NCBI GenBank assembly: GCA_030272155.1
Contig: CP126198.1
Span: forward strand, 5,616,501 to 5,680,500
Direction of reading: 5' to 3'
DNA from: Tetradesmus obliquus
Lineage: Eukaryota > Chlorophyta > Chlorophyceae > Sphaeropleales > Scenedesmaceae
Length of the DNA: 64,000 nt
Shown here: positions 1 to 64,000 of the stretch, in pieces
Layout of the letters: every line of letters begins with the position of its first letter
Position numbering within the stretch: the first letter of the stretch is position 1
Program-made: the position numbers and the translations under genes
The notes under the pieces: model-generated
Databases searched by the model: none
What the model saw: the letters and a program-made list of their open reading frames with translations, nothing else
What the model was told of the DNA's origin: nothing

Positions 1-1020
1 GCAGCGAGGGCAGCATTGAAATCTTTGCCCGTGTGGCCTGCCTGCCTGCTGCAGCTGCTGCCAAGCATAGTCGAGCAGGCCCCTTGCTGCAGGGACAGCA
101 CAGCAACACTGGCAGCAGTGACAGCAGCTGATGTCGGCGGCAGGACACAACAGCTGCTGGTTGCTGCTCTGGGTGACCTGCAGGCGGTGTGGTCGGACGC
201 ACAGCAGCAGGCGCTGCTGCTGGGGTTGCCGCTGCCAGCAATGCTGCTGCTGCTGAGCTCAGACCAGCTGCGTGTCCCGTCAGAGGACACAGTGCTGTAT
301 ACAGCCAAGCGCTACGTGCAGGCACAGAACATTGCAGCCAATTTAGCAGCAGCAAATGCAGCGCTCGCGCCGCAGGTGCGTGCGCCGCAGCTGTCGCTGT
401 TTGCGCTGTCGTGGGCTGCACTGCCAGCTGACAGTGCCCAGCAGCTGCTGGGCTCCTATGCTCAGAAGCTGAGGGACTTGCTGCCTCTGCGGTACACTGC
501 ATCAGCCGCAGAGCTGACTGCAGAGCTGGAGGTTTACCAAGGGGTCCCCGTGAGCTGGCAGCGCGGCCCCAGGCAGATAAAGCCGCTGCAAGGTGGGGTG
601 CGGCTGGAGTGGCAGCTGCCACTGGAGCAGCTGCAGCAGGCCTTCAAGGACAGCGCTGCACAGCAGAAGACAGTGATTATTACCAGCCCCAGCAGTCCCC
701 CTTTCGGCGGTGTGGCCTGGAGTATGACAGTGGTATGTGCTGGGCACAACGGCGGCACTTTGTCAGCGCTGTGTGTGGGGCCTGCTGGCACAAAGGTGCC
801 CGACAGCATCTGTTTTAGGTGCAGCTGTACTGTCTCATGGCTTGGTGGGAAGTGCACGCGCAGCACGCTGCGGTTCGCCCGCCGCCGTGTGGTTTTGGTA
901 CAAACCTTCCACCTGCCGCCCATGGTGGGTGGCGGCTGGGATGAGGCGGCCTGGGCAGCTGCTGGCCTGCCCACAGCAGGCGACACGCTGCTGGAGCTGC
1001 AGCTGCACAGCGTGGCGTGA
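1..1020 (+). CDS. BTB/BACK-domain-like protein, 3' part (5' end outside window)
   Basis: The frame is open from the first base, with no start codon that looks like the true one, and ends at TGA 1018-1020. The gene therefore begins to the left, or this is its last exon. Residues about 60-150 look like a BACK helical domain, with the pattern LLSSDQLRVPSEDTVLY at 84-100 followed by KRYVQAQN. This resembles the segment after the BTB fold in BTB-BACK proteins. The C-terminal 130 residues, ending DTLLELQLHSVA, look like a beta-rich MATH-like module. Proteins of this class usually act as adaptors of cullin-3 ubiquitin ligases, but no BTB fold is visible here, so that role is inference. No intron is needed in this stretch. 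A degenerate copy of the 3' end follows at 1190-1275. Family assignment is moderate; the coding call is strong. Confidence 0.65.
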   Translation, partial: AARAALKSLPVWPACLLQLLPSIVEQAPCCRDSTATLAAVTAADVGGRTQQLLVAALGDLQAVWSDAQQQALLLGLPLPAMLLLLSSDQLRVPSEDTVLYTAKRYVQAQNIAANLAAANAALAPQVRAPQLSLFALSWAALPADSAQQLLGSYAQKLRDLLPLRYTASAAELTAELEVYQGVPVSWQRGPRQIKPLQGGVRLEWQLPLEQLQQAFKDSAAQQKTVIITSPSSPPFGGVAWSMTVVCAGHNGGTLSALCVGPAGTKVPDSICFRCSCTVSWLGGKCTRSTLRFARRRVVLVQTFHLPPMVGGGWDEAAWAAAGLPTAGDTLLELQLHSVA

Positions 1021-1189
1021 GGCGGCCGCGGCTGGCTGGCTGGCTGTGGTGCATGTTCTGCCTGCTGTGCTAGATACATTGATGCGGAGCTTTTGCCAGC
1101 TCTGCGGGCCTTGCTAACTGCGCCGCCGTTGGGGCTTCGTTGTGTGGTGTGCTTTGTGGGGAAAAGTGCTGATCCACTGACACCTAGTG

Positions 1190-1275
1190 GGCGAAGGTGG
1201 GCCACAGCAGGCGGTATGCTGCTGGAGCTGTGCATGCACAGCGTGGTGTGAGGCGGCTGGCTGGCTGGCTGTCGT
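1190..1275 (+). repeat. Degenerate tandem copy of the end of the BTB/BACK gene
   Basis: This stretch repeats 962-1045: CACAGCAGGCG, CTGCTGGAGCTG, CACAGCGTGGTGTGAGGC and GGCTGGCTGGCTG recur in the same order with substitutions and small gaps. The copy includes the stop codon region and the first 3' UTR bases. It is the downstream partial-copy pattern seen at other genes in this window. Confidence 0.7.
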
Positions 1276-1661
1276 CTGTTTGCGCTGCTGTGCTGGGTCA
1301 ATGGAGAGCTACCGCGGGCCTGGCAGGGCTTGCAAGCTGTGCTCCCGCTGGGTTACTGTTCCTGACATAGGACTTGCATGAGTTGCATGCATGCAGGCTC
1401 TTGAAGCATCCAAGAAATTTGAGCAACATTGCTTGGTGACGTTAGGGTGGATACAATTCACTGTTGTGTGTTGTGCTGAGTACATGTGGGGGATGTGCTG
1501 TGTGAGGCGAGCGCGTCAGCTCATCCATGGCCACTGCACATCTGATGAGTGCTGCAGTTGATGGGCAGGAACAAGGCGTGAAAGCAGTTCTTTGTATGCT
1601 GTACCTGAGCTGTACCTGGGCTGTACAGCTGCATGCGCTGCAGAACTGTACCAAGGGTTGC

Positions 1662-1699
1662 CAAGCCTTGAAGGTGACTAAAGCCACCTTCAAGGCTTG
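1662..1699. other. Perfect 15-bp inverted repeat (hairpin)
   Basis: The arm CAAGCCTTGAAGGTG at 1662-1676 is the exact reverse complement of 1685-1699, with an 8-base spacer. The right arm continues into a further direct repeat of the left arm plus spacer (CTTGAAGGTGACTAA), so the hairpin also overlaps a direct repeat. Confidence 0.9.
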
Positions 1700-1810
1700 A
1701 AGGTGACTAAGCAGATGTGGCCTGACGTCGCCAAGTGCTCAATCAACGGCTGAAAGCAATTACGTACCTCAATTCGTTGAAGTGCTCAGTTTCAGGCAAG
1801 TACGTCTTCT

Positions 1811-1816
1811 TATAAA
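1811..1816 (+). promoter_or_regulatory. TATA-like box upstream of the MFS gene
   Basis: TATAAA sits in a locally A+T-rich stretch 371 bp before ATG 2187. It would imply a 5' leader of about 340 nt. Position is the only support. Confidence 0.25.
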
Positions 1817-2186
1817 TTTAGGGGCGCCCGTGGGAACTTAGAGCACACCCGAAACTGTCAACCTGATTACTAACATCACGGTGCACGTCTCCCTCCGATC
1901 CCCCTCCGACCCAACACACTCTTGTTGAGGTCGGCTAGCCAGACCATCGGTGCATTGTAAGTTCAGTTGCAAACCAGGGCATCAGTACTCAAGTATTGTG
2001 GGTGTCCAAACGTCAGCCGCGCAATCCAGCCATAACAGGGTCTATCCAAGCTGCTCGTGCAGATAAAGAGTCAAAATCCGTCGGCTTATTTGTGAATATA
2101 GAAGTGTGCGCGGGAGCTGGTCTAGCTGGAGCCACGGCAGCAACAACAGTAGCAGCAGCAGTAGCAACGGCACCGGCATCGGCAGC

Positions 2187-5100
2187 ATGCCCGCAAGCAA
2201 GCAGGGCAACCTTGCAGCCGACGATGCATCTGTCATCCTAGACATGCAGCAAGCTTCTCGGCTGGTGCCGAAAGACTCGGCAGCTGACATGGCAGCAGCA
2301 GGAGCAGCAAATGCAGCACATGCGCCACAGCTTCAAGCAGCCAAAGCACCACCCGGCTTCTCAGTGCAAGCTGAAGGTGCTGGCAAGCAGAAAGATCTCC
2401 CTCAGCAGCAGCAGATCACGTCTATCTACGACGTGTTCAGCAGGCGGCGGCGGGGCCTGATCCTGGGCGTGGTGTGTGTGAGCCAGTTCCTCAACCCCTT
2501 CTCATCCAGCATCATCCTGCCCAGCCTCAAGGTGAGCGACTTCATGTGTTATTCATGATTATATTGTTATTTAGTTTAGTTTATTTTATTATTACCTTTC
2601 CTGCACTCATCCAGCATCATGCTGCCCAGCCTCAAGGTGAGCTTGCAGGAAACTACAAAGCACAGCACACAGATCACTCATGCTAGGGGCAGTTGCTTAG
2701 CTGCCAGTTGTTGGGGTTTTGGGCGTGCAAGGCGCAACTGGCAGTTGCTCCTTGCTGGCAGCAAGCCTCACGGTGAGCAAGTCAAAGTGAGCCCAAGCAC
2801 GTGATGTGGTGAGCAAGTCAAAGTGAGCCCAAGCACGTGATGTGGTGAGCAAGTCAAAGTGAGCCCAAGCACGTGATGTGGTGAGCAAGTCAAAGTGAGC
2901 CCAAGCACGTGATGTGGTGAGCAAGTCAAAGTGAGGGGGCTCGCATTGCAGTTGCTGTTGTGCTGCAATCGCAGTTGCAGGCACAACGTGCCATAGCTTT
3001 GACTTCTTCTCAGCACAACTGAGCATGTGACATGGCGCCCTTGTTACACAGCAGGGCGTTCCCTTTGGTGTAACCAGCTGGCTGGCAATTGTTCATGGCT
3101 GGTTAAACTGACTATGACTGCTGTTGCTGCTGCTGCTGCTGCTGCTGCAGTTGCTGCAGTCGGTGTTCAACACAAGCACTGTGGTGGGAGCTGCCATCGT
3201 CGCCTGGTGAGTGTTCAGCAGCGCCGCTGGTGGCTGTGCACACTCGCCCCTCTACGGTACAAGATTTCAGCATCAGCAGCGTCGTCAGTTGCCTTGCCTT
3301 GCTGCACTCACCACGCATCCTTCTGCCTGCAGTGCCAGCAACCCACACAGCTATCACCTACCGGCATTGCTGCAGTAGGGCCCCACCTGTGACATGCGTT
3401 CTGCATTTGCTGTGCTGCTGCGCTGCTGCATGGGCTTGCCCTGCCACCTTTGCTGTACTGCGCAGCCTACTACCTGCTACTGTTGCCTCGCTGCTGTGCA
3501 GCCACTACCTGCCACATGTGACTTGCATATGAGCTGTGTCATCGCCCTGCTGCATGTGCTGCATTGTGCAGCCACGACCTGCCACATGTGACTTGCATAT
3601 GAGCTGTGTCATCGCCCTGCTGCATGTGCTGCATTGTGCAGCCACTACCTGCCACATGTGACTTGCGTATCAGCTGTGTAACTGCCCTGGTGCATTAGCT
3701 GCACAACCTGCCAGTGGGCGTCGCCTCACTGCTGTGGGGCCTCCCCTGTGACATGTGACATGTGACATGTGACATGTGACATGTGACCCACTCAGTGTAG
3801 TTAGTAACTACACTAGCTTGAAACTTTACTGCTGCTGCTGCCGTGCACTTTGCAGCTACTGCCTGCCAGTGGGCGTCGCGTCGCTGCTGTGGAGCCCAGC
3901 CTGTGACATGTGACCCACTAACTACACTTGCTTGAAACTGTACTGCTGCTGTTGCCGTGCATTGTGCAGCTACTACCTGCCAGTGGGCGTCGCCTCTCTG
4001 CTGTGGGGCCCGGCCTGTGACATGTGGGGCAGGAAGGCCACCTACCTGGCATCAACCGCACTGTACGCAGCAGCCACGTGAGTGTGAAAGTCACAGCAAA
4101 CATCAACCTGGATTTGTGAACATCATGCTGCTGCGAAGTGTTGCGTTTGTGACATGTGGGGGCGCAAGGCCACCTACCTGGTATCAACCGCACTGTACGC
4201 AGCAGCCACGTGAGTGCAAAGTTCACGCCGGAAGTGTGGAGTTCATGCTGTGAAGTGTTGTGGCTGTGACATGTGGGGGTGCAAGGCCACCTACCTGGCC
4301 TCAACCGCATTGTACGCGGGGCAGCCACGTGAGTGCGAAGTTCACGCTGTGAGTGTGAATTACATGCTGTCAAGTGTTGCGGCCGTGATTGTGCGATGTG
4401 CATGGCCGAAGTTCACGCGGATGCAGTTCAAGGGTGCACTGCAAAATACCCTCGAATCCGCAGCTGTGAATGGCTGCGGCTGCGGCTGCGGCTGCTGCTG
4501 CTGCTGCTGCTGCTGCATATGCACTTTGTTGGCCACATCACACCCCGCGGCCATGAACTCCATTGCCGAATGTCTGTAGTGATGTGATTGCTTGTCATTT
4601 CCTGCAGAGTGGGCTGCATCTTTCCGGTCAACATCAGCATGCTGCTGGCCTTCCGCGCGCTGCAAGGCGTGGCACGTGAGTGGCTGCAGCAGACATGAGC
4701 AGCAGCAGCACGTCATATTTTTCATCAGCAGGCTGGCTGAGCCGTGAAGTGCGGCTTACTCTGCAAGCTTGGGTGTCAGTGGCAGTCAGCTTGGGTGTCA
4801 GTGGCAGTCAGCTTGGGTGTTCAGCATGTATAATATCAACCCATCCACAGCGCTGTGCAGTCTGGGATGTCAGCTGCAGCAGCTGTCTGCAGCAGTCTGC
4901 TGCGCGGCTTTGTGACAGGCTGAGCTGCTAGTGGACTGCAAGAAATGTATGTGTGGGACGCTGCCGAGGTGTTGTGTTAGCGCTGGCAACATGCTGTATG
5001 CTCAAAGAGCCACGCCCTGTGCCGCATGCGCTACCAGGTTATGTTTAGATCACGCAATAGCTGGCAGTGCATGTTCTTTCGGCTGGCTTGCCTGCTGCGC

Positions 5101-5644
5101 CACTGACAGAGTATCTTGCTGCACCTGCTGCCTTGCTGCCGCTCCTGTTCCCCTGCTGCCTGGCTGATGTTACCGTGTGGTGGGCCGAATGGCAGTGGGC
5201 GCCTACAGGTGAGCGTCACTTGTCATGGTGTCAGCAAGTGGAAACCTGCTGTAACATGCACAATGCACCTCCAACTTTGAACTTGCAGCCAATGTTTTGC
5301 GCAGCCGTGCACTGGTCTTTGCTGCGCCCACGTCTCCTGGCTGTCGATCTGCTGCTGCCGCCTGCTGTGCCTGCCTGCTGTACCGCCAGGGGTGCTGGCG
5401 TGGGCGCCATTGCAGACATCTGCAACATTGATTGTGTTTGCTGCCCCAGCTTATCACTTTCTTATCTGATGTCTGCTGCTGCCTCCTGTATCCGCTGCCG
5501 TGCCTGCCTGCGGTCTTCTCAGGGGTGCTGGCGTGGGCGCCATTGCGGACATCTACCCGCCGCAGCAGCGGGGGCTGGCCATCGGCATTGTGATGGTGTC
5601 AACGCTTGTGGGGCCCGTGGTGAGCAGCAGCAGCAGCAGCAGTG

Positions 5645-5685
<41 letters not shown>

Positions 5686-5954
5686 GGGGCCTGGCCATTG
5701 GCATTGTGATGGTGTCTACGCTTGTGGGGCCCGTGGTGAGCAGCAGCAGCAGCAGCAGCAGCAGCGGAGGCGGCGGCAGCACGCAGCAGTAGTGGCAGCA
5801 ACAGCACACTGTGCATAGCTGTGAGTAGCGCAACATAGCCGCAGCTGCAAATGTCTCACCAGTGCAAATGTTCACCTGGATGGGTCAAGATTCGTGCACA
5901 TGTGATGCGTCTGCTGCAGCAAAAGTTATTTGTGGCTGATTGCTGACGCCTCGA

Positions 5955-6002
<48 letters not shown>

Positions 6003-7280
6003 ACAGATTGGGCCTGTGCTGGGCGGCTTCCTGGCTGAAGGTGAGCGGCAGTGGCAACCATCAGGAACAAATGCAACACATACATCAGCAACACGTGTAA
6101 TGTAGTGTATACCAAGTGCTTTTTGTACAAAACAAGGCGTGAACCCTAAACAGTCTGCACAACCATTAGCCCGTCTCACAGTGCTGTGTAACAATATTTG
6201 CCTTTCGGCCTTCGGTGTTTCCTGCCTGCAGCGTACGGCTGGCGCGCCCCCTTCATCGCGCTGCTGGCCTTCTCAAGGCGTCTCACTTCGTCATGAATAA
6301 ACCTAATCCTAAAACCTAAACCCTGTCTTCACATGTTTGCTGTTGCTGTTGTTCCCCTGCTCGCAGCGTACGGCTGGCGCGCGCCCTTCATCGCGCTGCT
6401 GGCCTTCTCAGGCCTCATCCTGCTGTGCTGCAGCCTGGCCATGCGGGAAACGCACCAGTACAAAACCCTGAGCCGCCTCATCGCGCAAAACCCCAGCGCC
6501 GCAGCCGCCATCAAAGAAGCGCCGCAGATCCTCGCGCACAAGCCGAGGTTCGATTGGCGATCGCCTTTTGCCCCGATTGCAGTTGTGTTTGAGAAGCAGA
6601 TCGTGCTGCATCTGCTGGTTGGGCTGGTGGGGTTTGCATCGCTTGTGAGCAGTCAGACGGAGCTTCCGATGGTGCTTGCAGGAACCTATCACCTGTCGCC
6701 TGGCTGGATTGGTGTGGCGATGCTGCCAACAGGCATTGCAGGGATAATCTTTTCGCCGGTGGGCGGGAGATTGTTTGATAAGGCGGCGGCTAGCAGCCCG
6801 GGGCATCCAATGTTACGGCTGCGTTATAACAACTGGCTGTCGATGATTGGTATGCCTTCAGGTCTGCTGCTATGGGGTTGGGCTGCATACAAGGGCGCGC
6901 ATTTGGCCCTTGTATTTGTGGGGCTGTTTTTGGTGGGTGGTAGCATGTGTGTATACCTACCAGCAATGATGGGTTACCTCACATGTTTGAAGCAGCACCA
7001 GGCGTCTACAGCAGCAGCTGGGCAGAATGCACTTGTTTTTGTGGTGTCTGGGGCGCTCGTGCTTGCAGGATCAGCAATTACAACGTCAATTGGCATCGGG
7101 TGTTACTGCACAATAATGGCTGTGCTGCATGCAGCGTGCGGGGTTGCTGCGCAACTGCAGATCCACAGGCTGCGGCAAGCTACAAACAAGGACAAGCAGC
7201 AGGCAGCGCTGCAGCTGGCGGCGGCTGGTGCGGCTGCTGGCGGCAGTAATGGCAGTGCTGCTGGCCACAGGAACACATGA
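2187..7280 (+). CDS. Major facilitator superfamily transporter, drug/H+ antiporter-like, 8 exons
   Basis: Exons: 2187-2531, 3151-3206, 3970-4077, 4608-4675, 5196-5208, 5523-5619, 6007-6040, 6367-7280. All introns are GT-AG, and phases join to 1635 nt (544 residues). After a hydrophilic N-terminus of about 85 residues comes a membrane segment with VSQFLNPFSSSIILPSLK. The loop 2-3 motif follows as GPACDMWGRK (family motif A), then RALQGV, then YPPQQRG. Antiporter motif C is GPVIGPVLGGF. The rest carries further membrane segments and a central loop around residues 265-290. These motifs are typical of the 12-TM DHA1-type family, which exports drugs or metabolites by proton exchange; the substrate here is unknown. 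The 13-nt microexon (5196-5208) is required by phase and supplies LGAYR. Partial copies flank exons 1, 3, 6 and 8. ATG 2187 is the first in-frame ATG. Confidence 0.85.
2606..2644 (+). repeat. Donor-half copy of MFS exon 1
   Basis: CTCATCCAGCATCAT, GCTGCCCAGCCTCAAG and a second GTGAGC donor repeat the exon 1 / intron 1 junction at 2503-2537, about 105 bp downstream of it. Confidence 0.85.
2773..2935 (+). repeat. 36-bp minisatellite, 4.5 units, in MFS intron 1
   Basis: Units start at 2773, 2809, 2845, 2881 and 2917. Each begins GTGAGCAAGTCAAAGTGAG and ends CACGTGATGTG. The units look identical apart from the truncated last one. Each holds two GTGAG donor-like motifs. Confidence 0.95.
3501..3702 (+). 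repeat. 70-bp tandem repeat, about 3 units, in MFS intron 2
   Basis: Units begin at 3501, 3571 and 3641 with GCCACTACCTGCCACATGTG or a one-base variant and contain CTGCATTGTGCAG, which resembles the exon 3 acceptor. They look like decayed, re-amplified acceptor copies of exon 3. Confidence 0.85.
3690..4340 (+). repeat. Partial copies flanking MFS exon 3, with heptamer microsatellite
   Basis: Acceptor-half copies lie upstream (about 3700-3755 and 3853-3914, both with CCAGTGGGCGTCGC then TGTGGGGC or TGTGGAGC). Donor-half copies lie downstream (about 4153-4215 and 4268-4335, both with AAGGCCACCTACCTGG, ending CCACGTGAGTG). The intact exon is 3970-4077. At 3747-3786 the exon-derived piece TGTGACA is expanded about six times. 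Confidence 0.85.
5196..5208 (+). other. 13-nt microexon of the MFS gene
   Basis: Exon 4 ends in phase 1 (GCA C|gtgagt) and exon 6 must be entered in phase 2 (AG|G GGT GCT). The segment TGGGCGCCTACAG, bounded by ggcag and gtgagc, converts one phase to the other exactly and gives RALQGVALGAYRGAG, continuous with the family pattern. A longer exon here would meet a TGA in frame. Confidence 0.65.
5391..5745 (+). repeat. Partial copies flanking MFS exon 6
   Basis: An acceptor-half copy at 5391-5425 matches the exon 6 start (CAGGGGTGCTGGCGTGGGCG). A donor-half copy at 5688-5745 matches its end (GGCATTGTGATGGTGTC, GGGGCCCGTGGTGAGC). The intact exon 5523-5619 lies between them. Both donors run into (AGC)n. 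Confidence 0.9.
5957..5999 (+). repeat. (CTG)14 before the acceptor of MFS exon 7
   Basis: An uninterrupted CTG tract ends a few bases before the TTTGACAG acceptor of exon 7. The same intron begins with (AGC)n after its donor, so the two intron ends are complementary. Confidence 0.95.
6232..6275 (+). repeat. Acceptor-half copy of MFS exon 8
   Basis: CTGCAG then CGTACGGCTGGCGCG and CTGCTGGCCTTCTCA repeat the first 44 bases of exon 8 (6367 onward). The copy ends abruptly at 6275. Between it and the real exon lies a CCTAAA-rich, telomere-like stretch (6298-6322). Confidence 0.9.
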
Positions 7281-7493
7281 GATGTGTAGCCCGCGGCAGT
7301 GCTGCATCCGTTGCAGCTGGTTTGTGTCTGCTTTGTACCATCCGTGTTGTGCGACAGTATTGCAGTTGGCGGTTTCTGCAAAAGGCCTGCAGGCAACTGC
7401 TCACCAGATTGGTGAGCGGTGCTGTGCAAGTGGCAGCTGTAGCGGCAGCTCTAGCAGGTCACCACGGTTTTGCTTGCAAAGGGCGTGAATGGT

Positions 7494-7498
7494 TGTAA
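7494..7498 (+). terminator. TGTAA poly(A) signal candidate, MFS gene
   Basis: TGTAA lies 214 nt after the stop codon. This pentamer is the usual poly(A) signal in chlorophytes; the choice of this copy is positional. Confidence 0.4.
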
Positions 7499-9795
7499 GC
7501 GCAACCAGGAGGCCCCTGCTGTCTTGTTATTGCCAACGAACTATCAGTTGTGTGTGCAGCTGGTGTGAGCTGGCCCTGACAGCTTGGGTGGCCAGGCTGT
7601 CTATATCCAATCGATGCTTACCATTTTTGGGTTTTGGTGGATGGCTACCGGTGGGGTTTTGGTCGAGGCTCAGGGCCCACATCAAAGTTGGATGTTTCCA
7701 TGATGATGAGATAGATGGCTGCAAACAACCAGGGATGTAGTGCTCCGTTGGTCAGCAGACTATGGACAACATGTTTCAGCTTTACGTTGTCCTGCATAGA
7801 GAAAGACAGTGCCTACTTTCACGCAATGGCTCTGCTTTATAATAAGTGCGTATCTGATTGCCTGATGATGTCATCAGCTGCTGTGCCAGCAGCCGGCTGG
7901 TGCAGGCCTTTCGAAAGTCATGTTTGTTTCAGAGGCATGAGGCTGTCAGTGTTTTAGCGGCTTATGATTTATTGTGTTGGGCTGGCTGCTGCCAAGAGCA
8001 GGGCTTTTGCTGGTGGACCTACAGTAGTCACGTAGCTGTCTGTATACTACGTAGTACATTGTGGGCCTGCCTCTGCTGCAGCACCAGCATTGCACTCAGG
8101 CGCAAGCAACCCAAGGTGTTTGCTGCGAAAGGTTTCTGCTGCATTTATGCGAAAGAATTTCCATGTTCTGTTATGCGCGCGCTCTGTTTGATATTTCAGC
8201 CCTGATTTATGAGTTTTTGTGCTGTCATTTACTGGTACTGCTGGTTGATGTGTCATGATTTGTGTGGTACACGACGGGAACACAGCCCGCGTCATGTACT
8301 GCACTTTGCTTTCCGAGAGACAGGTTCCTCTCCGGTGCTTGCTCATGCCATATGTTCAAAGAAATGCACACATCCTTGAGGCGGCTGTATTGGTTGCTGT
8401 AGCGATTAGTATTCAGCAGTTTCATTCAAAGCAATTGCGCTTGTCTGCAAACTGATTGCACGGTTCTGTGCATCATGATCAGCAACTGCTTGTTCATGTT
8501 GCCATCTCAACTGAGCATTCCTTGGCCTATGTGACATGCATTCAGCTGGCATGAGGCGTGCTGCACTGCTTTTGCAAAATAGTCTAACATCATTGTAAGC
8601 ACCACTGTTGCATGCCAGAAGCAGCTGGCTTAAGCTTTGAGTAAAGCTTAGAGTAACAGTCGTCTGTGCTGTCCCCCCATATTTGACGAGCCTTATCACG
8701 CAGCCTGACGAATCTTTTAAACATTGGACGTTACACTTGAATGCTGTGATGCGACCGCTGAGCCGTCAAACCTTGCCCTCCACGAAACTCTCTGCTGGTC
8801 AAGCCACTGCAGATCACTCTCGTCCAGCCATGTGACTGATAATCACACAACCGCAGCCGCTGCGCTGCACGCAACAGCTCAAGCTCCCCCTCCACAAAAA
8901 AATTAAACATGCCGTAGTGTTGCTGCACAATTATGAGGTCAGTGATTGTGTCATGCTTTGGCTTTAGACCCACCGTATGCACCCACTTGACACAAGCACC
9001 GGCACCAAAACACACCATATCTAAGTCAATGCACGCGTCAGCAGCTGCTGGACAATGCGGATTGTTGCCACTGCTCCTGCTGCAGAGTGCCAGCCTATGT
9101 GCCAGCACACCGCATGTGTAACTAGTCACGCCAGCCACTTGCAAAACCTGCCATGCTGCAGAGATCAGTGCAGCTTATTGTCAAAGGGATGAGACACTAG
9201 CAGTGCAATGAAAGCCACTGGCAGTCACTCCAAACTGCCAGCCGCACCACAGCATGATCTTTTTTGCTTACAAAGCAACCAAAGAACACTCCTGCTCATG
9301 CAATTGCAACTGTCCAGCGCAGCGCCTGCTTGTCCTTCACAGACAGCTGACAAACTGCTCAGTGAACCCGCAGATGCTGATCCCAAGCACACTATCGCAC
9401 ACGCAGTCTCGTCTGTGTGTGTGAGCAGGCTAAGCCACAGCAGGCTTCCTCAGCCTGCAGGCTATTGAGTACACTGAAACACAAAGCGAGTGCACTGAAA
9501 CACAAGGCACTAAAATCTCGCCGCAGTTCTTTAGCAGGTGCACAGAGGGCACCAAGACACTCAGCCTGCATGTTTCTGAGTACTGAAACACAAAGCGATC
9601 AACTCTTGTTTTGAATTGTTTGTCATTGGTGCACAGAGGTCACCAAGACACTTGTTGTACACACAGCACAGAGCTGGCTGACAGCCGCAGCACCACCCTG
9701 GCTGAGAACCTCTCCCCTGTCAACACGCTGCAAACAATAACAAGGCTGAGAACAAGGCTTTCTCACAGCTGATTGTGTTGCGTCACACCATGCGG

Positions 9796-9800
9796 TTACA
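9796..9800 (-). terminator. TGTAA poly(A) signal candidate, kinase gene
   Basis: TTACA on the + strand reads TGTAA on the kinase strand, about 360 nt after its stop codon. Positional evidence only. Confidence 0.3.
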
Positions 9801-10158
9801 TGAAGTGATGAAACAATACGCAGCAGCAGAAACTTCAAGTACAGACACGCCAGTAAAGCATGTACAGGAAGCCCTATACCCTCAACCCTGCAGCATGCAG
9901 CACACGTCCAACGCTGCATGCGGCTGGATTTGATTGAGTCACAAAATCACAGCGTACAACCAGACAGCACCCCTGTCACACGATACAACAACATCCGTTG
10001 TGCTGGAACACAACTGGATGAGCTTCACCACCACACCAACACAACAAAGCTGCAGCAGCCAGCTGATCCTTGTAACGAGGCAACACCACCAGGCACCAAC
10101 AGCACATAATCATACACACTTGGCAAGCTACTAAACAGCAACAGCAGCAGCAGCAGCG

Positions 10159-11234
10159 TCAGTACTCCTTGGCAAAAAACTGCATGTCCAGCAGCTGCGA
10201 GGCAGTGGCCCGCTGTCCTGGCTCAAGCTGCAAGCACGCCACCAGCACCTCAGCCACATGCGGGCACAGCCCAGCCGGCAGCGGCGGCAGCAGCGAGGAG
10301 TGCTGCTGCGCGGCAGGCGTGCTGCTGCTGCTGCTGGTTGCGGCGCGCAGCTCGCTGAAGTGCATGTACAGCGCCTCTGGCGAGTCGTAGCCGTCAAACA
10401 GCGGCCTGGCGGCAGCAGGACAGAAATAGCAGCGGCAATGGCAGCAGCACAGCACACACGACCGTCAGTTGAAGTCGAAATGGCTGGCATGTGAGGAGGG
10501 GTTGGGCCTGGTGGCACATGCACAGATAAAACCAACTGTGCATCATGCACCATGTCTGCTTTGGCTGTGAGCACAGCATCACTCCACCTTGTGCTAGAGT
10601 GAGGTAGCACCATGCCAGCACCGTATCCTGCTACAGCCAACATGTGCAGTGTGCTGCTGGTCTCCGCTTCGACCACCTCTCCCGCTGCTGCGCCTCACCT
10701 GCGAGCCACCAGCACCGTGCCAGCAGCATGTCCTGCTACAGCCAACACATACAGCCAATACATACAGTCCAACGCAATCGCTGCTGCCGCCTCACCTGCC
10801 CGCCACCAGCTCGTACAGCACCGTGCCAGCACTCCAGATGTCCTGCGCAGGCCCAACAGGCACCTCACTAGCAGCCTGCCTGCCCTCCCTTACAGGTATC
10901 AAGTCCAGCAGCACCAGCGGCAGCTGCAGCACGGTGGGCGCTGCCTCAGGGGCCATGTTTTCCGGCGTGCCCGCACAGCTCAGCGCATTCACACCTGCCT
11001 GGGGCAGATGAGGCATCTGCAGCGCCACATTACTGCTGCTGTTTGCGCTGCCTGCTGCAGAAGCGTCCTGCAGTGCGGCGACGGCTGCCACCCTGCCGGC
11101 AGCGGCGCCCGCCAGGCGCGCAGACAGCGCCTGCGAAGCTGGAGCACCCATGCGCATGCTCGGGTGCAGCAGCAGCGCTGCTGTTTCTGCACTGACCGCA
11201 ACAGCCTGCTGCTGGGTCTGCTGTAGGCCAAGGC

Positions 11235-11272
<38 letters not shown>

Positions 11273-11950
11273 ATCAGGCCCAGGGGCTCATTTGCGAAGA
11301 AGATGGAGTCCATGTCGATGATCTTGAAGGTGCCTGAGCGCCCCACCGACACGATATTAGCTGCCTTGATGTCCCTGTGGGTGCAGATGCAGCAGCGGAA
11401 AGATGCACGCGCAGAGCAGCAGCAGCACGAGCCAGCACAGCTAGTGAGCATGGCCCGACGTCCACATATCAGCAGCAGGAGCAGCGGCATGGGTGCACAT
11501 CACACATGCCGCCAAGCCAGATGCCCCTCTGCTGCATCCGTTGCTCTCGTGCTGAAGCTCATCTGGGCAACTACTTGCAGTTGCCATTCTCACACTCAAG
11601 ATACTGATAAGAGCAAAGGATGACATCGCTGCGCACCTGTGCACCACGCCGCGGCCGTGCATGAAGTCCAGCGAGCTCAGCATGATTCAGCTACACCCCC
11701 TCCTCCGTGCTGGTGATGGTGATACAGATACGAGTCAAGACCAACAGCGCCGCGCACCTGTGCACCACGCCACGGCCGTGCATGAAGTCCAGTGAGCTCA
11801 GCAGCGCCCGCATCACCTTCTGCACCAGCCCCAGCCCCAGGGGGGCCTGGCCCTCCTCGGGCATGATGTCTTCCAGGCACACGCCCAGCTCGCAGAAGAT
11901 CTCCAGGGTGGGCTTGGCGCTGCTGGCGCTGCCCTTGAAGAAGAAGCCCT

Positions 11951-11988
<38 letters not shown>

Positions 11989-13363
11989 TGAGTCAGGACC
12001 GGCAGGCTGATAGCACATGCACGTCTAGGTATTGCGAGATGAGCTGCAAAGCACGCTGCATGCCTGGCAGTGCTGTGTCATGGATGGTGGTAGCCCTGCT
12101 GCCAGCTGCAGCACCGCCACCCCTAGGGTCCATGTTACACCCGAAACCTACACCCTGAAATCCAGCACTGAACCCAGCCACACCTGCATGGGCATGAGGT
12201 GCGGGTGGCGGTAGTCCTGCATGGCCGCCAGCTCCAGCACCCCCCCCCCCCCTGAGCTTCTGCTACTCCCAAAACCTACGCCCTAAAACCAAGCCCTAAA
12301 CCCAGCCGCACCTGCATGGGCATGAGGTGTGGGTGGCGGTAGTCCTGCATGGCCGCCAGCTCCAGCACCAGCGCCTCACGCCGCAACGCCTCTAGGGCTG
12401 GTGCTGCTACCTAAAACCTAACCCTCAAAACCCTATCGTGCCGCACCTGCATGGGCATGAGGTGTGGGTGGCGGTAGTCCTGCATGGCAGCCAGCTCCAG
12501 CACCAGTGCTTCACGCCGCAGCGCCGCCTCCCTGCCCGGTCCCATGTGCTGCTGCAGCGCCACCACCTTGACCGCCAGCGTGCCGCCTGCTTGCAGGAAA
12601 GCGGCAGGCGCAGCAGAAATAGCCAGCCGCAGCACATCAACATGTATTCGCTTGCAGGAACAGCATCCTGATGTTTGCTGATGGCACGTTGTGCCTGTCG
12701 AGCCAGCTTGGTGATGACACATATACGCTGCTGTGTTGTGTTGATGCTGTGTTGATGCAACTGGCGCCCAGCGTGAGAGCATGCACACAAGCGCTGCTGC
12801 CAAGGTTCCTGCTGGTATTATTACGAACATCCGATCAAGTTTCACAGAGAAAACACAGCCACACAACCATACAAACACGCACCTGTGTCAAGATTGATAG
12901 CATGGAAGACCTGGCCCCTGGAGCCCGTGCCGATTGCAGGGAACACAGACTTCCAGCGCACACGCCGCTGCATGGGCAGGCTCTGCAGCGCTGCAATAAA
13001 CTGCTCCACTGACAATCCGGCACCATCACCCCACTGATGTATGCTGCGGCGTACGCTGCTGGTGCCGCTGCTGCTGAATGTGCTGCTGCTGGTTGATTTG
13101 GGTGATGCTGGCAGTGCTAGCTCCTGCTCCAGCTGCTGCTTCAGCTGCTCCAGCTGACTGCCGATTGGCACGTCTGGCTGATGCTCCTGTAGTTGAGGCA
13201 GTGAGGCATCTGCTGGCTCTGCTACTGCTGTGCCTGCTGATGCTACTGCTGGCAGGCTTCGGGCAGCAGTGCTGCAGCGCGCGCGTGGCACAGAGACATT
13301 AGCTAAGCTCCTGAAGTTTTGACTGGCTAAGCGTGCCGAGCGATGGCAGCGAAGCTGGTTCAT
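10159..13363 (-). CDS. Protein kinase (STE/MAPKKK-like) with polyQ insert, 5 exons
   Basis: Exons in transcript order: 13363-12883, 12586-12447, 11948-11758, 11374-10796, 10405-10159. Phases join to 1638 nt (545 residues). The N-terminal 135 residues have no recognised domain. The kinase domain runs from about 140 to the end: glycine loop IGTGSRG (144-150), catalytic lysine in LAVKV (167), HRDIKAAN with the catalytic Asp at 272, metal-binding Asp 291, MAPE ending at 415, then DIWSAGTVLYELVAGR. The metal-binding motif reads DMD instead of DFG. The segment from DMD to MAPE is about 125 residues, against some 25-35 in most kinases, and contains 13 glutamines in a row plus an alanine/serine-rich stretch. 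All residues needed for catalysis appear to be present. The layout suggests a MAP-kinase-cascade or related Ser/Thr kinase; the subfamily is uncertain. Partial copies lie downstream of the donors of exons 2, 3 and perhaps 4. Confidence 0.85.
10603..10745 (-). repeat. Degenerate donor-half copies of kinase exon 4
   Basis: Two diverged stretches (about 10603-10640 and 10693-10745) resemble the exon 4 end at 10789-10830, sharing CCACCAGC, CACCGTGCCAGCA and TGTCCTG. Similarity is weaker than at other exons. Confidence 0.5.
11233..11272 (-). repeat. CAG tract coding polyglutamine in the kinase
   Basis: A 13-unit CAG repeat on the coding strand lies inside exon 4 and encodes the polyQ part of the activation-segment insert. 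Confidence 0.95.
11637..11685 (-). repeat. Donor-half copy of kinase exon 3
   Basis: The stretch repeats 11757-11806 (CACCTGTGCACCACGCC, GCATGAAGTCCAG), including the donor after GGCGTGGTGCACAG. It lies downstream in transcription, so the first donor must be chosen to keep HRD intact. Confidence 0.9.
12184..12395 (-). repeat. Two donor-half copies of kinase exon 2 with telomere-like spacers
   Basis: Copies at about 12184-12240 and 12312-12395 repeat the exon 2 / donor junction at 12445-12530 (CACCTGCATGGGCATGAGGT, GGCGGTAGTCCTGCATGG). The spacers at 12268-12302 and 12412-12436 consist of degenerate CCCTAAA-type motifs. A run of 12 C follows the first copy. Confidence 0.9.
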
Positions 13364-14412
13364 GGCGGCCTAGTTCCAGTACTGTGCCCGCCAATCGTAG
13401 ATACAGCGGCAGTGGGCACAATAGACCAATGCTCGCACTATCAGCAGCGCTAATAGCCGCTGCAGGTCCTCCCAGACGTATCCCAGAAAAAAATGGAAGT
13501 GCGTGAAAGCAGGGCCACTCAGGTGCTACAATTCAACGCACACTTCTTGGTTCAACAGCGTGATCACGCTTAGACAGGGTGACTGAAAGTAGAAAAGATT
13601 ACCAATAGTATGGGATTCAACGACAGAGTAGGACCGTTATGAGCAAATGACAGTTGTGCCCTCGTGATTTCACACGCCTTGCTGATTCAGCACTGGTTGG
13701 CTAGACACCTTGCCATGAGCTGGTTCACTTGAATGTTACCATAGTGCAGTCTCAGAAACTGTCAGGCGAGACTAAGGTGCAGCTCTCACACTGCTGAGCC
13801 AGGGCTTGCACTGGCATCACAAAAGCGCCATCTGCCACCCTTGGCACGCTTGCCGTGTGACTGCAGTCCCTGTATGATGCACTGCTGGCTGTGAGCAGTT
13901 CAGACAGCACTGTTGAGAGCAGAGCAGCACGAGCGAAACAATGTCTGCACTGATGGGCGTCCTGTCGTCATAGCAGCTGCTGACTCAGCAGCTCGGAGCT
14001 GCTCCTGACATAATGATGCCAACTGCATGGTGAACCTCCACCGTGAACACAGCTCCTGAGCATTATGGGTGTGGTTGCACAAATCTGTGTCAAGGCACAG
14101 CTGCTGCATCACCTCAACTATCTACCAGTCATTATCACGCGTTGTGTGTTACACGGGGACACAGCCCGTTTTTGAGCCAGTGACAGGCTCATTGGGCAAC
14201 CACTTTCAATCTATATCCACCCAAGCCAACCAGTTAGCGCACTAGTCAACAACCTGGACAACCGGTTGCCCAGAATGGAGCACCACTGCCTCCAAGGTTG
14301 CTGAGCAAACGCTACAACAGCCTCCAGTGCCGCACAGCTGCGTGCACTGCTGGCAGCAATCGCAACACAATTATAACAACAGTAATAATATTATGTAATA
14401 TATTAATAATAA
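13364..14412. other. Intergenic: kinase promoter side and 3' UTR of the next minus-strand gene
   Basis: About 1 kb without a supported gene. It contains an A+T-rich block at 14365-14415 and a TTACA at 14149-14153, which reads TGTAA on the minus strand. Confidence 0.55.
14149..14153 (-). terminator. TGTAA poly(A) signal candidate for the 14413-15705 gene
   Basis: TTACA on the + strand, 260 nt beyond the stop codon of the minus-strand gene. Positional evidence only. Confidence 0.35.
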
Positions 14413-15705
14413 TTACTGCTGGCGAGCTCGGGCTCTTGTGCACCTGGTGTGCTCACGGCGCAGCTGCTGGGCATTGGGCAGATGCAGCAGCGCACCAACA
14501 CGCGCACCCCTGCGTATCCTGCAGCCATTACAGCGCACTGTCCGACACAGCGCTGTATGAAGGCGAGAGATAGCTGCTTCGTCAAGCTCTGCAGCTGCTG
14601 GCAAATTCAGAACAGCCAGGACTTCATCTCCTTGACCATGCCCGCATGTGCGCTGCGTGAGTGCCACAGCTAGTAGCTCCTGCAGCACGGTCTCTACTGT
14701 CTGGGCGTTCATATGCTGCACACACCCTGATGAAGCCGCCAGTTTTGACACTGCCCGTACGTGCTGCCGTGCTGCCGCTGTCACCAGAAGTTTGCGTGCT
14801 TCACTTGGCTTCATGGCAATTGGCAGTCTGCTCGCAGCTGCTGCACAGGTTGATGCTGTGTGATGGCTGCTGCAGTTCATCGCCAGCTGCAGCAAGCCAC
14901 TGGTTGTGCCTGCTGGACGCTGCAAGCTGTCCTGTATGGGCAGAGCAGCAAGAACGGCGTACGGGAGGAGCAACAGCCGGGACAAGGTGTCAAGCACTGG
15001 GGTTGCAGCATTGTAAGGACAATGTAATGCAATCAGAACCTGCATGCGTGTGCCGAGGGGATGGATGTAAGCACCTCTGCACTGCTGCTCAGCTCTCTAC
15101 AGAAAAAGAAGACTTATCACCTGCAGCGCCTGTGTGAACCTCTGATAAAAATCACTCTCTCCCCAAATGTGGACTCGGGGTCCACAGCAGATGTCAGCAA
15201 CGGCACCAGGCATGTCTGTGCGCACATTTAGCCGCTGCTGCGCCTGCACCCACACCTCCACGCCCTGCACCATGCTGTGCGCTGCTGCCAGCAGCGTTGC
15301 AAAGCGCACACGAACCCCAACAGCAACCATCTGCACTGCATAGTCCAGCGGCACTGCTGGCAGCAGCACCAGGCGCTCTGCTGTACCAGCTGCTGCAAGC
15401 GCTGCTGTAGCTGCTGTTGGTGCTACGCGCAGCAGCCACATCACTGCTTGCAGCTGCGTCTTGATTCCAGGCTGCTCGGGATTGATCCCAGCAGCACCTG
15501 CTGCTGCTGCGGCTGCAGCTGCTGTTGGTAGGGGCAGAGCATCCTGGATCAGCTGCTTGGCATCTTGAACAACCAAAGCAAGGCCTTCAGTTTTCAGTTG
15601 CTTGCTGCAGGTCATGAGGCAGGCTAGGCCCTGCAGGCCAAGCTCCCTGCTAATCAGTGGCAGAGCTCTGCTCAACATTGCTGTGGCAACCTTGACTGGT
15701 TCCAT
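14413..15705 (-). CDS. Alanine/leucine-rich helical protein of unknown function, 2 exons
   Basis: Exon 1 is 15705-15121 (MEPVKVATAML onward, 195 codons, ends phase 0 at GCGCTGCAG before gtgata). Exon 2 is 15039-14413, entered after gcatgcag. The total is 403 residues. The product is rich in Ala, Leu and Gln, with repeated helical stretches and patterns such as LPAAAELDEAAISRL and LPNAQQLRREHT about 50 residues apart, suggesting degenerate helical repeats in the C-terminal half. I see no catalytic motif, signal peptide or clear membrane segment and do not recognise the family. The opposite strand is also partly open here, but it lacks a start and splice logic. Confidence 0.6.
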
Positions 15706-16151
15706 TGAATTTACTTCTTAGTGAAGTACCTCGACACAATGTAGGCGTGCCGCCTTTAGATATTCATACTTTTCAAGCGCTCGAGCCTTTGGCATCACTT
15801 GCTCTGACTGGCTCGGTGCAAGTATACGCCTGTTCGTGCGTGACAATTCCACCGTCATGCAAGACCCAATCGTTCAAGCGCAGACCTGCGCTCTCTCGCA
15901 GCGCAAGTGTTTGAATGTGGCGGTCACTCTCTCACACATAACCGACACGACCCAAAGAAGCACCGCCCAACTTTTGGGCTGAACGGTATCCGTACAAGAG
16001 TTTGCAGCAGCGAGATGGATGACGCATCAGCCGCAAGCAGTGCACGATCACACGTACCTTGTAGTGAAGACCAAAACAGCAGCTTGCTCACCCCAAGCCA
16101 TTTCTAGCACATTGGTTGGTTTCGATCGATTAGTTGATAGGCAACCCTGTA
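15706..16151. other. Possible bidirectional promoter region
   Basis: About 450 bp between the start of the minus-strand gene (15705) and the possible plus-strand gene (16152). No TATA box or known element is obvious. Confidence 0.35.
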
Positions 16152-16845
16152 ATGGAGCGAAGCTGCAGCTTTACGGAGTGCTTGGGCTCTTTCACGGCCA
16201 TGCAGCGCACTGCTTGCAGCAGCGTGTCTGCAGCTGCAGTGAAAGCAGCATCAGCGCAGCTGCAGATGCCCAACCTTGATCAGGTGAGCAGATGTGAAAG
16301 CAAAAGCGAAGGTTTTACAGCCGACATGTGCTGGTGCCCCCCCCCCCCCTCCCCCCCCCGGCAACACTGCACAGGCCATGGCTAGCTTGCTGCACGCCTT
16401 GGCAAACCACCAGCAGAGTAATTGCTGTCTGCTCAACTTTCGTGTTGTGCGCGGTGACCCTGCATTGGCCTGATGTTGTCAAGTTTGTCTGATCAGACCT
16501 TCTGACAACCAAAGTAACGATGTTTGCCTGCTGCTGCTGCTGGTTTCCTGGCTCTCTCATATACATTTTCAGGTGATTAGCAAGACCCGCATTGTGCGCC
16601 GGCAGCACGTCATCAACTTCAAAAGCAGCAGCAGGATCTATGCAAACCTCACAGGCACAAACACAGGACACGATGCACAGGGTCAGCCAGCGCCTGCCAA
16701 CATTCAAGCAGCAGAGGGGCCTGGAGCAGCAGGCCGTCACGTAGCTGCCTGGTGTGTTGCAGCTCTGGCGCAAGCATGCGCATGGTGGCCAACGGCCAGG
16801 ATGACAGCTGGCCCCAGGCACGTGGCGCTGGTTGGAGCAGCATGA
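16152..16845 (+). CDS. Hypothetical small protein, 2 exons (tentative)
   Basis: Exon 1 is 16152-16283 (starts MERSCSFTECLG, ends PNLDQ, phase 0, donor gtgagc). Exon 2 starts at 16573 after TTTTCAG (VISKTRIVRRQHVINFKSSS) and can read to a stop at 16845, giving 134 residues. The basic segment KTRIVRRQHVINFK and the clean splice borders are the support. The C-terminal third, after YANLTG, is compositionally weaker and may be intron. A short alanine-rich N-terminus could be an organelle targeting sequence. Family unknown. Confidence 0.35.
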
Positions 16846-16979
16846 GGGATGCCTGCAGCAGGAGCCAGGCACAGCCTGGTTGAGGCTGCTGCTGCTGATG
16901 TAGCAGTTGTTGTGCATCTGGGTAGGGCTGTGCAGGGTTGCACCATGCGGGGCTGCATCAGCGCTGCAAGAAACAATAT

Positions 16980-17014
<35 letters not shown>

Positions 17015-19348
17015 TGTGCGGATGATGTGTGTCAAAGCAAGCAATTGGAGCTGCTGAAAGCGCTGCCAATGTTTTCCGTGTTTTACTGTGGATCAAAGCA
17101 TCTTGTTTCAATTCATCAATGACTGTGTACATCCATCTGATTTCTTCAAGCTGTTCTGACAGTGAACATCTGACTTTCATACATTGACTGTGCATACGCA
17201 ACTGACTAATGCATTTGCATTCGCATCTCTGCAGCTAAATCATCTGTATCGGATGAAATCAAATAGGCTGGTCTGATCACACATAGCAGCGTGTTATGGT
17301 GTAAGGTGGATGCGGTGGCAGGCTGGACCTCAGCAAAGGAAGAATGCAGGGGCCACGTGCAGTTGCAGCAGGCTCAAGCTACTGTCGCTGCCCGCCCTGG
17401 CTATGCAGCATGGGTACCATTCGCTGGCAAGTGTACAGCATCGAGGGATGTGCTGCAAAGAGAGTGAAGTTCACAACCATATGCTGTCATGAGTTTCTGA
17501 ATGTTCCCCTATCTATATGCGTTCGAGGGTGTACAGTATATGCAGTGTGATCCTGACTGTGCGGGGATTCACACCTGATGACTCAGGTGGCGGTTTGTGT
17601 TTCAGCAGTACTCAAGTTCTACCAAGCACCGAGTAGCAGCATATCCATGTACAGCATGCTTGGACAGCACATTTGCTGACTGGCATTTTGATAATATCTG
17701 CATATCGCTGTGCCCCATGATGATTGTGTACAATCCATTACAGTTCGCTGCCTTGCACAGATGTGCCACGGTGTTGTGTGATGTTTACCGACCTCTGCTG
17801 CAATGTATTGCTTGATACAAATCAAGCACAAGCCACATTGCACAGCAGATGGCTGCAGCGCGTGCACAAGCAACCTGGCAGCCGCTGCAACAACTCCTGC
17901 TGGCACAGCGGTGTTGGCTAGTCACCAGCAACACGGTGCCGAAGTCAGGGCCTGAATGTTGGGCTGCGTGAAACCACTAGCTGGTGTGACTTGCATACTC
18001 AGTATGATACTGTGATCACGCAATAGTTGGTGATGCCGTGATGGTCTACTGACGTCATCTGTGTTTGTTGTGTAGCCGCCACGGTGTGCCTCATGCCAAG
18101 CAGCCGGCTGCATGCGGGGGGCCCGCCACTGCATTGTGATAATCTTGGCACAGTTACGGCGCTTGGCATGCCGCGTGCTTGTGTTGAAATGCCCCGTATT
18201 TGGTGTAGATTGCGTTGTTCATACATTTATCTACCTCAGGGACAGGTTTATTCTGTGCTGCTGCCGAGCCGGGCTGGTCAAACATGGCTGACCTGTCACC
18301 GCGGTGATGGCGGGCTCCTGCCTGCAGCCATGGCGTAGCGGCGCTTACTTCACAGAAACATCATATATGTTTTAGTTGTGTTAATTTATGGTCGGTGTGT
18401 CACCACCAAGCAGTCACGGCACAAGCCCTCGCGTTCGTGGATTGGCATGTTTGACTGTGTGACGCTGTACTGTCGCCATCATCATGGTCGTTCCACACGA
18501 TCCGTTCAAATTATCTGAGTGATCGATACGCTTTGTTTGTGCATGTAAGGTTGCGTGACAGCAGGGGCCAATGCAAATGTTTGCATTTGGCCACTCGGCG
18601 TGGCCAAACTACCCTCTGTCGCGTAGATGGCAGACGGTATAGCGTATTAGCAATTGATCGGCTGCTGATAGGTTACGGGATCGCCCAGTTTTCTGATAGC
18701 TGCTGTGGCTACCCCACCTGTTGCTGTCAAACCATTGAGCAGCAGGCTTCCCTGCACATCCAGCCGAGACAGCAGCAAGCAACACGATGGAGCGGCAGGA
18801 CTCTGTCAGTTCGATGGGCTCGGCAGCCAGTGGCATGTCTGCTGCATCCAGGTGGGTGTGCAAGTGCATGTGCATGGCAAGCATTGTCAGGCTGGGCCAG
18901 CAACTTGATGTGGTTTGGCGCCACCCAATTTTCTCAATCTTATCTGTGCATAGGTAAGCAGAACTTCAGGTCAAGAAGCAATATATGGATTCAAGTTGCC
19001 GGAGATCTTGCTAAGCTTGCCGCAGCTGCAGCAGCATGTTGTTGATTTGTTCACCAATCACTGCAGTGCAGCAGCTTGCGCACAGTATCCAGGCACTGCC
19101 TGCTGCATGCGCCACAACTCACAATCCTGCTGAAGCCTGCACAAGTTGATAGTAAAGTTTTCTTCCTGGTTTTGCATCTTTTGTGGTGCACCCACATGCC
19201 AAGTAAGCTTGCACACACCTTCCTGCGTCAGCACTAGTTCATCTGGCTGCCAAAACTGCACTCATCAAACTCACCCTGCACATCACCCACCACCCGCCTC
19301 CTGCAACTGCCTTTCCTGCAACCGCGTTTCCTGCAAACCCCCAACAGC
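16846..19348. other. Intergenic region before the giant gene
   Basis: About 2.5 kb with no gene I can support. It holds a (CAG)n tract at 16980-17012 and a TGTAA at 17300-17304 that could serve the small upstream gene. Open frames at 18.5-19.0 kb show no domain or splice-consistent partner. Confidence 0.5.
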
Positions 19349-21061
19349 ATGGCTGCAGCAGACGGCCTCGGCGGCGGCCTTGGGGACGTAGGACTGGACC
19401 AGGTGCAGACAATTGCAGCAGCAGTTTTTGGCGTGCTGGGTACACTTCTTAAGGAGCGCTGGGAGGACAGTAGGCGCTACCTGGCGTTGCGGTTTACCAT
19501 GGAGCATCTGCAGCTGCTGCTGATCCTGCTGCAGCCGCATTTTGGCTGGCGGTTCAATTATGAGCACTGGTGAGTAGTTTGGGGGCTGCATAGGGGCTCT
19601 GCGTGGGGGCGGGGGCATTTAAAAATGAGCACACCATGATTTTTGATTCTGGGTACCCGTGTGGCAGCAGCAGCAGCGCGGGCAGCACTCTGCAACGCAG
19701 TTGCAGAGTGCATGAAAGACAGCAAATGCACCTGAACTTGTGCAGTATGTGGTAGTTGGCATGTATATTGCCTGTGCAGTGCAGCTTTGAGTGGCGGCTG
19801 GTGTACCAGCATCGCCATCTGTGCCTGTGTAGTATCAACACACACACAATGCGTTGCTGCGTGCTTGCAGGGGCTGGCAGGTGCCCAACTATGTGCTGGT
19901 CAAGGACCTCATCGTGCCCATGGTGAGATTGCAAAAAAGCAGCTGCTGACAGCCATCAAGCATGCGTGGCAGTGTATCATGCATACGTGGTTGGCAGCGG
20001 CTGCAGGCACACTGTCTAAACACAGCTGTGAAAAAACACAGCTGTCATCTGCCAGTGAGCATGCTGCAGCAGGTGTGCATCATACGCAGTCACTTGCTCG
20101 ACATCCAGGCGAGATGGCAGCATGCAATATGCACAAATGCCGTGCAAACAGCCGCACTGCTGCCCAGCGATTGCCTGTATATACACCAACCACCCATGAC
20201 ACAACATGAGGATGCTGGCACAAGCTCACTTTTCTGCAACCATGTGCTGTATATGTTGTTGCGGGTGATAGGTGTGCTGGGAAAAAACTGTGTTTGTGCT
20301 GCTGGTGTACATTATGCTGGGGCTGCTGGCTGGACTCAAGACGCTGAAATGGCTGTAAACATGTGCTGTACGTGTGATTTCTGCAGGGCGACGGCGTGTT
20401 TGTGCTTGTGATGTACGCCATGGTGGCGCTGGCTGGGCTGTCGCTGTGTGGGTGCGGCTGGATCTGCTACACCTTCACACGCAATGGCTTCGTGCCCAAC
20501 AAGTGGTGAGACGAGCGGCAGTCTGTTAGAGCTGTAGTGCAAAAAGTCACGGCTGCGATAGCAGTGGCGGCAGCAGCAGCAGCAGCACGTTCATGCGCAA
20601 CGGCTTCATGCCCAACAAGTGGTGAGCGGGGCGGCAGCAGCAGCAGCAGCAGCAGCAGCGGCGGCGGCAGCCGCACTATGCTAGTAGTGGGTAGTCAATG
20701 GCGAGCAGGTACGAAGGCAGCAGCAGCAGTAACAGCAGCAGCAGCAGTAGCAGCAGCAGCAGCCGCAGCCTGCCGTTCATAAGCTGACTGGAGGCAATGC
20801 AGTCTTGGCCAGAAGCAAGTTGCATCATTGCTGCCTGCTATGGTCAGAGTGAAGGCGCAGCGCAAAAACCGCAGTGTGCGCCCAGGCGCCTGGACAGGCT
20901 TCACTAGTCTGCTCAGTGCTGCAACGCATATCATGGCCGGTCAATCACATGGCAGGCTGCTGCTGCTTCGTGTGTGCTATTACGTGTGCTGCTGGTGTCA
21001 TCTGCTGCATCTGCTGCTACCTCCTTGTTTGCGCACTCAACCTCCTGTGCGCCCCTCTGGC

Positions 21062-21122
<61 letters not shown>

Positions 21123-21276
21123 AGGCCTGTGAAGCTGCTGCGGCTGTTCATGGTGCTGTTCTACCAGGTCTTCTACATCACCATCCTCAACTTTGTCATG
21201 GGCACCACCAACTGCAACTGGCTGTCGAGCGACCTGCAGCTGCGCTTTTTGAACGTGGACTTCTACCCGGAAGGTG

Positions 21277-21313
<37 letters not shown>

Positions 21314-21317
21314 GCGG

Positions 21318-21358
<41 letters not shown>

Positions 21359-21600
21359 CAGCAATGGTAGCAGCAGCAGCCGTTGCAGCTGCATGGTTTT
21401 TAGGAACAAGTCGTTCGCAGCAGGTACAGGGCTAAAAAAACCGTCACATGACCCTGCACTTTGCTTCCTGAACGTGGACTTCTACCCAGAAGGTGGGCAG
21501 CAGCGGCAGCAGTAGCAGCGGCAGCAGCAGCAGCAGCTGCCAGTGCAATCAGATAGAGGTTGAGACGTTTGGACAGCAGTTGGTGCAGAGCTGAAAGCAA

Positions 21601-21635
<35 letters not shown>

Positions 21636-22377
21636 GCAGCACAATAACACCCGTGTTTCTGTGAATATTATCAGCTGCGACAGCTCCTGTCACTATGGCT
21701 TGCATGGTAGCAGTACCCCGAGCTGCGCTTCTTGAACGTGGACTTCTACCCGGAAGGTGGGCAGCAGCATCAGCAGCGGCAGCAGCAGCGGCAGCGGCAG
21801 CGGCAGCGGCGGCGGCGGCGGCAGCAGTGGTGGCAGCGGCAACAGTGGCAGGGGGGTCGGGGCCAGCAGGCACAAGGCTGAGAGTAGCAGCAGCAGCAGC
21901 AGCAGCAGCAGCTTACATCGACGCCAATACCTTGGTGAAGATAGTCAGCTTGGCAGCTCCTGCCGTTGTGGCTTGGAAAGAAGCACGCACCTTTCTTGAC
22001 CCAACTGATGCCCTAGCTTGGCGTGCACTAGGATTGAGAGAGGATAGTTACATGTGGGTCCAGGCACCATCTTGGATGGTATGAGCCACAACAGGTTGAA
22101 CACATGGTTGAGACCAGAAAGGAGAGTGAGCACCGTGGAGCACAAGCTTTGGTGCTGACAGCACCACACTCAAACACACGATATCTCCACAACAAGCGGG
22201 CCATTCGTGCGCCGAACCCTGTTGTTCATGCTGCCATCCCTGCCGCTGCTGCTGCTGCTGCTGCCCATCTGCTTCAGAGTGCCGCCACTTCCCGCACATC
22301 GCGCACCTCACGGTGGCATGCGTCTTCAGCCTGTTTAAACTGCTGTTGTCGCCTCTTTGCGCACAATGACATATTTT

Positions 22378-22419
<42 letters not shown>

Positions 22420-22664
22420 CAGAGTGCCGCCACTTCCCCCACATCGCGCACCTCACAGTGGCCTGCGTCTTCAGCCTTGTCTTCGTTGCAGTTGCGGGCC
22501 TCTTCGCACGTTGACACACTGCTGCTGCTGCTGCTGCTGCTGCCGCCCATCTGCTGCAGAGTGCCGCCACTTCCCGCACCTCGCGCACCTCACAGTGGCA
22601 TGCGTCTTCAGCCTGATCTTCATCGTTGTTCGGGCCTCTTTGCGCACAATGACATAACTTTGCC

Positions 22665-22708
<44 letters not shown>

Positions 22709-22968
22709 AGAGTGCCGCCACTTCCCGCACATCGTGCACCTCACAGTGGCCTGCGTCTTCAGCCTTGTCTTCGTTGCAGTTGCGGGCATCTTCGCACTGG
22801 CTGACGTCACGCTGCTGCTGCTGCTGCTGCTGCTGCCCCTGCCCTTGCCTCTGCTGCTGCAGAGTGCCGCCACTTTCCGCACATCGCGCACCTCACGATA
22901 GCGTGTTTCATCAGTTTTGTGTTCATTGCGGCTGCGGGCCTCTTTGCGCACAACGACATAATTCTGCC

Positions 22969-23025
<57 letters not shown>

Positions 23026-23139
23026 TGGCTGCTGCAGAGTGCCGCCACTTCCCGCACATCGTGCACCTCACAGTGGCCTGCGTCTTCAGCCTTGTCTTCA
23101 TTGCAGCTGCGGGCCTCTTTGCGCACAATGACATAATTT

Positions 23140-23178
<39 letters not shown>

Positions 23179-23489
23179 CAGAGTGCCGCCACTTCCCGCA
23201 CATCGCGCACCTCACAGTGGCCTGCGTCTTCAGCTTGGTCTTCGTCGCAGTTGCGGGCCTCTTCGCACTGGCTGATGTAACACCCAACCCAGTGAGCCAG
23301 AATTGGCTGGCCACAGCACATGCCGGCGTGGAAGTCAAGACCTGGGTGTTCAAAACCCTGATCGTTGTTTGCGCAAACGCGCTGACGGGGCATTGGAAGG
23401 GCCAGGTCACGCCGATTCTGATCTTCGCCACGTGGATTTTCTATGTGCACGTGCGCTGGGTGAGTTGCTGTGGGCTGGCAGTTCGAGGC

Positions 23490-23528
<39 letters not shown>

Positions 23529-26500
23529 CTACTACTCTCCAATGATAATAGGATGGAATGCACGTGCCAGCTTTTGATACATCTCCTGGTGCTGCTGCTC
23601 ATGTACTCTCATTCTGTGCACCCTGCTATCATTTTGCTGACGCAGCAACCCTACTACTTCCAATGGATGAACCACATCCGAGCGGGTCTATACGCCATGA
23701 CAGCTTTCGTAGCCCTCATGCTGTCAATCAACGCATGGTGGGAGCAAGCCCTGCAGATGAACAACAGCGTGCCAGGAGAGCAAAAGGCGGCCCGCAGCAT
23801 TGCCCGTGCGCAGGTGCTGTCACAGCTGGTGCTGCCGCTGCTGCCTGCTGCGGCGGCTGTGGGTGTGGCTGTGTCGTGGCTGCGGCTGAACATCGCCACC
23901 AGGCGCGCCCTGGACAAGTTCAGGTGCGGCTGCTACAAAGAATGCATCTACAACAGAGTTCTACGACTATGGTCTGTCATTCATCAGCATGCAGCGTGCA
24001 GGGTGCTTTGCTCCGTGCAGTGGCCGTCCTCAGCATGTAGAGTGTGCCTCAGAGCTCGTGCTGTTGTTTAGCAGCCGGCAGCGGCGGCTGTGGGTGTGGC
24101 TGTGTCGTGGCTGCGGCTGAACCTCGCCACCAGGCGCGCCCTGGACCAGTTCAGGTGGGTTTATAAAGATGGGAAAACTATGTATTTTCATGCAGCATAG
24201 GGCTGTAATGCTGGATGGAGCAGGCCCTGCAGTTCAGCGCCAGCCTGTCAGCAGAGCAGCAGGCGGCTCGCAGCCTGGCCAAGTTCAGGTGGGGCTGCTG
24301 GAACTGGATCCAACAACACATCAACTGCAGCCTGCAGATAGGCTGGCTAGTGTTACTTGCTGTTGACAGCATCTTTAGCCCTTAGTAGACGACGTTGCAC
24401 AGCCTGTTGAAAATTGCTGCTCCGTGAGCGGCGTGGTCAACATGCCTTGGACGCATGCCGCAGGGCGCTGGGCGCCGTTGAGGCTGATATATTCCCGCGC
24501 TGAAACATCCACAAGTTTGCAGAGGATGCCGACCTCACAGATTTCAAGCTGCCTGTTTCCAATGTACCACTGTGTGCTGTGTTGTCAACTGATGTAATGC
24601 CGCAGGGCTCTGGGCCCGGTTGAAGCTGAGAGTGTACCTGGGCTGAAGGACGTGCACAAGTTTGTGGACCCATGGGAGGTGGAGATCATCGCACGCTGCT
24701 GCAGGTGGGGGGAATGGGATTTGAATATATTTGAATCATAAAAACTCTCTCAGTGCCGAGCTGGATCATGCCGATGCTGCTGCTGCTGTTGGCGGATTGT
24801 GCTGCTAGCGGCTGCGGGAGTTATGGAGTGTGCAGCTGTCCGGCGGTAAGGGTGATTAAATGCATGCGCCTGCTGATGCGCTGCGAGTCGCTGTTGAGGC
24901 AACCACGTAGAATCACCAGACCCATGCTGCTTGCATGCTGATGGTTGTGAGTGTCGTCGCTCACCAGAGTGATGCTGCTGGCCGCCCTGCTGCACATGAC
25001 ACCTGCTGCTGCAGGCGCTGGGCTGACTATGAGGATAAGGAGCTGGACCAGTTTTGAACAACCTGTTGCTTGTCTGCTGGTGTTTGGGGTGTTGGGTAAT
25101 GCAGCTGTTGAATTGCTGCTGCTGGCTGCCCCAATGCATCCAAAACTGCCAATATGTTTGTTGACATGCTGCTGCTGCTGCAGGCGCTGGACTGACTATG
25201 AGGATAAGGAGCTGGACCAGGGCGCAGTGAAGCTGGCAGAGACGGTCATCAAGGTGCGCGGCACTTGCTGTTTGACCAGGGTTGACCAGCGTTGACCAGG
25301 TTTGACCATATCCACCAGCCTTCAAGCATGTCTGATCATGTGAGGATAGGAGCCACAACCTAGTGCACAACAGCGGCACCAAATCCATGATCTGCTATTC
25401 CCTGCCGTGGCTGCTGCAGGCCGGCCTGGCATGCTTCCTTTACAGCGGGCTAATGTTACAGCAGTAGTAAAGACTTTGCATCCACAACCTTTTGACTCAT
25501 GTTGCTGCAGGCCGGGCTGGCTCGCTTCCCTCACAGCGGTCACATGGTGCTCATCTATGTCAACTTCCTGGGCAGCATTTCCATGCCTGTAGCACTCAAC
25601 ACACCACACTGCATCTTCAACCTTCCTGGGCAGCGTGGCCAACAGCACTCAACACACCACACTGCATCTTCAACCTTCCTGGGCAGCGTGGCCAACAGCA
25701 CTCAACACACCACACTGCATCTTCAACCTTCCTGGGCAGCGTGGCCAACAGCACTCAACACACCACACTGCATCTTCAACCTTCCTGGGCAGCGTGGCCA
25801 ACAGCACTCAACACACCACACTGCATCTTCAACCTTTGAACCCATGCTGCTGCAGGTTGGGCTGGCTCGCTTCCCCCACTGCGGGCACATGGTGCTCATC
25901 TATGTCAACTTCCTGGGCAGCGTGGCCAACCTCACAACATCACTAATCACACTGCATCCACAATACGTATTTCTCCCATGCTGCTGCAGGCCGGGCTGGC
26001 TCGCTTCCCCCACTCTGGGCACATGGTGCTGGTGTACATCAACTTCCTGGGCAGCGTGGCCAACAGCACTCAAAACACTACAATGCATCCACAACCTGTT
26101 GACTCATGCTGCTGCAGGCCGGGCTGGCGCGCTTCCCTCACAGCGGTCACATGGTGCTGGTGTATGTCAACTTCCTGGGCAGCGTGGCCAACAGCCAGCA
26201 GGCCTGCAGCAGCCAGCTGCAGGCGGCCAAGAAGCTGGAGCCAAGCTGGCTGGACAGGTGCGGCAGGGCCCTGGCAGCGCCATTAGTAACAGTTTGATGT
26301 TAGATCAGTTGGGTGTTGGGATGTCAAACAGCTGCAGGCAGCCAAAAAGCTGGAGCCCTCCTGGCTGGAGAGGTGCGGGGTGGACGGGGCAGCATAACAC
26401 TGCTGATTGTTACATATCAATGCCAATTTCAGTTACTCTTGCAGCAGCCAGCTGCAAGCGGCCAAAGCTGGAGCCAAGCTGGCTGGACAGGTGCGGGGCG

Positions 26501-27570
26501 GACCGAGGCAAAGTGGGCTTGACGTAGTGCGGTTAGCTGTCAAACTTCACCACCATCCTTGCAGGGAAGATGGTGCAGTTGGCTTTGTGGGCCGGTTTGC
26601 GTTTGAACTTGGCGTGCTTCAGTTACTTCTACATCAGCGTGGCCTGCTGGCATGCAGCACGATAACATCAGGCTGCAGCTGCGACGGCCTTCTGTGAGCA
26701 CGTGCCCCATGACGAACTAACACAGGTAGAGGGTGTGGAGCCCAGGGGCGCTGCCCCTGGCCACACACACCCTCTTAGCCTTAACTTACCCAGGAGCTGC
26801 AGAGCGGCCTGGGTAGTCACTCACTCACTCACTCACTCACATCAAACACGCTGCGCGCCTGCTCGCACGCGCGCTGCTTGCTGTGCCGTGCCAGTTACAT
26901 CAGCTTTGTTTGACTGGGCTTGAAGCATCACTGACTGTCTTTCACATGTCGCGCTGTGTCTGCCTGCGCAGGTACGTCATCTTCGTGCGCGACCAGCAGC
27001 AGGCGGCGCGGCTGCAGCAGCACAGCGGCAGCAACGTGGAGAGTGCGCTGGACCTGGTGGGATACGTGGAGTTCCAGCATAGCTACAGGTGGGCCCCGCT
27101 GCTGCTTGCCACACATTTTATGTGTTTGCTGCTGCTCTTGGGTATCCTCACCAGTTTTCGAGCGATACAACAGCTGCTATGTGTCTTTGTATCATAAACT
27201 CCACAGCTGTGGATTTTGGCTATGGCAGGTGTAGCAGTTCACGCCATCTATCAGTCCTGCCTGTCCAGTGGCTGTCAGGTGGATCTGAGGTTGAACCATG
27301 ATGGAAATGCATTGATGCTCTTGCCGGCTTGTGCATTGCTGCTGCTGCTGCTTCACCACTACCACGCAGGCAAGTGCTCAAGGCGCACAAGACCGCGCTG
27401 TACGCGCAGCGCTCCTTCTGGAAAGTGCTGCTGCACAGCAACGTGTCCTTCAGCGCAGTGGTGAAGGCCTTCAGGCATATTGAGGCCACGCGCGGCAGAG
27501 CAGACAAGACATACCAGACGGTGTTGGAGCGCTACCCGACGAATGTGAAGGTGTGTGGCTGTCAATGGTG

Positions 27571-27662
<92 letters not shown>

Positions 27663-28940
27663 TGGCGTGTAGCGTCAATGTGTGTTGCTGCCTGTGGTGG
27701 TGCTCGTGCCGACAAGACATACCAGACAGTGCTGGAGCGCTACCCGACGAACGTGAAGGTGCGGCGCTGGTTTGACTGAAGGGAATGGAAAAAGGGGAAC
27801 TATAAGGTCGGTGTAGGGATGAGCGCTACCAGACTAATGACAAGGCGCTTTGCTGGAAAAGCTACTTACACAGCTACACAGCACCCCTCAGTACCACAAG
27901 AAACGTGATCACCGATGTTATGTTGATGGCTGTGAAATCCCACCCATGGTTGGCGTCCAATTGCTTTGTGGTGTGCTGCTCTCCCTGTACACTCCCACTG
28001 CTGCTGCAGGTGCTGCGTGCGTATGCGCGCTTCCTGGAGGATGTGAAGAACGACCCATGGTCGGCGTCCAAGTACTACACGTGAGCCCAACGTGGGAACG
28101 GCAGCAGCACAGCAACATAATATGGCCAATTTATCCTCCCTCGACACGCGTAGCCTGGTATCTATCAGTGATGGTGAAGTGCATCAGCAGGCTGATGTTG
28201 CACTTCGACCAAGCTTGACAAATGTTTGACTAATATGTGACCAAGCTTTGACTTGGTTTTTGTCTGAGCAGGGAAGCTGACAAGCTAGAGGAGCAGGAGG
28301 GTTGTGAGGGTGCAGAGGCGCTGAGCCTGATGGAGACCACTCATGCAATGCCTTGACCATGTTTGACCAACGTTTGACCAACTTTGACCATGTTTGACCA
28401 CGTGCAGGGAGGCCGACAAGCTGGAGGAGCAGGAGGGCACTGAGGGCACTGAGGCGCTGAGCCTGATGGAGACCGCCCATGCACATAGTTTGACCACATT
28501 TGACCAAAATGTGACCGAATTGGACCATGTTTTACCGTGCAGGGAAGCCGACAAGCTTGAGGTGCAGGAGGGCGCTGAGGGCGCTGAGGCGCTGAGCCTG
28601 ATGGAGACCACTCATGCACACAGTTTGACCAAAGTTTGACCAACTTTGACCATGTTTGACCACTTGCAGGGAGGCCGACAAGCTGGAGGAGCAGGAGGGC
28701 GCTGAGGGCGCAGAGGCACTGAGCCTGATGGAGACCACAGCAGGGGCTGATGCAGCAGCAGGCGGCATCAAGCAAGTTGATGAGAAGACAAACGCGGTGT
28801 GCGTGATCAACGCGACAGGCACGATACAGATGGCTAATAAGGTGCGGCTGGCTGCGCAGCGCCGTCCAGCAGTGGCTTGTCGGCTGCTGCTGCTGCTGAC
28901 GCCTTTGGTGCTGCTCCTGCTGCTGCTGCTGCTGCTGCTG

Positions 28941-28986
<46 letters not shown>

Positions 28987-29320
28987 AGGTGCTGCTCAAG
29001 ATGTTTGGCTATCGCAAGGGCGAGCTAGAGGGCAAGAATGTGGCACTGCTGTTGCTGCTGCTACTTCGACTTCGCTGCTGCTGCTGCTGCTGTTGTTGTA
29101 GGTGCTGCTCAAGATGTTTGGCTATCGCAAGGGTGAGCTGGAGGGCCAAAACGTGGCGCTGCTGATGATGCTGCTGCAGCTGCTGCTACTACTCTGACAT
29201 CGCTGGTGCTGCTGCTGCTGCTGTAGGTGCTGTTGAAGATGTTTGGGTACTGCAAGGGCAGGCTGGAGGGCAAGAACGTGGCGCTGCTGCTGCTGCTGCT
29301 GCTGATGCTGCTACTTTGAC

Positions 29321-29355
<35 letters not shown>

Positions 29356-31741
29356 AGGTGCTCCTGAAGATGTTTGGCTACCGCAAGGGTGAGCTGGAGG
29401 GCAAAAACGTGGCGCTGCTGCTGCTGCTGATGCTGCCTCTTTGACTTTGCTGCTGCTGCTGCTGCTGCTGCTGTAGGTGCTCCTGAAGATGTTTGGCTAC
29501 CGCAAGGGCGAGCTGGAAGGCAAGAACGTGTCACTGCTGATGCCTCAGCCCTACAGCGGCCGCCACAACGGCTACCTGCGCAACTTCCAGACCACCGGGC
29601 AGCCCAAGATCCTGGACAAGACGCAGGAGGTGGGTCCACCATCATATCATCTATTTCTGACACCAAATCATATAGCATCCAGCTGCAATGTTTGCTGTAT
29701 CAATGGCTACCTGCGCAACCTCCAGACCACCAGGCAGCCCAAGGTACTGGACAAGACACAAGAGGTGGGTCTCGCTGTGTCATTGTACATCTGATACAGC
29801 AGCCGGTTGCACGAGTTTGCTGATGCAGCGGCTACCTGCGCAACTACCAGACAACCGGCCAGCCCAAAATACTGGACAAGACGCAGGAGGTGAGGCAGGC
29901 ATCCTGCGATCATAACAGATTGTAGCCGATTTGATATGTGTTTGCAGTTTTAGTGCTACCTGCGGAACTACCAGGCCAGCGGGCAGCCCAAGATTCTAGA
30001 CAAGCAGCAGGAGGTGTTTGAAGCCCTGTCGCCAGTCATCTCAGATAACAGCCATTCGCCTGCTGCAGGAGCTGTGCATGGTTCCAGCGACGCGGCACGT
30101 GCTTCTGCTCGTACCCTCATTTGATCAAGTACGGTGTGTTTGACTTTGTATTGTGCAGATGGCGGCGCTCTATGAGGAGCACTAGTAGTATTACGTGTTC
30201 CAGATCACACTGCACATCATTCACAAAACTTCCAGCATGTCCTAATGAATATTGTTTGCAATTTGCAGATGGTGGCGCTGCACAAGGAGCACTACGTGTT
30301 CCCCGTCACGCTGGGCGTCACGCGCGTGAGCGGCACCGGGGCTGAGGCCATGTTCATGGGAGTGATGCGGCCCGCGCTTGAGGACGCCGGGGCAGTGAAA
30401 GCCTGGATCATGCCCGGTGAGCATCACATTAGTATTTTTTGAGGTAGGAACTTCAACAGAATCACATGCTGTGTGACCAGCTCATGGTGTGAAATTTGAA
30501 AAATGACCGGAGGTTTGTGGTGTTTAGGCCGGTGCCGTTGGGTTGGGTGTATGGGCTGATGCCATGTTCATGGGCGTGATGCGGCCCGCGCTTGAAGACG
30601 CAGGGGCGGTCAAGGCCTGGTTAATGCCGGGTGAGCATGTTTTTATGGTTTAGACCCTGATCGTTTGAAGGCTTGTGCTGATGATAAATGGGATCTTCAA
30701 CAGCATCACATGCTGTGTGATCAGCTCATGCTGTGATATGTGAAAGATGGCAGGAGGTTTTTGGGTGGGTGTATGGGCCGAGGCCATGTTCATGGGCGTG
30801 ATGCGGCCTGCAACTGAAGATGCAGGGGCGGTGAAAGCCTGGATCATGCCCGGTGAGGGGTGGCAGAGAGAGCTTTTTATTCGAATGTTGCTTGATTCAA
30901 ATTATAACTGCGTTAGAAGCGGTAAAGGCCTGGATCATGCTCCAGATCTTTTGGGTTCAGTTTTCAAATGCTCTTCCGTGAATGATGCAAACAAGGACCA
31001 GCACAAGCCTGGCAACGCCAACAGCTGCTGGCTGTACCTGCGTTGGATGTTGCAAACGCAGGCGGCAGTCATGCTGTGTGTGGACGCGCACTTCACGCAC
31101 TGGTTCAGATCTTTGCATGGGTACCTAAATGCCACCCCCTCAACACATCTATGTTGCATTTACATGCAAACGCAGGCGGCATCATGCTGTGTGTTGACGC
31201 GCGCTTCACAGACTGGTTCGGCAAGTCTCCCGTGGACTGCGTGGGGCGGCCACTCTCCTCGCTGGCGGTGGACGGCGATGCGCTCACCGGGTGAGCTGAC
31301 AGTTGTTTGACCACGCTTTGACCCAACTTTGACTGCAATGTATAACATCTTAACTGCCATGACAAACTCTAAGCACTCAACCTTAATTGCGTGAGGCGGC
31401 CACTCGCTGGCAGTGGACGGCGACGCGCTTACCGGGTGAGTTTGGTCAACCCGCAGTTGACAGTTGTTTGACCACGCTTTGACTCAATCTTGACTGCAAT
31501 GTTTGGCAAGTGTTAGCACCTGGACTTGTGCTGCGTGGGGCGGCCACTCCTCGCTGGCAGTGGACAGCGACGCACTCAGCGGGTAAGTACATATGGCTGC
31601 GTGTTCGACCATGCTTTGGACAAGCTCTTTAGTAGAAGTAGCATAGCATAAACACGTCATTCAGCCCATAACACACCGTTTACTGCAGCTGCATTCCCAA
31701 GCTCCGTCTCACCTCCCATCTCATACCCCTGCTGCTGCTGC

Positions 31742-31780
<39 letters not shown>

Positions 31781-34454
31781 AGGCTGGTGGAGCGCGCCAT
31801 GACAGCCAAGCAGGCTGAGCTGGATGCTGGGCTGGTGTGCCTCAAGGGCGTGGCACTGACACACAAATATGCCGACCCCGTGGCTGTTGACATCACCATT
31901 GAGATGGGAGGTGAGGGGGCCGGGGTGTAGGGTTTAAGGTGTGGGATGTTTGGGTTTAGGGTTGTAATGCTTACACACTGGGCTGTGGCACTGACACACC
32001 AGTACGCAGACCCAGTGGCGGTGGACATCACCATCGAGATGGGAGGTGAGAGAGTGCCAAGGATTCATTGTGGTGTTGCACACCTGATATGGCCAAGCTT
32101 CCTGCTCATTGCTGCCCCAACATGGCTGCGCGCCCGCTGCGCTGCACCCATAAAAGCACGCATTTCCTCACCACTCAACCGCCACCGTCCGTAAATGCGC
32201 ATCAAATTGCCGCCGGCGGGCGCCCGCCTGCTGCCATGACGTCACATCTGAGTGTCCTACCCTTTGCGCAGGCACTGATGTGCATCGGCTGCTGGTTGCT
32301 ACAATCCGCAAGGGCGCCGCCGCCAGTGAGCACCTGATGGTCACTGACCACAAGGGACGCATCTGTTGCGTGATTGATGTTTGCAACAACAGTCAACTTT
32401 TCACTCCGCAGGCACGGACACGCAACAGGTGCTGGTGGCCACAATTTCGAATGTGCAACACACACTCTTTCATTCATGCATGCATTACTAGTGTCTATTT
32501 CTGCTGCTCTGCAGGCACCGACGCGCAGCGCCTGCTAGTGGCCACCATCCGCAAAACTGCTGGCGAGGCCGCCACCATCCGCACGCGCGCATCAGATTTT
32601 GCCGGGGGCCGTCCGCCTGCTGCCATGACGTCACATGTTAATCTCCTGCCCTTTGCGCAGGCACTGATGCGCAGCGTCTGCTGGTTGCCACCATCCGCAA
32701 AACTGCTGGCGCCGCCGCCAGCGAGCACCTGATGGTCACCGACGACAAGGGACGCATCTGTTACGTGATGGATGGTTGTAACAACAGTTTTTCAATCTGC
32801 AGGCACGCACACGCAACAGCTGCTGGTGGCCACCATCCTGAACGTGCAGCACACACAGTTTCCATAAAAAGCATCTACTTCTGCTGCCCTGCAGGCACTG
32901 ATGCGCAGCGCCTGCTGGTGGCCACCATCCGCAAAACTGCTGGCGCCGCCGCCAGCGAGCACCTGATGGTCACCGACCACAAGGGACGCATCTGTTAAGT
33001 GATTGATGGTCGTAACAACACTCACGTTGCCACGCTGCAGGCACTGATAAGCAGAGTGCCTGCTGGTGGCAACTATCTGAAATGCGCCATTGTACATGCT
33101 GGCAGACTGATTTCAAACAATGGGTACAATTTGCTGCCTTGCAGGCACTGATGCGCAGCGGCTGCTGGTGGCAACAATCCGCAAAAATGCTGGGGCTGCC
33201 GCCAGCGAGCACCTGATGGTCACCGACCACAAGGGCCGCATCTGTTATGTCATTGCTGGTAGTAACAACAGTCAATTTTTCTTTCTGCAGGCACAGACAC
33301 GCAACAGCTGCCGGTGGCCACTATCCTGAACGTGCGGCACACACAGTTTCCATAAAAAAGCATCTACTTCTGCTGCTCTGCAGGCACTGATGCGCAGCGG
33401 CTGCTGGTGGCCACCATCCGCAAAACTGCTGGCGCCGCCGCCAGCGAGCACCTGATGGTCACTGACCACAAAGGCCGCATATGTTACGTGACAAGCGCGC
33501 TGGCAGCCCTGCTGGGCAGTAGCCCCAAGGCGCTGCTGCGCACCGACTTTGCGCGGCTGATGGCACAGCCGTTCATGCAGCTGCACGCCAAGTGGTTGAA
33601 GGTGTGTGTGACCAGGGGAAGGAGGGGCAGCTGCCGCGCGGGTGCCCCAGTTGTGCTGATTAGCCTCTGCCTGCCTCTTCGCTTATCTTTGGCTTATCTT
33701 CAAAAAGTCCTCGTATCCTCAGGTTATCCGCTGAACTGTGTGCTCCTGCCTGACATGCCGGGCAAGGTTCCGGCGGGCAGCTGCCGTGCGGGTGCCCCCG
33801 TGGTGCGGATCAGCCTCTGCCTGCCTCTCCAAATATCCTCAAAGCATCCTCAAACATCAACCCGCTCATCATGCTGTGTAACTGCAGGACATGCCGGGCA
33901 AGATCCCTGCGGGCAGCTGCCGTGCGGGTGCCCCTGTGGTGCTGATCAGCGCGTCGCGTGTGCCCATACCCGCCAAGCTGGACATCGCTGTGAGGGAGCA
34001 GGGCGAGGACAACATCTTCATCGTCAAGGTGCGCTGCTGCTGCTGCTTCTGCTGCTGCTGCGGTTGCTGTTGAAGTTTCACTGGATCACACACCGTTGAT
34101 GTGAGGGAGCAGGGCGAGGACAACATCTTCATCGTCAAGGTGCGCTGCTGTTGCTGCTGCTGCTGCTGGGGTTGCTGGTATGTTTCGCTGCATTACATAT
34201 CACCGATGTGAGGGAGCAGGGCGAGGACAACATCTTCATCGTCAAGGTAGAGCCTGCTGCTGCTGCTGCGGCGGCGGCTGCTGCTGCTGCTGCTGCTGCT
34301 GCTGGGGTCAGCCAGCATGTCCAACTTTGAACCACAGAGCCTGTCTCAGCAACGTGCACCCTTGGCCAAATCTTGGAAATGCTGCACATTTGTGATAGCG
34401 GTGGACATCGCTGTGAGGGAGCAGGGCGAGGACAACATCTTCATCGTCAAGGTG

Positions 34455-34489
<35 letters not shown>

Positions 34490-37400
34490 GGGTTTCTGCT
34501 GCTGCTGCAGCTGCACAGAGTCTGCGAGCAACCCAATACTGGACAGCAGGGCCTGGCCCTCCCTGCACCGAATGCTGCATGGGCCACATCATTGTGCTGC
34601 ACCTCCCCCAGAGCCTTTGGAGGCCGGTGCTTGAACTCTGTCAACTGATGTGCTGCTGCTGCTGCTGCTGCTGCTGTCGCGCACAGTTCATGCCGTGCAC
34701 CTTCCACGCAGTCCTTGCCAGCCGCCGGCTCTCCCTCACCGAACACTTACCAACTGCTGCTGTTGCTGCTCCCTTGCACTGCTGCTTCCCTGCATGTCAC
34801 GCCCTGCACCTTCCCCGCGGCGTTGGACGGCCGCCGGCTGTCCCTCACCATCGACAGCGCCGGCAGCATCCTGGAAGTGGGCTGCCGATGCCTAAACCCT
34901 GTCTGTTGATGTGCAGGTGCCCTTGCTGCTGTGCCGCACAAGTTGCACCCTTCACCTTCCTCATACCCCTGGCCAGCCGCCAACTAACTCTTACTAACCG
35001 CTGCTGTTGCTGCTTTTTTCTGCTGGTTTCTTGCTGCAACATCACGCAGGCCACGCCCTTCACCTTCCCTGCAGCGCTGGACAGCCGCCGTCTCTCCCTC
35101 ACCATCAACAGCGCCGGCACCATCCTCGAAGTGGGCGACTCGCCTGCTGCCGTGTTTGGCTTTGCGCCCGGGCTGCTGCTGGGGCGCAACGTGTCGGAGT
35201 GTGTGGACGTGTTCAGGGGCCTGCCTCAGACGGATGGGCCGCAGGGCTTGGACATGGAGCACGTGCTGGCGGTGCTGGTGCACAAGTGAGTGTGTTGGTG
35301 TTCACCTGTTTACTTTCTGTCTCAGACCATGTGCTCATCCTGTTGCGGTTCATACCTTCTAGGACGGTGCCTTGGCCCCCTTACCCTCTCCAGACATTGG
35401 GGAAAGTGTGTTGCGCTGGGGCGCAACGTGTCGGAGTGTGTGGACGTGTTCAGGAGGTTGCCGCAGGGGCTAGACGTGGAACACGTGCTGGCAGTACTGG
35501 TGCACAAGTGAGTGGGAAGGAGCATGTACGTACATTTGCTGTGTTTGCAGCAGTTGCGTGTATCATAGCTCTCTAGCTGTATTTGAAGTCTCACTGTGTC
35601 ACATGGCCCTTGTTGCTGCAGGGTGCTTGAGCAGAAGGATGCCAGCTGTATGCATCTGAAGCCTGCCTGTCCTGCTGCTGCTGCCGCTGCTGCTGCTGCT
35701 GCTGCTGCTGCTGCAGGGTGCTTGAGCAGAAGGATGCCAGCTGGCGCTGCGGCGTGCACCCGCCCATGACAGCAGCGGAGGTGGCGGCAGCACAGGTGCG
35801 CTGCGCAGCTGGCAGCACCCGCGGCCCAGCTTACTTTGCTGTATCAGCTTCATTACGTGTCGTCTCCTTTGCCTTCTATGCTGCGCGTGCACTTGGATCA
35901 GGTGCTTTGTTACGCTTTGGTTGGAAATGAGCATCGCCATGCATTCCTTTTCTACCCCCAGGCTCACGTTATCCAGGCCAACATGCTGGCCAGCCGCACC
36001 AGGCTGCACTACCGGCCTGGTGTTGCTCGGAATTGGTTGAAGCTCAGTGCTATATGCCGCATCAGTGCTCCCCTGAGCCGGCGCACGCTGATCCAGGCCA
36101 AGATACTGGCCAGCCTTGACGCCACTCACTGTGTAACATCTGTTGTCGTGCATGACTTCTCTTTCCGCAGGCGCATGTGATCCAGGCCAACATGCTGGCC
36201 AGCCGCACCAAGGCCGCGCTGCTGTCATAACTGTTGTAGCATGTTATAACACGCTGGCGTTATGCATTTTCTCCCGCCCACAGGCGCACGTGATCCAGGC
36301 CAACATGCTGGCCAGCCGCACCAAGGCCGCACTGCTGCCACACCTGTTACAACATGTTATAACGTGTTCTGAACCACACCTTCTCTGTATGCAGGCACAC
36401 GTGGTCCAGGCCGACATGCTTGCTAGCCGCACCAAGGCCGCGCTGCTGTCCAAACTGTTATAACTGTCATGACATGTTGTTGTTCGTGCCATTTTGCCCC
36501 CCAGGCGCATGTGATCCAGGCCAACATGCTGGCCAGCCGCACCAAGGCCGCGCTGCTGTCACTGGAAGTCACCGAGCACGAGCCCGACGAGGCAGCAGGG
36601 CAGCACGAGGCGGCTGTCAGCATTGTGCTGCACCTGTGGCGTGCTGAGATGCTGATGGGCGTTGTTGAAGTAGATAAGGAGGGGCAGGTGGCGAAAGCGG
36701 GGTGCTGCGCGCTGCACCAGCCAGGTGCGTTGGTTTTTTGCCTGCAGATCTAGTTGTGTCGGGAGTGGTTGTGTCGAGTGCTGCATGCTGCACCAGCCAG
36801 GGTGGGTGTGTTGCGCCTGATGTGTTGGGGCTCAGCAATGAGCACGAGCCCGACGAGGCAGCAGGGCAGCACGAGGCGACAGTCAGCTCGTGCTGCACCT
36901 GTGGCGCGCTGAGATGCTGATGGGCGTTGTTGAAGTTGATAAGGAGGGGCTGGTGGCCAAGGCCGGCTGCTGCGCACTTCACCAGCCAGGTGAGCGCAGA
37001 CATCGGGTTTGCGGCTGTGCTGCTGTGTGTTGAGGCGTGGTGTGTGATTTGGCAGCAAGGGATTGAGGAATGTGGCTGTGTGCTTGAGATGCTGATGGGC
37101 GTGGTGGAGGTGGATAAGGAGGGGCTGGTGGCAAAAGCTGGTTGCTGCGCGCTGCACCAGCCTGGTGGGTGGGTGGGTGGGTTTTGCTTGCAGATGATCA
37201 GCTGTGTTCGGGGTGGGATGGGCTGAAGTGTGCTGCAGCATGCTGCACGCTGCACAGCCAGGTGGATGCTGAGGTGTTGAGGCGCAGCTGTGCAGCAGCA
37301 GCAGCAGCAGCAGCAAGTGCAGCAGCAGCACTGGAAGCAGCTGTGCCTGACGCAACCCTTGATGTTGGCTGTGCTCTGCTGAGGCAACATGTCGCTGCCG

Positions 37401-37776
37401 CCGCCGCTGCTGCTGCTGCTGCTGCTGCTGCCGCTGCTGCTGCTGCTGCAGGCCCGCTGCTGGGCATATCCTCCAACTCGCTGCTGCGCAGCCCCCTGAG
37501 CCGCTAGCTCAATGTGCACAACAACCAACATGTCACTCCTCCTCCTGCTGCTGCTGCTGCTGCTGCTTTTGCAGGCCCGCTGCTGGGCATTTCTTCCAAC
37601 ACGCTGCTGCGCAGCCCGCTCAGCCGCTGGCTCAACACGCACAACCAACCAACATGCCACTGCTGATGCCGCTGCTGCTGCTGCTGCTGCTGCTGCTGCA
37701 GGCCCACTGCTGGGCATATCCTCCAACTCGCTGCTGCGCAGCCCCGTCAGCCGCTGGCTCAAGGTGCCACCAATAC

Positions 37777-37830
<54 letters not shown>

Positions 37831-37927
37831 AGGCCCGCTGCTGGGCATTTCCTCCAACTCGCTGCTGCGCACCCCCGTCAGCCGCTGGCTCAACACGCAC
37901 AACCAACCAACATGCCACTGCTGCTGC

Positions 37928-37966
<39 letters not shown>

Positions 37967-40462
37967 AGGCCCACTGCTGGGCATATCCTCCAACTCGCTG
38001 CTGCGCAGCCCCCTCAGCCGCTGGCTCAACGTGCCGGGCACTTATGAGGGGCTGCTGCTGGATGCCAAAAAGAAAGGCGCGCTCAAGCGCAAGGCGGCAG
38101 ATGTGAAAGTGGGCCCGCTGCGGCATGCGCGGGGCGTGCATTATGACGGGGATCCTGTTCACATCAGCGTGCAGGTGCGTGAGAAAGGCTGTAGCGTGCT
38201 TGTGTTGCCGGCTGGCCTGTTGTAGATGGCTGGTTTGTGCTGTTTTGATGGAGGTCTGTGGTGGCTGACATGGGCCGCGCAGCTATAAGGGGCTGCTGCT
38301 GGATGCCAAAAAGAAAGGCGCGCTCAAGCGCAAGGCGGCGGATGTGGAAGTGGGACCGCTGCGGCATGCGCGGGGCGTGCATTATGATGGGGATCCCGTG
38401 CACATCAGCGTGCAGGTGCGTGCGGAGGCTGGTGTTGTTTTTAATGTTTGCGCTGGTGCGTGGTGTAGGTGGGACCCCTGAGCGGCTGGTGGGCAAGCTT
38501 GGCTGCTTCCCTGATTTATGCTGCTGCTGCTGCTGCTGCTGTTTCTACAATTGGCACCAACAGCACTCTCCAGGCTGTGTTGAAGGGGGGCGGCAGCCCG
38601 GGGCGCCTGGTGGTCAAGCTGGGCTCAGAGAAACCTGACCTCTGCTGCTGCTGCTGCCACCGCTGCTACTGCTGCTGCTGGCACAAACAATGTTCTTGTA
38701 AAGGCTGTCGTGATGGCGGAGTGGATAAATTGACCCAGCTGCTGCTGGCACAATGTATCTTTGCTGTGCAGGCTGTCTTAAAAGAGGGTGGCAGCCGCGA
38801 GCGCCTGGTGGTCAAGCTGCCTTCCTCATCTTTGCTGCTGCTGCCGCTGCTGCTGCTTGCCCTGTGCCTTCCTACAGGCTGTTGTGAAGGAGGGTGGTGG
38901 CCCCGAGAGGCTGGTGGTCAAGCTGGGCGTGGAAAAACTAAGCTATGCCGCTGCCACCGCTGCTGCTGCTGCTGCTGTCAACACAATGAATTTCCTTGTG
39001 TACAGGCCGTGGTAAAGGAGGGTGGCGGCCCAGAGCGCCTGGTAGTCAAGCTGGGCATTGAAAAGCCGGCCAAGGGCCACCTAGAATTTGCAAGGCGGCT
39101 GCTGGGTCTGGCGGTGGCTGAGGTGCCCCCAGCAGCAGCAGCAGCAGCAGCAGCCGCAGGCATGCGGGCGGCACAGGCCAAGGAGCAGGAAGGTGCGTGA
39201 CTGTGGTTTGCATGGGTATGTGGCTGGTAGGGCTCTGTGTAGCGCTGCAGCTGTTTGCTATGTGCTTTATGGCAGCAAGCCTTGATGTCCAGTTGACTTG
39301 GAGAAGCCTTGCGTAGTGATAAAGAAGCCGGCCAAGGGCCACCCAGACTTTGCACGGCGGCTGCTGGGGCTGGCAGTGGCTGAGGCACCACCACCAGCAG
39401 CAGCAGCAGCAGCAGCAGCATCAAACATGCGGCCGGCACAGGCCAAGGAGCAGGAAGGTGCATGGATGTATCGTGTGTTGTCTGTACTGCTGATTTGGTA
39501 GGGATCTGCGCTGCGCTGCACCTGGGTGTGTGCTCTATGGCAGCAAGCCTCAGCCTTGGGTTGGGTTGAGTCGCATATCAGCTTTGTTCAATTTAAGAGA
39601 AGCCTGCCAAGGGCCACCCCGACATTGCAAGGCGGCCGCTGGGGCTGGCAGTGGCTGAGGCACCACCACCAGCAGCAGCATCAAACATGAGGCCGGCACA
39701 GGCCAAGGAGCAGGAAGGTATGTATGTGTGGCTGTGCCGTATGTGGTTGATGTGTGGTTGGTAGGGCTCTGCGCAGCCGTCCAGCTTGGTGTGTGCTCTA
39801 TGGCAGCAAGCCTTGATCTTGAGTTGAGTTGCAGAAGCTTTGTGTAGTGTTATTGAAGACGGCCAAGGGCCACCCTGACTTTGCGCGGCTGCTGCTAGGG
39901 CTGGCAGTGGCTGAGGCACCCCCAGCAGCAGCAGCACCGAACATGAGGCCGGCACAGCCCAAGGAGCAGGAAGGTGCGCTGATGTATTGTGTGTGGCTTA
40001 TAATGCTTGGTAGGGCTGTGCGCAGCGCTGCAGCTTTTGGTGGGTGCTTTGATAGCAGCAAGAATCAACCTTCAGTTGAGGAAGCCTTGTGTAGTAGTGG
40101 GTAGAGAAGCCGGCCAAGGGCAGCCCCGACTTTGCACGGCAGCTGCTGGGGCTGGCAGTGGCTGAGGCACCGCCCGCAGCAGCAGCAGCAGCAGCAGCAG
40201 GCGTGCGGCCGGCACAGGCGCAGCCTGAAGGTATGTTTGCGTACAGGGCTTATGTGCAGAGGTAAACTGTCCATGACAGCACACACTGTCCATTACAGCA
40301 CACACTGTGCAGCAGGTGAATGCAGCTAAGCAGACGCAGCCACGGCCTGCTGACCCACTCGCTGCCGCCGTTGTTGCTGCTGCTGCAGATGAGCTGCTTG
40401 GCGCCAAGTCGGTGCAGACACATGGTGGCTTGACATTGAACGCTGCCGCTGCTGAAACGCGC

Positions 40463-40512
<50 letters not shown>

Positions 40513-40605
40513 AGATGAGCTGCTGGGCGCCAAGTTGGTGCGGGCGCGTGGCGGCGTGACGTTTGGCACCGAAGATGAGGAGCAGGAGGACATGGCCACT
40601 GAAAC

Positions 40606-40651
<46 letters not shown>

Positions 40652-40767
40652 AGATGAGATGTTGGGGGCCAAGTCCGTGAGGGCACGCGGCGGGGTGACG
40701 TTTGGCGCTGCCGCTGCTGCTGCTGAAACATGCTGGTGCTTCTGCTGCTGCTGCTACTGAAACATGC

Positions 40768-40802
<35 letters not shown>

Positions 40803-43787
40803 AGATGAGCTGGTTGGCGCCAAATCTGCGAGGGCGCGCGGCGGCGTGACGTTTGGCGCTGCGGATGCTGATGCTGAAGATGAGCAGGAGGATGCAGCAG
40901 CAGGCGGCGAGGAGGGCAGGGGCAGCGACGATGAGGAGGGGCCTGCGCGGAGCAAGAAAAAGGTCAGCACTGCTTGAATCACCAAATGCCGCTGTGGTGT
41001 CATGCAGCAGTGCTTTTGACAGTCAGTTGCATGCAAGCAGGCTATTGATACATCCTAGAAGATCACAGAAATACACGTTTTTGTGACGTGCTGCACATAT
41101 CATAGGCTGCAGCAGCAGCCTCAGCAGCGTGCAAGCACTTGCAGTGTGATCTACAGAGGTGGATTGTGTGGTTGCTGAGTTGATGTGTGTCATTTGCTGG
41201 TGGATGTATGTCTCGTTTGTACAGCTGCTGCTGCATGGCAAGCTGTGCAGAGTCTGCACATGGATGGTGCGAGCAGCCAGGTAGCGTGCAGTTGGTGCCT
41301 GAGGCTGGCTGCTGGCAGTGCTGCCTGAGCTGTGAGGGGTTTGACAGATGCGGCGTTTGCTGCTGCTGCTGCTGCTGCCGCTGCAGAATGACCGCGTCGC
41401 GGACTGGGTGCGCCAGGCGTCAGGACTGGTGAGTGCGGCAAGCTGCCGCTGCTGCTGCGCCGCTTGCTGCTTGTGAAGTCAGTGATTATAATTGCTTCTT
41501 TGTTACCCAGCAGTAGAAGCACATCATGTTTAGGCAGCATGCAGCACGGCCATCACTGCCGTGGAGGCTGAGGAGGCTGAGGAGCTACTTTCTGGCAACA
41601 ACCACGTGCTCCCTTTCTCTTACAATGCCTGCTTCTTGCCCTGCAGACTGCCGCTACCACTGCTGTCGAGGCAGAGGAGTCGCTGGCAGGCAACGGGTTT
41701 GCTGGCGGCCTGCCGCCGCCGCCAGATGAGCAGCCGCCAGACACGCTGGCTGATGGATACTTGGCACCACCTGAGACGAATCTGGCGGGCGGTGATGCAG
41801 GCTCGGTCATGTCTGGCGGTGAGCAATGGCATAATGTTATGTGTTCCCAAGTGCTTTCGAAAGCATTTGCTGCGCTGCTAGTGTGTCACGAGACAGGTTT
41901 GGTGATGTCTGGCGGTGACCAGCAGCTGAGTGGCACACGCATGTTTTGCGTGCACTGCCAGTGCACAGTGTGTGATCATTGAACAACGATTGCTGTTGAG
42001 GATGGTGCGCTGGCTGACGGGTGCCTGGTACCGCCTGAGGCCGATCTAGCGGGGATGCAGGCTCGGTCATGTCCGGCAGTGAGCAGCTGATGTGCTTGAG
42101 ATTTGCCAGTGCTGTCGTATTATAAGGATGATCAGCGCTGCAAGTACGCCAGGGTGTAGCCCCGGTGGTGTCTGGCGGTCATGGATGAAGCTGCTGCTGC
42201 TGCTATTGCTGCTGCCAGGTGACGACGGCGCCTTGTCAGCGCCCGATGGAAGCGAGGCGGGCAAGTACAAGAGCGACTTCAAGCCAGCAAAAGAAACCAC
42301 CACCGCTGTTGCTGCTGCTGCTGCCGCCACAGGTGACGGCGCCTCATCAGCGCCCGATGGCAGCGAAGCAGGGGCATACGAGAGTGACTTCAAGCCAGCA
42401 AATGAACCACGGCTGCTGCTGCTTGTGCTGCTGCTGCTGCTGCTGCTTGTGCTGCTGCTGCTGCTGCTGTTGCTGCTGCCAGGTGACGACGGCGCCTCGT
42501 CAGCGCCCGATGGAAGCGAGGCGGGCGAGTACAAGAGCGACTTCAAGTTAGCAACTGAACCACTGCTGCTGCTGCTGCTGCCGCCACAGGTGACGGCGCC
42601 TCGTCGGCGCCGGATGGCAGCGAGGCAGGGGCCTACGAGAGCGACATCAAGCGCGGCAAGCGGCTGCGGCGGCTGGCACGCATGCTCAACGGCAAGCAGG
42701 CGCAGAAGGTGCGGCACATGATAATGATATGTCATCACAAGATACCTGTAGGCTGCCAGTGGCTTCCACAAGCACGCCTCACAGTCACACCATCCTTGTT
42801 GTTGAGAATTACGCGCAATATCTGTCCGAAATGCATGTGTGAAAACACGCATGCCTGCTCAATCAACGCCAGCTGCTACACCTGATCCAGCCATTTTATG
42901 CCACCGCAGGCCGCCGCGCGCTTCTACAAGCACGCCTGCCTGCTCACTCTGGGCCTCTTTGTGGCGCACACGGCGTGCTTCGCGGCCAGCGTCAGCCTGA
43001 TCAACGCGCAGAACCAGTACATCCAGGAGGTGGACGATGCGGGGGCAGCCGTCATCACTCTGCACCGCATGGCCATCGACTGCAGGTGGGCTGGCGCATG
43101 TGGTTGTTTTGTGGGATGAAATCGAGTGTGTCAGCCTGCAGATGAGCTCTGGGGAAGCTGGGTGAAGTGCTAGGCTGCAGGCAGCACCAATGCCACGCTG
43201 GATTGCATGGCAGCAGCGGGGTGTTGTGGTATTAGGAGGGTGGCATGGTTGCAGTGCAGCGCAGAACCAGTACATCCAGGAGGTGGACGATGCAGGGGCA
43301 GCCGTCATCACGCTGCACCGCATGGCCATCGACTGCAGGTGTGTGTGTGGGGGGGGGTAAGCAATCACATGTGAAAGCATGCAAGTGTGGGGTTTGCGGG
43401 GAGGGAGCGTGCATCGTCGTCTTCACGCTGCACCGCATGGCCATCGACTGCAGGTGGGTATGTGTGTGGGAAACAACACGGATGGCGGGGGTGGCGCAGG
43501 TGATGTAGCATGGCCTCATCCTGCACTTGGGACGTTGCTTGTGGACTTGTCATGTGCACGATCCGTGCTTCGATAACACTTGACTGCTCGTGTGTGCTGT
43601 GACCCAGTGGCAGGTTGGCAGTGAACGGGCGGGCAACAGGCCGGCCCTACTGCAGGTCCCCTAACTACCCTCTGCCTAACTTGCTGCTGCCGCTGCTGCT
43701 GCTGCTGCTGTTGCCAGGGTGCTGGACGCGCTGCACAAGAGCGTTGATCAGTTGGGCATCTTCACGCAGGCTGACACATCAACCTGG

Positions 43788-43828
<41 letters not shown>

Positions 43829-44563
43829 GCTGCCAGGGTGCTGGACGCGCTGCACAAGGGCATCGAGCAGCCAGCATCTTCACACAAGCTGACACATCAA
43901 CCTGGCTGCCGCTGCTGCTGCTGCTGCTGCCGCTGCTGCTGCTGCCAGGGTGCTGGACGCGCTGCACAAGGGCATTGAGCAGCCGGGCATCTTCACGCAG
44001 GCTGACCTGGCTGGCTTCAGTGCCTTGTTTGAGGAGGCGATTGATCTCTTCCACACAGACCACGAGCGCACGTATTTGGGCCGCACAGGCATGCGGCGCT
44101 TCGTCAACCGCCAGAAGTGAGTGGCATGAGGCTGCATCTCAGGAGAGGCGTTGTTGTTACATAGGCTGTTGCGCAAGCGGCGTGGTGTAGTGCTGCAGCT
44201 GGGCCCTTCTGCTGCGCACCCACCTGGGGCGCACAGGCATGAGGCGCTTCTTTAACAACATGTGTGGCGGCTGCTGCTGCTGCTGGCGCAGGTACAAGCT
44301 GCACGACTACTGGGAGAGCAACATGTGTGCCGACTGCTGCTGCTGTCGCTGCCGCTGCTGCTGCTGCCGCAGGTACAAGCTGCGCGACTACTGGGAGAGC
44401 AACATGTGTGCCGACTGCTGCTGCTGCTGCTGCTGCCGCAGGTACAAGCTGCGTGACCACTGGGAGAGCAACATGTGTGCCGACTGCTGCTGCTGTCGCT
44501 GCTGCTGCTGCTGCTGCCGCAGGTACAAGCTGCGCGACTACTGGGAGAGCAACATGTGTGCCG

Positions 44564-44602
<39 letters not shown>

Positions 44603-47600
44603 GCAGGTACAAGCTGCGCGACTACTGGGAGAGCAACATGTGTGCCGACTGCTGCTGCTGCTGCTGCTGTTGCCGCAGGTACAAGCTGCGCGACTACTGG
44701 GAGAGCAACATGTGGAATGCCACCAACTACATCGACACGGTGCCGCCTGTTGCTGAGACTGAGCCCATGGGCCTGTGGGAGCTGGGCAACTGGGTGGTGG
44801 CGGGTGAGGCGGCACGCAGCTGTGTCGCGCCCTGTAAATATTGTTGCGATGAAAGGCCGCTCAGCTGTGCATTACTACTATTCATTGCGTGAAAGATACA
44901 GCCAGTTGTGTGGCTGAGCTGATTGGGCTGCAGACAATGCACTACAGTTTCAGAGGTGCACGAAAACCTGCTGCTGCTGCTTCTGCTGCTGCTGCAGCCG
45001 CGCGAGAGGTGCTCAGCAACCACGAGCGCATGACGGCCGGCGGCGTGCCGCTGAGCGAGAACCGCTTCTGGCGCTTTGTGATGGACAACGGGCCCTGGGC
45101 GCTGTACAACGGCTACAAGGTCACACTCTACGGCCTGGTGCGCGGCCGGTGGCCATGATGTTATGTTGTTACATGACATGTTAATTTTTCCACTAGGAAG
45201 ATTGGCAGTTGATCAATCATGCAGGTGGGCCCTGGGCGCTGTGCCACGGCTCTGATGTCATGCTCTGCGGCTGGTGCGCAGCCTGTGGCCATGTTACTAT
45301 GTTGTTACATGACGTGCCATTTGGCACTTTGAAAGTCGGCGTGTGATCAGTTGTAAAGGTGTTCCCTGGGCGCTGTGCAACGGCTACAAGCTCACACTTC
45401 ACGGCCTGGTGCACCACTATACGACTTACGAACTCTTTTTACTTTTATGTGGCCAGTGGTGCTATCGATTGTGTTAGTGGGCCTTGGGCAGTGTACAACG
45501 GCCACAAGCTCACGCTCTACGGCCTGGTGCGCAAGTCATGATGTTGTTACATGACATGTTATTATTGTTGACGAAAGCAAATTGACCCATTGAAACAAAA
45601 CATATTTGAAATAACCCGGCACAGTTTGCTCCTTGGCATTGCTGGCCATCAACTCAAGCAATTGACTATACAGCTGTTGCAACACGTTTCCCCTTCCTGC
45701 TGCTGCTGCTGCTGCTGCAGGTGGAGCGTGCTGCTGCCAAGATGGGCGAGGTCAGCAGCGCCATGGTGCTGCTGCTGGTGCTGGAGGGCTGCGTGCTGTT
45801 CATCAGCGCTGCCGCGTACATCACCTGGCTCATATCGCGCATGGTGTCGCAGCGCGCCAACCTGTTCAGCGTGTTCCTGGTCATACCGACTGGCTTCCTG
45901 AGGGCGCTGGCCAGCAAGCAGGTGAGCGGCACTCCTTGCAAATACTCATAACCAGCAAGCAGGTGTGTGGCACTGCATGCGTATATTCATCACCAGCAAG
46001 CAGGCATGCAGGAAGTGTACACACTTCACCTTGTGGCATTGTCCGCCAGCGCCTGAGCACAGCACCGCAGCACAACGTGTTATCAGAAACATTGTTCATT
46101 GCTGCCGGCGTGACATCTTGCGGTGTTCACCTGCAATTGTGACGCTGACTCAGCGTGATTATGCGCTGGCTCAGCGCAATTCTGATGTTGCTGACTCAGC
46201 TTATGTTTGTCGTTACTGACTCACCATGATCCTGGCACTGATTTGATGCTGCAGGTGGTGCTGGATGAGGATGCTGACAGCGACGAGGGCAGCGATGCAG
46301 GCGACCCGGGCGTGCCACAGCAGCGGCAGCAGGAGGGCGAGGGGCAGGACGCACAGAAGGTGGGGCAGTGGGGGGCAGCGCAGCGCTGCGCAAGATAGAA
46401 AGTCTTTTTCCTGCAAGGTAGAACGCGTGTGGTTGGGATCTGTCCAGACTGTATGTGTATGCTTAACAGCGTGGGCGCCTGCCTGTGCCGAGTGGAAAAG
46501 CGTGTCTACCTTGTGGCTGACGTGTGTCTATGTGTCTGCCCATCTGCCCACATCACACTGCAGGTGAACCTGAGCATATTTGGCAAGAAGGCAACAAGCA
46601 GCCAAGCGAGGGCGGCCACCACAACTACCGTTACTCACACACCTTATGAACCTTCCTTCTGGCTGCTGCTGCTGCGCAGGTCAACCTGAGCATATTCGGC
46701 AAGAAAACCAAGCAGCCCAGCGAGGGCGGCTACAACGACTTCTTCAGCAAGCAGCAGCAGCAGCGCGGCTCGCTGCTGGCGCGAGTTGCGTCCTCAATGA
46801 ACCCGCTGCGCTGGTTCGGCAGCGGCAAGGGCAGCAGGGTCGACACAGGTGGGCGGCGGGGTGTCTCAGAAGCCTCTGCCTTCAGTTCAAATAGACTGCA
46901 TGTAATGAGTTCAGCACATGTGCTGACAGTTGCAAAGTCTGCAGGTTTGCTAGTGCTGCGTTAACGAGATACAATGACGCCGCACACGGCATGGGACACT
47001 CACCAAGCCGCACATACATGCTTAACGTGCATTTCTGACCAATAGCCATCTCTGCATGCTGCTGCTGCTGCGCCTGCAGGCAAGAAGCAGTTGGTGCGCA
47101 ACAGCAGGGACGCCTACATTGTGGCAGCACCCTACGTGCTGTGGGCCTTCCTCATCATCTTTGCCTACCTGCTGACCATTGTGGAACTCAAGTCGGTGAG
47201 GAGGCTGTGGCTGCTTGTGCACAGGCCTGGTTGTACATGGTCTTTTGAGCTGCCTCATCCTGCTGCTCAGTGCTTCAAAGCGCTATAAACTACAGCCTTT
47301 GATTGCACATAACCATATTAGTGCTGTGCGGGGAGCAGTCAGCAGTTTCAGCCTCAGCAAACCTGTTTTGACACCTGGTTGTGTGGCTGGCTGTCTGACC
47401 ATCGTGGAACTGAAGTCGGTGAGGCGGCTGCTGCAGCCGGCTGTGCACAGGATTGATAATTTCAGCTGCCTCATCTTGCGGCTCAGCTTTCCAGGCACAA
47501 AAAAATCCTTTGCCTACCTGCTGACCATTGTGGAGTTGAAATTGGTGAGGAGGAGGCTGCTGGTGATGCTGATGCTGCTGGTGATGCTGATGCTGATGCT

Positions 47601-49262
47601 GATGCTGCTACTGCTGCTTGCTGCTGCTGCTGCTGCTGCTGCTGTTCCTTTTACTCCCTGCAGGTGCAGGGCCCCTTCCGCATGCTCAACAGCATCAACT
47701 TCCTGGTGTTCCGCGTGACCCGCGGCGTGCTGTTTGCGCTGGAGATCTGTATGGCGCCTGACGCAGCCAGCATGGTGAGATCCAGCAGTTGGAATCTGAT
47801 CTTGAGTGCCTGTTATCTGAGATCTAAGATCTGAGATCTGGCCGTGAGTGCCTCAGATGTGAGATCTTACATTGAGCGTGTCTGAGATCTGCATGGCGCC
47901 TGACGCAGCCAGCATGGTGAGTGCCGGCAGTTGGGATCTGATATTGAGTGCTGCTGATCTCAGATCTGAGGTCTGAGATCTGGGCGTGAGTGCCTCGCAT
48001 CTGAGGTCCTAGATCGTTAGTGTCTGAGATCTGCATGGCACTGGACGCGACTAGCACCGGGAGTGCCTGATATCTGATGCGTGATGGGGCGTGCTTGAGA
48101 ACTTAGCTCTGTCTGTGCGTGCCGAAGATCTTCATCAAAAACGGCAGCATGTGCCGCAGCTGCATCTCCTAGCCACAGCAACTGACATCCGCACCGCTTG
48201 ACAAGACTGCATGTGCCGCATTGCTTTTCTGCAGGCGCTGCGCAAGCAGCGGACAGTGCAGCGGCTGCACGACATGCAGCGCGACTACACCTGCATGCGA
48301 CAGCTGCTGGCCTTTACACAGTCTGTTCAGGCTTGTCATGACAAGACAGCATTTGCCGCTTTCTTTCCCGCAGGCGCTGCGCAAGGAGCAGACGGTGCAG
48401 CAGCTGCACGACATGCAGCGCGACTACACTTCCTTCCCGTACGATGACGTCTCCTTGTGACAGCAACTGACCTCTGCCCCGCTGCAAAAGCCTGCTTGTG
48501 CTGCATCTTTTGTTTGCAGGCGCTGTGCAGGACACTAACAGTCCAGCTGCTGCCCGGCATGCGCCGCAGTGGCAGCTCCTTGACCTCCGCACCTGCATGT
48601 TTCCTCGCAGGCGCTGCGCAAGCAGCAGACGGTGCAGCGGCTGCACGACATGCAGCGCGACTACACCGCTTTCCTGTACGGCTTCGACGCACTGGGGCCC
48701 AATGAGGAGCCGGACGACCTGACCACCTACCAGGCCGCGGTATTCCAGAATGCTGACCTGGCGCACGTGTTCTTCAGGTGAGCCGGCGCACCAGTGTGTT
48801 GAGAGATTTGCGGTGCACATGGGCTGTTCCAGAATGCTGACCTGGCGCACGTGTTCTTCAGGTGAGCCGGCGCACCAGTGTGTTGAGAGATTTGCGGTGC
48901 ACATGGGCTGTTCCAGAATGCTGACCTGGCGCACGTGTTCTTCAGGTGAGCCGGCGCATGCCACCAGACTGTTGAGTATATGTTGAGTTCAACATGTCAC
49001 CGTGTTTTGGCTGATTTCCCTGCGACGCTTTCTGCCACTCAATACTGCTGCCGCGACTCGACATCTGCTTGCCACTGCGTGTGCGTGCCTGCTCTAGGAC
49101 CATGGAGTCAGTCCGCCGGACTGCCTGCGCAAGGACCAGGCCAGCTATCAATGTCTCCAAAATGCTGCTGCTGCTGCTGCCATCGTGCATGCGCAGGACC
49201 ACGGACTGCCTGCGCAAGGACAAGGCCAGCTATAAATGTCTCCAAAATGCTGCGGCTGCTGC

Positions 49263-49315
<53 letters not shown>

Positions 49316-49634
49316 TCGTGCATGCGCAGGACCACGGACTGCCTGCGCAAGAACCAGGCCAGCTGCTACCCCGTGGGTCACCCCTTCTATGACGTCTCGC
49401 GCAACGGCTTGGATGCCATGGCTACCAGGTGCGTGTTACATGTCATATGCACAATGTCACATGTCATATGTGACATGTCATATGTCACTTGGTGTTGTGC
49501 AACGGCCTGGACGCCATGGCCACCAGGCGCGGGTTCACATGGCAAATGTAGATTGTTACATGCCATGAGTGACAGGCACTCGCAGGTGCATATGCATGCA
49601 TGCAGGAGACGCAGCTGCTGCTGGTTGACGACCC

Positions 49635-49692
<58 letters not shown>

Positions 49693-49821
49693 CAACACCC
49701 GCGCAGGTTCATGCAGGAGACGCAGCTGCGCTGGCTGACGCCTACTGCTGCTGCTGCTGCTGCTGCCACAACACATTCGCAGATTCATGCAGGACACACA
49801 GCTGCTGCTGGCTGACGCCCA

Positions 49822-49866
<45 letters not shown>

Positions 49867-51139
49867 TTCATGCAGGAGACGCAGCTGCTGCTGGCTGACG
49901 ACCCTCGCGACATCAACGTGAGCAATGCGCGGCTGCGCTACATCTGGCAGCTGGGCCGCAACGACCTCTTCGACGGCATGCAGCTGGCTGACAAGGTGCG
50001 TGTGCGGCCGCTTTGCACTGTATGTTATATGTGTAACAACATGGTGAACGTTTGATGGCATGCAGCTGGCAGACAAGGTGAGCGGCGGCTGGTGAAAGAT
50101 GCCTACTGTGCGTCTGCAACCCATGTCAACAGATGTAACAATATAACGTGGTGATGACAAAAAACAAAAATGTGTGCTTGTGTGACGGCATGCAGCTGGC
50201 AGACAAGGTAAACACAGCATCTGCAGCCACCCAGCAGCCACAGCTTACAATATCATTGTAAGGTATACATTATCATAGGAAAAGAGTAAATGCACTACGT
50301 GTTTGACGACAAGCAGCTGGCAGACAAGGTCAGTGGGCGGCCTCTGCTGCTGTGCGGCTGCAGCTACAGCCGCATACCGACTGGAGCACATCGCGTCCGA
50401 TTAACTCCGCATCACGTATGCTGCTGCTGACACTGCTGCTGATGCCGCCGCCGCTGCTGCTGCTGCTGCTGCCGCAGACTTTCCGCGCCGGCGTGGAGGA
50501 GATATTCGCGCAGGTGCGCATTGTGCACGTGGCCGTATCTGCGCTGAGCCTGCTTGCGGCGCTGAGGCTGTGCTTGCAAGCAATCGTCTTTTTTTACTGT
50601 ACATGCCTGATGAAGAGTGAAGCGCCTGAAGCGCTTTGCTCAGCTTTGACGTTGGCAGTACGATAGATACCTGCACACCGACGCCAGGAAGCTGTTGTCA
50701 GCAACAGCTTTGTGTGCATGTACATAGGCTGTGAAACACAGCTGCAGCCATTGCGGCACGAAAACTCTTCACATCTCGTCGATTTCTGCAAACAAATGCA
50801 ATCGCAGGTGCGCGTGGTGCACGAGGCGATATTCGCGCTGAGCCTGATCGGCGCGATCGCGCTGTGGCTGGGTCTGGTGCGGCCCACGCTGCGGCGGGCT
50901 GCGCGCGAGACGGCGCAGATCGCGGAGATGCTGAGCCAGCTGCCGCCTGAGATGGACGTTGAAGGCATCATTGCACAAGTGGTGCTGGGAGGTGAGTGAG
51001 GCGCTGGGAAGGGTGGTGATGGGATTCGCTGGGTTTGGATTTGGGCGAACACAATACAAGTACACCTGGAAAACCCACAGGGCACAGCAGCTCAGCCTGG
51101 CAGCCTCCCCATTACTGGCTGACTCCCTTCCGTTTTGAA

Positions 51140-51184
<45 letters not shown>

Positions 51185-51412
51185 ACCGCTGCTGCAGAGG
51201 ACGAGGACGACGCTGCAGCTGCTGGCAAGAAGGGCCCCCGCCAGGGCGGCATGGCACAGGCAGGCCCGGGGGGAGGTGGCGGCTACAGCAGCAACCACAA
51301 GCGCAGCGTGGATGGCATGATGCCAAATGGGGCTGCCGGGGGTGGGGGTGGTGGCAACAGGCGCAGCCTGGACCTGCCAGCGCTCAGCAGCAGCATGCCG
51401 GGCTGGAGCTGA
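19349..51412 (+). CDS. TmcB/TmcC-like multi-PAS membrane protein, 44 exons, 2152 residues
   Basis: ATG 19349, TGA 51410-51412; all borders GT-AG and every phase joins (6459 nt). Exons: 19349-19569, 19871-19922, 20387-20505, 21125-21273, 23182-23459, 23646-23923, 24606-24704, 25184-25253, 26118-26257, 26972-27088, 27370-27550, 28010-28080, 28670-28841, 29477-29629, 30269-30416, 31176-31290, 31783-31910, 33384-33601, 33888-34028, 35050-35285, 35717-35795, 36505-36724, 37969-38174, 39006-39192, 40805-40962, 41387-41428, 41647-41818, 42590-42708, 42910-43085, 43608-43655, 43949-44116, 44679-44803, 44998-45137, 45721-45921, 46255-46359, 46680-46848, 47080-47195, 47664-47774, 48611-48777, 49330-49428, 49866-49995, 50478-50513, 50808-50991, 51198-51412. 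Residues about 92-360 hold roughly seven membrane segments. A TPR-like helical region follows at about 420-600 (KVLLHSNVSFSAVVKAFRHI, LRAYARFLEDV). PAS-like modules lie near 632-735 (MFGYRKGELEGKNVSLLMP), 750-850, 855-950 and 960-1055. An acidic linker (1290-1420) precedes further membrane segments (1427-1450, 1653-1706, 1811-1868, 2022-2045) and MLSQLPPEMDVEGIIAQVV. This order matches the tiny-macrocysts protein family; a sensory or signalling role at a membrane is inferred. Exon 30 is the least certain. Confidence 0.85.
20269..20630 (+). repeat. Partial copies flanking giant-gene exon 3
   Basis: A diverged copy at about 20269-20345 (TGTTTGTGCTGCTGGTGTAC) precedes the intact exon 20387-20505. 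A donor-half copy at 20588-20630 (GCCCAACAAGTGGTGAGC) follows it and runs into (CAG)n. Confidence 0.8.
21065..21124 (+). repeat. (CTG)20 abutting the acceptor of exon 4
   Basis: Twenty uninterrupted CTG units end in CTGCAG, the acceptor of exon 4 (21125). The tract takes the place of a normal polypyrimidine stretch. Confidence 0.95.
21463..21757 (+). repeat. Two donor-half copies of exon 4
   Basis: Copies at about 21463-21494 and 21720-21757 repeat GAACGTGGACTTCTACCC and GAAGGTGGGCAGCAG from the exon 4 end (21255-21285). All three donors lead into CAG repeats. Confidence 0.9.
22278..23181 (+). repeat. Array of six acceptor-half copies of exon 5
   Basis: Decoy acceptors precede AGTGCCGCCACTT at 22278, 22423, 22560, 22711, 22863 and 23038; the real exon starts at 23182. 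Each unit holds about 90-110 bp of exon 5 start (CACAGTGGCCTGCGTCTTC) and then a (CTG)n tract. Spacing is 137-175 bp and irregular. Only the last copy continues into GACCTGGGTGTTC and a donor at 23459. Confidence 0.95.
24073..24289 (+). repeat. Two donor-half copies of exon 6, one much older
   Basis: 24073-24153 is nearly identical to the exon 6 end (GTGTCGTGGCTGCGGCTGAA, donor after AAGTTCAG or CAGTTCAG). 24212-24289 is far more diverged (WEQALQ and QQAARSLAKFR against WEQALQ and QKAARSIARAQ), so copies of different age coexist. Confidence 0.8.
24458..24530 (+). repeat. Acceptor-half copy of exon 7
   Basis: ATGCCGCAGGGCGCTGGGC and CACAAGTTTG repeat the start of exon 7 (24597-24668) in diverged form. 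Confidence 0.75.
25015..25053 (+). repeat. Acceptor-half copy of exon 8
   Basis: GCGCTGGGCTGACTATGAGG and AAGGAGCTGGACCAG match the first 39 bases of exon 8 (25184 onward) with one substitution. The preceding CTGCTGCTGCAG is also copied. Confidence 0.9.
25511..26060 (+). repeat. Acceptor-half copies of exon 9 with an internal 53-bp minisatellite
   Basis: Copies start at about 25511, 25857 and 25991 (GGGCTGGCTCGCTTCCC, CACATGGTGCT, TTCCTGGGCAGC) before the real exon at 26118. Between the first two lies a 53-bp minisatellite (25593-25840, units at 25593, 25646, 25699, 25752, 25805) made of exon-derived TTCCTGGGCAGCGTGGCC plus intron sequence. Confidence 0.95.
26330..26491 (+). repeat. Two donor-half copies of exon 9
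   Basis: About 26330-26376 and 26443-26491 repeat CTGCAGGCGGCCAAGAAGC and GAGCCAAGCTGGCTGGACAG with the GTGCGG donor. The second copy lacks three bases (AAAGCTGG for AAGAAGCTGG). Confidence 0.9.
26731..26840. other. Palindrome and (TCAC)n tract in intron 9
   Basis: CCAGGGGC at 26742-26749 and GCCCCTGG at 26753-26760 form a perfect 8-bp stem with a 3-base loop. They are bordered by GGGTGTGG and CCACACACACCC, which extend the pairing imperfectly. A (TCAC)n microsatellite follows at about 26816-26840. It could be the trace of an inserted element, but no element ends are recognisable. Confidence 0.5.
27571..27659 (+). repeat. Near-pure (CTG)29 in intron 11
   Basis: About 29 CTG units with one TTG interruption lie between exon 11 and its donor-half copy (27703-27763: GACAAGACATACCAGAC, GTGCTGGAGCGCTACCC). 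Unlike most tracts, it is not directly followed by an acceptor. Confidence 0.9.
28271..28669 (+). repeat. Three acceptor-half copies of exon 13 with TTTGACCA tracts
   Basis: Copies near 28271, 28409 and 28544 (GAAGCCGACAAGCT or GAGGCCGACAAGCT, then CTGAGCCTGATGGAGACC) precede the real exon at 28670. The spacers are built of repeated TTTGACCA and TTTGACC motifs rather than CTG. Confidence 0.95.
28881..28988 (+). repeat. (CTG)n tract in intron 13
   Basis: About 33 CTG-type units with GAC, TTGGTG and CTC interruptions end in CTGTAG, the first decoy acceptor of the exon 14 array. Confidence 0.9.
28989..30015 (+). repeat. PAS exon 14 with four acceptor-half and three donor-half copies
   Basis: Decoy acceptors start copies at 28989, 29102, 29227 and 29358 (GTGCTGCTCAAGATGTTTGG type). 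The intact exon is 29477-29629. Donor-half copies follow at about 29700-29764, 29828-29889 and 29952-30013 (GGCTACCTGCGCAAC, CTGGACAAGACGCAGGAG type). Each upstream copy soon meets a stop, so using it would truncate the protein. Confidence 0.95.
30160..30856 (+). repeat. Partial copies flanking exon 15
   Basis: The acceptor-half copy at 30160-30206 (GCAGATGGCGGCGCTC, TACGTGTTCC) is interrupted by an inserted TAGTAGTAT. Donor-half copies at 30551-30631 and 30775-30856 repeat GCCATGTTCATGGGCGTGAT and AAGCCTGGATCATGCC or AGGCCTGGTTAATGCC with a GTGAG donor. A short scrap recurs at about 30917. Confidence 0.9.
31062..31583 (+). repeat. Partial copies flanking exon 16
   Basis: The acceptor-half copy at 31062-31115 (AACGCAGGCGGCAGTCATGC, GTGGACGCGCACTTC) is upstream. 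Donor-half copies at 31390-31440 and 31535-31583 (GGCGGCCACTC, GCTGGCAGTGGAC) are downstream. The following intron piece with TTTGACCACGCTTTGAC is copied as well. Confidence 0.9.
31921..32046 (+). repeat. Telomere-like stretch and donor-half copy of exon 17
   Basis: 31921-31966 contains GTAGGGTTTAAGG and GGGTTTAGGGTT. It lies between exon 17 and its donor-half copy at 31976-32046 (GTGGCACTGACACACCAGTA, GACATCACCATCGAGATGGG). Confidence 0.85.
32265..33383 (+). repeat. Higher-order array of acceptor-half copies of exon 18
   Basis: Longer copies begin near 32272, 32515, 32662, 32896 and 33146 (CACTGATGCGCAGCGCCTG, GAGCACCTGATGGTCAC, AAGGGACGCATCTGTTA). They alternate with short copies near 32411, 32803, 33040 and 33290 (GGCACGGACACGCAACAG type). 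The alternation of long and short copies shows amplification of a composite unit. The intact exon starts at 33384. Confidence 0.95.
33626..34451 (+). repeat. Partial copies flanking exon 19
   Basis: Acceptor-half copies near 33626-33690 and 33751-33830 (GGGCAGCTGCCGTGCGGGTG) precede exon 33888-34028. Donor-half copies near 34096, 34205 and 34404 (GTGAGGGAGCAGGGCGAGGA, ATCTTCATCGTCAAGGT) follow, each leading into CTG repeats. Confidence 0.95.
34684..35511 (+). repeat. Partial copies flanking exon 20
   Basis: Acceptor-half copies near 34684-34745, 34791-34880 and 34942-34992 (CACCTTCC, CCAGCCGCCGGCTCTCCCTC) precede exon 35050-35285. A donor-half copy at 35421-35511 (GGGGCGCAACGTGTCGGAGT, GTGCACAAGTGAGTG) follows. 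Exon 21 has a similar acceptor-half copy at 35622-35655. Confidence 0.9.
35963..36504 (+). repeat. Five acceptor-half copies of exon 22
   Basis: Copies near 35963, 36088, 36171, 36284 and 36395 repeat GTGATCCAGGCCAACATGCT and GGCCAGCCGCACCAAGGCCG with variable divergence. The intact exon starts at 36505. Confidence 0.95.
36838..37164 (+). repeat. Donor-half copies of exon 22
   Basis: 36838-36989 (GAGCACGAGCCCGACGAGGC, GCTGAGATGCTGATGGGCGT) and 37086-37164 (GAGATGCTGATGGGCGTGG, TGCTGCGCGCTGCACCAGCC) repeat the exon 22 end with its donor. Confidence 0.95.
37453..38416 (+). repeat. Partial copies flanking exon 23
   Basis: Four acceptor-half copies start near 37453, 37576, 37700 and 37832 (GCCCGCTGCTGGGCATATCC, CTCGCTGCTGCGCAGCCCC), each after (CTG)n-CAG. 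The intact exon is 37969-38174. One donor-half copy at 38283-38416 follows (GATGCCAAAAAGAAAGGCGC, CACATCAGCGTGCAGGTGCG). Confidence 0.95.
38570..40231 (+). repeat. Partial copies flanking exon 24
   Basis: Acceptor-half copies near 38570, 38771 and 38878 (GGTGGCGGC or GGTGGCAGC, CGCCTGGTGGTCAAGCTG) precede exon 39006-39192. Four donor-half copies near 39326, 39600, 39858 and 40108 (GGCCAAGGGCCACCC, CTGGGGCTGGCAGTGGCTGA, AAGGAGCAGGAAG) follow. Confidence 0.95.
40390..40804 (+). repeat. Three acceptor-half copies of exon 25
   Basis: Copies near 40390, 40513 and 40653 (GATGAGCTGCTTGGCGCCAA, GGCGTGACGTTTGGC) alternate with (CTG)n tracts. The intact exon starts at 40805. Confidence 0.95.
41535..42082 (+). 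repeat. Degenerate copies flanking exon 27
   Basis: An upstream copy at about 41535-41600 (GCCATCACTGCCGTGGAGGC, TGGCAACAACC) and downstream copies at about 41895-41915 and 42002-42082 (GATGCAGGCTCGGTCATGTC) bracket exon 41647-41818. Confidence 0.75.
42220..42589 (+). repeat. Three acceptor-half copies of exon 28
   Basis: Copies near 42220, 42333 and 42483 (CAGCGCCCGATGG, GCGAGGCGGGC, GAGCGACTTCAAG type) alternate with CTG-rich spacers. The intact exon starts at 42590. Confidence 0.95.
43256..43453 (+). repeat. Two donor-half copies of exon 29
   Basis: 43256-43340 and 43425-43453 repeat AGTACATCCAGGAGGTGGAC and CTGCACCGCATGGCCATCGA with the TGCAGGT donor. Confidence 0.95.
43717..43948 (+). 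repeat. Two acceptor-half copies of exon 31
   Basis: Copies near 43717 and 43837 (CAGGGTGCTGGACGCGCTGC, CATCTTCACGCAGGCTG or CATCTTCACACAAGCTG) alternate with (CTG)n. The intact exon starts at 43949. Confidence 0.95.
44292..44678 (+). repeat. Five in-frame acceptor-half copies of exon 32
   Basis: Copies start at 44292, 44373, 44442, 44523 and 44607; the real exon starts at 44679. Spacings are 81, 69, 81, 84 and 72, all multiples of three. Each unit reads YKLRDYWESNMCAD followed by a run of cysteines, and the frame stays open into the real exon. Every acceptor would therefore give an in-frame product. Confidence 0.95.
45222..45534 (+). repeat. Three donor-half copies of exon 33
   Basis: Copies near 45222, 45360 and 45479 (CCTGGGCGCTGTGCAACGGC type, then CTACGGCCTGGTGCGC type) follow exon 44998-45137 and carry the same GTGCGC donor or variants. 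Confidence 0.9.
46564..46611 (+). repeat. Acceptor-half copy of exon 36
   Basis: AACCTGAGCATATTTGGCAA and CGAGGGCGGC repeat the exon 36 start (46680 onward), preceded by CTGCAGGTG. Confidence 0.9.
47388..47547 (+). repeat. Two donor-half copies of exon 37
   Basis: 47388-47420 (CTGACCATCGTGGAACTGAA) and 47505-47547 (TTGCCTACCTGCTGACCATT) repeat the exon 37 end at 47160-47200, each with a GTGAGG donor. Confidence 0.9.
47815..48060 (+). repeat. GAGATCT-rich degenerate repeat with exon 38 donor copies
   Basis: The stretch is built from overlapping TGAGATCT and GATCTGAG motifs. It includes a copy of the exon 38 end at 47885-47922 (GAGATCTGCATGGCGCCTGA). The repeat core probably derives from GGAGATCTGTATGGCGCC in exon 38. 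Confidence 0.8.
48235..48571 (+). repeat. Three acceptor-half copies of exon 39
   Basis: Copies near 48235, 48375 and 48520 repeat GCAGGCGCTGCGCAAG and GGCTGCACGACATGCAGCGC or variants. The intact exon starts at 48611. Confidence 0.95.
48743..48958 (+). repeat. 84-bp tandem repeat across the exon 39 donor, 2.6 identical units
   Basis: Units start at 48743, 48827 and 48911 with TTCCAGAATGCTGACCTGGC. Each contains GTGTTCTTCAGGTGAGCC, the exon 39 donor. I see no difference between units, so this duplication must be very recent or homogenised. Confidence 0.95.
49100..49528 (+). repeat. Partial copies flanking exon 40
   Basis: Acceptor-half copies near 49100 and 49193 (GACTGCCTGCGCAAGGAC, CAGGCCAGCTAT or AAGGCCAGCTAT) are followed by ATCAATGTCTCCAAAATGC type intron and CTG tracts. 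The intact exon is 49330-49428. A donor-half copy lies at about 49500-49528 (ACGGCCTGGACGCCATGGCC). Confidence 0.9.
49601..50330 (+). repeat. Partial copies flanking exon 41
   Basis: Acceptor-half copies near 49601, 49707 and 49783 (TTCATGCAGGAGACGCAGCT or variants) alternate with (CTG)n tracts, including about 18 units at 49636-49689. The intact exon is 49866-49995. Short donor-half copies near 50055, 50187 and 50308 carry GCATGCAGCTGGCAGACAAG or a variant. Confidence 0.95.
50514..50807 (+). other. Intron 42, apparently created by tandem duplication
   Basis: The first 65 bases of the intron align without gaps to the first 65 bases of exon 43 (GTGCGCATTGTGCACG against GTGCGCGTGGTGCACG, then GCGCTGAGCCTG in both). 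They translate as VRIVHVAVSALSLL against VRVVHEAIFALSLI. Exons 42 and 43 were therefore probably one exon, split when a CAG|GT-containing stretch was duplicated. Confidence 0.75.
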
Positions 51413-51720
51413 GCAGTAATGCACGCCTGGAGCTGGAGCTGGTGCTGAGGAAGCAGTAGCAGCCTGCCAGGCTGGAGCTAAGAAGTACTGCTGGGCTGGA
51501 GCTGGTGCTGTGATAGCAGCAGCAGCAGCAGCAGCAGCATGCCAGGCTGGGGCTAAGCAGTACTGCAAGGCTGGAGCTAGTGCTGAGGTAGCAGCAGCAG
51601 CAGCAGCAGCAGCAGCATGCCGGGCTGAAGCTGAGGCTGGGGCTGAGGTGCTGAGGCAGCAGCATTATGCTACTGGCAGCAGCAGCAGCAGCAGCAGCAA
51701 GCCGGGCTGGGGCTGAGGCT
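51413..51720 (+). repeat. Tandem copies of the last codons and stop in the 3' UTR
   Basis: AGCATGCCGGGCTGGAGCTG (51390-51410) recurs in diverged form near 51463, 51537, 51614 and 51695 (for example AGCATGCCAGGCTGGGGC), separated by (AGC)n tracts and GGAGCTGGTGCTG units. They continue the downstream-copy pattern past the stop codon. Confidence 0.85.
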
Positions 51721-53700
51721 GGGGGCTAGGGGTCAAGCTGGGGGTGGGGCTGGGGCTGGTGCTACAGGCGCAGTGGTAACCTGGCAGTGATTGCAGTGCT
51801 ACTGGCGACGGCAGCAGCAGCAGCAGCAGACTGGGATATGTGGTCAGCAGCGCATGCATGGCAGAGCAAAGTCTGCATGAGCGTGGAGCGCTGCTGCTGG
51901 TGCTGATGTTTGAAAGCAGGGCTGCGAGCGCAGCTGTTGCTGCGGCTGCTGCTGTGGTTTGAGCTGCAGGGTTTGCAAAGCAAACAGCAAGAATTGTGCC
52001 GACACAGACTTCTGTCCTGTTGATGGCTGACTGTTCGAAACTTTCGATAGTATTGAAGATTGGTTGGAGTGTGGTCAGGTGTGGATGAGCCAGCGCCACT
52101 TGGTGATCCACTGTGGGCATTTGTGCAAAGCAGCAAATGCGGTATGCGTGCTGTGTGCCGGGCATGATCACAGGCGCAACTATGAAGCTGCAAAGCATGT
52201 GGAAGCATAGCATATGAAAGTTTTGAATGGATGAGGTGGGTCGGGCACTGCCTGACACCCTTGTTGGGTGTATGGTGGGGCATATGTGTAGAATCTCAAG
52301 TTCATGCATGCGCCACGGCGGTGCTCAGTGCGGCATAGCAGCGTTTCAGAACCACTTCAATTGCACACCATACTTTGACGCTGTCACGGCGGATGTTTTC
52401 AGTCTAGGTTTGCTTTATCAGAGTAATTGCAGCCAAGTAGGCAAAGCCGCCAACTGGGTTGATGGCAGACGCTTGCTTGAATAGCCGCGGCGGATGTAAC
52501 ACATGCCCAAAACTGTCACTTTTATACACAGCACTGTTGGAGGCCCGGCGCAATGGGCAGCTGCCCAGCAGCTGCTGCTTCTGCTGTTGCACTGTTTGCT
52601 GGGGCTGTGATGACAGCACAGCGCTGAATGTGCAGAAGCCGGTGGTAACAGAAGCTCGAAATGACGCCAGAAGTAACGCCTGCATGTCCTGCTGCCTACG
52701 CAGCACCGTAGGGATATATGGCCATTGCTATGTAGCAGTATACCGTATACCATATGCAGTATACTGCATCTGTGTTTGGAAAACGTATGCTCCCACGGCT
52801 GTCAGACATAACCAAACTACTTGAAGACAAGTACGTTGTTGGTCAGTTACATTTGCCGGCAAAGCTTTGTCATCAGATGCCAAGATGGCAATGAAACCTG
52901 CCAGCCGTGGAATACTGCTCAGGAAAAGGTGACAACTCACCTTGGCGCATGGGCGCGCAACTTGCCGACAACAGCCTGTTGTTCAGCCTGAGTCTGAAAT
53001 GAACATGAAATGTCTGCCTCAACAACGCCAGCGACATATGATGAAATAAGGTGCTTAATCACAACTTCAAAAGATGAAATAAGGTGCTTAATCACAACTT
53101 CAAGTCAGAGGTGTCCTCACAAGATGTACCACTAGTTGTGCTTTTGCTGAGTCACCAAGATGCAATACAGCGCCTGATGCGGCATAATTTCAAGCCAGAG
53201 TTGCCATGCCATACCACCGATTTGCACACTTCAGTGCAAGATGGCAAGCAGCGCTGCATCGGCTTATTATCATAGCATGTTCCATACATAAGCCCACAGT
53301 GTTTATCCAAACTACTTGTTTGACGGCACCAGAAGATGCACCTGCCGCTGCTGCTGCTACTGCTGCTGCTGCTGCTGCTGCTGCTTCAGCACAGGCCTTC
53401 CCATCTGCTGCCTGTGCATTACTCCTGCAGGAATTGGTCTGCTGTGCGCTTGCAGGTGCAGCTTTTCAGACACCGCTTGGGTTGTGTTTGCTTGGTTGGT
53501 TACTTAGGCGGCTGCAGAACGTCAAAAAACAGCAGCGGCAGCAGCAGCAGAAGCGCATTGTTGTTTGCATTCAGTGTCATTATGTGGCAGCAAGCAGCTG
53601 CACACCAAAAACTTTTTCCGAGCTGCTTGCGTGCTGTGCTAGCTTCATACACATGCAAGATGTGCATGCTGCTGTTCACGTCAACAGGACACCTGCAAAT

Positions 53701-53705
53701 TTACA
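53701..53705 (-). terminator. TGTAA poly(A) signal candidate, secreted protein gene
   Basis: TTACA on the + strand, about 50 nt past the proposed stop at 53752-53754. The short distance supports both the signal and the last exon. Confidence 0.4.
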
Positions 53706-53751
53706 CTCATCCTCACCAAGAGCAGCTCAGCAGATCCAGCTTTGCCGCATT

Positions 53752-54378
53752 CTAGCCCATGCAAATCCCCGAAGCTGTGCTGCTGCTGCCAGCAACAGAC
53801 CATGCCTGTGCACTCAACTACCAACCAATTAACCAGAACAACAACCCCAAGACAACACTGCCGCTGTGCCTCACCTTCGCACGCGATGCCGTCAGCAGTC
53901 CTCACAGAGCCCGCCGGACACTCCACGCACTGCCCAGGCACCAAGTTAAACCTCTTAGCCGCAGGTGCAGGCAGGAACTTGTTACGTGGCACCTTCTGCC
54001 CTGCTGCTGCCACGATGGGCTCCTGAACCAGCACCACTCCAGCATTAGTAATGCGCAGGCCGGAGGCTGGGGTCAGCGGGACCTGGTTAGGCCCGCAGGC
54101 AGCGCATGTGAAGGTCTTGGCGAGGCGCGTGGCGCCGCGGGCAGTGACGCGGGTGAAGGTGGACTCTTGCCTGCCGAAGCCGGCGGCGCATTCTGCAGCA
54201 GCAGCAGCAGCAGCAGCAGCAACAAGAGACAGCAGACGGCAGCAGGCTAGTTTTGAGGTTTAAGGTCTTGGCGAGGCGCGTGGCGCCGCGGGCAGTGACG
54301 CGGGTGAAGGTGGACTCCTGCCTGCCGAAGCCGGCGGCGCACTCTGCGGCAGCAGTGTGAGGCAGAAGCAGCAGCAGC

Positions 54379-54467
<89 letters not shown>

Positions 54468-55434
54468 GAAAGATAAGTGACACGCGTGAAGGTGGACTCC
54501 TGCCTGCCGAAGCCGGCAGCGCACTCTGCAGCAGCAGGTGAGGCAGCAGACGGCAGCAGGTTAGTATGGAGGTTTAAGGTCTTGGCGAGGCGTGTGGCGC
54601 CGCGGGCGGTGACGCGTGTGAAGGTGGATTCTTGCCTGCCGAAGCCGGCGGCGCATTCTGCAGCAGCAGCAGCAGCAGCAGCAGCAAGAAAAATAAGTGA
54701 CACGCGTGAAGGTTGACCCCTGTGCATGCATATGCAGTCACCTGGCCGGCACATCAGCAGCTTCCCGTCAGAAGTGACGCTGGCACACACCAGCTGAACT
54801 TGTGAGATGATAAGGTTACATGTAGCCAGCTACTGGCTGAAGGGTGACTCACCACAGCGGCCCATGGGTGGCCTGCCATGACATCAGCAGCTGACTGACA
54901 AGAGTGATGCTGGCACAGAACAACTAAACAAATGTGAACAAAACGACGATGAAAAAGTCAAGGTACAGCTGCTGCCGTGTCAAACTCACCGCAGCGGCCC
55001 ATGGGTGGCCTGCCCCTCACGCTCCTGGTCACCATGGAGTAGCCAGCCTGGCACGCCACGCAGCTCGGCGCAACAGCCATGCCTTTCGCATCAGCTGCAC
55101 CAATGCCGCTCTCAGCTACATCAATTGCCTCTGCCTCATCTGCTGTCAGCAGACCCCTGGCAGCAGGTGCTGCTGTTCCTGCTGCGCCAGATGCAGCGGC
55201 AGTGCCTGCCTTGGCTGCCTTCGCAGCAGCACGGGCCTGGCGTGCCTGCACCTTGGCTTGCTTTTCGGCTGAGAACTTTGCTGCTGCTTCCCTGATGTTG
55301 AATGCAAATGGGACGCACTGCGCGCAGCCCGGGATCGAGCTGCAGTCCATGACGCCATTGCCGTAGCTCTGTGCAGCAGCAATGCCCAGCACTGCTGCCA
55401 GGCACGCCAAGCATAGTGCGACAGCGCGCGCCAT
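53752..55434 (-). CDS. Secreted cysteine-rich protein, 4 exons (last exon tentative)
   Basis: Exons in transcript order: 55434-54990, 54798-54742, 54192-53875, and probably 53774-53752, giving 843 nt (280 residues). The first 22 residues (MARAVALCLACLAAVLGIAAAQ) form a clear signal peptide. A Cys-rich part follows (CSSIPGCAQCVPF), then an Ala/Lys/Gln helix-prone stretch, then CVACQAGYSMVT. Exon 3 gives ECAAGFGRQESTFTRV and ends with CVECPAGSVRTADGIACE. The CxxCxxG-like spacing resembles EGF/GCC-type extracellular repeats. The acceptor of exon 2 was chosen because only TTCAGCTGGTG keeps the frame. Secretion to the wall or surface is likely; no enzyme motif is visible. A TTACA (TGTAA on this strand) lies at 53701-53705, about 50 nt after the stop. 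Confidence 0.7.
54250..54662 (-). repeat. Three acceptor-half copies of exon 3 of the secreted protein gene, with a long CTG tract
   Basis: On the minus strand, copies near 54662-54577, 54532-54485 and 54347-54263 repeat TGCGCCGCCGGCTTCGGCAG and the threonine/arginine-rich segment. All precede the intact exon 3 (54192). Between them, 54367-54467 is about 33 CAG units on the + strand (CTG on the sense strand) with one TAG interruption. A donor-half copy of exon 1 lies at 54849-54888. Confidence 0.9.
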
Positions 55435-56647
55435 GACCGCTGATGTAGTTTGTCGTAGGTGATTTGAAGTTGAACGTCGAGTCGCTGCTAGTGAGAGCCT
55501 GCAGACAGCGTGTCACCCAATCAGGCAGGTGAAGGAAAGCATGTAGACGCCAATGAGGTGTTCAGAGCAGGCCACGACTCCGCTATTAGATGCAAAATTT
55601 TACTGTCACTGATCTCTAATGCAGCTGTAGCTGGTGGTAGCTGGGCTAGAACCTGGCAAGAATTGGTTGCTTGACACCGTTGCAATCGACGATCAAGAAG
55701 CCCTGATCAAACAGCATGCGAATATTTTGTTTGTTTATCTGCATGCTACGATTAGCTGAGGCTTCGCTGCACAACCTTCGTCGGCAAGCACATCGCACTG
55801 TTTCGCATGATTTCATGTTCGTGAACGCACCTGCGAGGAATCCAATGAGCGAAGTATGAATTGTTTTAGTGTCCCTGCGTATTAATGAGCATGTACGGTA
55901 GGTTGTGTTACAGGTGATATATCGCGCTTGAGGGCACCAGCCGACAATACGTTGACACCGCTGTTGCCTGGTCTTCGATCTCCGACCAGCGTACTAAAAC
56001 TTTATAAAATAAATTCAACAATCTAGTCTGGTTCAAGTCATCAGCAGCTTGGTTGCACCCTCCATGCGTTTGATGTACATTTACGTAACCAGCTGCTGCA
56101 ACTTCATTGACGATCACACGCATACCTCCTTTTTAATAAACCAAGCAGACAACAAATGCAAAATTCTTGATCTTGCATTATTCATACATGGTGTCACTGT
56201 TGTGTTGCTGCTGGATCAACAGCATGCTGACCGCACTGCAGTGCAGGTGTGCCAAGCCTATCGTGTGCGAGCTTTTACGCAAGGTTGTTGCCCATTTCCA
56301 TCTACCCTGAACATTGCTTGCACGCTTGCTTGGAGGGTGTTGGTCATGAAATCTACTTCAACTTCTTGACAAACATTCAGGTTGCTGCACAGCTGCAGTG
56401 CGTTGACTGACAGGCCTGGCAGCAGCTGCCAATGCAGCTGTAGCTGAAGACCTCTATAATCAAGTAAACCTTCTGAATGATTAACCTACTCTAGGAAGCA
56501 CAACTCACCGGTGTACACGATCACAAAAGCGTTGGCTGGTGATGGTCGCATCCGAGCTGCTGCCTGAACCTGACGCCCCTCTGACCTGCACACACTGCCA
56601 AACCTGCATAACGCCTCAGGGCTGACCCCATTCCTCAACAAGCAAAC
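55435..56647. other. Divergent intergenic region
   Basis: About 1.2 kb between two divergent genes, with no supported gene. A+T content is higher than in the genes. TTTATAAAATAAATT lies at 56001-56015, but it is more than 600 bp from either start codon. No CTG arrays are present. Confidence 0.5.
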
Positions 56648-56857
56648 ATGCATTTGAATCGGTCTGAAATATCGTCGCGTATCAGCGTTCCTTTTACGAC
56701 CAATAGGAGCTGCAGGATGAGAGCACACATGCCATACGGCCAGCAGCGGACCTTCAAGCTATGTTGCACGCAAACGCATGCAATAGTCAAAACTACTGTT
56801 TTTCGTGGCAGACGCGCTCCTCAATGTGCCTGCTCTCCTGGGCATGGAGCAGCAGCT

Positions 56858-56898
<41 letters not shown>

Positions 56899-57509
56899 GG
56901 AGGTCATAGCTATAATTGAGGGACCAGGGCAGCCGAGTAGCGACGCTTCACCTGCTGCGAACGTGCAGCAAGTATCACGGCAATCTTCAAGCGCAGCAGC
57001 AGCCGGCAGTGACTCCAAGGTGCCACTTTACAAGGTGGGCTGGCTTGAGCAGCAGCCTAAGGGCTGCATGCTACTGCCTGCTGCAGATGCAACTGCAACT
57101 GCGCCCATGTGTTTGTACACAGCACAATTGGGCATGGTTATCTCAGATGCAGCTGTGTGGGTATGTGTAGCATTTACAGGGGGTGTCAGCAAGTGTACGT
57201 GTGGGGAGCTCTGCATCAGTGCCTCAGTGATGCTGCTGTTGCTGTTGCAGCTGGCATGCAACAGCTCATACCTCCATGAAAAACATCACAACCACAGAAG
57301 TGAATTCCCTGCACCACATGCCAATAATAACCTTGCTCCTGCTGTATCACCGTCTGTGCTCTGTCACCATGTGGCTGCCTCCTATTCTCAACCCGCTTAC
57401 TGCTGCAGGCGCTGCTGGCAATCATCTTGAAGCTGTCACAACCCAAGCAGCAGCAACAGCAGCAGCAGCACCAGCAAGACCAGCAGCAGCATGAGCAAGA
57501 GGATGAACC

Positions 57510-57568
<59 letters not shown>

Positions 57569-58090
57569 TGGAGGCATTCCTGCGTGCGCAGCCGCTGTCC
57601 ACCTCCATCCCCTTCATCGCGTGGCTGGCCGACATGGAGGCAGCAGCAACAGGTGCTTATATGTCAAGTGTTACATTGTCATATGTGTTGTATTGTGAAA
57701 TTGTTAATGCATCCTGTGGGCCGTTGAGCGCCACAAGCTCTGTTGTCCTTAACCCACATATGTGCAGCAGCACGTATCCCTTCCGAGCCCGCTAGCCACA
57801 GCCTTCACACACTAACTGAAGCTGCACCATCAAGCAGCATACACTGCTTGCCACCATTGGCAACGCAACATCCTCAGCCATGCACAGGGTTCAGCCATTT
57901 CACCTGCTAAACCCTACCTAACCGTAACTACGCTACACACGGATGATGTGCCTGCAGGCGCCACCAAGGCTCAGCTGTCAGCGCTGTGTGAGGCCCTGGT
58001 GCTGTTCCGAGAACAGCAGGAGCAGGAAGGGCAGGAGGCACTGTACCAAGACACGCTGCGGCTGCTGTCAGGCGGGGACGAGCAGGTGAG

Positions 58091-58151
<61 letters not shown>

Positions 58152-58262
58152 CCGGGCAGCAGCAGCGGCATTTACGTGCAATTGGCTGTACAACAGCATG
58201 CTGAGGCTGCTGTCTGGTGGAGGCAAGCAGGCAGGACATCAGCAGCAGCAGCATTGTTAGAC

Positions 58263-58298
<36 letters not shown>

Positions 58299-60105
58299 TG
58301 TTCAGCTGTTCCAAGACACGCCATGTCTGCTGTTAGGCAGGGTCGAGCAGCTAGGGCAGCAGCAGCGGCAGCAACACGCTCACTGCCCGCTGCTGTGCAT
58401 GCCTCTCTCTGCGCTCGGCTGCAGGTGTCCGCCCTGATGTCTGCTGAGCCGCGTGCCTATGCATTAGCATTGGCTGAAGGCATGGCTGGGCAGCCAACAG
58501 TTGTCAAGGGCTTCAGCCCTTGACTATGATGCACTGTGCTTACATCTTGTGTGCATGCACATCTCCGCAGGTGTCTGCACTGATGTCTGCGGAGCCGCGT
58601 GCCTACGCTATGGACCTGGTTCAGGCCACGGCAGCACTAACACCAAATGGCTATCCCTGCATGTGCTGTGGCTGCAGGTGTCTGCGCTGATGAGCTCTGA
58701 GCCGCGCGCCTACGCACTGGCCCTAGCTGAAGGCATGGCTGGACAGCCGACAGTTATCAAGGGCTTCAGCCCTGCCTACGATGCGCTGCTGGCAGTGGCA
58801 CCACCAGCAGCACTCACGCCAGCGGCAGTGGCGCAGGGCCATGCGCTGGTGAGGGGCCGGTGCATGTGTTTATGAAATTTGTTCAGTTTTTTATCTTTTA
58901 GGTTGAGGTTAATGCACAATGTTGCCAGTTGTTTGTGCGGTTGTTGCGCTGGGTTTGCCTGAACCTGTGCATATGCAAACCAACTGTTACACTGTAGTCA
59001 AAGGCTTCAGCCCTGCCTACAATGCGCTGCTGGCAGTGGCACCAGCAGCAGCACTTACGCCAGCAGCAGTGGCGCAGGTGAGGGGGCGGTGCATGTGTTT
59101 TAGTGCGCCTGTGGGTGGGATGTGGCAAACAGGGCTGCTGGCCTTTGCTGTGTGTTTGTGAAGTAGCGTTGCGCTGGGTTGCGCCCGAGCTTGAGCCCAT
59201 GCAACCTGTGTCCTGCCGGCTGCTGGCTTCTCTGCAAGCCAATGCGCATATGTTCCCAGCTTACCATCGAGTGTTATACAACACTTTCTGTCAACTCGTC
59301 TATGTTCTGTTGCAGGCTGCTGAGCTGGGGACTGACCTCACCAGCCGCCGCTGCCCAACAATTCAATGGACATTTTTGTTGCTGGATGACTCATCGCATG
59401 TTGTTTTCTTAAGAGCTTGTGATTGTTCTGCTGCAGGCTGCTGAGCTGGCGACCGACCTCACCAGCCGTCGCCGCTCCACCCTCGCCGCCATGCTGGGCC
59501 GCACCCGCATCAGCCCCCAGCAGCAGCAGATGCTGCTCGGTGGCAGCCCCGCTGCTCGCATCTGCGACCTACTGTTGAAGTTAGGCAGCAGTGAGGAGCG
59601 GCTGGCGCTGCTGCCGGACTGCTTCACGCCGCCGGATGATCTAGATCAAGATCTAGATCAAGATGCTGACGTGGCGGCGGCTGCTGACGTCAGCAGCAGC
59701 AGCGGCAGCAGCATTGGTGGTGGGGGTGAGGATGAGGAGACTGAGGAGCTGTGGTGCACGCCGATGCAGCTGCTGAATGAGATCGAGGCGCGGCTAAAAT
59801 CAGCAGCAGCAGCAGCAGCAGTGGCAGACGGCGAGGATGACGGCAGAAGCAGTAGAGGGGCGATCGCATCGACCAGCAGTAGTAGTAGTAGTAGCTTGGG
59901 CGGTGCTGCAGAGCAGCAGCAGCAGCTGCTGCAGCTGCCAGCTGGCGAGCCAGGCGCAGCAGCAGCAGCAGCAGCAGGCCCTGAGGGCGCTGGGTCAGGC
60001 CTGACAGGCCAGGCTGCTGTGACAGCACTGCAGGAGCTGCGGGGCCACATCAGGAGCAGCTGGCTGGAGTCGCTGCCGCAGGCACTGGGCAGCAGCAGCA
60101 GCTAG
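56648..60105 (+). CDS. Polyglutamine/polyalanine protein of unknown function, 5 exons
   Basis: Exons: 56648-57034, 57409-57652, 57958-58085, 58678-58848, 59437-60105. Phases join to 1599 nt (532 residues). Residues about 68-83 are polyalanine. A hydrophobic start of exon 2 (ALLAIILKLSQPKQ) is followed by a Gln-rich stretch with about 19 consecutive Q. Then come conserved-looking helical parts: FLRAQPLSTSIPFIAWLADM, KAQLSALCEALVLFREQQEQ, LMSSEPRAYALALAEGMAGQ and RICDLLLKLGSSEERLALLP. An acidic Ser-rich linker leads to ELWCTPMQLLNEIEARLKS and the final LQELRGHIRSSWLESLP. The first 60 residues are weakly coding and basic. The true start may be a later ATG, or the segment may be an organelle transit peptide. 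Family not recognised. Partial exon copies flank exons 4 and 5. Confidence 0.65.
57511..57567 (+). repeat. Coding CAG tract (polyglutamine)
   Basis: Nineteen uninterrupted CAG codons lie inside exon 2 of the 56648-60105 gene, after QEDEP and before LEAFLRAQ. Here the sense strand carries CAG in frame, in contrast to the CTG tracts before acceptors. Confidence 0.95.
58425..59355 (+). repeat. Partial copies flanking exons 4 and 5 of the 56648-60105 gene
   Basis: Acceptor-half copies of exon 4 near 58425-58520 and 58571-58612 (GGTGTCTGCACTGATGTCTG type) precede exon 58678-58848. A donor-half copy at 58995-59085 (AAAGGCTTCAGCCCTGCCTA) follows. An acceptor-half copy of exon 5 lies at 59315-59355 (GCTGCTGAGCTGGGGACTGA). 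Confidence 0.95.
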
Positions 60106-62095
60106 CAGAAGTAGCTGGTGTGGAAGCAATGTGCAGGGCGTTTACAAATGGTTGTGTGGTACCTGGAAGGCCTCAGTCAACAAGGTTACTGTTTCAGGTC
60201 GCAGAAAGTGTGTGCTGAGCGCATGTGACAGGACCCATTCAAAACGGCTCCAGGGTTTTTGTGCTGTGAAATTGAAATTGTAGAACCGAGAAAGACGCAT
60301 AGCTGCCGTAATTGCGGCGCACATATAGGCAATGCTGGAGCATTGCCTTTGTGTCTCCTGCAGTCGGGTTCGCCTGGCTGCGGCGTGTGACTAGCCAGTA
60401 GGATTTCGTCCCCCGCCCCCTGGTAACAAAAAAAAACCTCATTCGGGCTTTTTGGAGCAAGCCATGAGCCGCGAAAAAAAATGCTGGAGCAAGCCATGAG
60501 CCGCCCTTACCAAGTTGGCAAGCAAAACTTCTTTCCATTCGGTCGTTTACAGGCATGTGCCACCACCAGGCTCGCTGAACTGTCTTAATGCGACAGAAAA
60601 CTCCTTTTTCCAAACAGGAGCCGGCCCTGCAGCCCAGGCCCGTGCGCTCCCACCATCATCATCATGTTACCGTGCGCTCCCACCATGTCTCAACAGCTAG
60701 TGTCCATGGGCACTGCGCCCCGATCCACTCACAATGCCCTCGAGGGTGCACGGCGCATCAAGAACCTGCATGCTGGTTGCAACACATACTGCAGCGCATG
60801 CAACACATAACAAAAAGCCCGTTGCACTGCTGCACAACACCAACTCCATGCAGCAACACACTGCACACAACACATGCTTCCAACAACTTCCTCACTGGCC
60901 ACACACAGTTGCTGCAGCAAAACACAATCTGCCGTCAAACAACCTGCGGAGCGCGCAGCAATTTGACGTCCAGAGCAGCAGCAAGCCAACCACAGCACAC
61001 CCGGCGACTGCCAGCGATGCGCAATGAAACCAGAGCTAACCATTCACATGGTTGGCTGCCCAAATGCAGGGGCGGCCTCTCCAACACAGCCAGCCACTTG
61101 CTGCAAGTGCTGACCCAGCAAGCCCAAGCATCTCTCCCGCTCACTGTAAATTCGCTGCTCATGATACAAAACAGCACCAACCACACTCTTTCGACGGCCG
61201 AGGGGGCGGCACCACCGCTGTGGAATACAAATGCATAGCTGACAACTCCGGCAAAGCTTTTGCAGGCAGCACACAGCATGCTACGCAGCTGACTCTGGTG
61301 CAGCGGCTGCGCTCAATAACTAATGACAAGTGAGCCACGCCTCTCATGCAAAATGGGCCTGCAAGATTGGGAAGAGCTGAGCAAGCCGCAAATGCATGTC
61401 GAGCCTGCAGGGCGACCTCGGTAATGTGCAGACGAATGAGCCACAGACACGTGTCTGTGCAAAAGGGTGCGCAATGTGCGACACCATGATATACAAAACA
61501 AGCTGACAAGCTTCCAGAGGGTCGAAGGATGATCAGCGAGCCTGGAAGCTGCAGGCTGACACACAGGTGGCAGCCACTGCAGCAAAACACGAGGGCAGCA
61601 AGCAGATGCGCCGACAACAAGCTGCGAGAATCACGCCAGGCCATGCAAGGCCCTGACCTCTCTTGACCACCCCTCCCCCCCTGGCTGCAATGCTCTCCAA
61701 AAGGCCTGTTGGCATGATGCGCTGCTGAAGCTCCCACAACCCAAATGAGCCGCACACCTTGAATCATCCACAGCAGCACCAACCACGGCATGCCATCCCT
61801 TCAAACATGTTGCAAAACAACATCCCCAGCAGACGCAGCTGCGTCAATGCAGCAGCTCCAGATGCTGCCAGCCAGCAAGGGTGCTACCCTTTACAAAAAC
61901 ATCAGAACCTGCAGCAAACCCAATACCAGACTCAGCAGCGGGCAGCCTGCTGGCACCACGCGGCAGGTCAGACCTCCAACCAACCAACCGCCCCACCATC
62001 AACAACATGCCCAGCCGAGGAAACAAACCAGAAAGAACATGCACTGCAAGCTGCATGCGGCGCCGCTGGCATTGCTGTCAGCAGGGCAGCACTCA
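60106..62095. other. Convergent intergenic region
   Basis: About 2 kb holding the 3' UTRs of two convergent genes. No supported gene: open frames on both strands lack domains and splice-consistent partners. TGTAA occurs at 61145-61149 and TTACA at 61891-61895. Confidence 0.5.
61891..61895 (-). terminator. TGTAA poly(A) signal candidate for the 62096-64000 gene
   Basis: TTACA on the + strand, about 200 nt beyond the stop of the minus-strand gene at 62096-62098. Confidence 0.35.
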
Positions 62096-64000
62096 TCATA
62101 GCTTGGGCTGGGGCCTCATGCCCAGGCTGCTGCTGTGCCTCGCCTGCAGCACCCCTGCCAGCTGGCCCTCCAGCCTCTGCAGTGCTGCCAGCAGCTGCTG
62201 CTGCTGCTCTAGCCCACCCACACTGCCCGGCAGAGACCCCGCATCAACCCCCCCACTGCTGCTGCTGCTGCCATCCAAAAGAGCTCCGGCGGGCAGCCGC
62301 AGCAGCGGCAGGGACTGCGGAAGGTGCAGTGCGGCAGCCAGCTGAGCCGCAGCAGTTTCTATGTCCAGCAACCCCTGCTGCTGCTGGTTCTGGGCAGCAG
62401 TCGTGTGCAGGCCTGCTGCTTTCAAGTCAGCAGCTGGCACACTTAGTAGAGACTCCTGGCCCTCCACTAGCAGTACAGGCAGTAGCTGCACACGCGCTGC
62501 AGCAGCAGCCGCAGCCAGCGCAGCCAGAGCAGTGCGGTGCCTCAGCAGCTGCAGCAGATCTGCATCCCAGGTTAATGCCAGCACCAGCACATCCCACGGC
62601 TGCTGCTGCTGCTGTGCATGCTGGGCGGCAGGTTTGGCTGCCGCTGCTGCTCCTGCTGCGGAAGGCACTTTGGCTGCGGTATATGGTGCTGATCTGCCTG
62701 CAGCAGCAGCAGCAGCAGCAGGGCTGGCAGGCCGCGCGGCGTGCTGCTGCTGCTGCTGCTGCAGGTGAGCTGCCCTCCTGACTGCCGCTGCAGGCCTGCG
62801 AACGCTTGCACGCTTGGCCACACTGCTGCTGCTGCTACTGCTGTCGCGCTTTGATGCACTGCCATGATTGTCATTGCGTACTGCTATGCTGGCACCGCCG
62901 CTGCTGCTGCCCACGCCAAACACAGCATCTCTTGCTGTGGCAGCAGCAGCAGCAGAGCCCGCAGCAGCACGTGCCGCCAGAGCAGCGGCTCGCTGCAGCA
63001 GCCCTGCGCCCCCAGCTGCTGCATCCTGAGCCTTAGCTTGGTGCTGCAGCTGCTTGGTAGCTCGCTTCAGCACTCGTGCCAGTGTGTGCTGCTGCAGTGT
63101 GGCATTCACAGGGCGGGGCAGCCCCTGGGGCACAGGCAGCAGCGAGCGCCTCACTGGAAGGGTGTGGTACACCACCCCCTGCAGGCCTGCTGCTGACCTG
63201 CTACTGCTGCTGCTGCTGCCGGGGGCTGTGGAGCTGCTGCTGCTGCTGCTGGACCTCCAGCTGCTGCCCCAGCTGCTGACAAAGCTGCTGCTGCTGCTGC
63301 TGAGCACAGCACTGCTGCTAGGCGGGCGGGGAGGCAGCGCTGCAGCAGCCTGCTGCTGCTGCTGCTGCTGCCCAGGCCCACGAGTGCTGCTGCCGCCTGC
63401 TCTGCTGCCGTTTGGTGCAGCGCCCTGGGGCATGCTATGCAAAACCGCAGCACTGCTCTGCTGCTGCTGCGGCTGCTGCATGCTGCCATACATTGAACCA
63501 GCCACGAGGCTTGTCGTCGATGCTGCAGCAGCTGCTGAGTCAAGCCTGCTGCTGCTGCTGCTGCTGCTGCTGCCATTGCTGGTGCCACGTCCTTCTACTG
63601 TACGCAGCATGGACACAGGCACATACCCAGGCCCCTCCTCAACACTGCTCATGCTACCACCACTGGCAGCAGCAGCAGCAGCGGCCGTACGCATACGCTT
63701 GGGTGCTGGCTCCTCCCCAGGGTTTAGGCTAGCCGCTGAACCCCGCCTGCCAAGCAGCTGCCGCGACAACGTGCCTAGCCTGCTGGCAGCCACATTGGCC
63801 CCAGCTGCAGCAGCAAGCGATGCTGCTGCTTTCAACTTCTGCACCGCCTGTGGCTGCTGCTGCTGCTGCTGCTGGGTGCCCTGTTGCGGCACGTCATGAC
63901 CGGCGACCTGCTGCTGCCGGGAAGAAGACATCCAGCGCTGCGGCTGTGGCAGCCACCTTTGCAGTGCTGCAACCCTGCCTGCAGCTGAGGAGCCAGCAGG
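62096..64000 (-). CDS. Low-complexity, probably nuclear protein, 3' part (5' end outside window)
   Basis: An uninterrupted minus-strand frame ends at TGA 62098-62096. It contains MSSSRQQQVAGHD at 63931 but stays open to the window edge (LQRWLPQPQRW precedes that Met), so the start may lie to the right. At least 611 residues are visible. The composition is dominated by Gln, Ala and Ser runs. Near the N-terminus KRMR after EEPAP could be a nuclear localisation signal. Less repetitive segments include VYHTLPVRRSLLPVPQGLPR and ARVLKRATKQLQHQAKA in the middle. Near the C-terminus are DVLVLALTWDADLLQLLRHR, VQLLPVLLVEGQESLLS and LEGQLAGVLQARH. I recognise no domain. It could be a transcription or chromatin-associated protein, but only composition points there. 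The opposite strand is also open over most of the length because CTG/CAG runs lack stops. Confidence 0.55.
   Translation of the reverse strand, partial: PAGSSAAGRVAALQRWLPQPQRWMSSSRQQQVAGHDVPQQGTQQQQQQQPQAVQKLKAAASLAAAAGANVAASRLGTLSRQLLGRRGSAASLNPGEEPAPKRMRTAAAAAAASGGSMSSVEEGPGYVPVSMLRTVEGRGTSNGSSSSSSSSRLDSAAAAASTTSLVAGSMYGSMQQPQQQQSSAAVLHSMPQGAAPNGSRAGGSSTRGPGQQQQQQQAAAALPPRPPSSSAVLSSSSSSFVSSWGSSWRSSSSSSSSTAPGSSSSSSRSAAGLQGVVYHTLPVRRSLLPVPQGLPRPVNATLQQHTLARVLKRATKQLQHQAKAQDAAAGGAGLLQRAAALAARAAAGSAAAAATARDAVFGVGSSSGGASIAVRNDNHGSASKRDSSSSSSSVAKRASVRRPAAAVRRAAHLQQQQQQHAARPASPAAAAAAAGRSAPYTAAKVPSAAGAAAAAKPAAQHAQQQQQPWDVLVLALTWDADLLQLLRHRTALAALAAAAAAARVQLLPVLLVEGQESLLSVPAADLKAAGLHTTAAQNQQQQGLLDIETAAAQLAAALHLPQSLPLLRLPAGALLDGSSSSSGGVDAGSLPGSVGGLEQQQQLLAALQRLEGQLAGVLQARHSSSLGMRPQPKL

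Follow-up and report, generated by a model that had tools for sequence, protein, structure and literature searches.

What process could fill the introns of a single gene with partial copies of its own exons, in such a way that copies upstream of an exon carry its 5' edge and copies downstream carry its 3' edge? The question is raised by a PAS/TmcB-like gene of Tetradesmus obliquus, which occupies positions 18787-51412 (plus strand) of the 64,000-nucleotide stretch that we analyzed (GenBank assembly GCA_030272155.1, contig CP126198.1, positions 5,616,501 to 5,680,500; hereafter the window) and contains 44 coding exons for 2158 amino acids. To build the gene model, we used spliced alignment with two proteins annotated in T. 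obliquus, which were also the best two protein matches: P0001 (OEZ85_014441, 2164 amino acids) and P0002 (OEZ86_014704, 1129 amino acids). A 33-bp exon of the P0001 model was left out as doubtful, which gave the 44 coding exons. The resulting coding sequence (6474 bp, 2158 codons) has no internal stop, ends with the stop codon at 51410-51412, and encodes a protein identical to P0001 at 2099 of 2156 aligned residues (97.4%) and to P0002 at all 1096. The initial annotation of this DNA had also counted 44 exons, but it placed the start of the gene at 19349, while exon 1 lies at 18787-18851. Precomputed Pfam domains on P0001 and P0002 include PAS families and PF25474, and the source name of one homologue is TmcB/TmcC TPR repeats protein. 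According to a paper on a related alga, UTEX 3031 is marked as a diploid strain, in which one gene has two similar sequences that seem to be alleles, and its phased telomere-to-telomere assembly is cited in two reference lists (Biondi et al. 2024). We infer that the OEZ85 and OEZ86 proteins represent the two haplotypes of UTEX 3031. Two other properties of the gene concern repeats: exons 19 (33509-33542) and 24 (37974-38007) resemble each other over 34 bp (86% identity), and about 11% of the region 18700-51600 consists of CTG/CAG-type triplet repeat, frequently as runs of CTG that end with the acceptor CAG.

Partial exon copies were searched by blastn, using the 44 exons against the triplet-masked gene. 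This produced 121 non-self matches, none of them on the minus strand, and reversed sequence gave no match at the same cut-off. Two matches were removed (overlap with coding exons; the exon 19/24 resemblance), and 116 of the remaining 119 intronic matches sit in introns adjoining the parent exon. The 3 far from their parent exon were removed, again for the exon 19/24 resemblance, and 3 pairs of exon-25 pieces that the mask had split were merged, leaving 113 distinct copies distributed over 34 of the 44 exons. Among them, 63 lie upstream of the parent exon and contain its 5' edge (acceptor-halves), 39 lie downstream and contain its 3' edge (donor-halves), 10 are internal (6 upstream and 4 downstream), and one is odd; none of the 113 holds both exon edges. 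The polarity of the junction-bearing copies is thus 63:0 upstream and 39:0 downstream (Fisher exact test on 63/0/0/39, p = 4e-29, with copies of the same array not being independent). Both the estimate of more than 100 copies around the 44 exons and the direction of their halves, as given by the initial annotation, are borne out by these numbers. An independent self-comparison, suggested there as a check, returned 37 local direct-repeat families, 36 of which touch an exon: 32 span a junction and 4 touch the exon only. The remaining family is apparently exon-free and spans the donor-half copies of exon 41. A single inverted pair was found, 13 kb apart and 67.5% alike.

The copies, all on the plus strand, are arranged along the gene as follows. 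Exon 5 is followed by 2 donor-halves (21453-21756), and exon 6 (23182-23459) is preceded by 6 acceptor-halves (22278-23122; blastn and alignment). Downstream of exon 7 lie a donor-half (24091-24154) and an internal diverged copy (24212-24280). The acceptor-halves of exon 10 (25420-26067) include a 53-bp unit present in 4.6 identical tandem copies (25591-25836), which joins an inner piece of that exon (positions 50-78) to other sequence and is a young array within an older one; 2 donor-halves of the same exon follow (26329-26490). The odd fragment (27928-27965) comes from exon 13, lacks a junction and ends 4 bp before the 3' edge; it is the exception that the initial annotation had reported under exon 12. 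Next come 3 acceptor-halves of exon 14 (28272-28611), 4 acceptor-halves (28989-29410) and 3 donor-halves (29701-30013) of exon 15, 2 donor-halves of exon 16 (30553-30852), 1 acceptor-half (31062-31106) and 2 donor-halves (31388-31582) of exon 17, and 1 donor-half of exon 18 (31980-32045). Exon 19 has 7 acceptor-halves (32272-33326), exon 20 has 3 donor-halves (34100-34451), and exon 21 has 2 acceptor-halves (34689-34938) and 1 donor-half (35415-35507). Around exon 23 there are 5 acceptor-halves (35962-36450) and 2 donor-halves (36840-37162), and around exon 24 there are 4 (37453-37894) and 1 (38262-38415), respectively. The P0002 model, which matches this haplotype, was misled at 2 of these places, since it includes the exon 19 half at 32895-32993 as an exon and its protein ends inside the exon 23 half at 36171-36227. 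Exon 25 is preceded by 3 acceptor-halves (38574-38936) and followed by 4 units from its 3' part, 3 of which reach the donor (39325-40167). Acceptor-halves are then found for exons 26 (3 copies, 40390-40706), 29 (3 copies, 42224-42547), 31 (2 copies, 43718-43893), 32 (5 copies, 44292-44642) and 39 (2 copies, 48235-48443), and donor-halves for exons 30 (2 copies, 43259-43453), 33 (3 copies, 45227-45526) and 41 (3 copies, 50051-50328). The donor-half array of exon 39 (48743-48958) has an 84-bp unit with 100% matches, the first unit being partly inside the intact exon. These identical units and the diverged copy at 24212 had been singled out as extremes of age, and both are present.

The best explanation for this arrangement is repeated short tandem duplication in which one break fell within an exon and the second within an adjoining intron, a reading to which we give a probability of roughly three in four. 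Such duplications would recur in the genome, and each would leave one copy of the exon whole and the other half: the upstream product would contain the acceptor and the 5' part, and the downstream product the 3' part and the donor. The fixed polarity then needs no extra rule because it results from the geometry of a tandem duplication with exactly one junction in the unit, and the pattern also extends beyond the window, to the windows sampled elsewhere (see below), though the gene is denser than all of these. The tandem unit measures 72 to 294 bp (median 136 bp; 44 exon edges measured). In the 15 introns holding copies of both neighboring exons, those of the upstream exon precede those of the downstream exon in all 15. 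Copy number correlates with intron length (rho 0.86, n = 43 introns), and the median intron is 231 bp long among the 11 copy-free introns and 635 bp in the rest; the introns of this gene would have grown largely through such copies. A flank resembling that of the intact exon (z of at least 4) was found in 21 of the 39 testable acceptor-halves (of 61) and in 15 of the 31 testable donor-halves (of 37), while 11 acceptor-halves and 11 donor-halves had flanks with z below 2 despite exon parts 72-100% identical to the exon. The duplication scheme proposed in the initial annotation is therefore partly supported: it fits best with the common strand, the proximity to the parent exon, the fixed polarity, the absence of whole-exon copies and the strong, mostly unpaired splice sites, but clear flank homology is limited to roughly half of the testable copies, and the copies do not look simply neutral (pN/pS 0.25-0.30).

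If 44 units were placed uniformly, 2.3 to 4.9 whole-exon duplications would be predicted, and none was seen, as expected if splice sites pair across exons. The same calculation with the present introns also yields a figure against the duplication reading: about 26 of 44 duplications should be intron-only, yet 36 of the 37 repeat families touch an exon. Perhaps, and this we propose tentatively, the excess of exon-touching families arises largely from intron-only copies becoming undetectable sooner; of the four young full-unit duplications in the 200 kb sampled elsewhere (see below), two are noncoding. Tandem arrays are difficult to assemble, so an assembly error could in principle mimic such a locus. 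However, most copies differ from the exon by at least one base and many by several percent, which collapse or expansion errors do not produce, and the rule also applies to windows sampled from ten contigs; we find this explanation scarcely credible.

The splice sites on the half-exons are well preserved. The AG is kept in 58 of 63 acceptor-halves and the GT in 37 of 39 donor-halves, and the median scores are 10.9 (halves) versus 11.7 (intact) for acceptors and 10.3 versus 11.5 for donors. The copy site was weaker than the intact one in only 28 of 62 acceptors and 19 of 39 donors. The lower quartile of real sites was reached by 45 of 62 acceptor copies, compared with 5.5% of intronic AG, and by 24 of 39 donor copies, compared with 2.3% of intronic GT. 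These sites are mostly unpaired: with controls that were not triplet-matched, a good donor near the end of the acceptor-half was found in 0 of 63 cases (control 10.6%, p 0.0016), and a good acceptor near the start of the donor-half in 4 of 39 (control 24%, p 0.04). Use of an upstream acceptor copy is predicted to introduce a stop in 44 of 62 cases, a frameshift in 7 and an open insertion in 11; for downstream donor copies, the corresponding numbers are 35 of 39, 2 and 2. The simplest reading of strong half-exon sites that mostly lack a partner is that splice sites may be paired across exons in this alga. The halves would be tolerated because the spliceosome pairs sites across the exon and a half goes unseen, whereas an additional complete exon would enter the transcript and hence be removed by selection. 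The gene offers a natural test of exon versus intron definition: the acceptor copies, as a class of nearly full strength, are closer to the upstream donor than is the real acceptor, and before exon 19 there are as many as seven of them. For green algae with short introns, intron definition is argued in a Volvox paper (PMC4378016) with respect to Volvox and Chlamydomonas, and exon pairing in T. obliquus would contradict that view. If exon pairing does apply, the half-exons are ready-made natural splicing decoys.

A different possibility is that the half-exons are functional, either in alternative transcripts or under purifying selection of another kind. Their divergence has features that would fit this: pN/pS is 0.25 between intact exon and copy (bootstrap 0.20-0.31) and 0.30 between copies (0.23-0.38), only 3 of 303 non-synonymous changes make a stop, and the exon parts of the copies contain far fewer gaps than their flanks. 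Retention of the splice sites and the alignment of the 32895-32993 copy as an exon by P0002 point the same way. However, none of the 63 acceptor-halves has a good donor near its end, use of the copy sites would mostly introduce stops, and of 35 indel events counted in the copies, 29 are frameshifting; translated copies were rejected as the main account on such grounds. Changes confined to a single copy also behave differently from those on the intact exon, with a pN/pS of 0.43 (137 non-synonymous, 102 synonymous) against 0.12 (9 and 24), and run from G/C to A/T in 130 cases versus 57 in the opposite direction, which indicates decay. Function of the half-exons is accordingly improbable in our judgment. 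Neutral decay alone was also rejected as a complete account because pN/pS is too low: for simple neutral snapshots, 0.5 or more would be expected.

Local gene conversion or template switching after duplication could likewise keep exon parts alike while the spacers drift. In the alignable families, fourfold sites differ by 0.23-0.32, codon positions 1 and 2 by 0.07-0.09 and spacers by 0.36-0.42. Wholesale conversion was rejected on these values, since the fourfold sites of the exon parts diverge nearly as much as the spacers. Individual copies look different: over 57 bp, the copy at 36171-36227 matches intact exon 23 completely, next to an upstream flank with a z of 1.8, and the donor-halves of exons 20 and 30 differ at 0 of 19 and 3 of 21 fourfold sites, with spacer differences of 0.47 and 0.50, respectively. 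Gene conversion is plausible at these copies. Where the two haplotypes differ in residue, the copies match their own haplotype 46 times, the other 37 times and a third state 4 times. At 6 residues at which two outgroups back only the other haplotype, 12 of 13 copy readings (hand count) keep the other state, which implies that recent conversion from exon to copy is rare; at 8 residues at which the two outgroups back only the own state, 23 of 32 readings (hand count) keep it. As an explanation for the copies in general, conversion is thus unlikely. Under tandem duplication, each copy would be a snapshot of the exon allele at its birth that has been decaying since. From these sequence comparisons, we conclude that most copies probably predate these residue changes, contain coding divergence that had accumulated before they arose, and have since decayed. 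The coding-like pattern would mostly come from divergence before birth, given a synonymous divergence between haplotypes estimated at about 0.10.

The arrangement is not restricted to the giant gene. In the rest of the window, where the initial annotation had claimed the same rule for several genes, all 12 clear cases comply. For the rest of the genome, we sampled 20 windows of 10 kb (200 kb) at round coordinates on ten contigs, and predicted coding segments by a codon-usage scan that was trained on the 44 exons and recovers 40 of them. The sampled windows contained 89 repeat pairs, 72 of which touch predicted coding sequence (8 within one segment, 16 unclear and 48 clear); the polarity rule is kept in 47 of the 48 clear cases, which involve 33 exons, and broken in one. 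Twelve further loci of 3 kb (8 kinase and 4 PAS-paralogue loci) gave 6 clear cases, of which 5 keep the rule and one breaks it. A GH9 gene in one sampled locus (L043; model from homologues P0030 and P0031) has 5 half-exon copies, all of them acceptor-halves upstream; 3 more matches of one exon (60-65% identity, two downstream and one upstream, approximately internal) were set aside as probable low complexity. The exon lists of the kinase and chaperonin genes did not have the resolution needed to count polarity. Two partial matches do precede one chaperonin (TCP1) exon (G000, C16:4172823-4173294) and cover the 5' side of its match. Within the window, a 36-bp unit in 4.6 identical copies at 2772-2935 starts with GGTGAGC, resembling a donor site. 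In repeat density, the giant gene stands apart: its three 10-kb windows contain 3524, 6734 and 4739 bp of repeat, more than any of the 20 sampled windows (0 to 3079 bp).

The 72 of 89 pairs touching coding sequence exceed what 200 random shifts gave (average 48.9, maximum 65). Anchoring to exons as a property of the mutation itself was set aside as weakened, because, of the four young full-unit duplications in the 200 kb, two are coding and two noncoding, although the excess of 72 of 89 over 48.9 stays. Two young noncoding tandem arrays (L034, 9302-9802, and L039, 7854-8058; units of 180 bp and of about 50 to 100 bp) imply that short tandem duplications arise outside predicted exons as well. 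A role of the CTG/CAG tracts at intron ends as drivers of the duplications was considered too. CTG tracts flank the acceptor-half arrays of exons 6, 24 and 32, and masked triplet repeat makes up that 11% of the gene region, but triplet content and direct-repeat coverage do not correlate across the 20 sampled windows (rho -0.14, p 0.57), for which reason CTG tracts were rejected as the driver, and no long tracts occur in the spacers of the arrays at exons 14 and 23 (acceptor) and at exons 15 and 30 (donor). This explanation is decidedly improbable.

One intron may itself have been created by duplication. Intron 42 (50514-50807) opens with sequence copied from the 5' part of exon 43 (50514-50572), joined to exon 42 at AG/GT; between +7 and +40, identity of the intron start with the exon 43 start is 0.76 (median of the 43 introns, 0.24). 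Its second half, the intron end compared with the end of the previous exon, is weak (0.34, median 0.25). Judged by its sequence, intron 42 is a candidate for intron gain through tandem duplication of a segment containing AGGT. Weaker starts were seen in introns 19 (0.59) and 24 (0.47), and intron 19 (33602-33814) may start with a diverged exon 20 copy right at its donor. Among the 43 introns, none has the complete layout (starting like the next exon and ending like the previous one), and intron 42 alone clearly has the first half. That the copies in general are classical intron gains of this kind is highly improbable, because only intron 42 is clear, with the matching second half missing, and the other copies lie inside existing introns and have their own acceptor or donor. 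Duplication across exon edges might be the main engine of intron growth in this lineage, possible because pairing of sites across exons hides unpaired half-exons; we advance this wider proposal tentatively, at somewhat short of even odds. A practical warning for annotation comes from P0002, with one half-exon included and its end in another.

Introner elements supply intron sequence across the genomes of some green algae, but the T. obliquus copies derive from the adjacent exon and not from a dispersed element family. They also differ from functional tandem exon duplications, in which mutually exclusive exons are whole and have both splice sites, since 0 of 113 copies hold both edges and 0 of 63 acceptor-halves have a good donor nearby. 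The internal gene duplications of Gao and Lynch (2009), as PMC4974935 describes them, likewise occur inside genes, but there whole introns with flanking exon sequence were multiplied, whereas here only partial exons were (whole exon, 0 of 113). Intron gain by AGGT tandem duplication (Rogers 1989; Hellsten et al. 2011, as described in PMC4974935) has a partial likeness in intron 42, whose start copies the next exon at an AG/GT join; nearly all other T. obliquus copies, in contrast, lie in existing introns and show no sign of intron creation. A similar single event is known from the potato RdRp gene, where, according to Ma, Lan and Niu (2016, PMC4974935), one tandem duplication that spanned an intron-exon boundary gave rise to a new intron using a cryptic donor; the T. 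obliquus gene has 102 edge-bearing copies of both polarities, acceptor-halves without a good donor, and counterparts in many genes. Single exon-edge duplications are thus already known, and a gene or genome saturated with them was not found in the open-licence literature searched. PMC4974935 notes that the sequence from which a new intron arose can seldom be identified, and the half-exon copies of T. obliquus represent a visible and repeated source of intron DNA.
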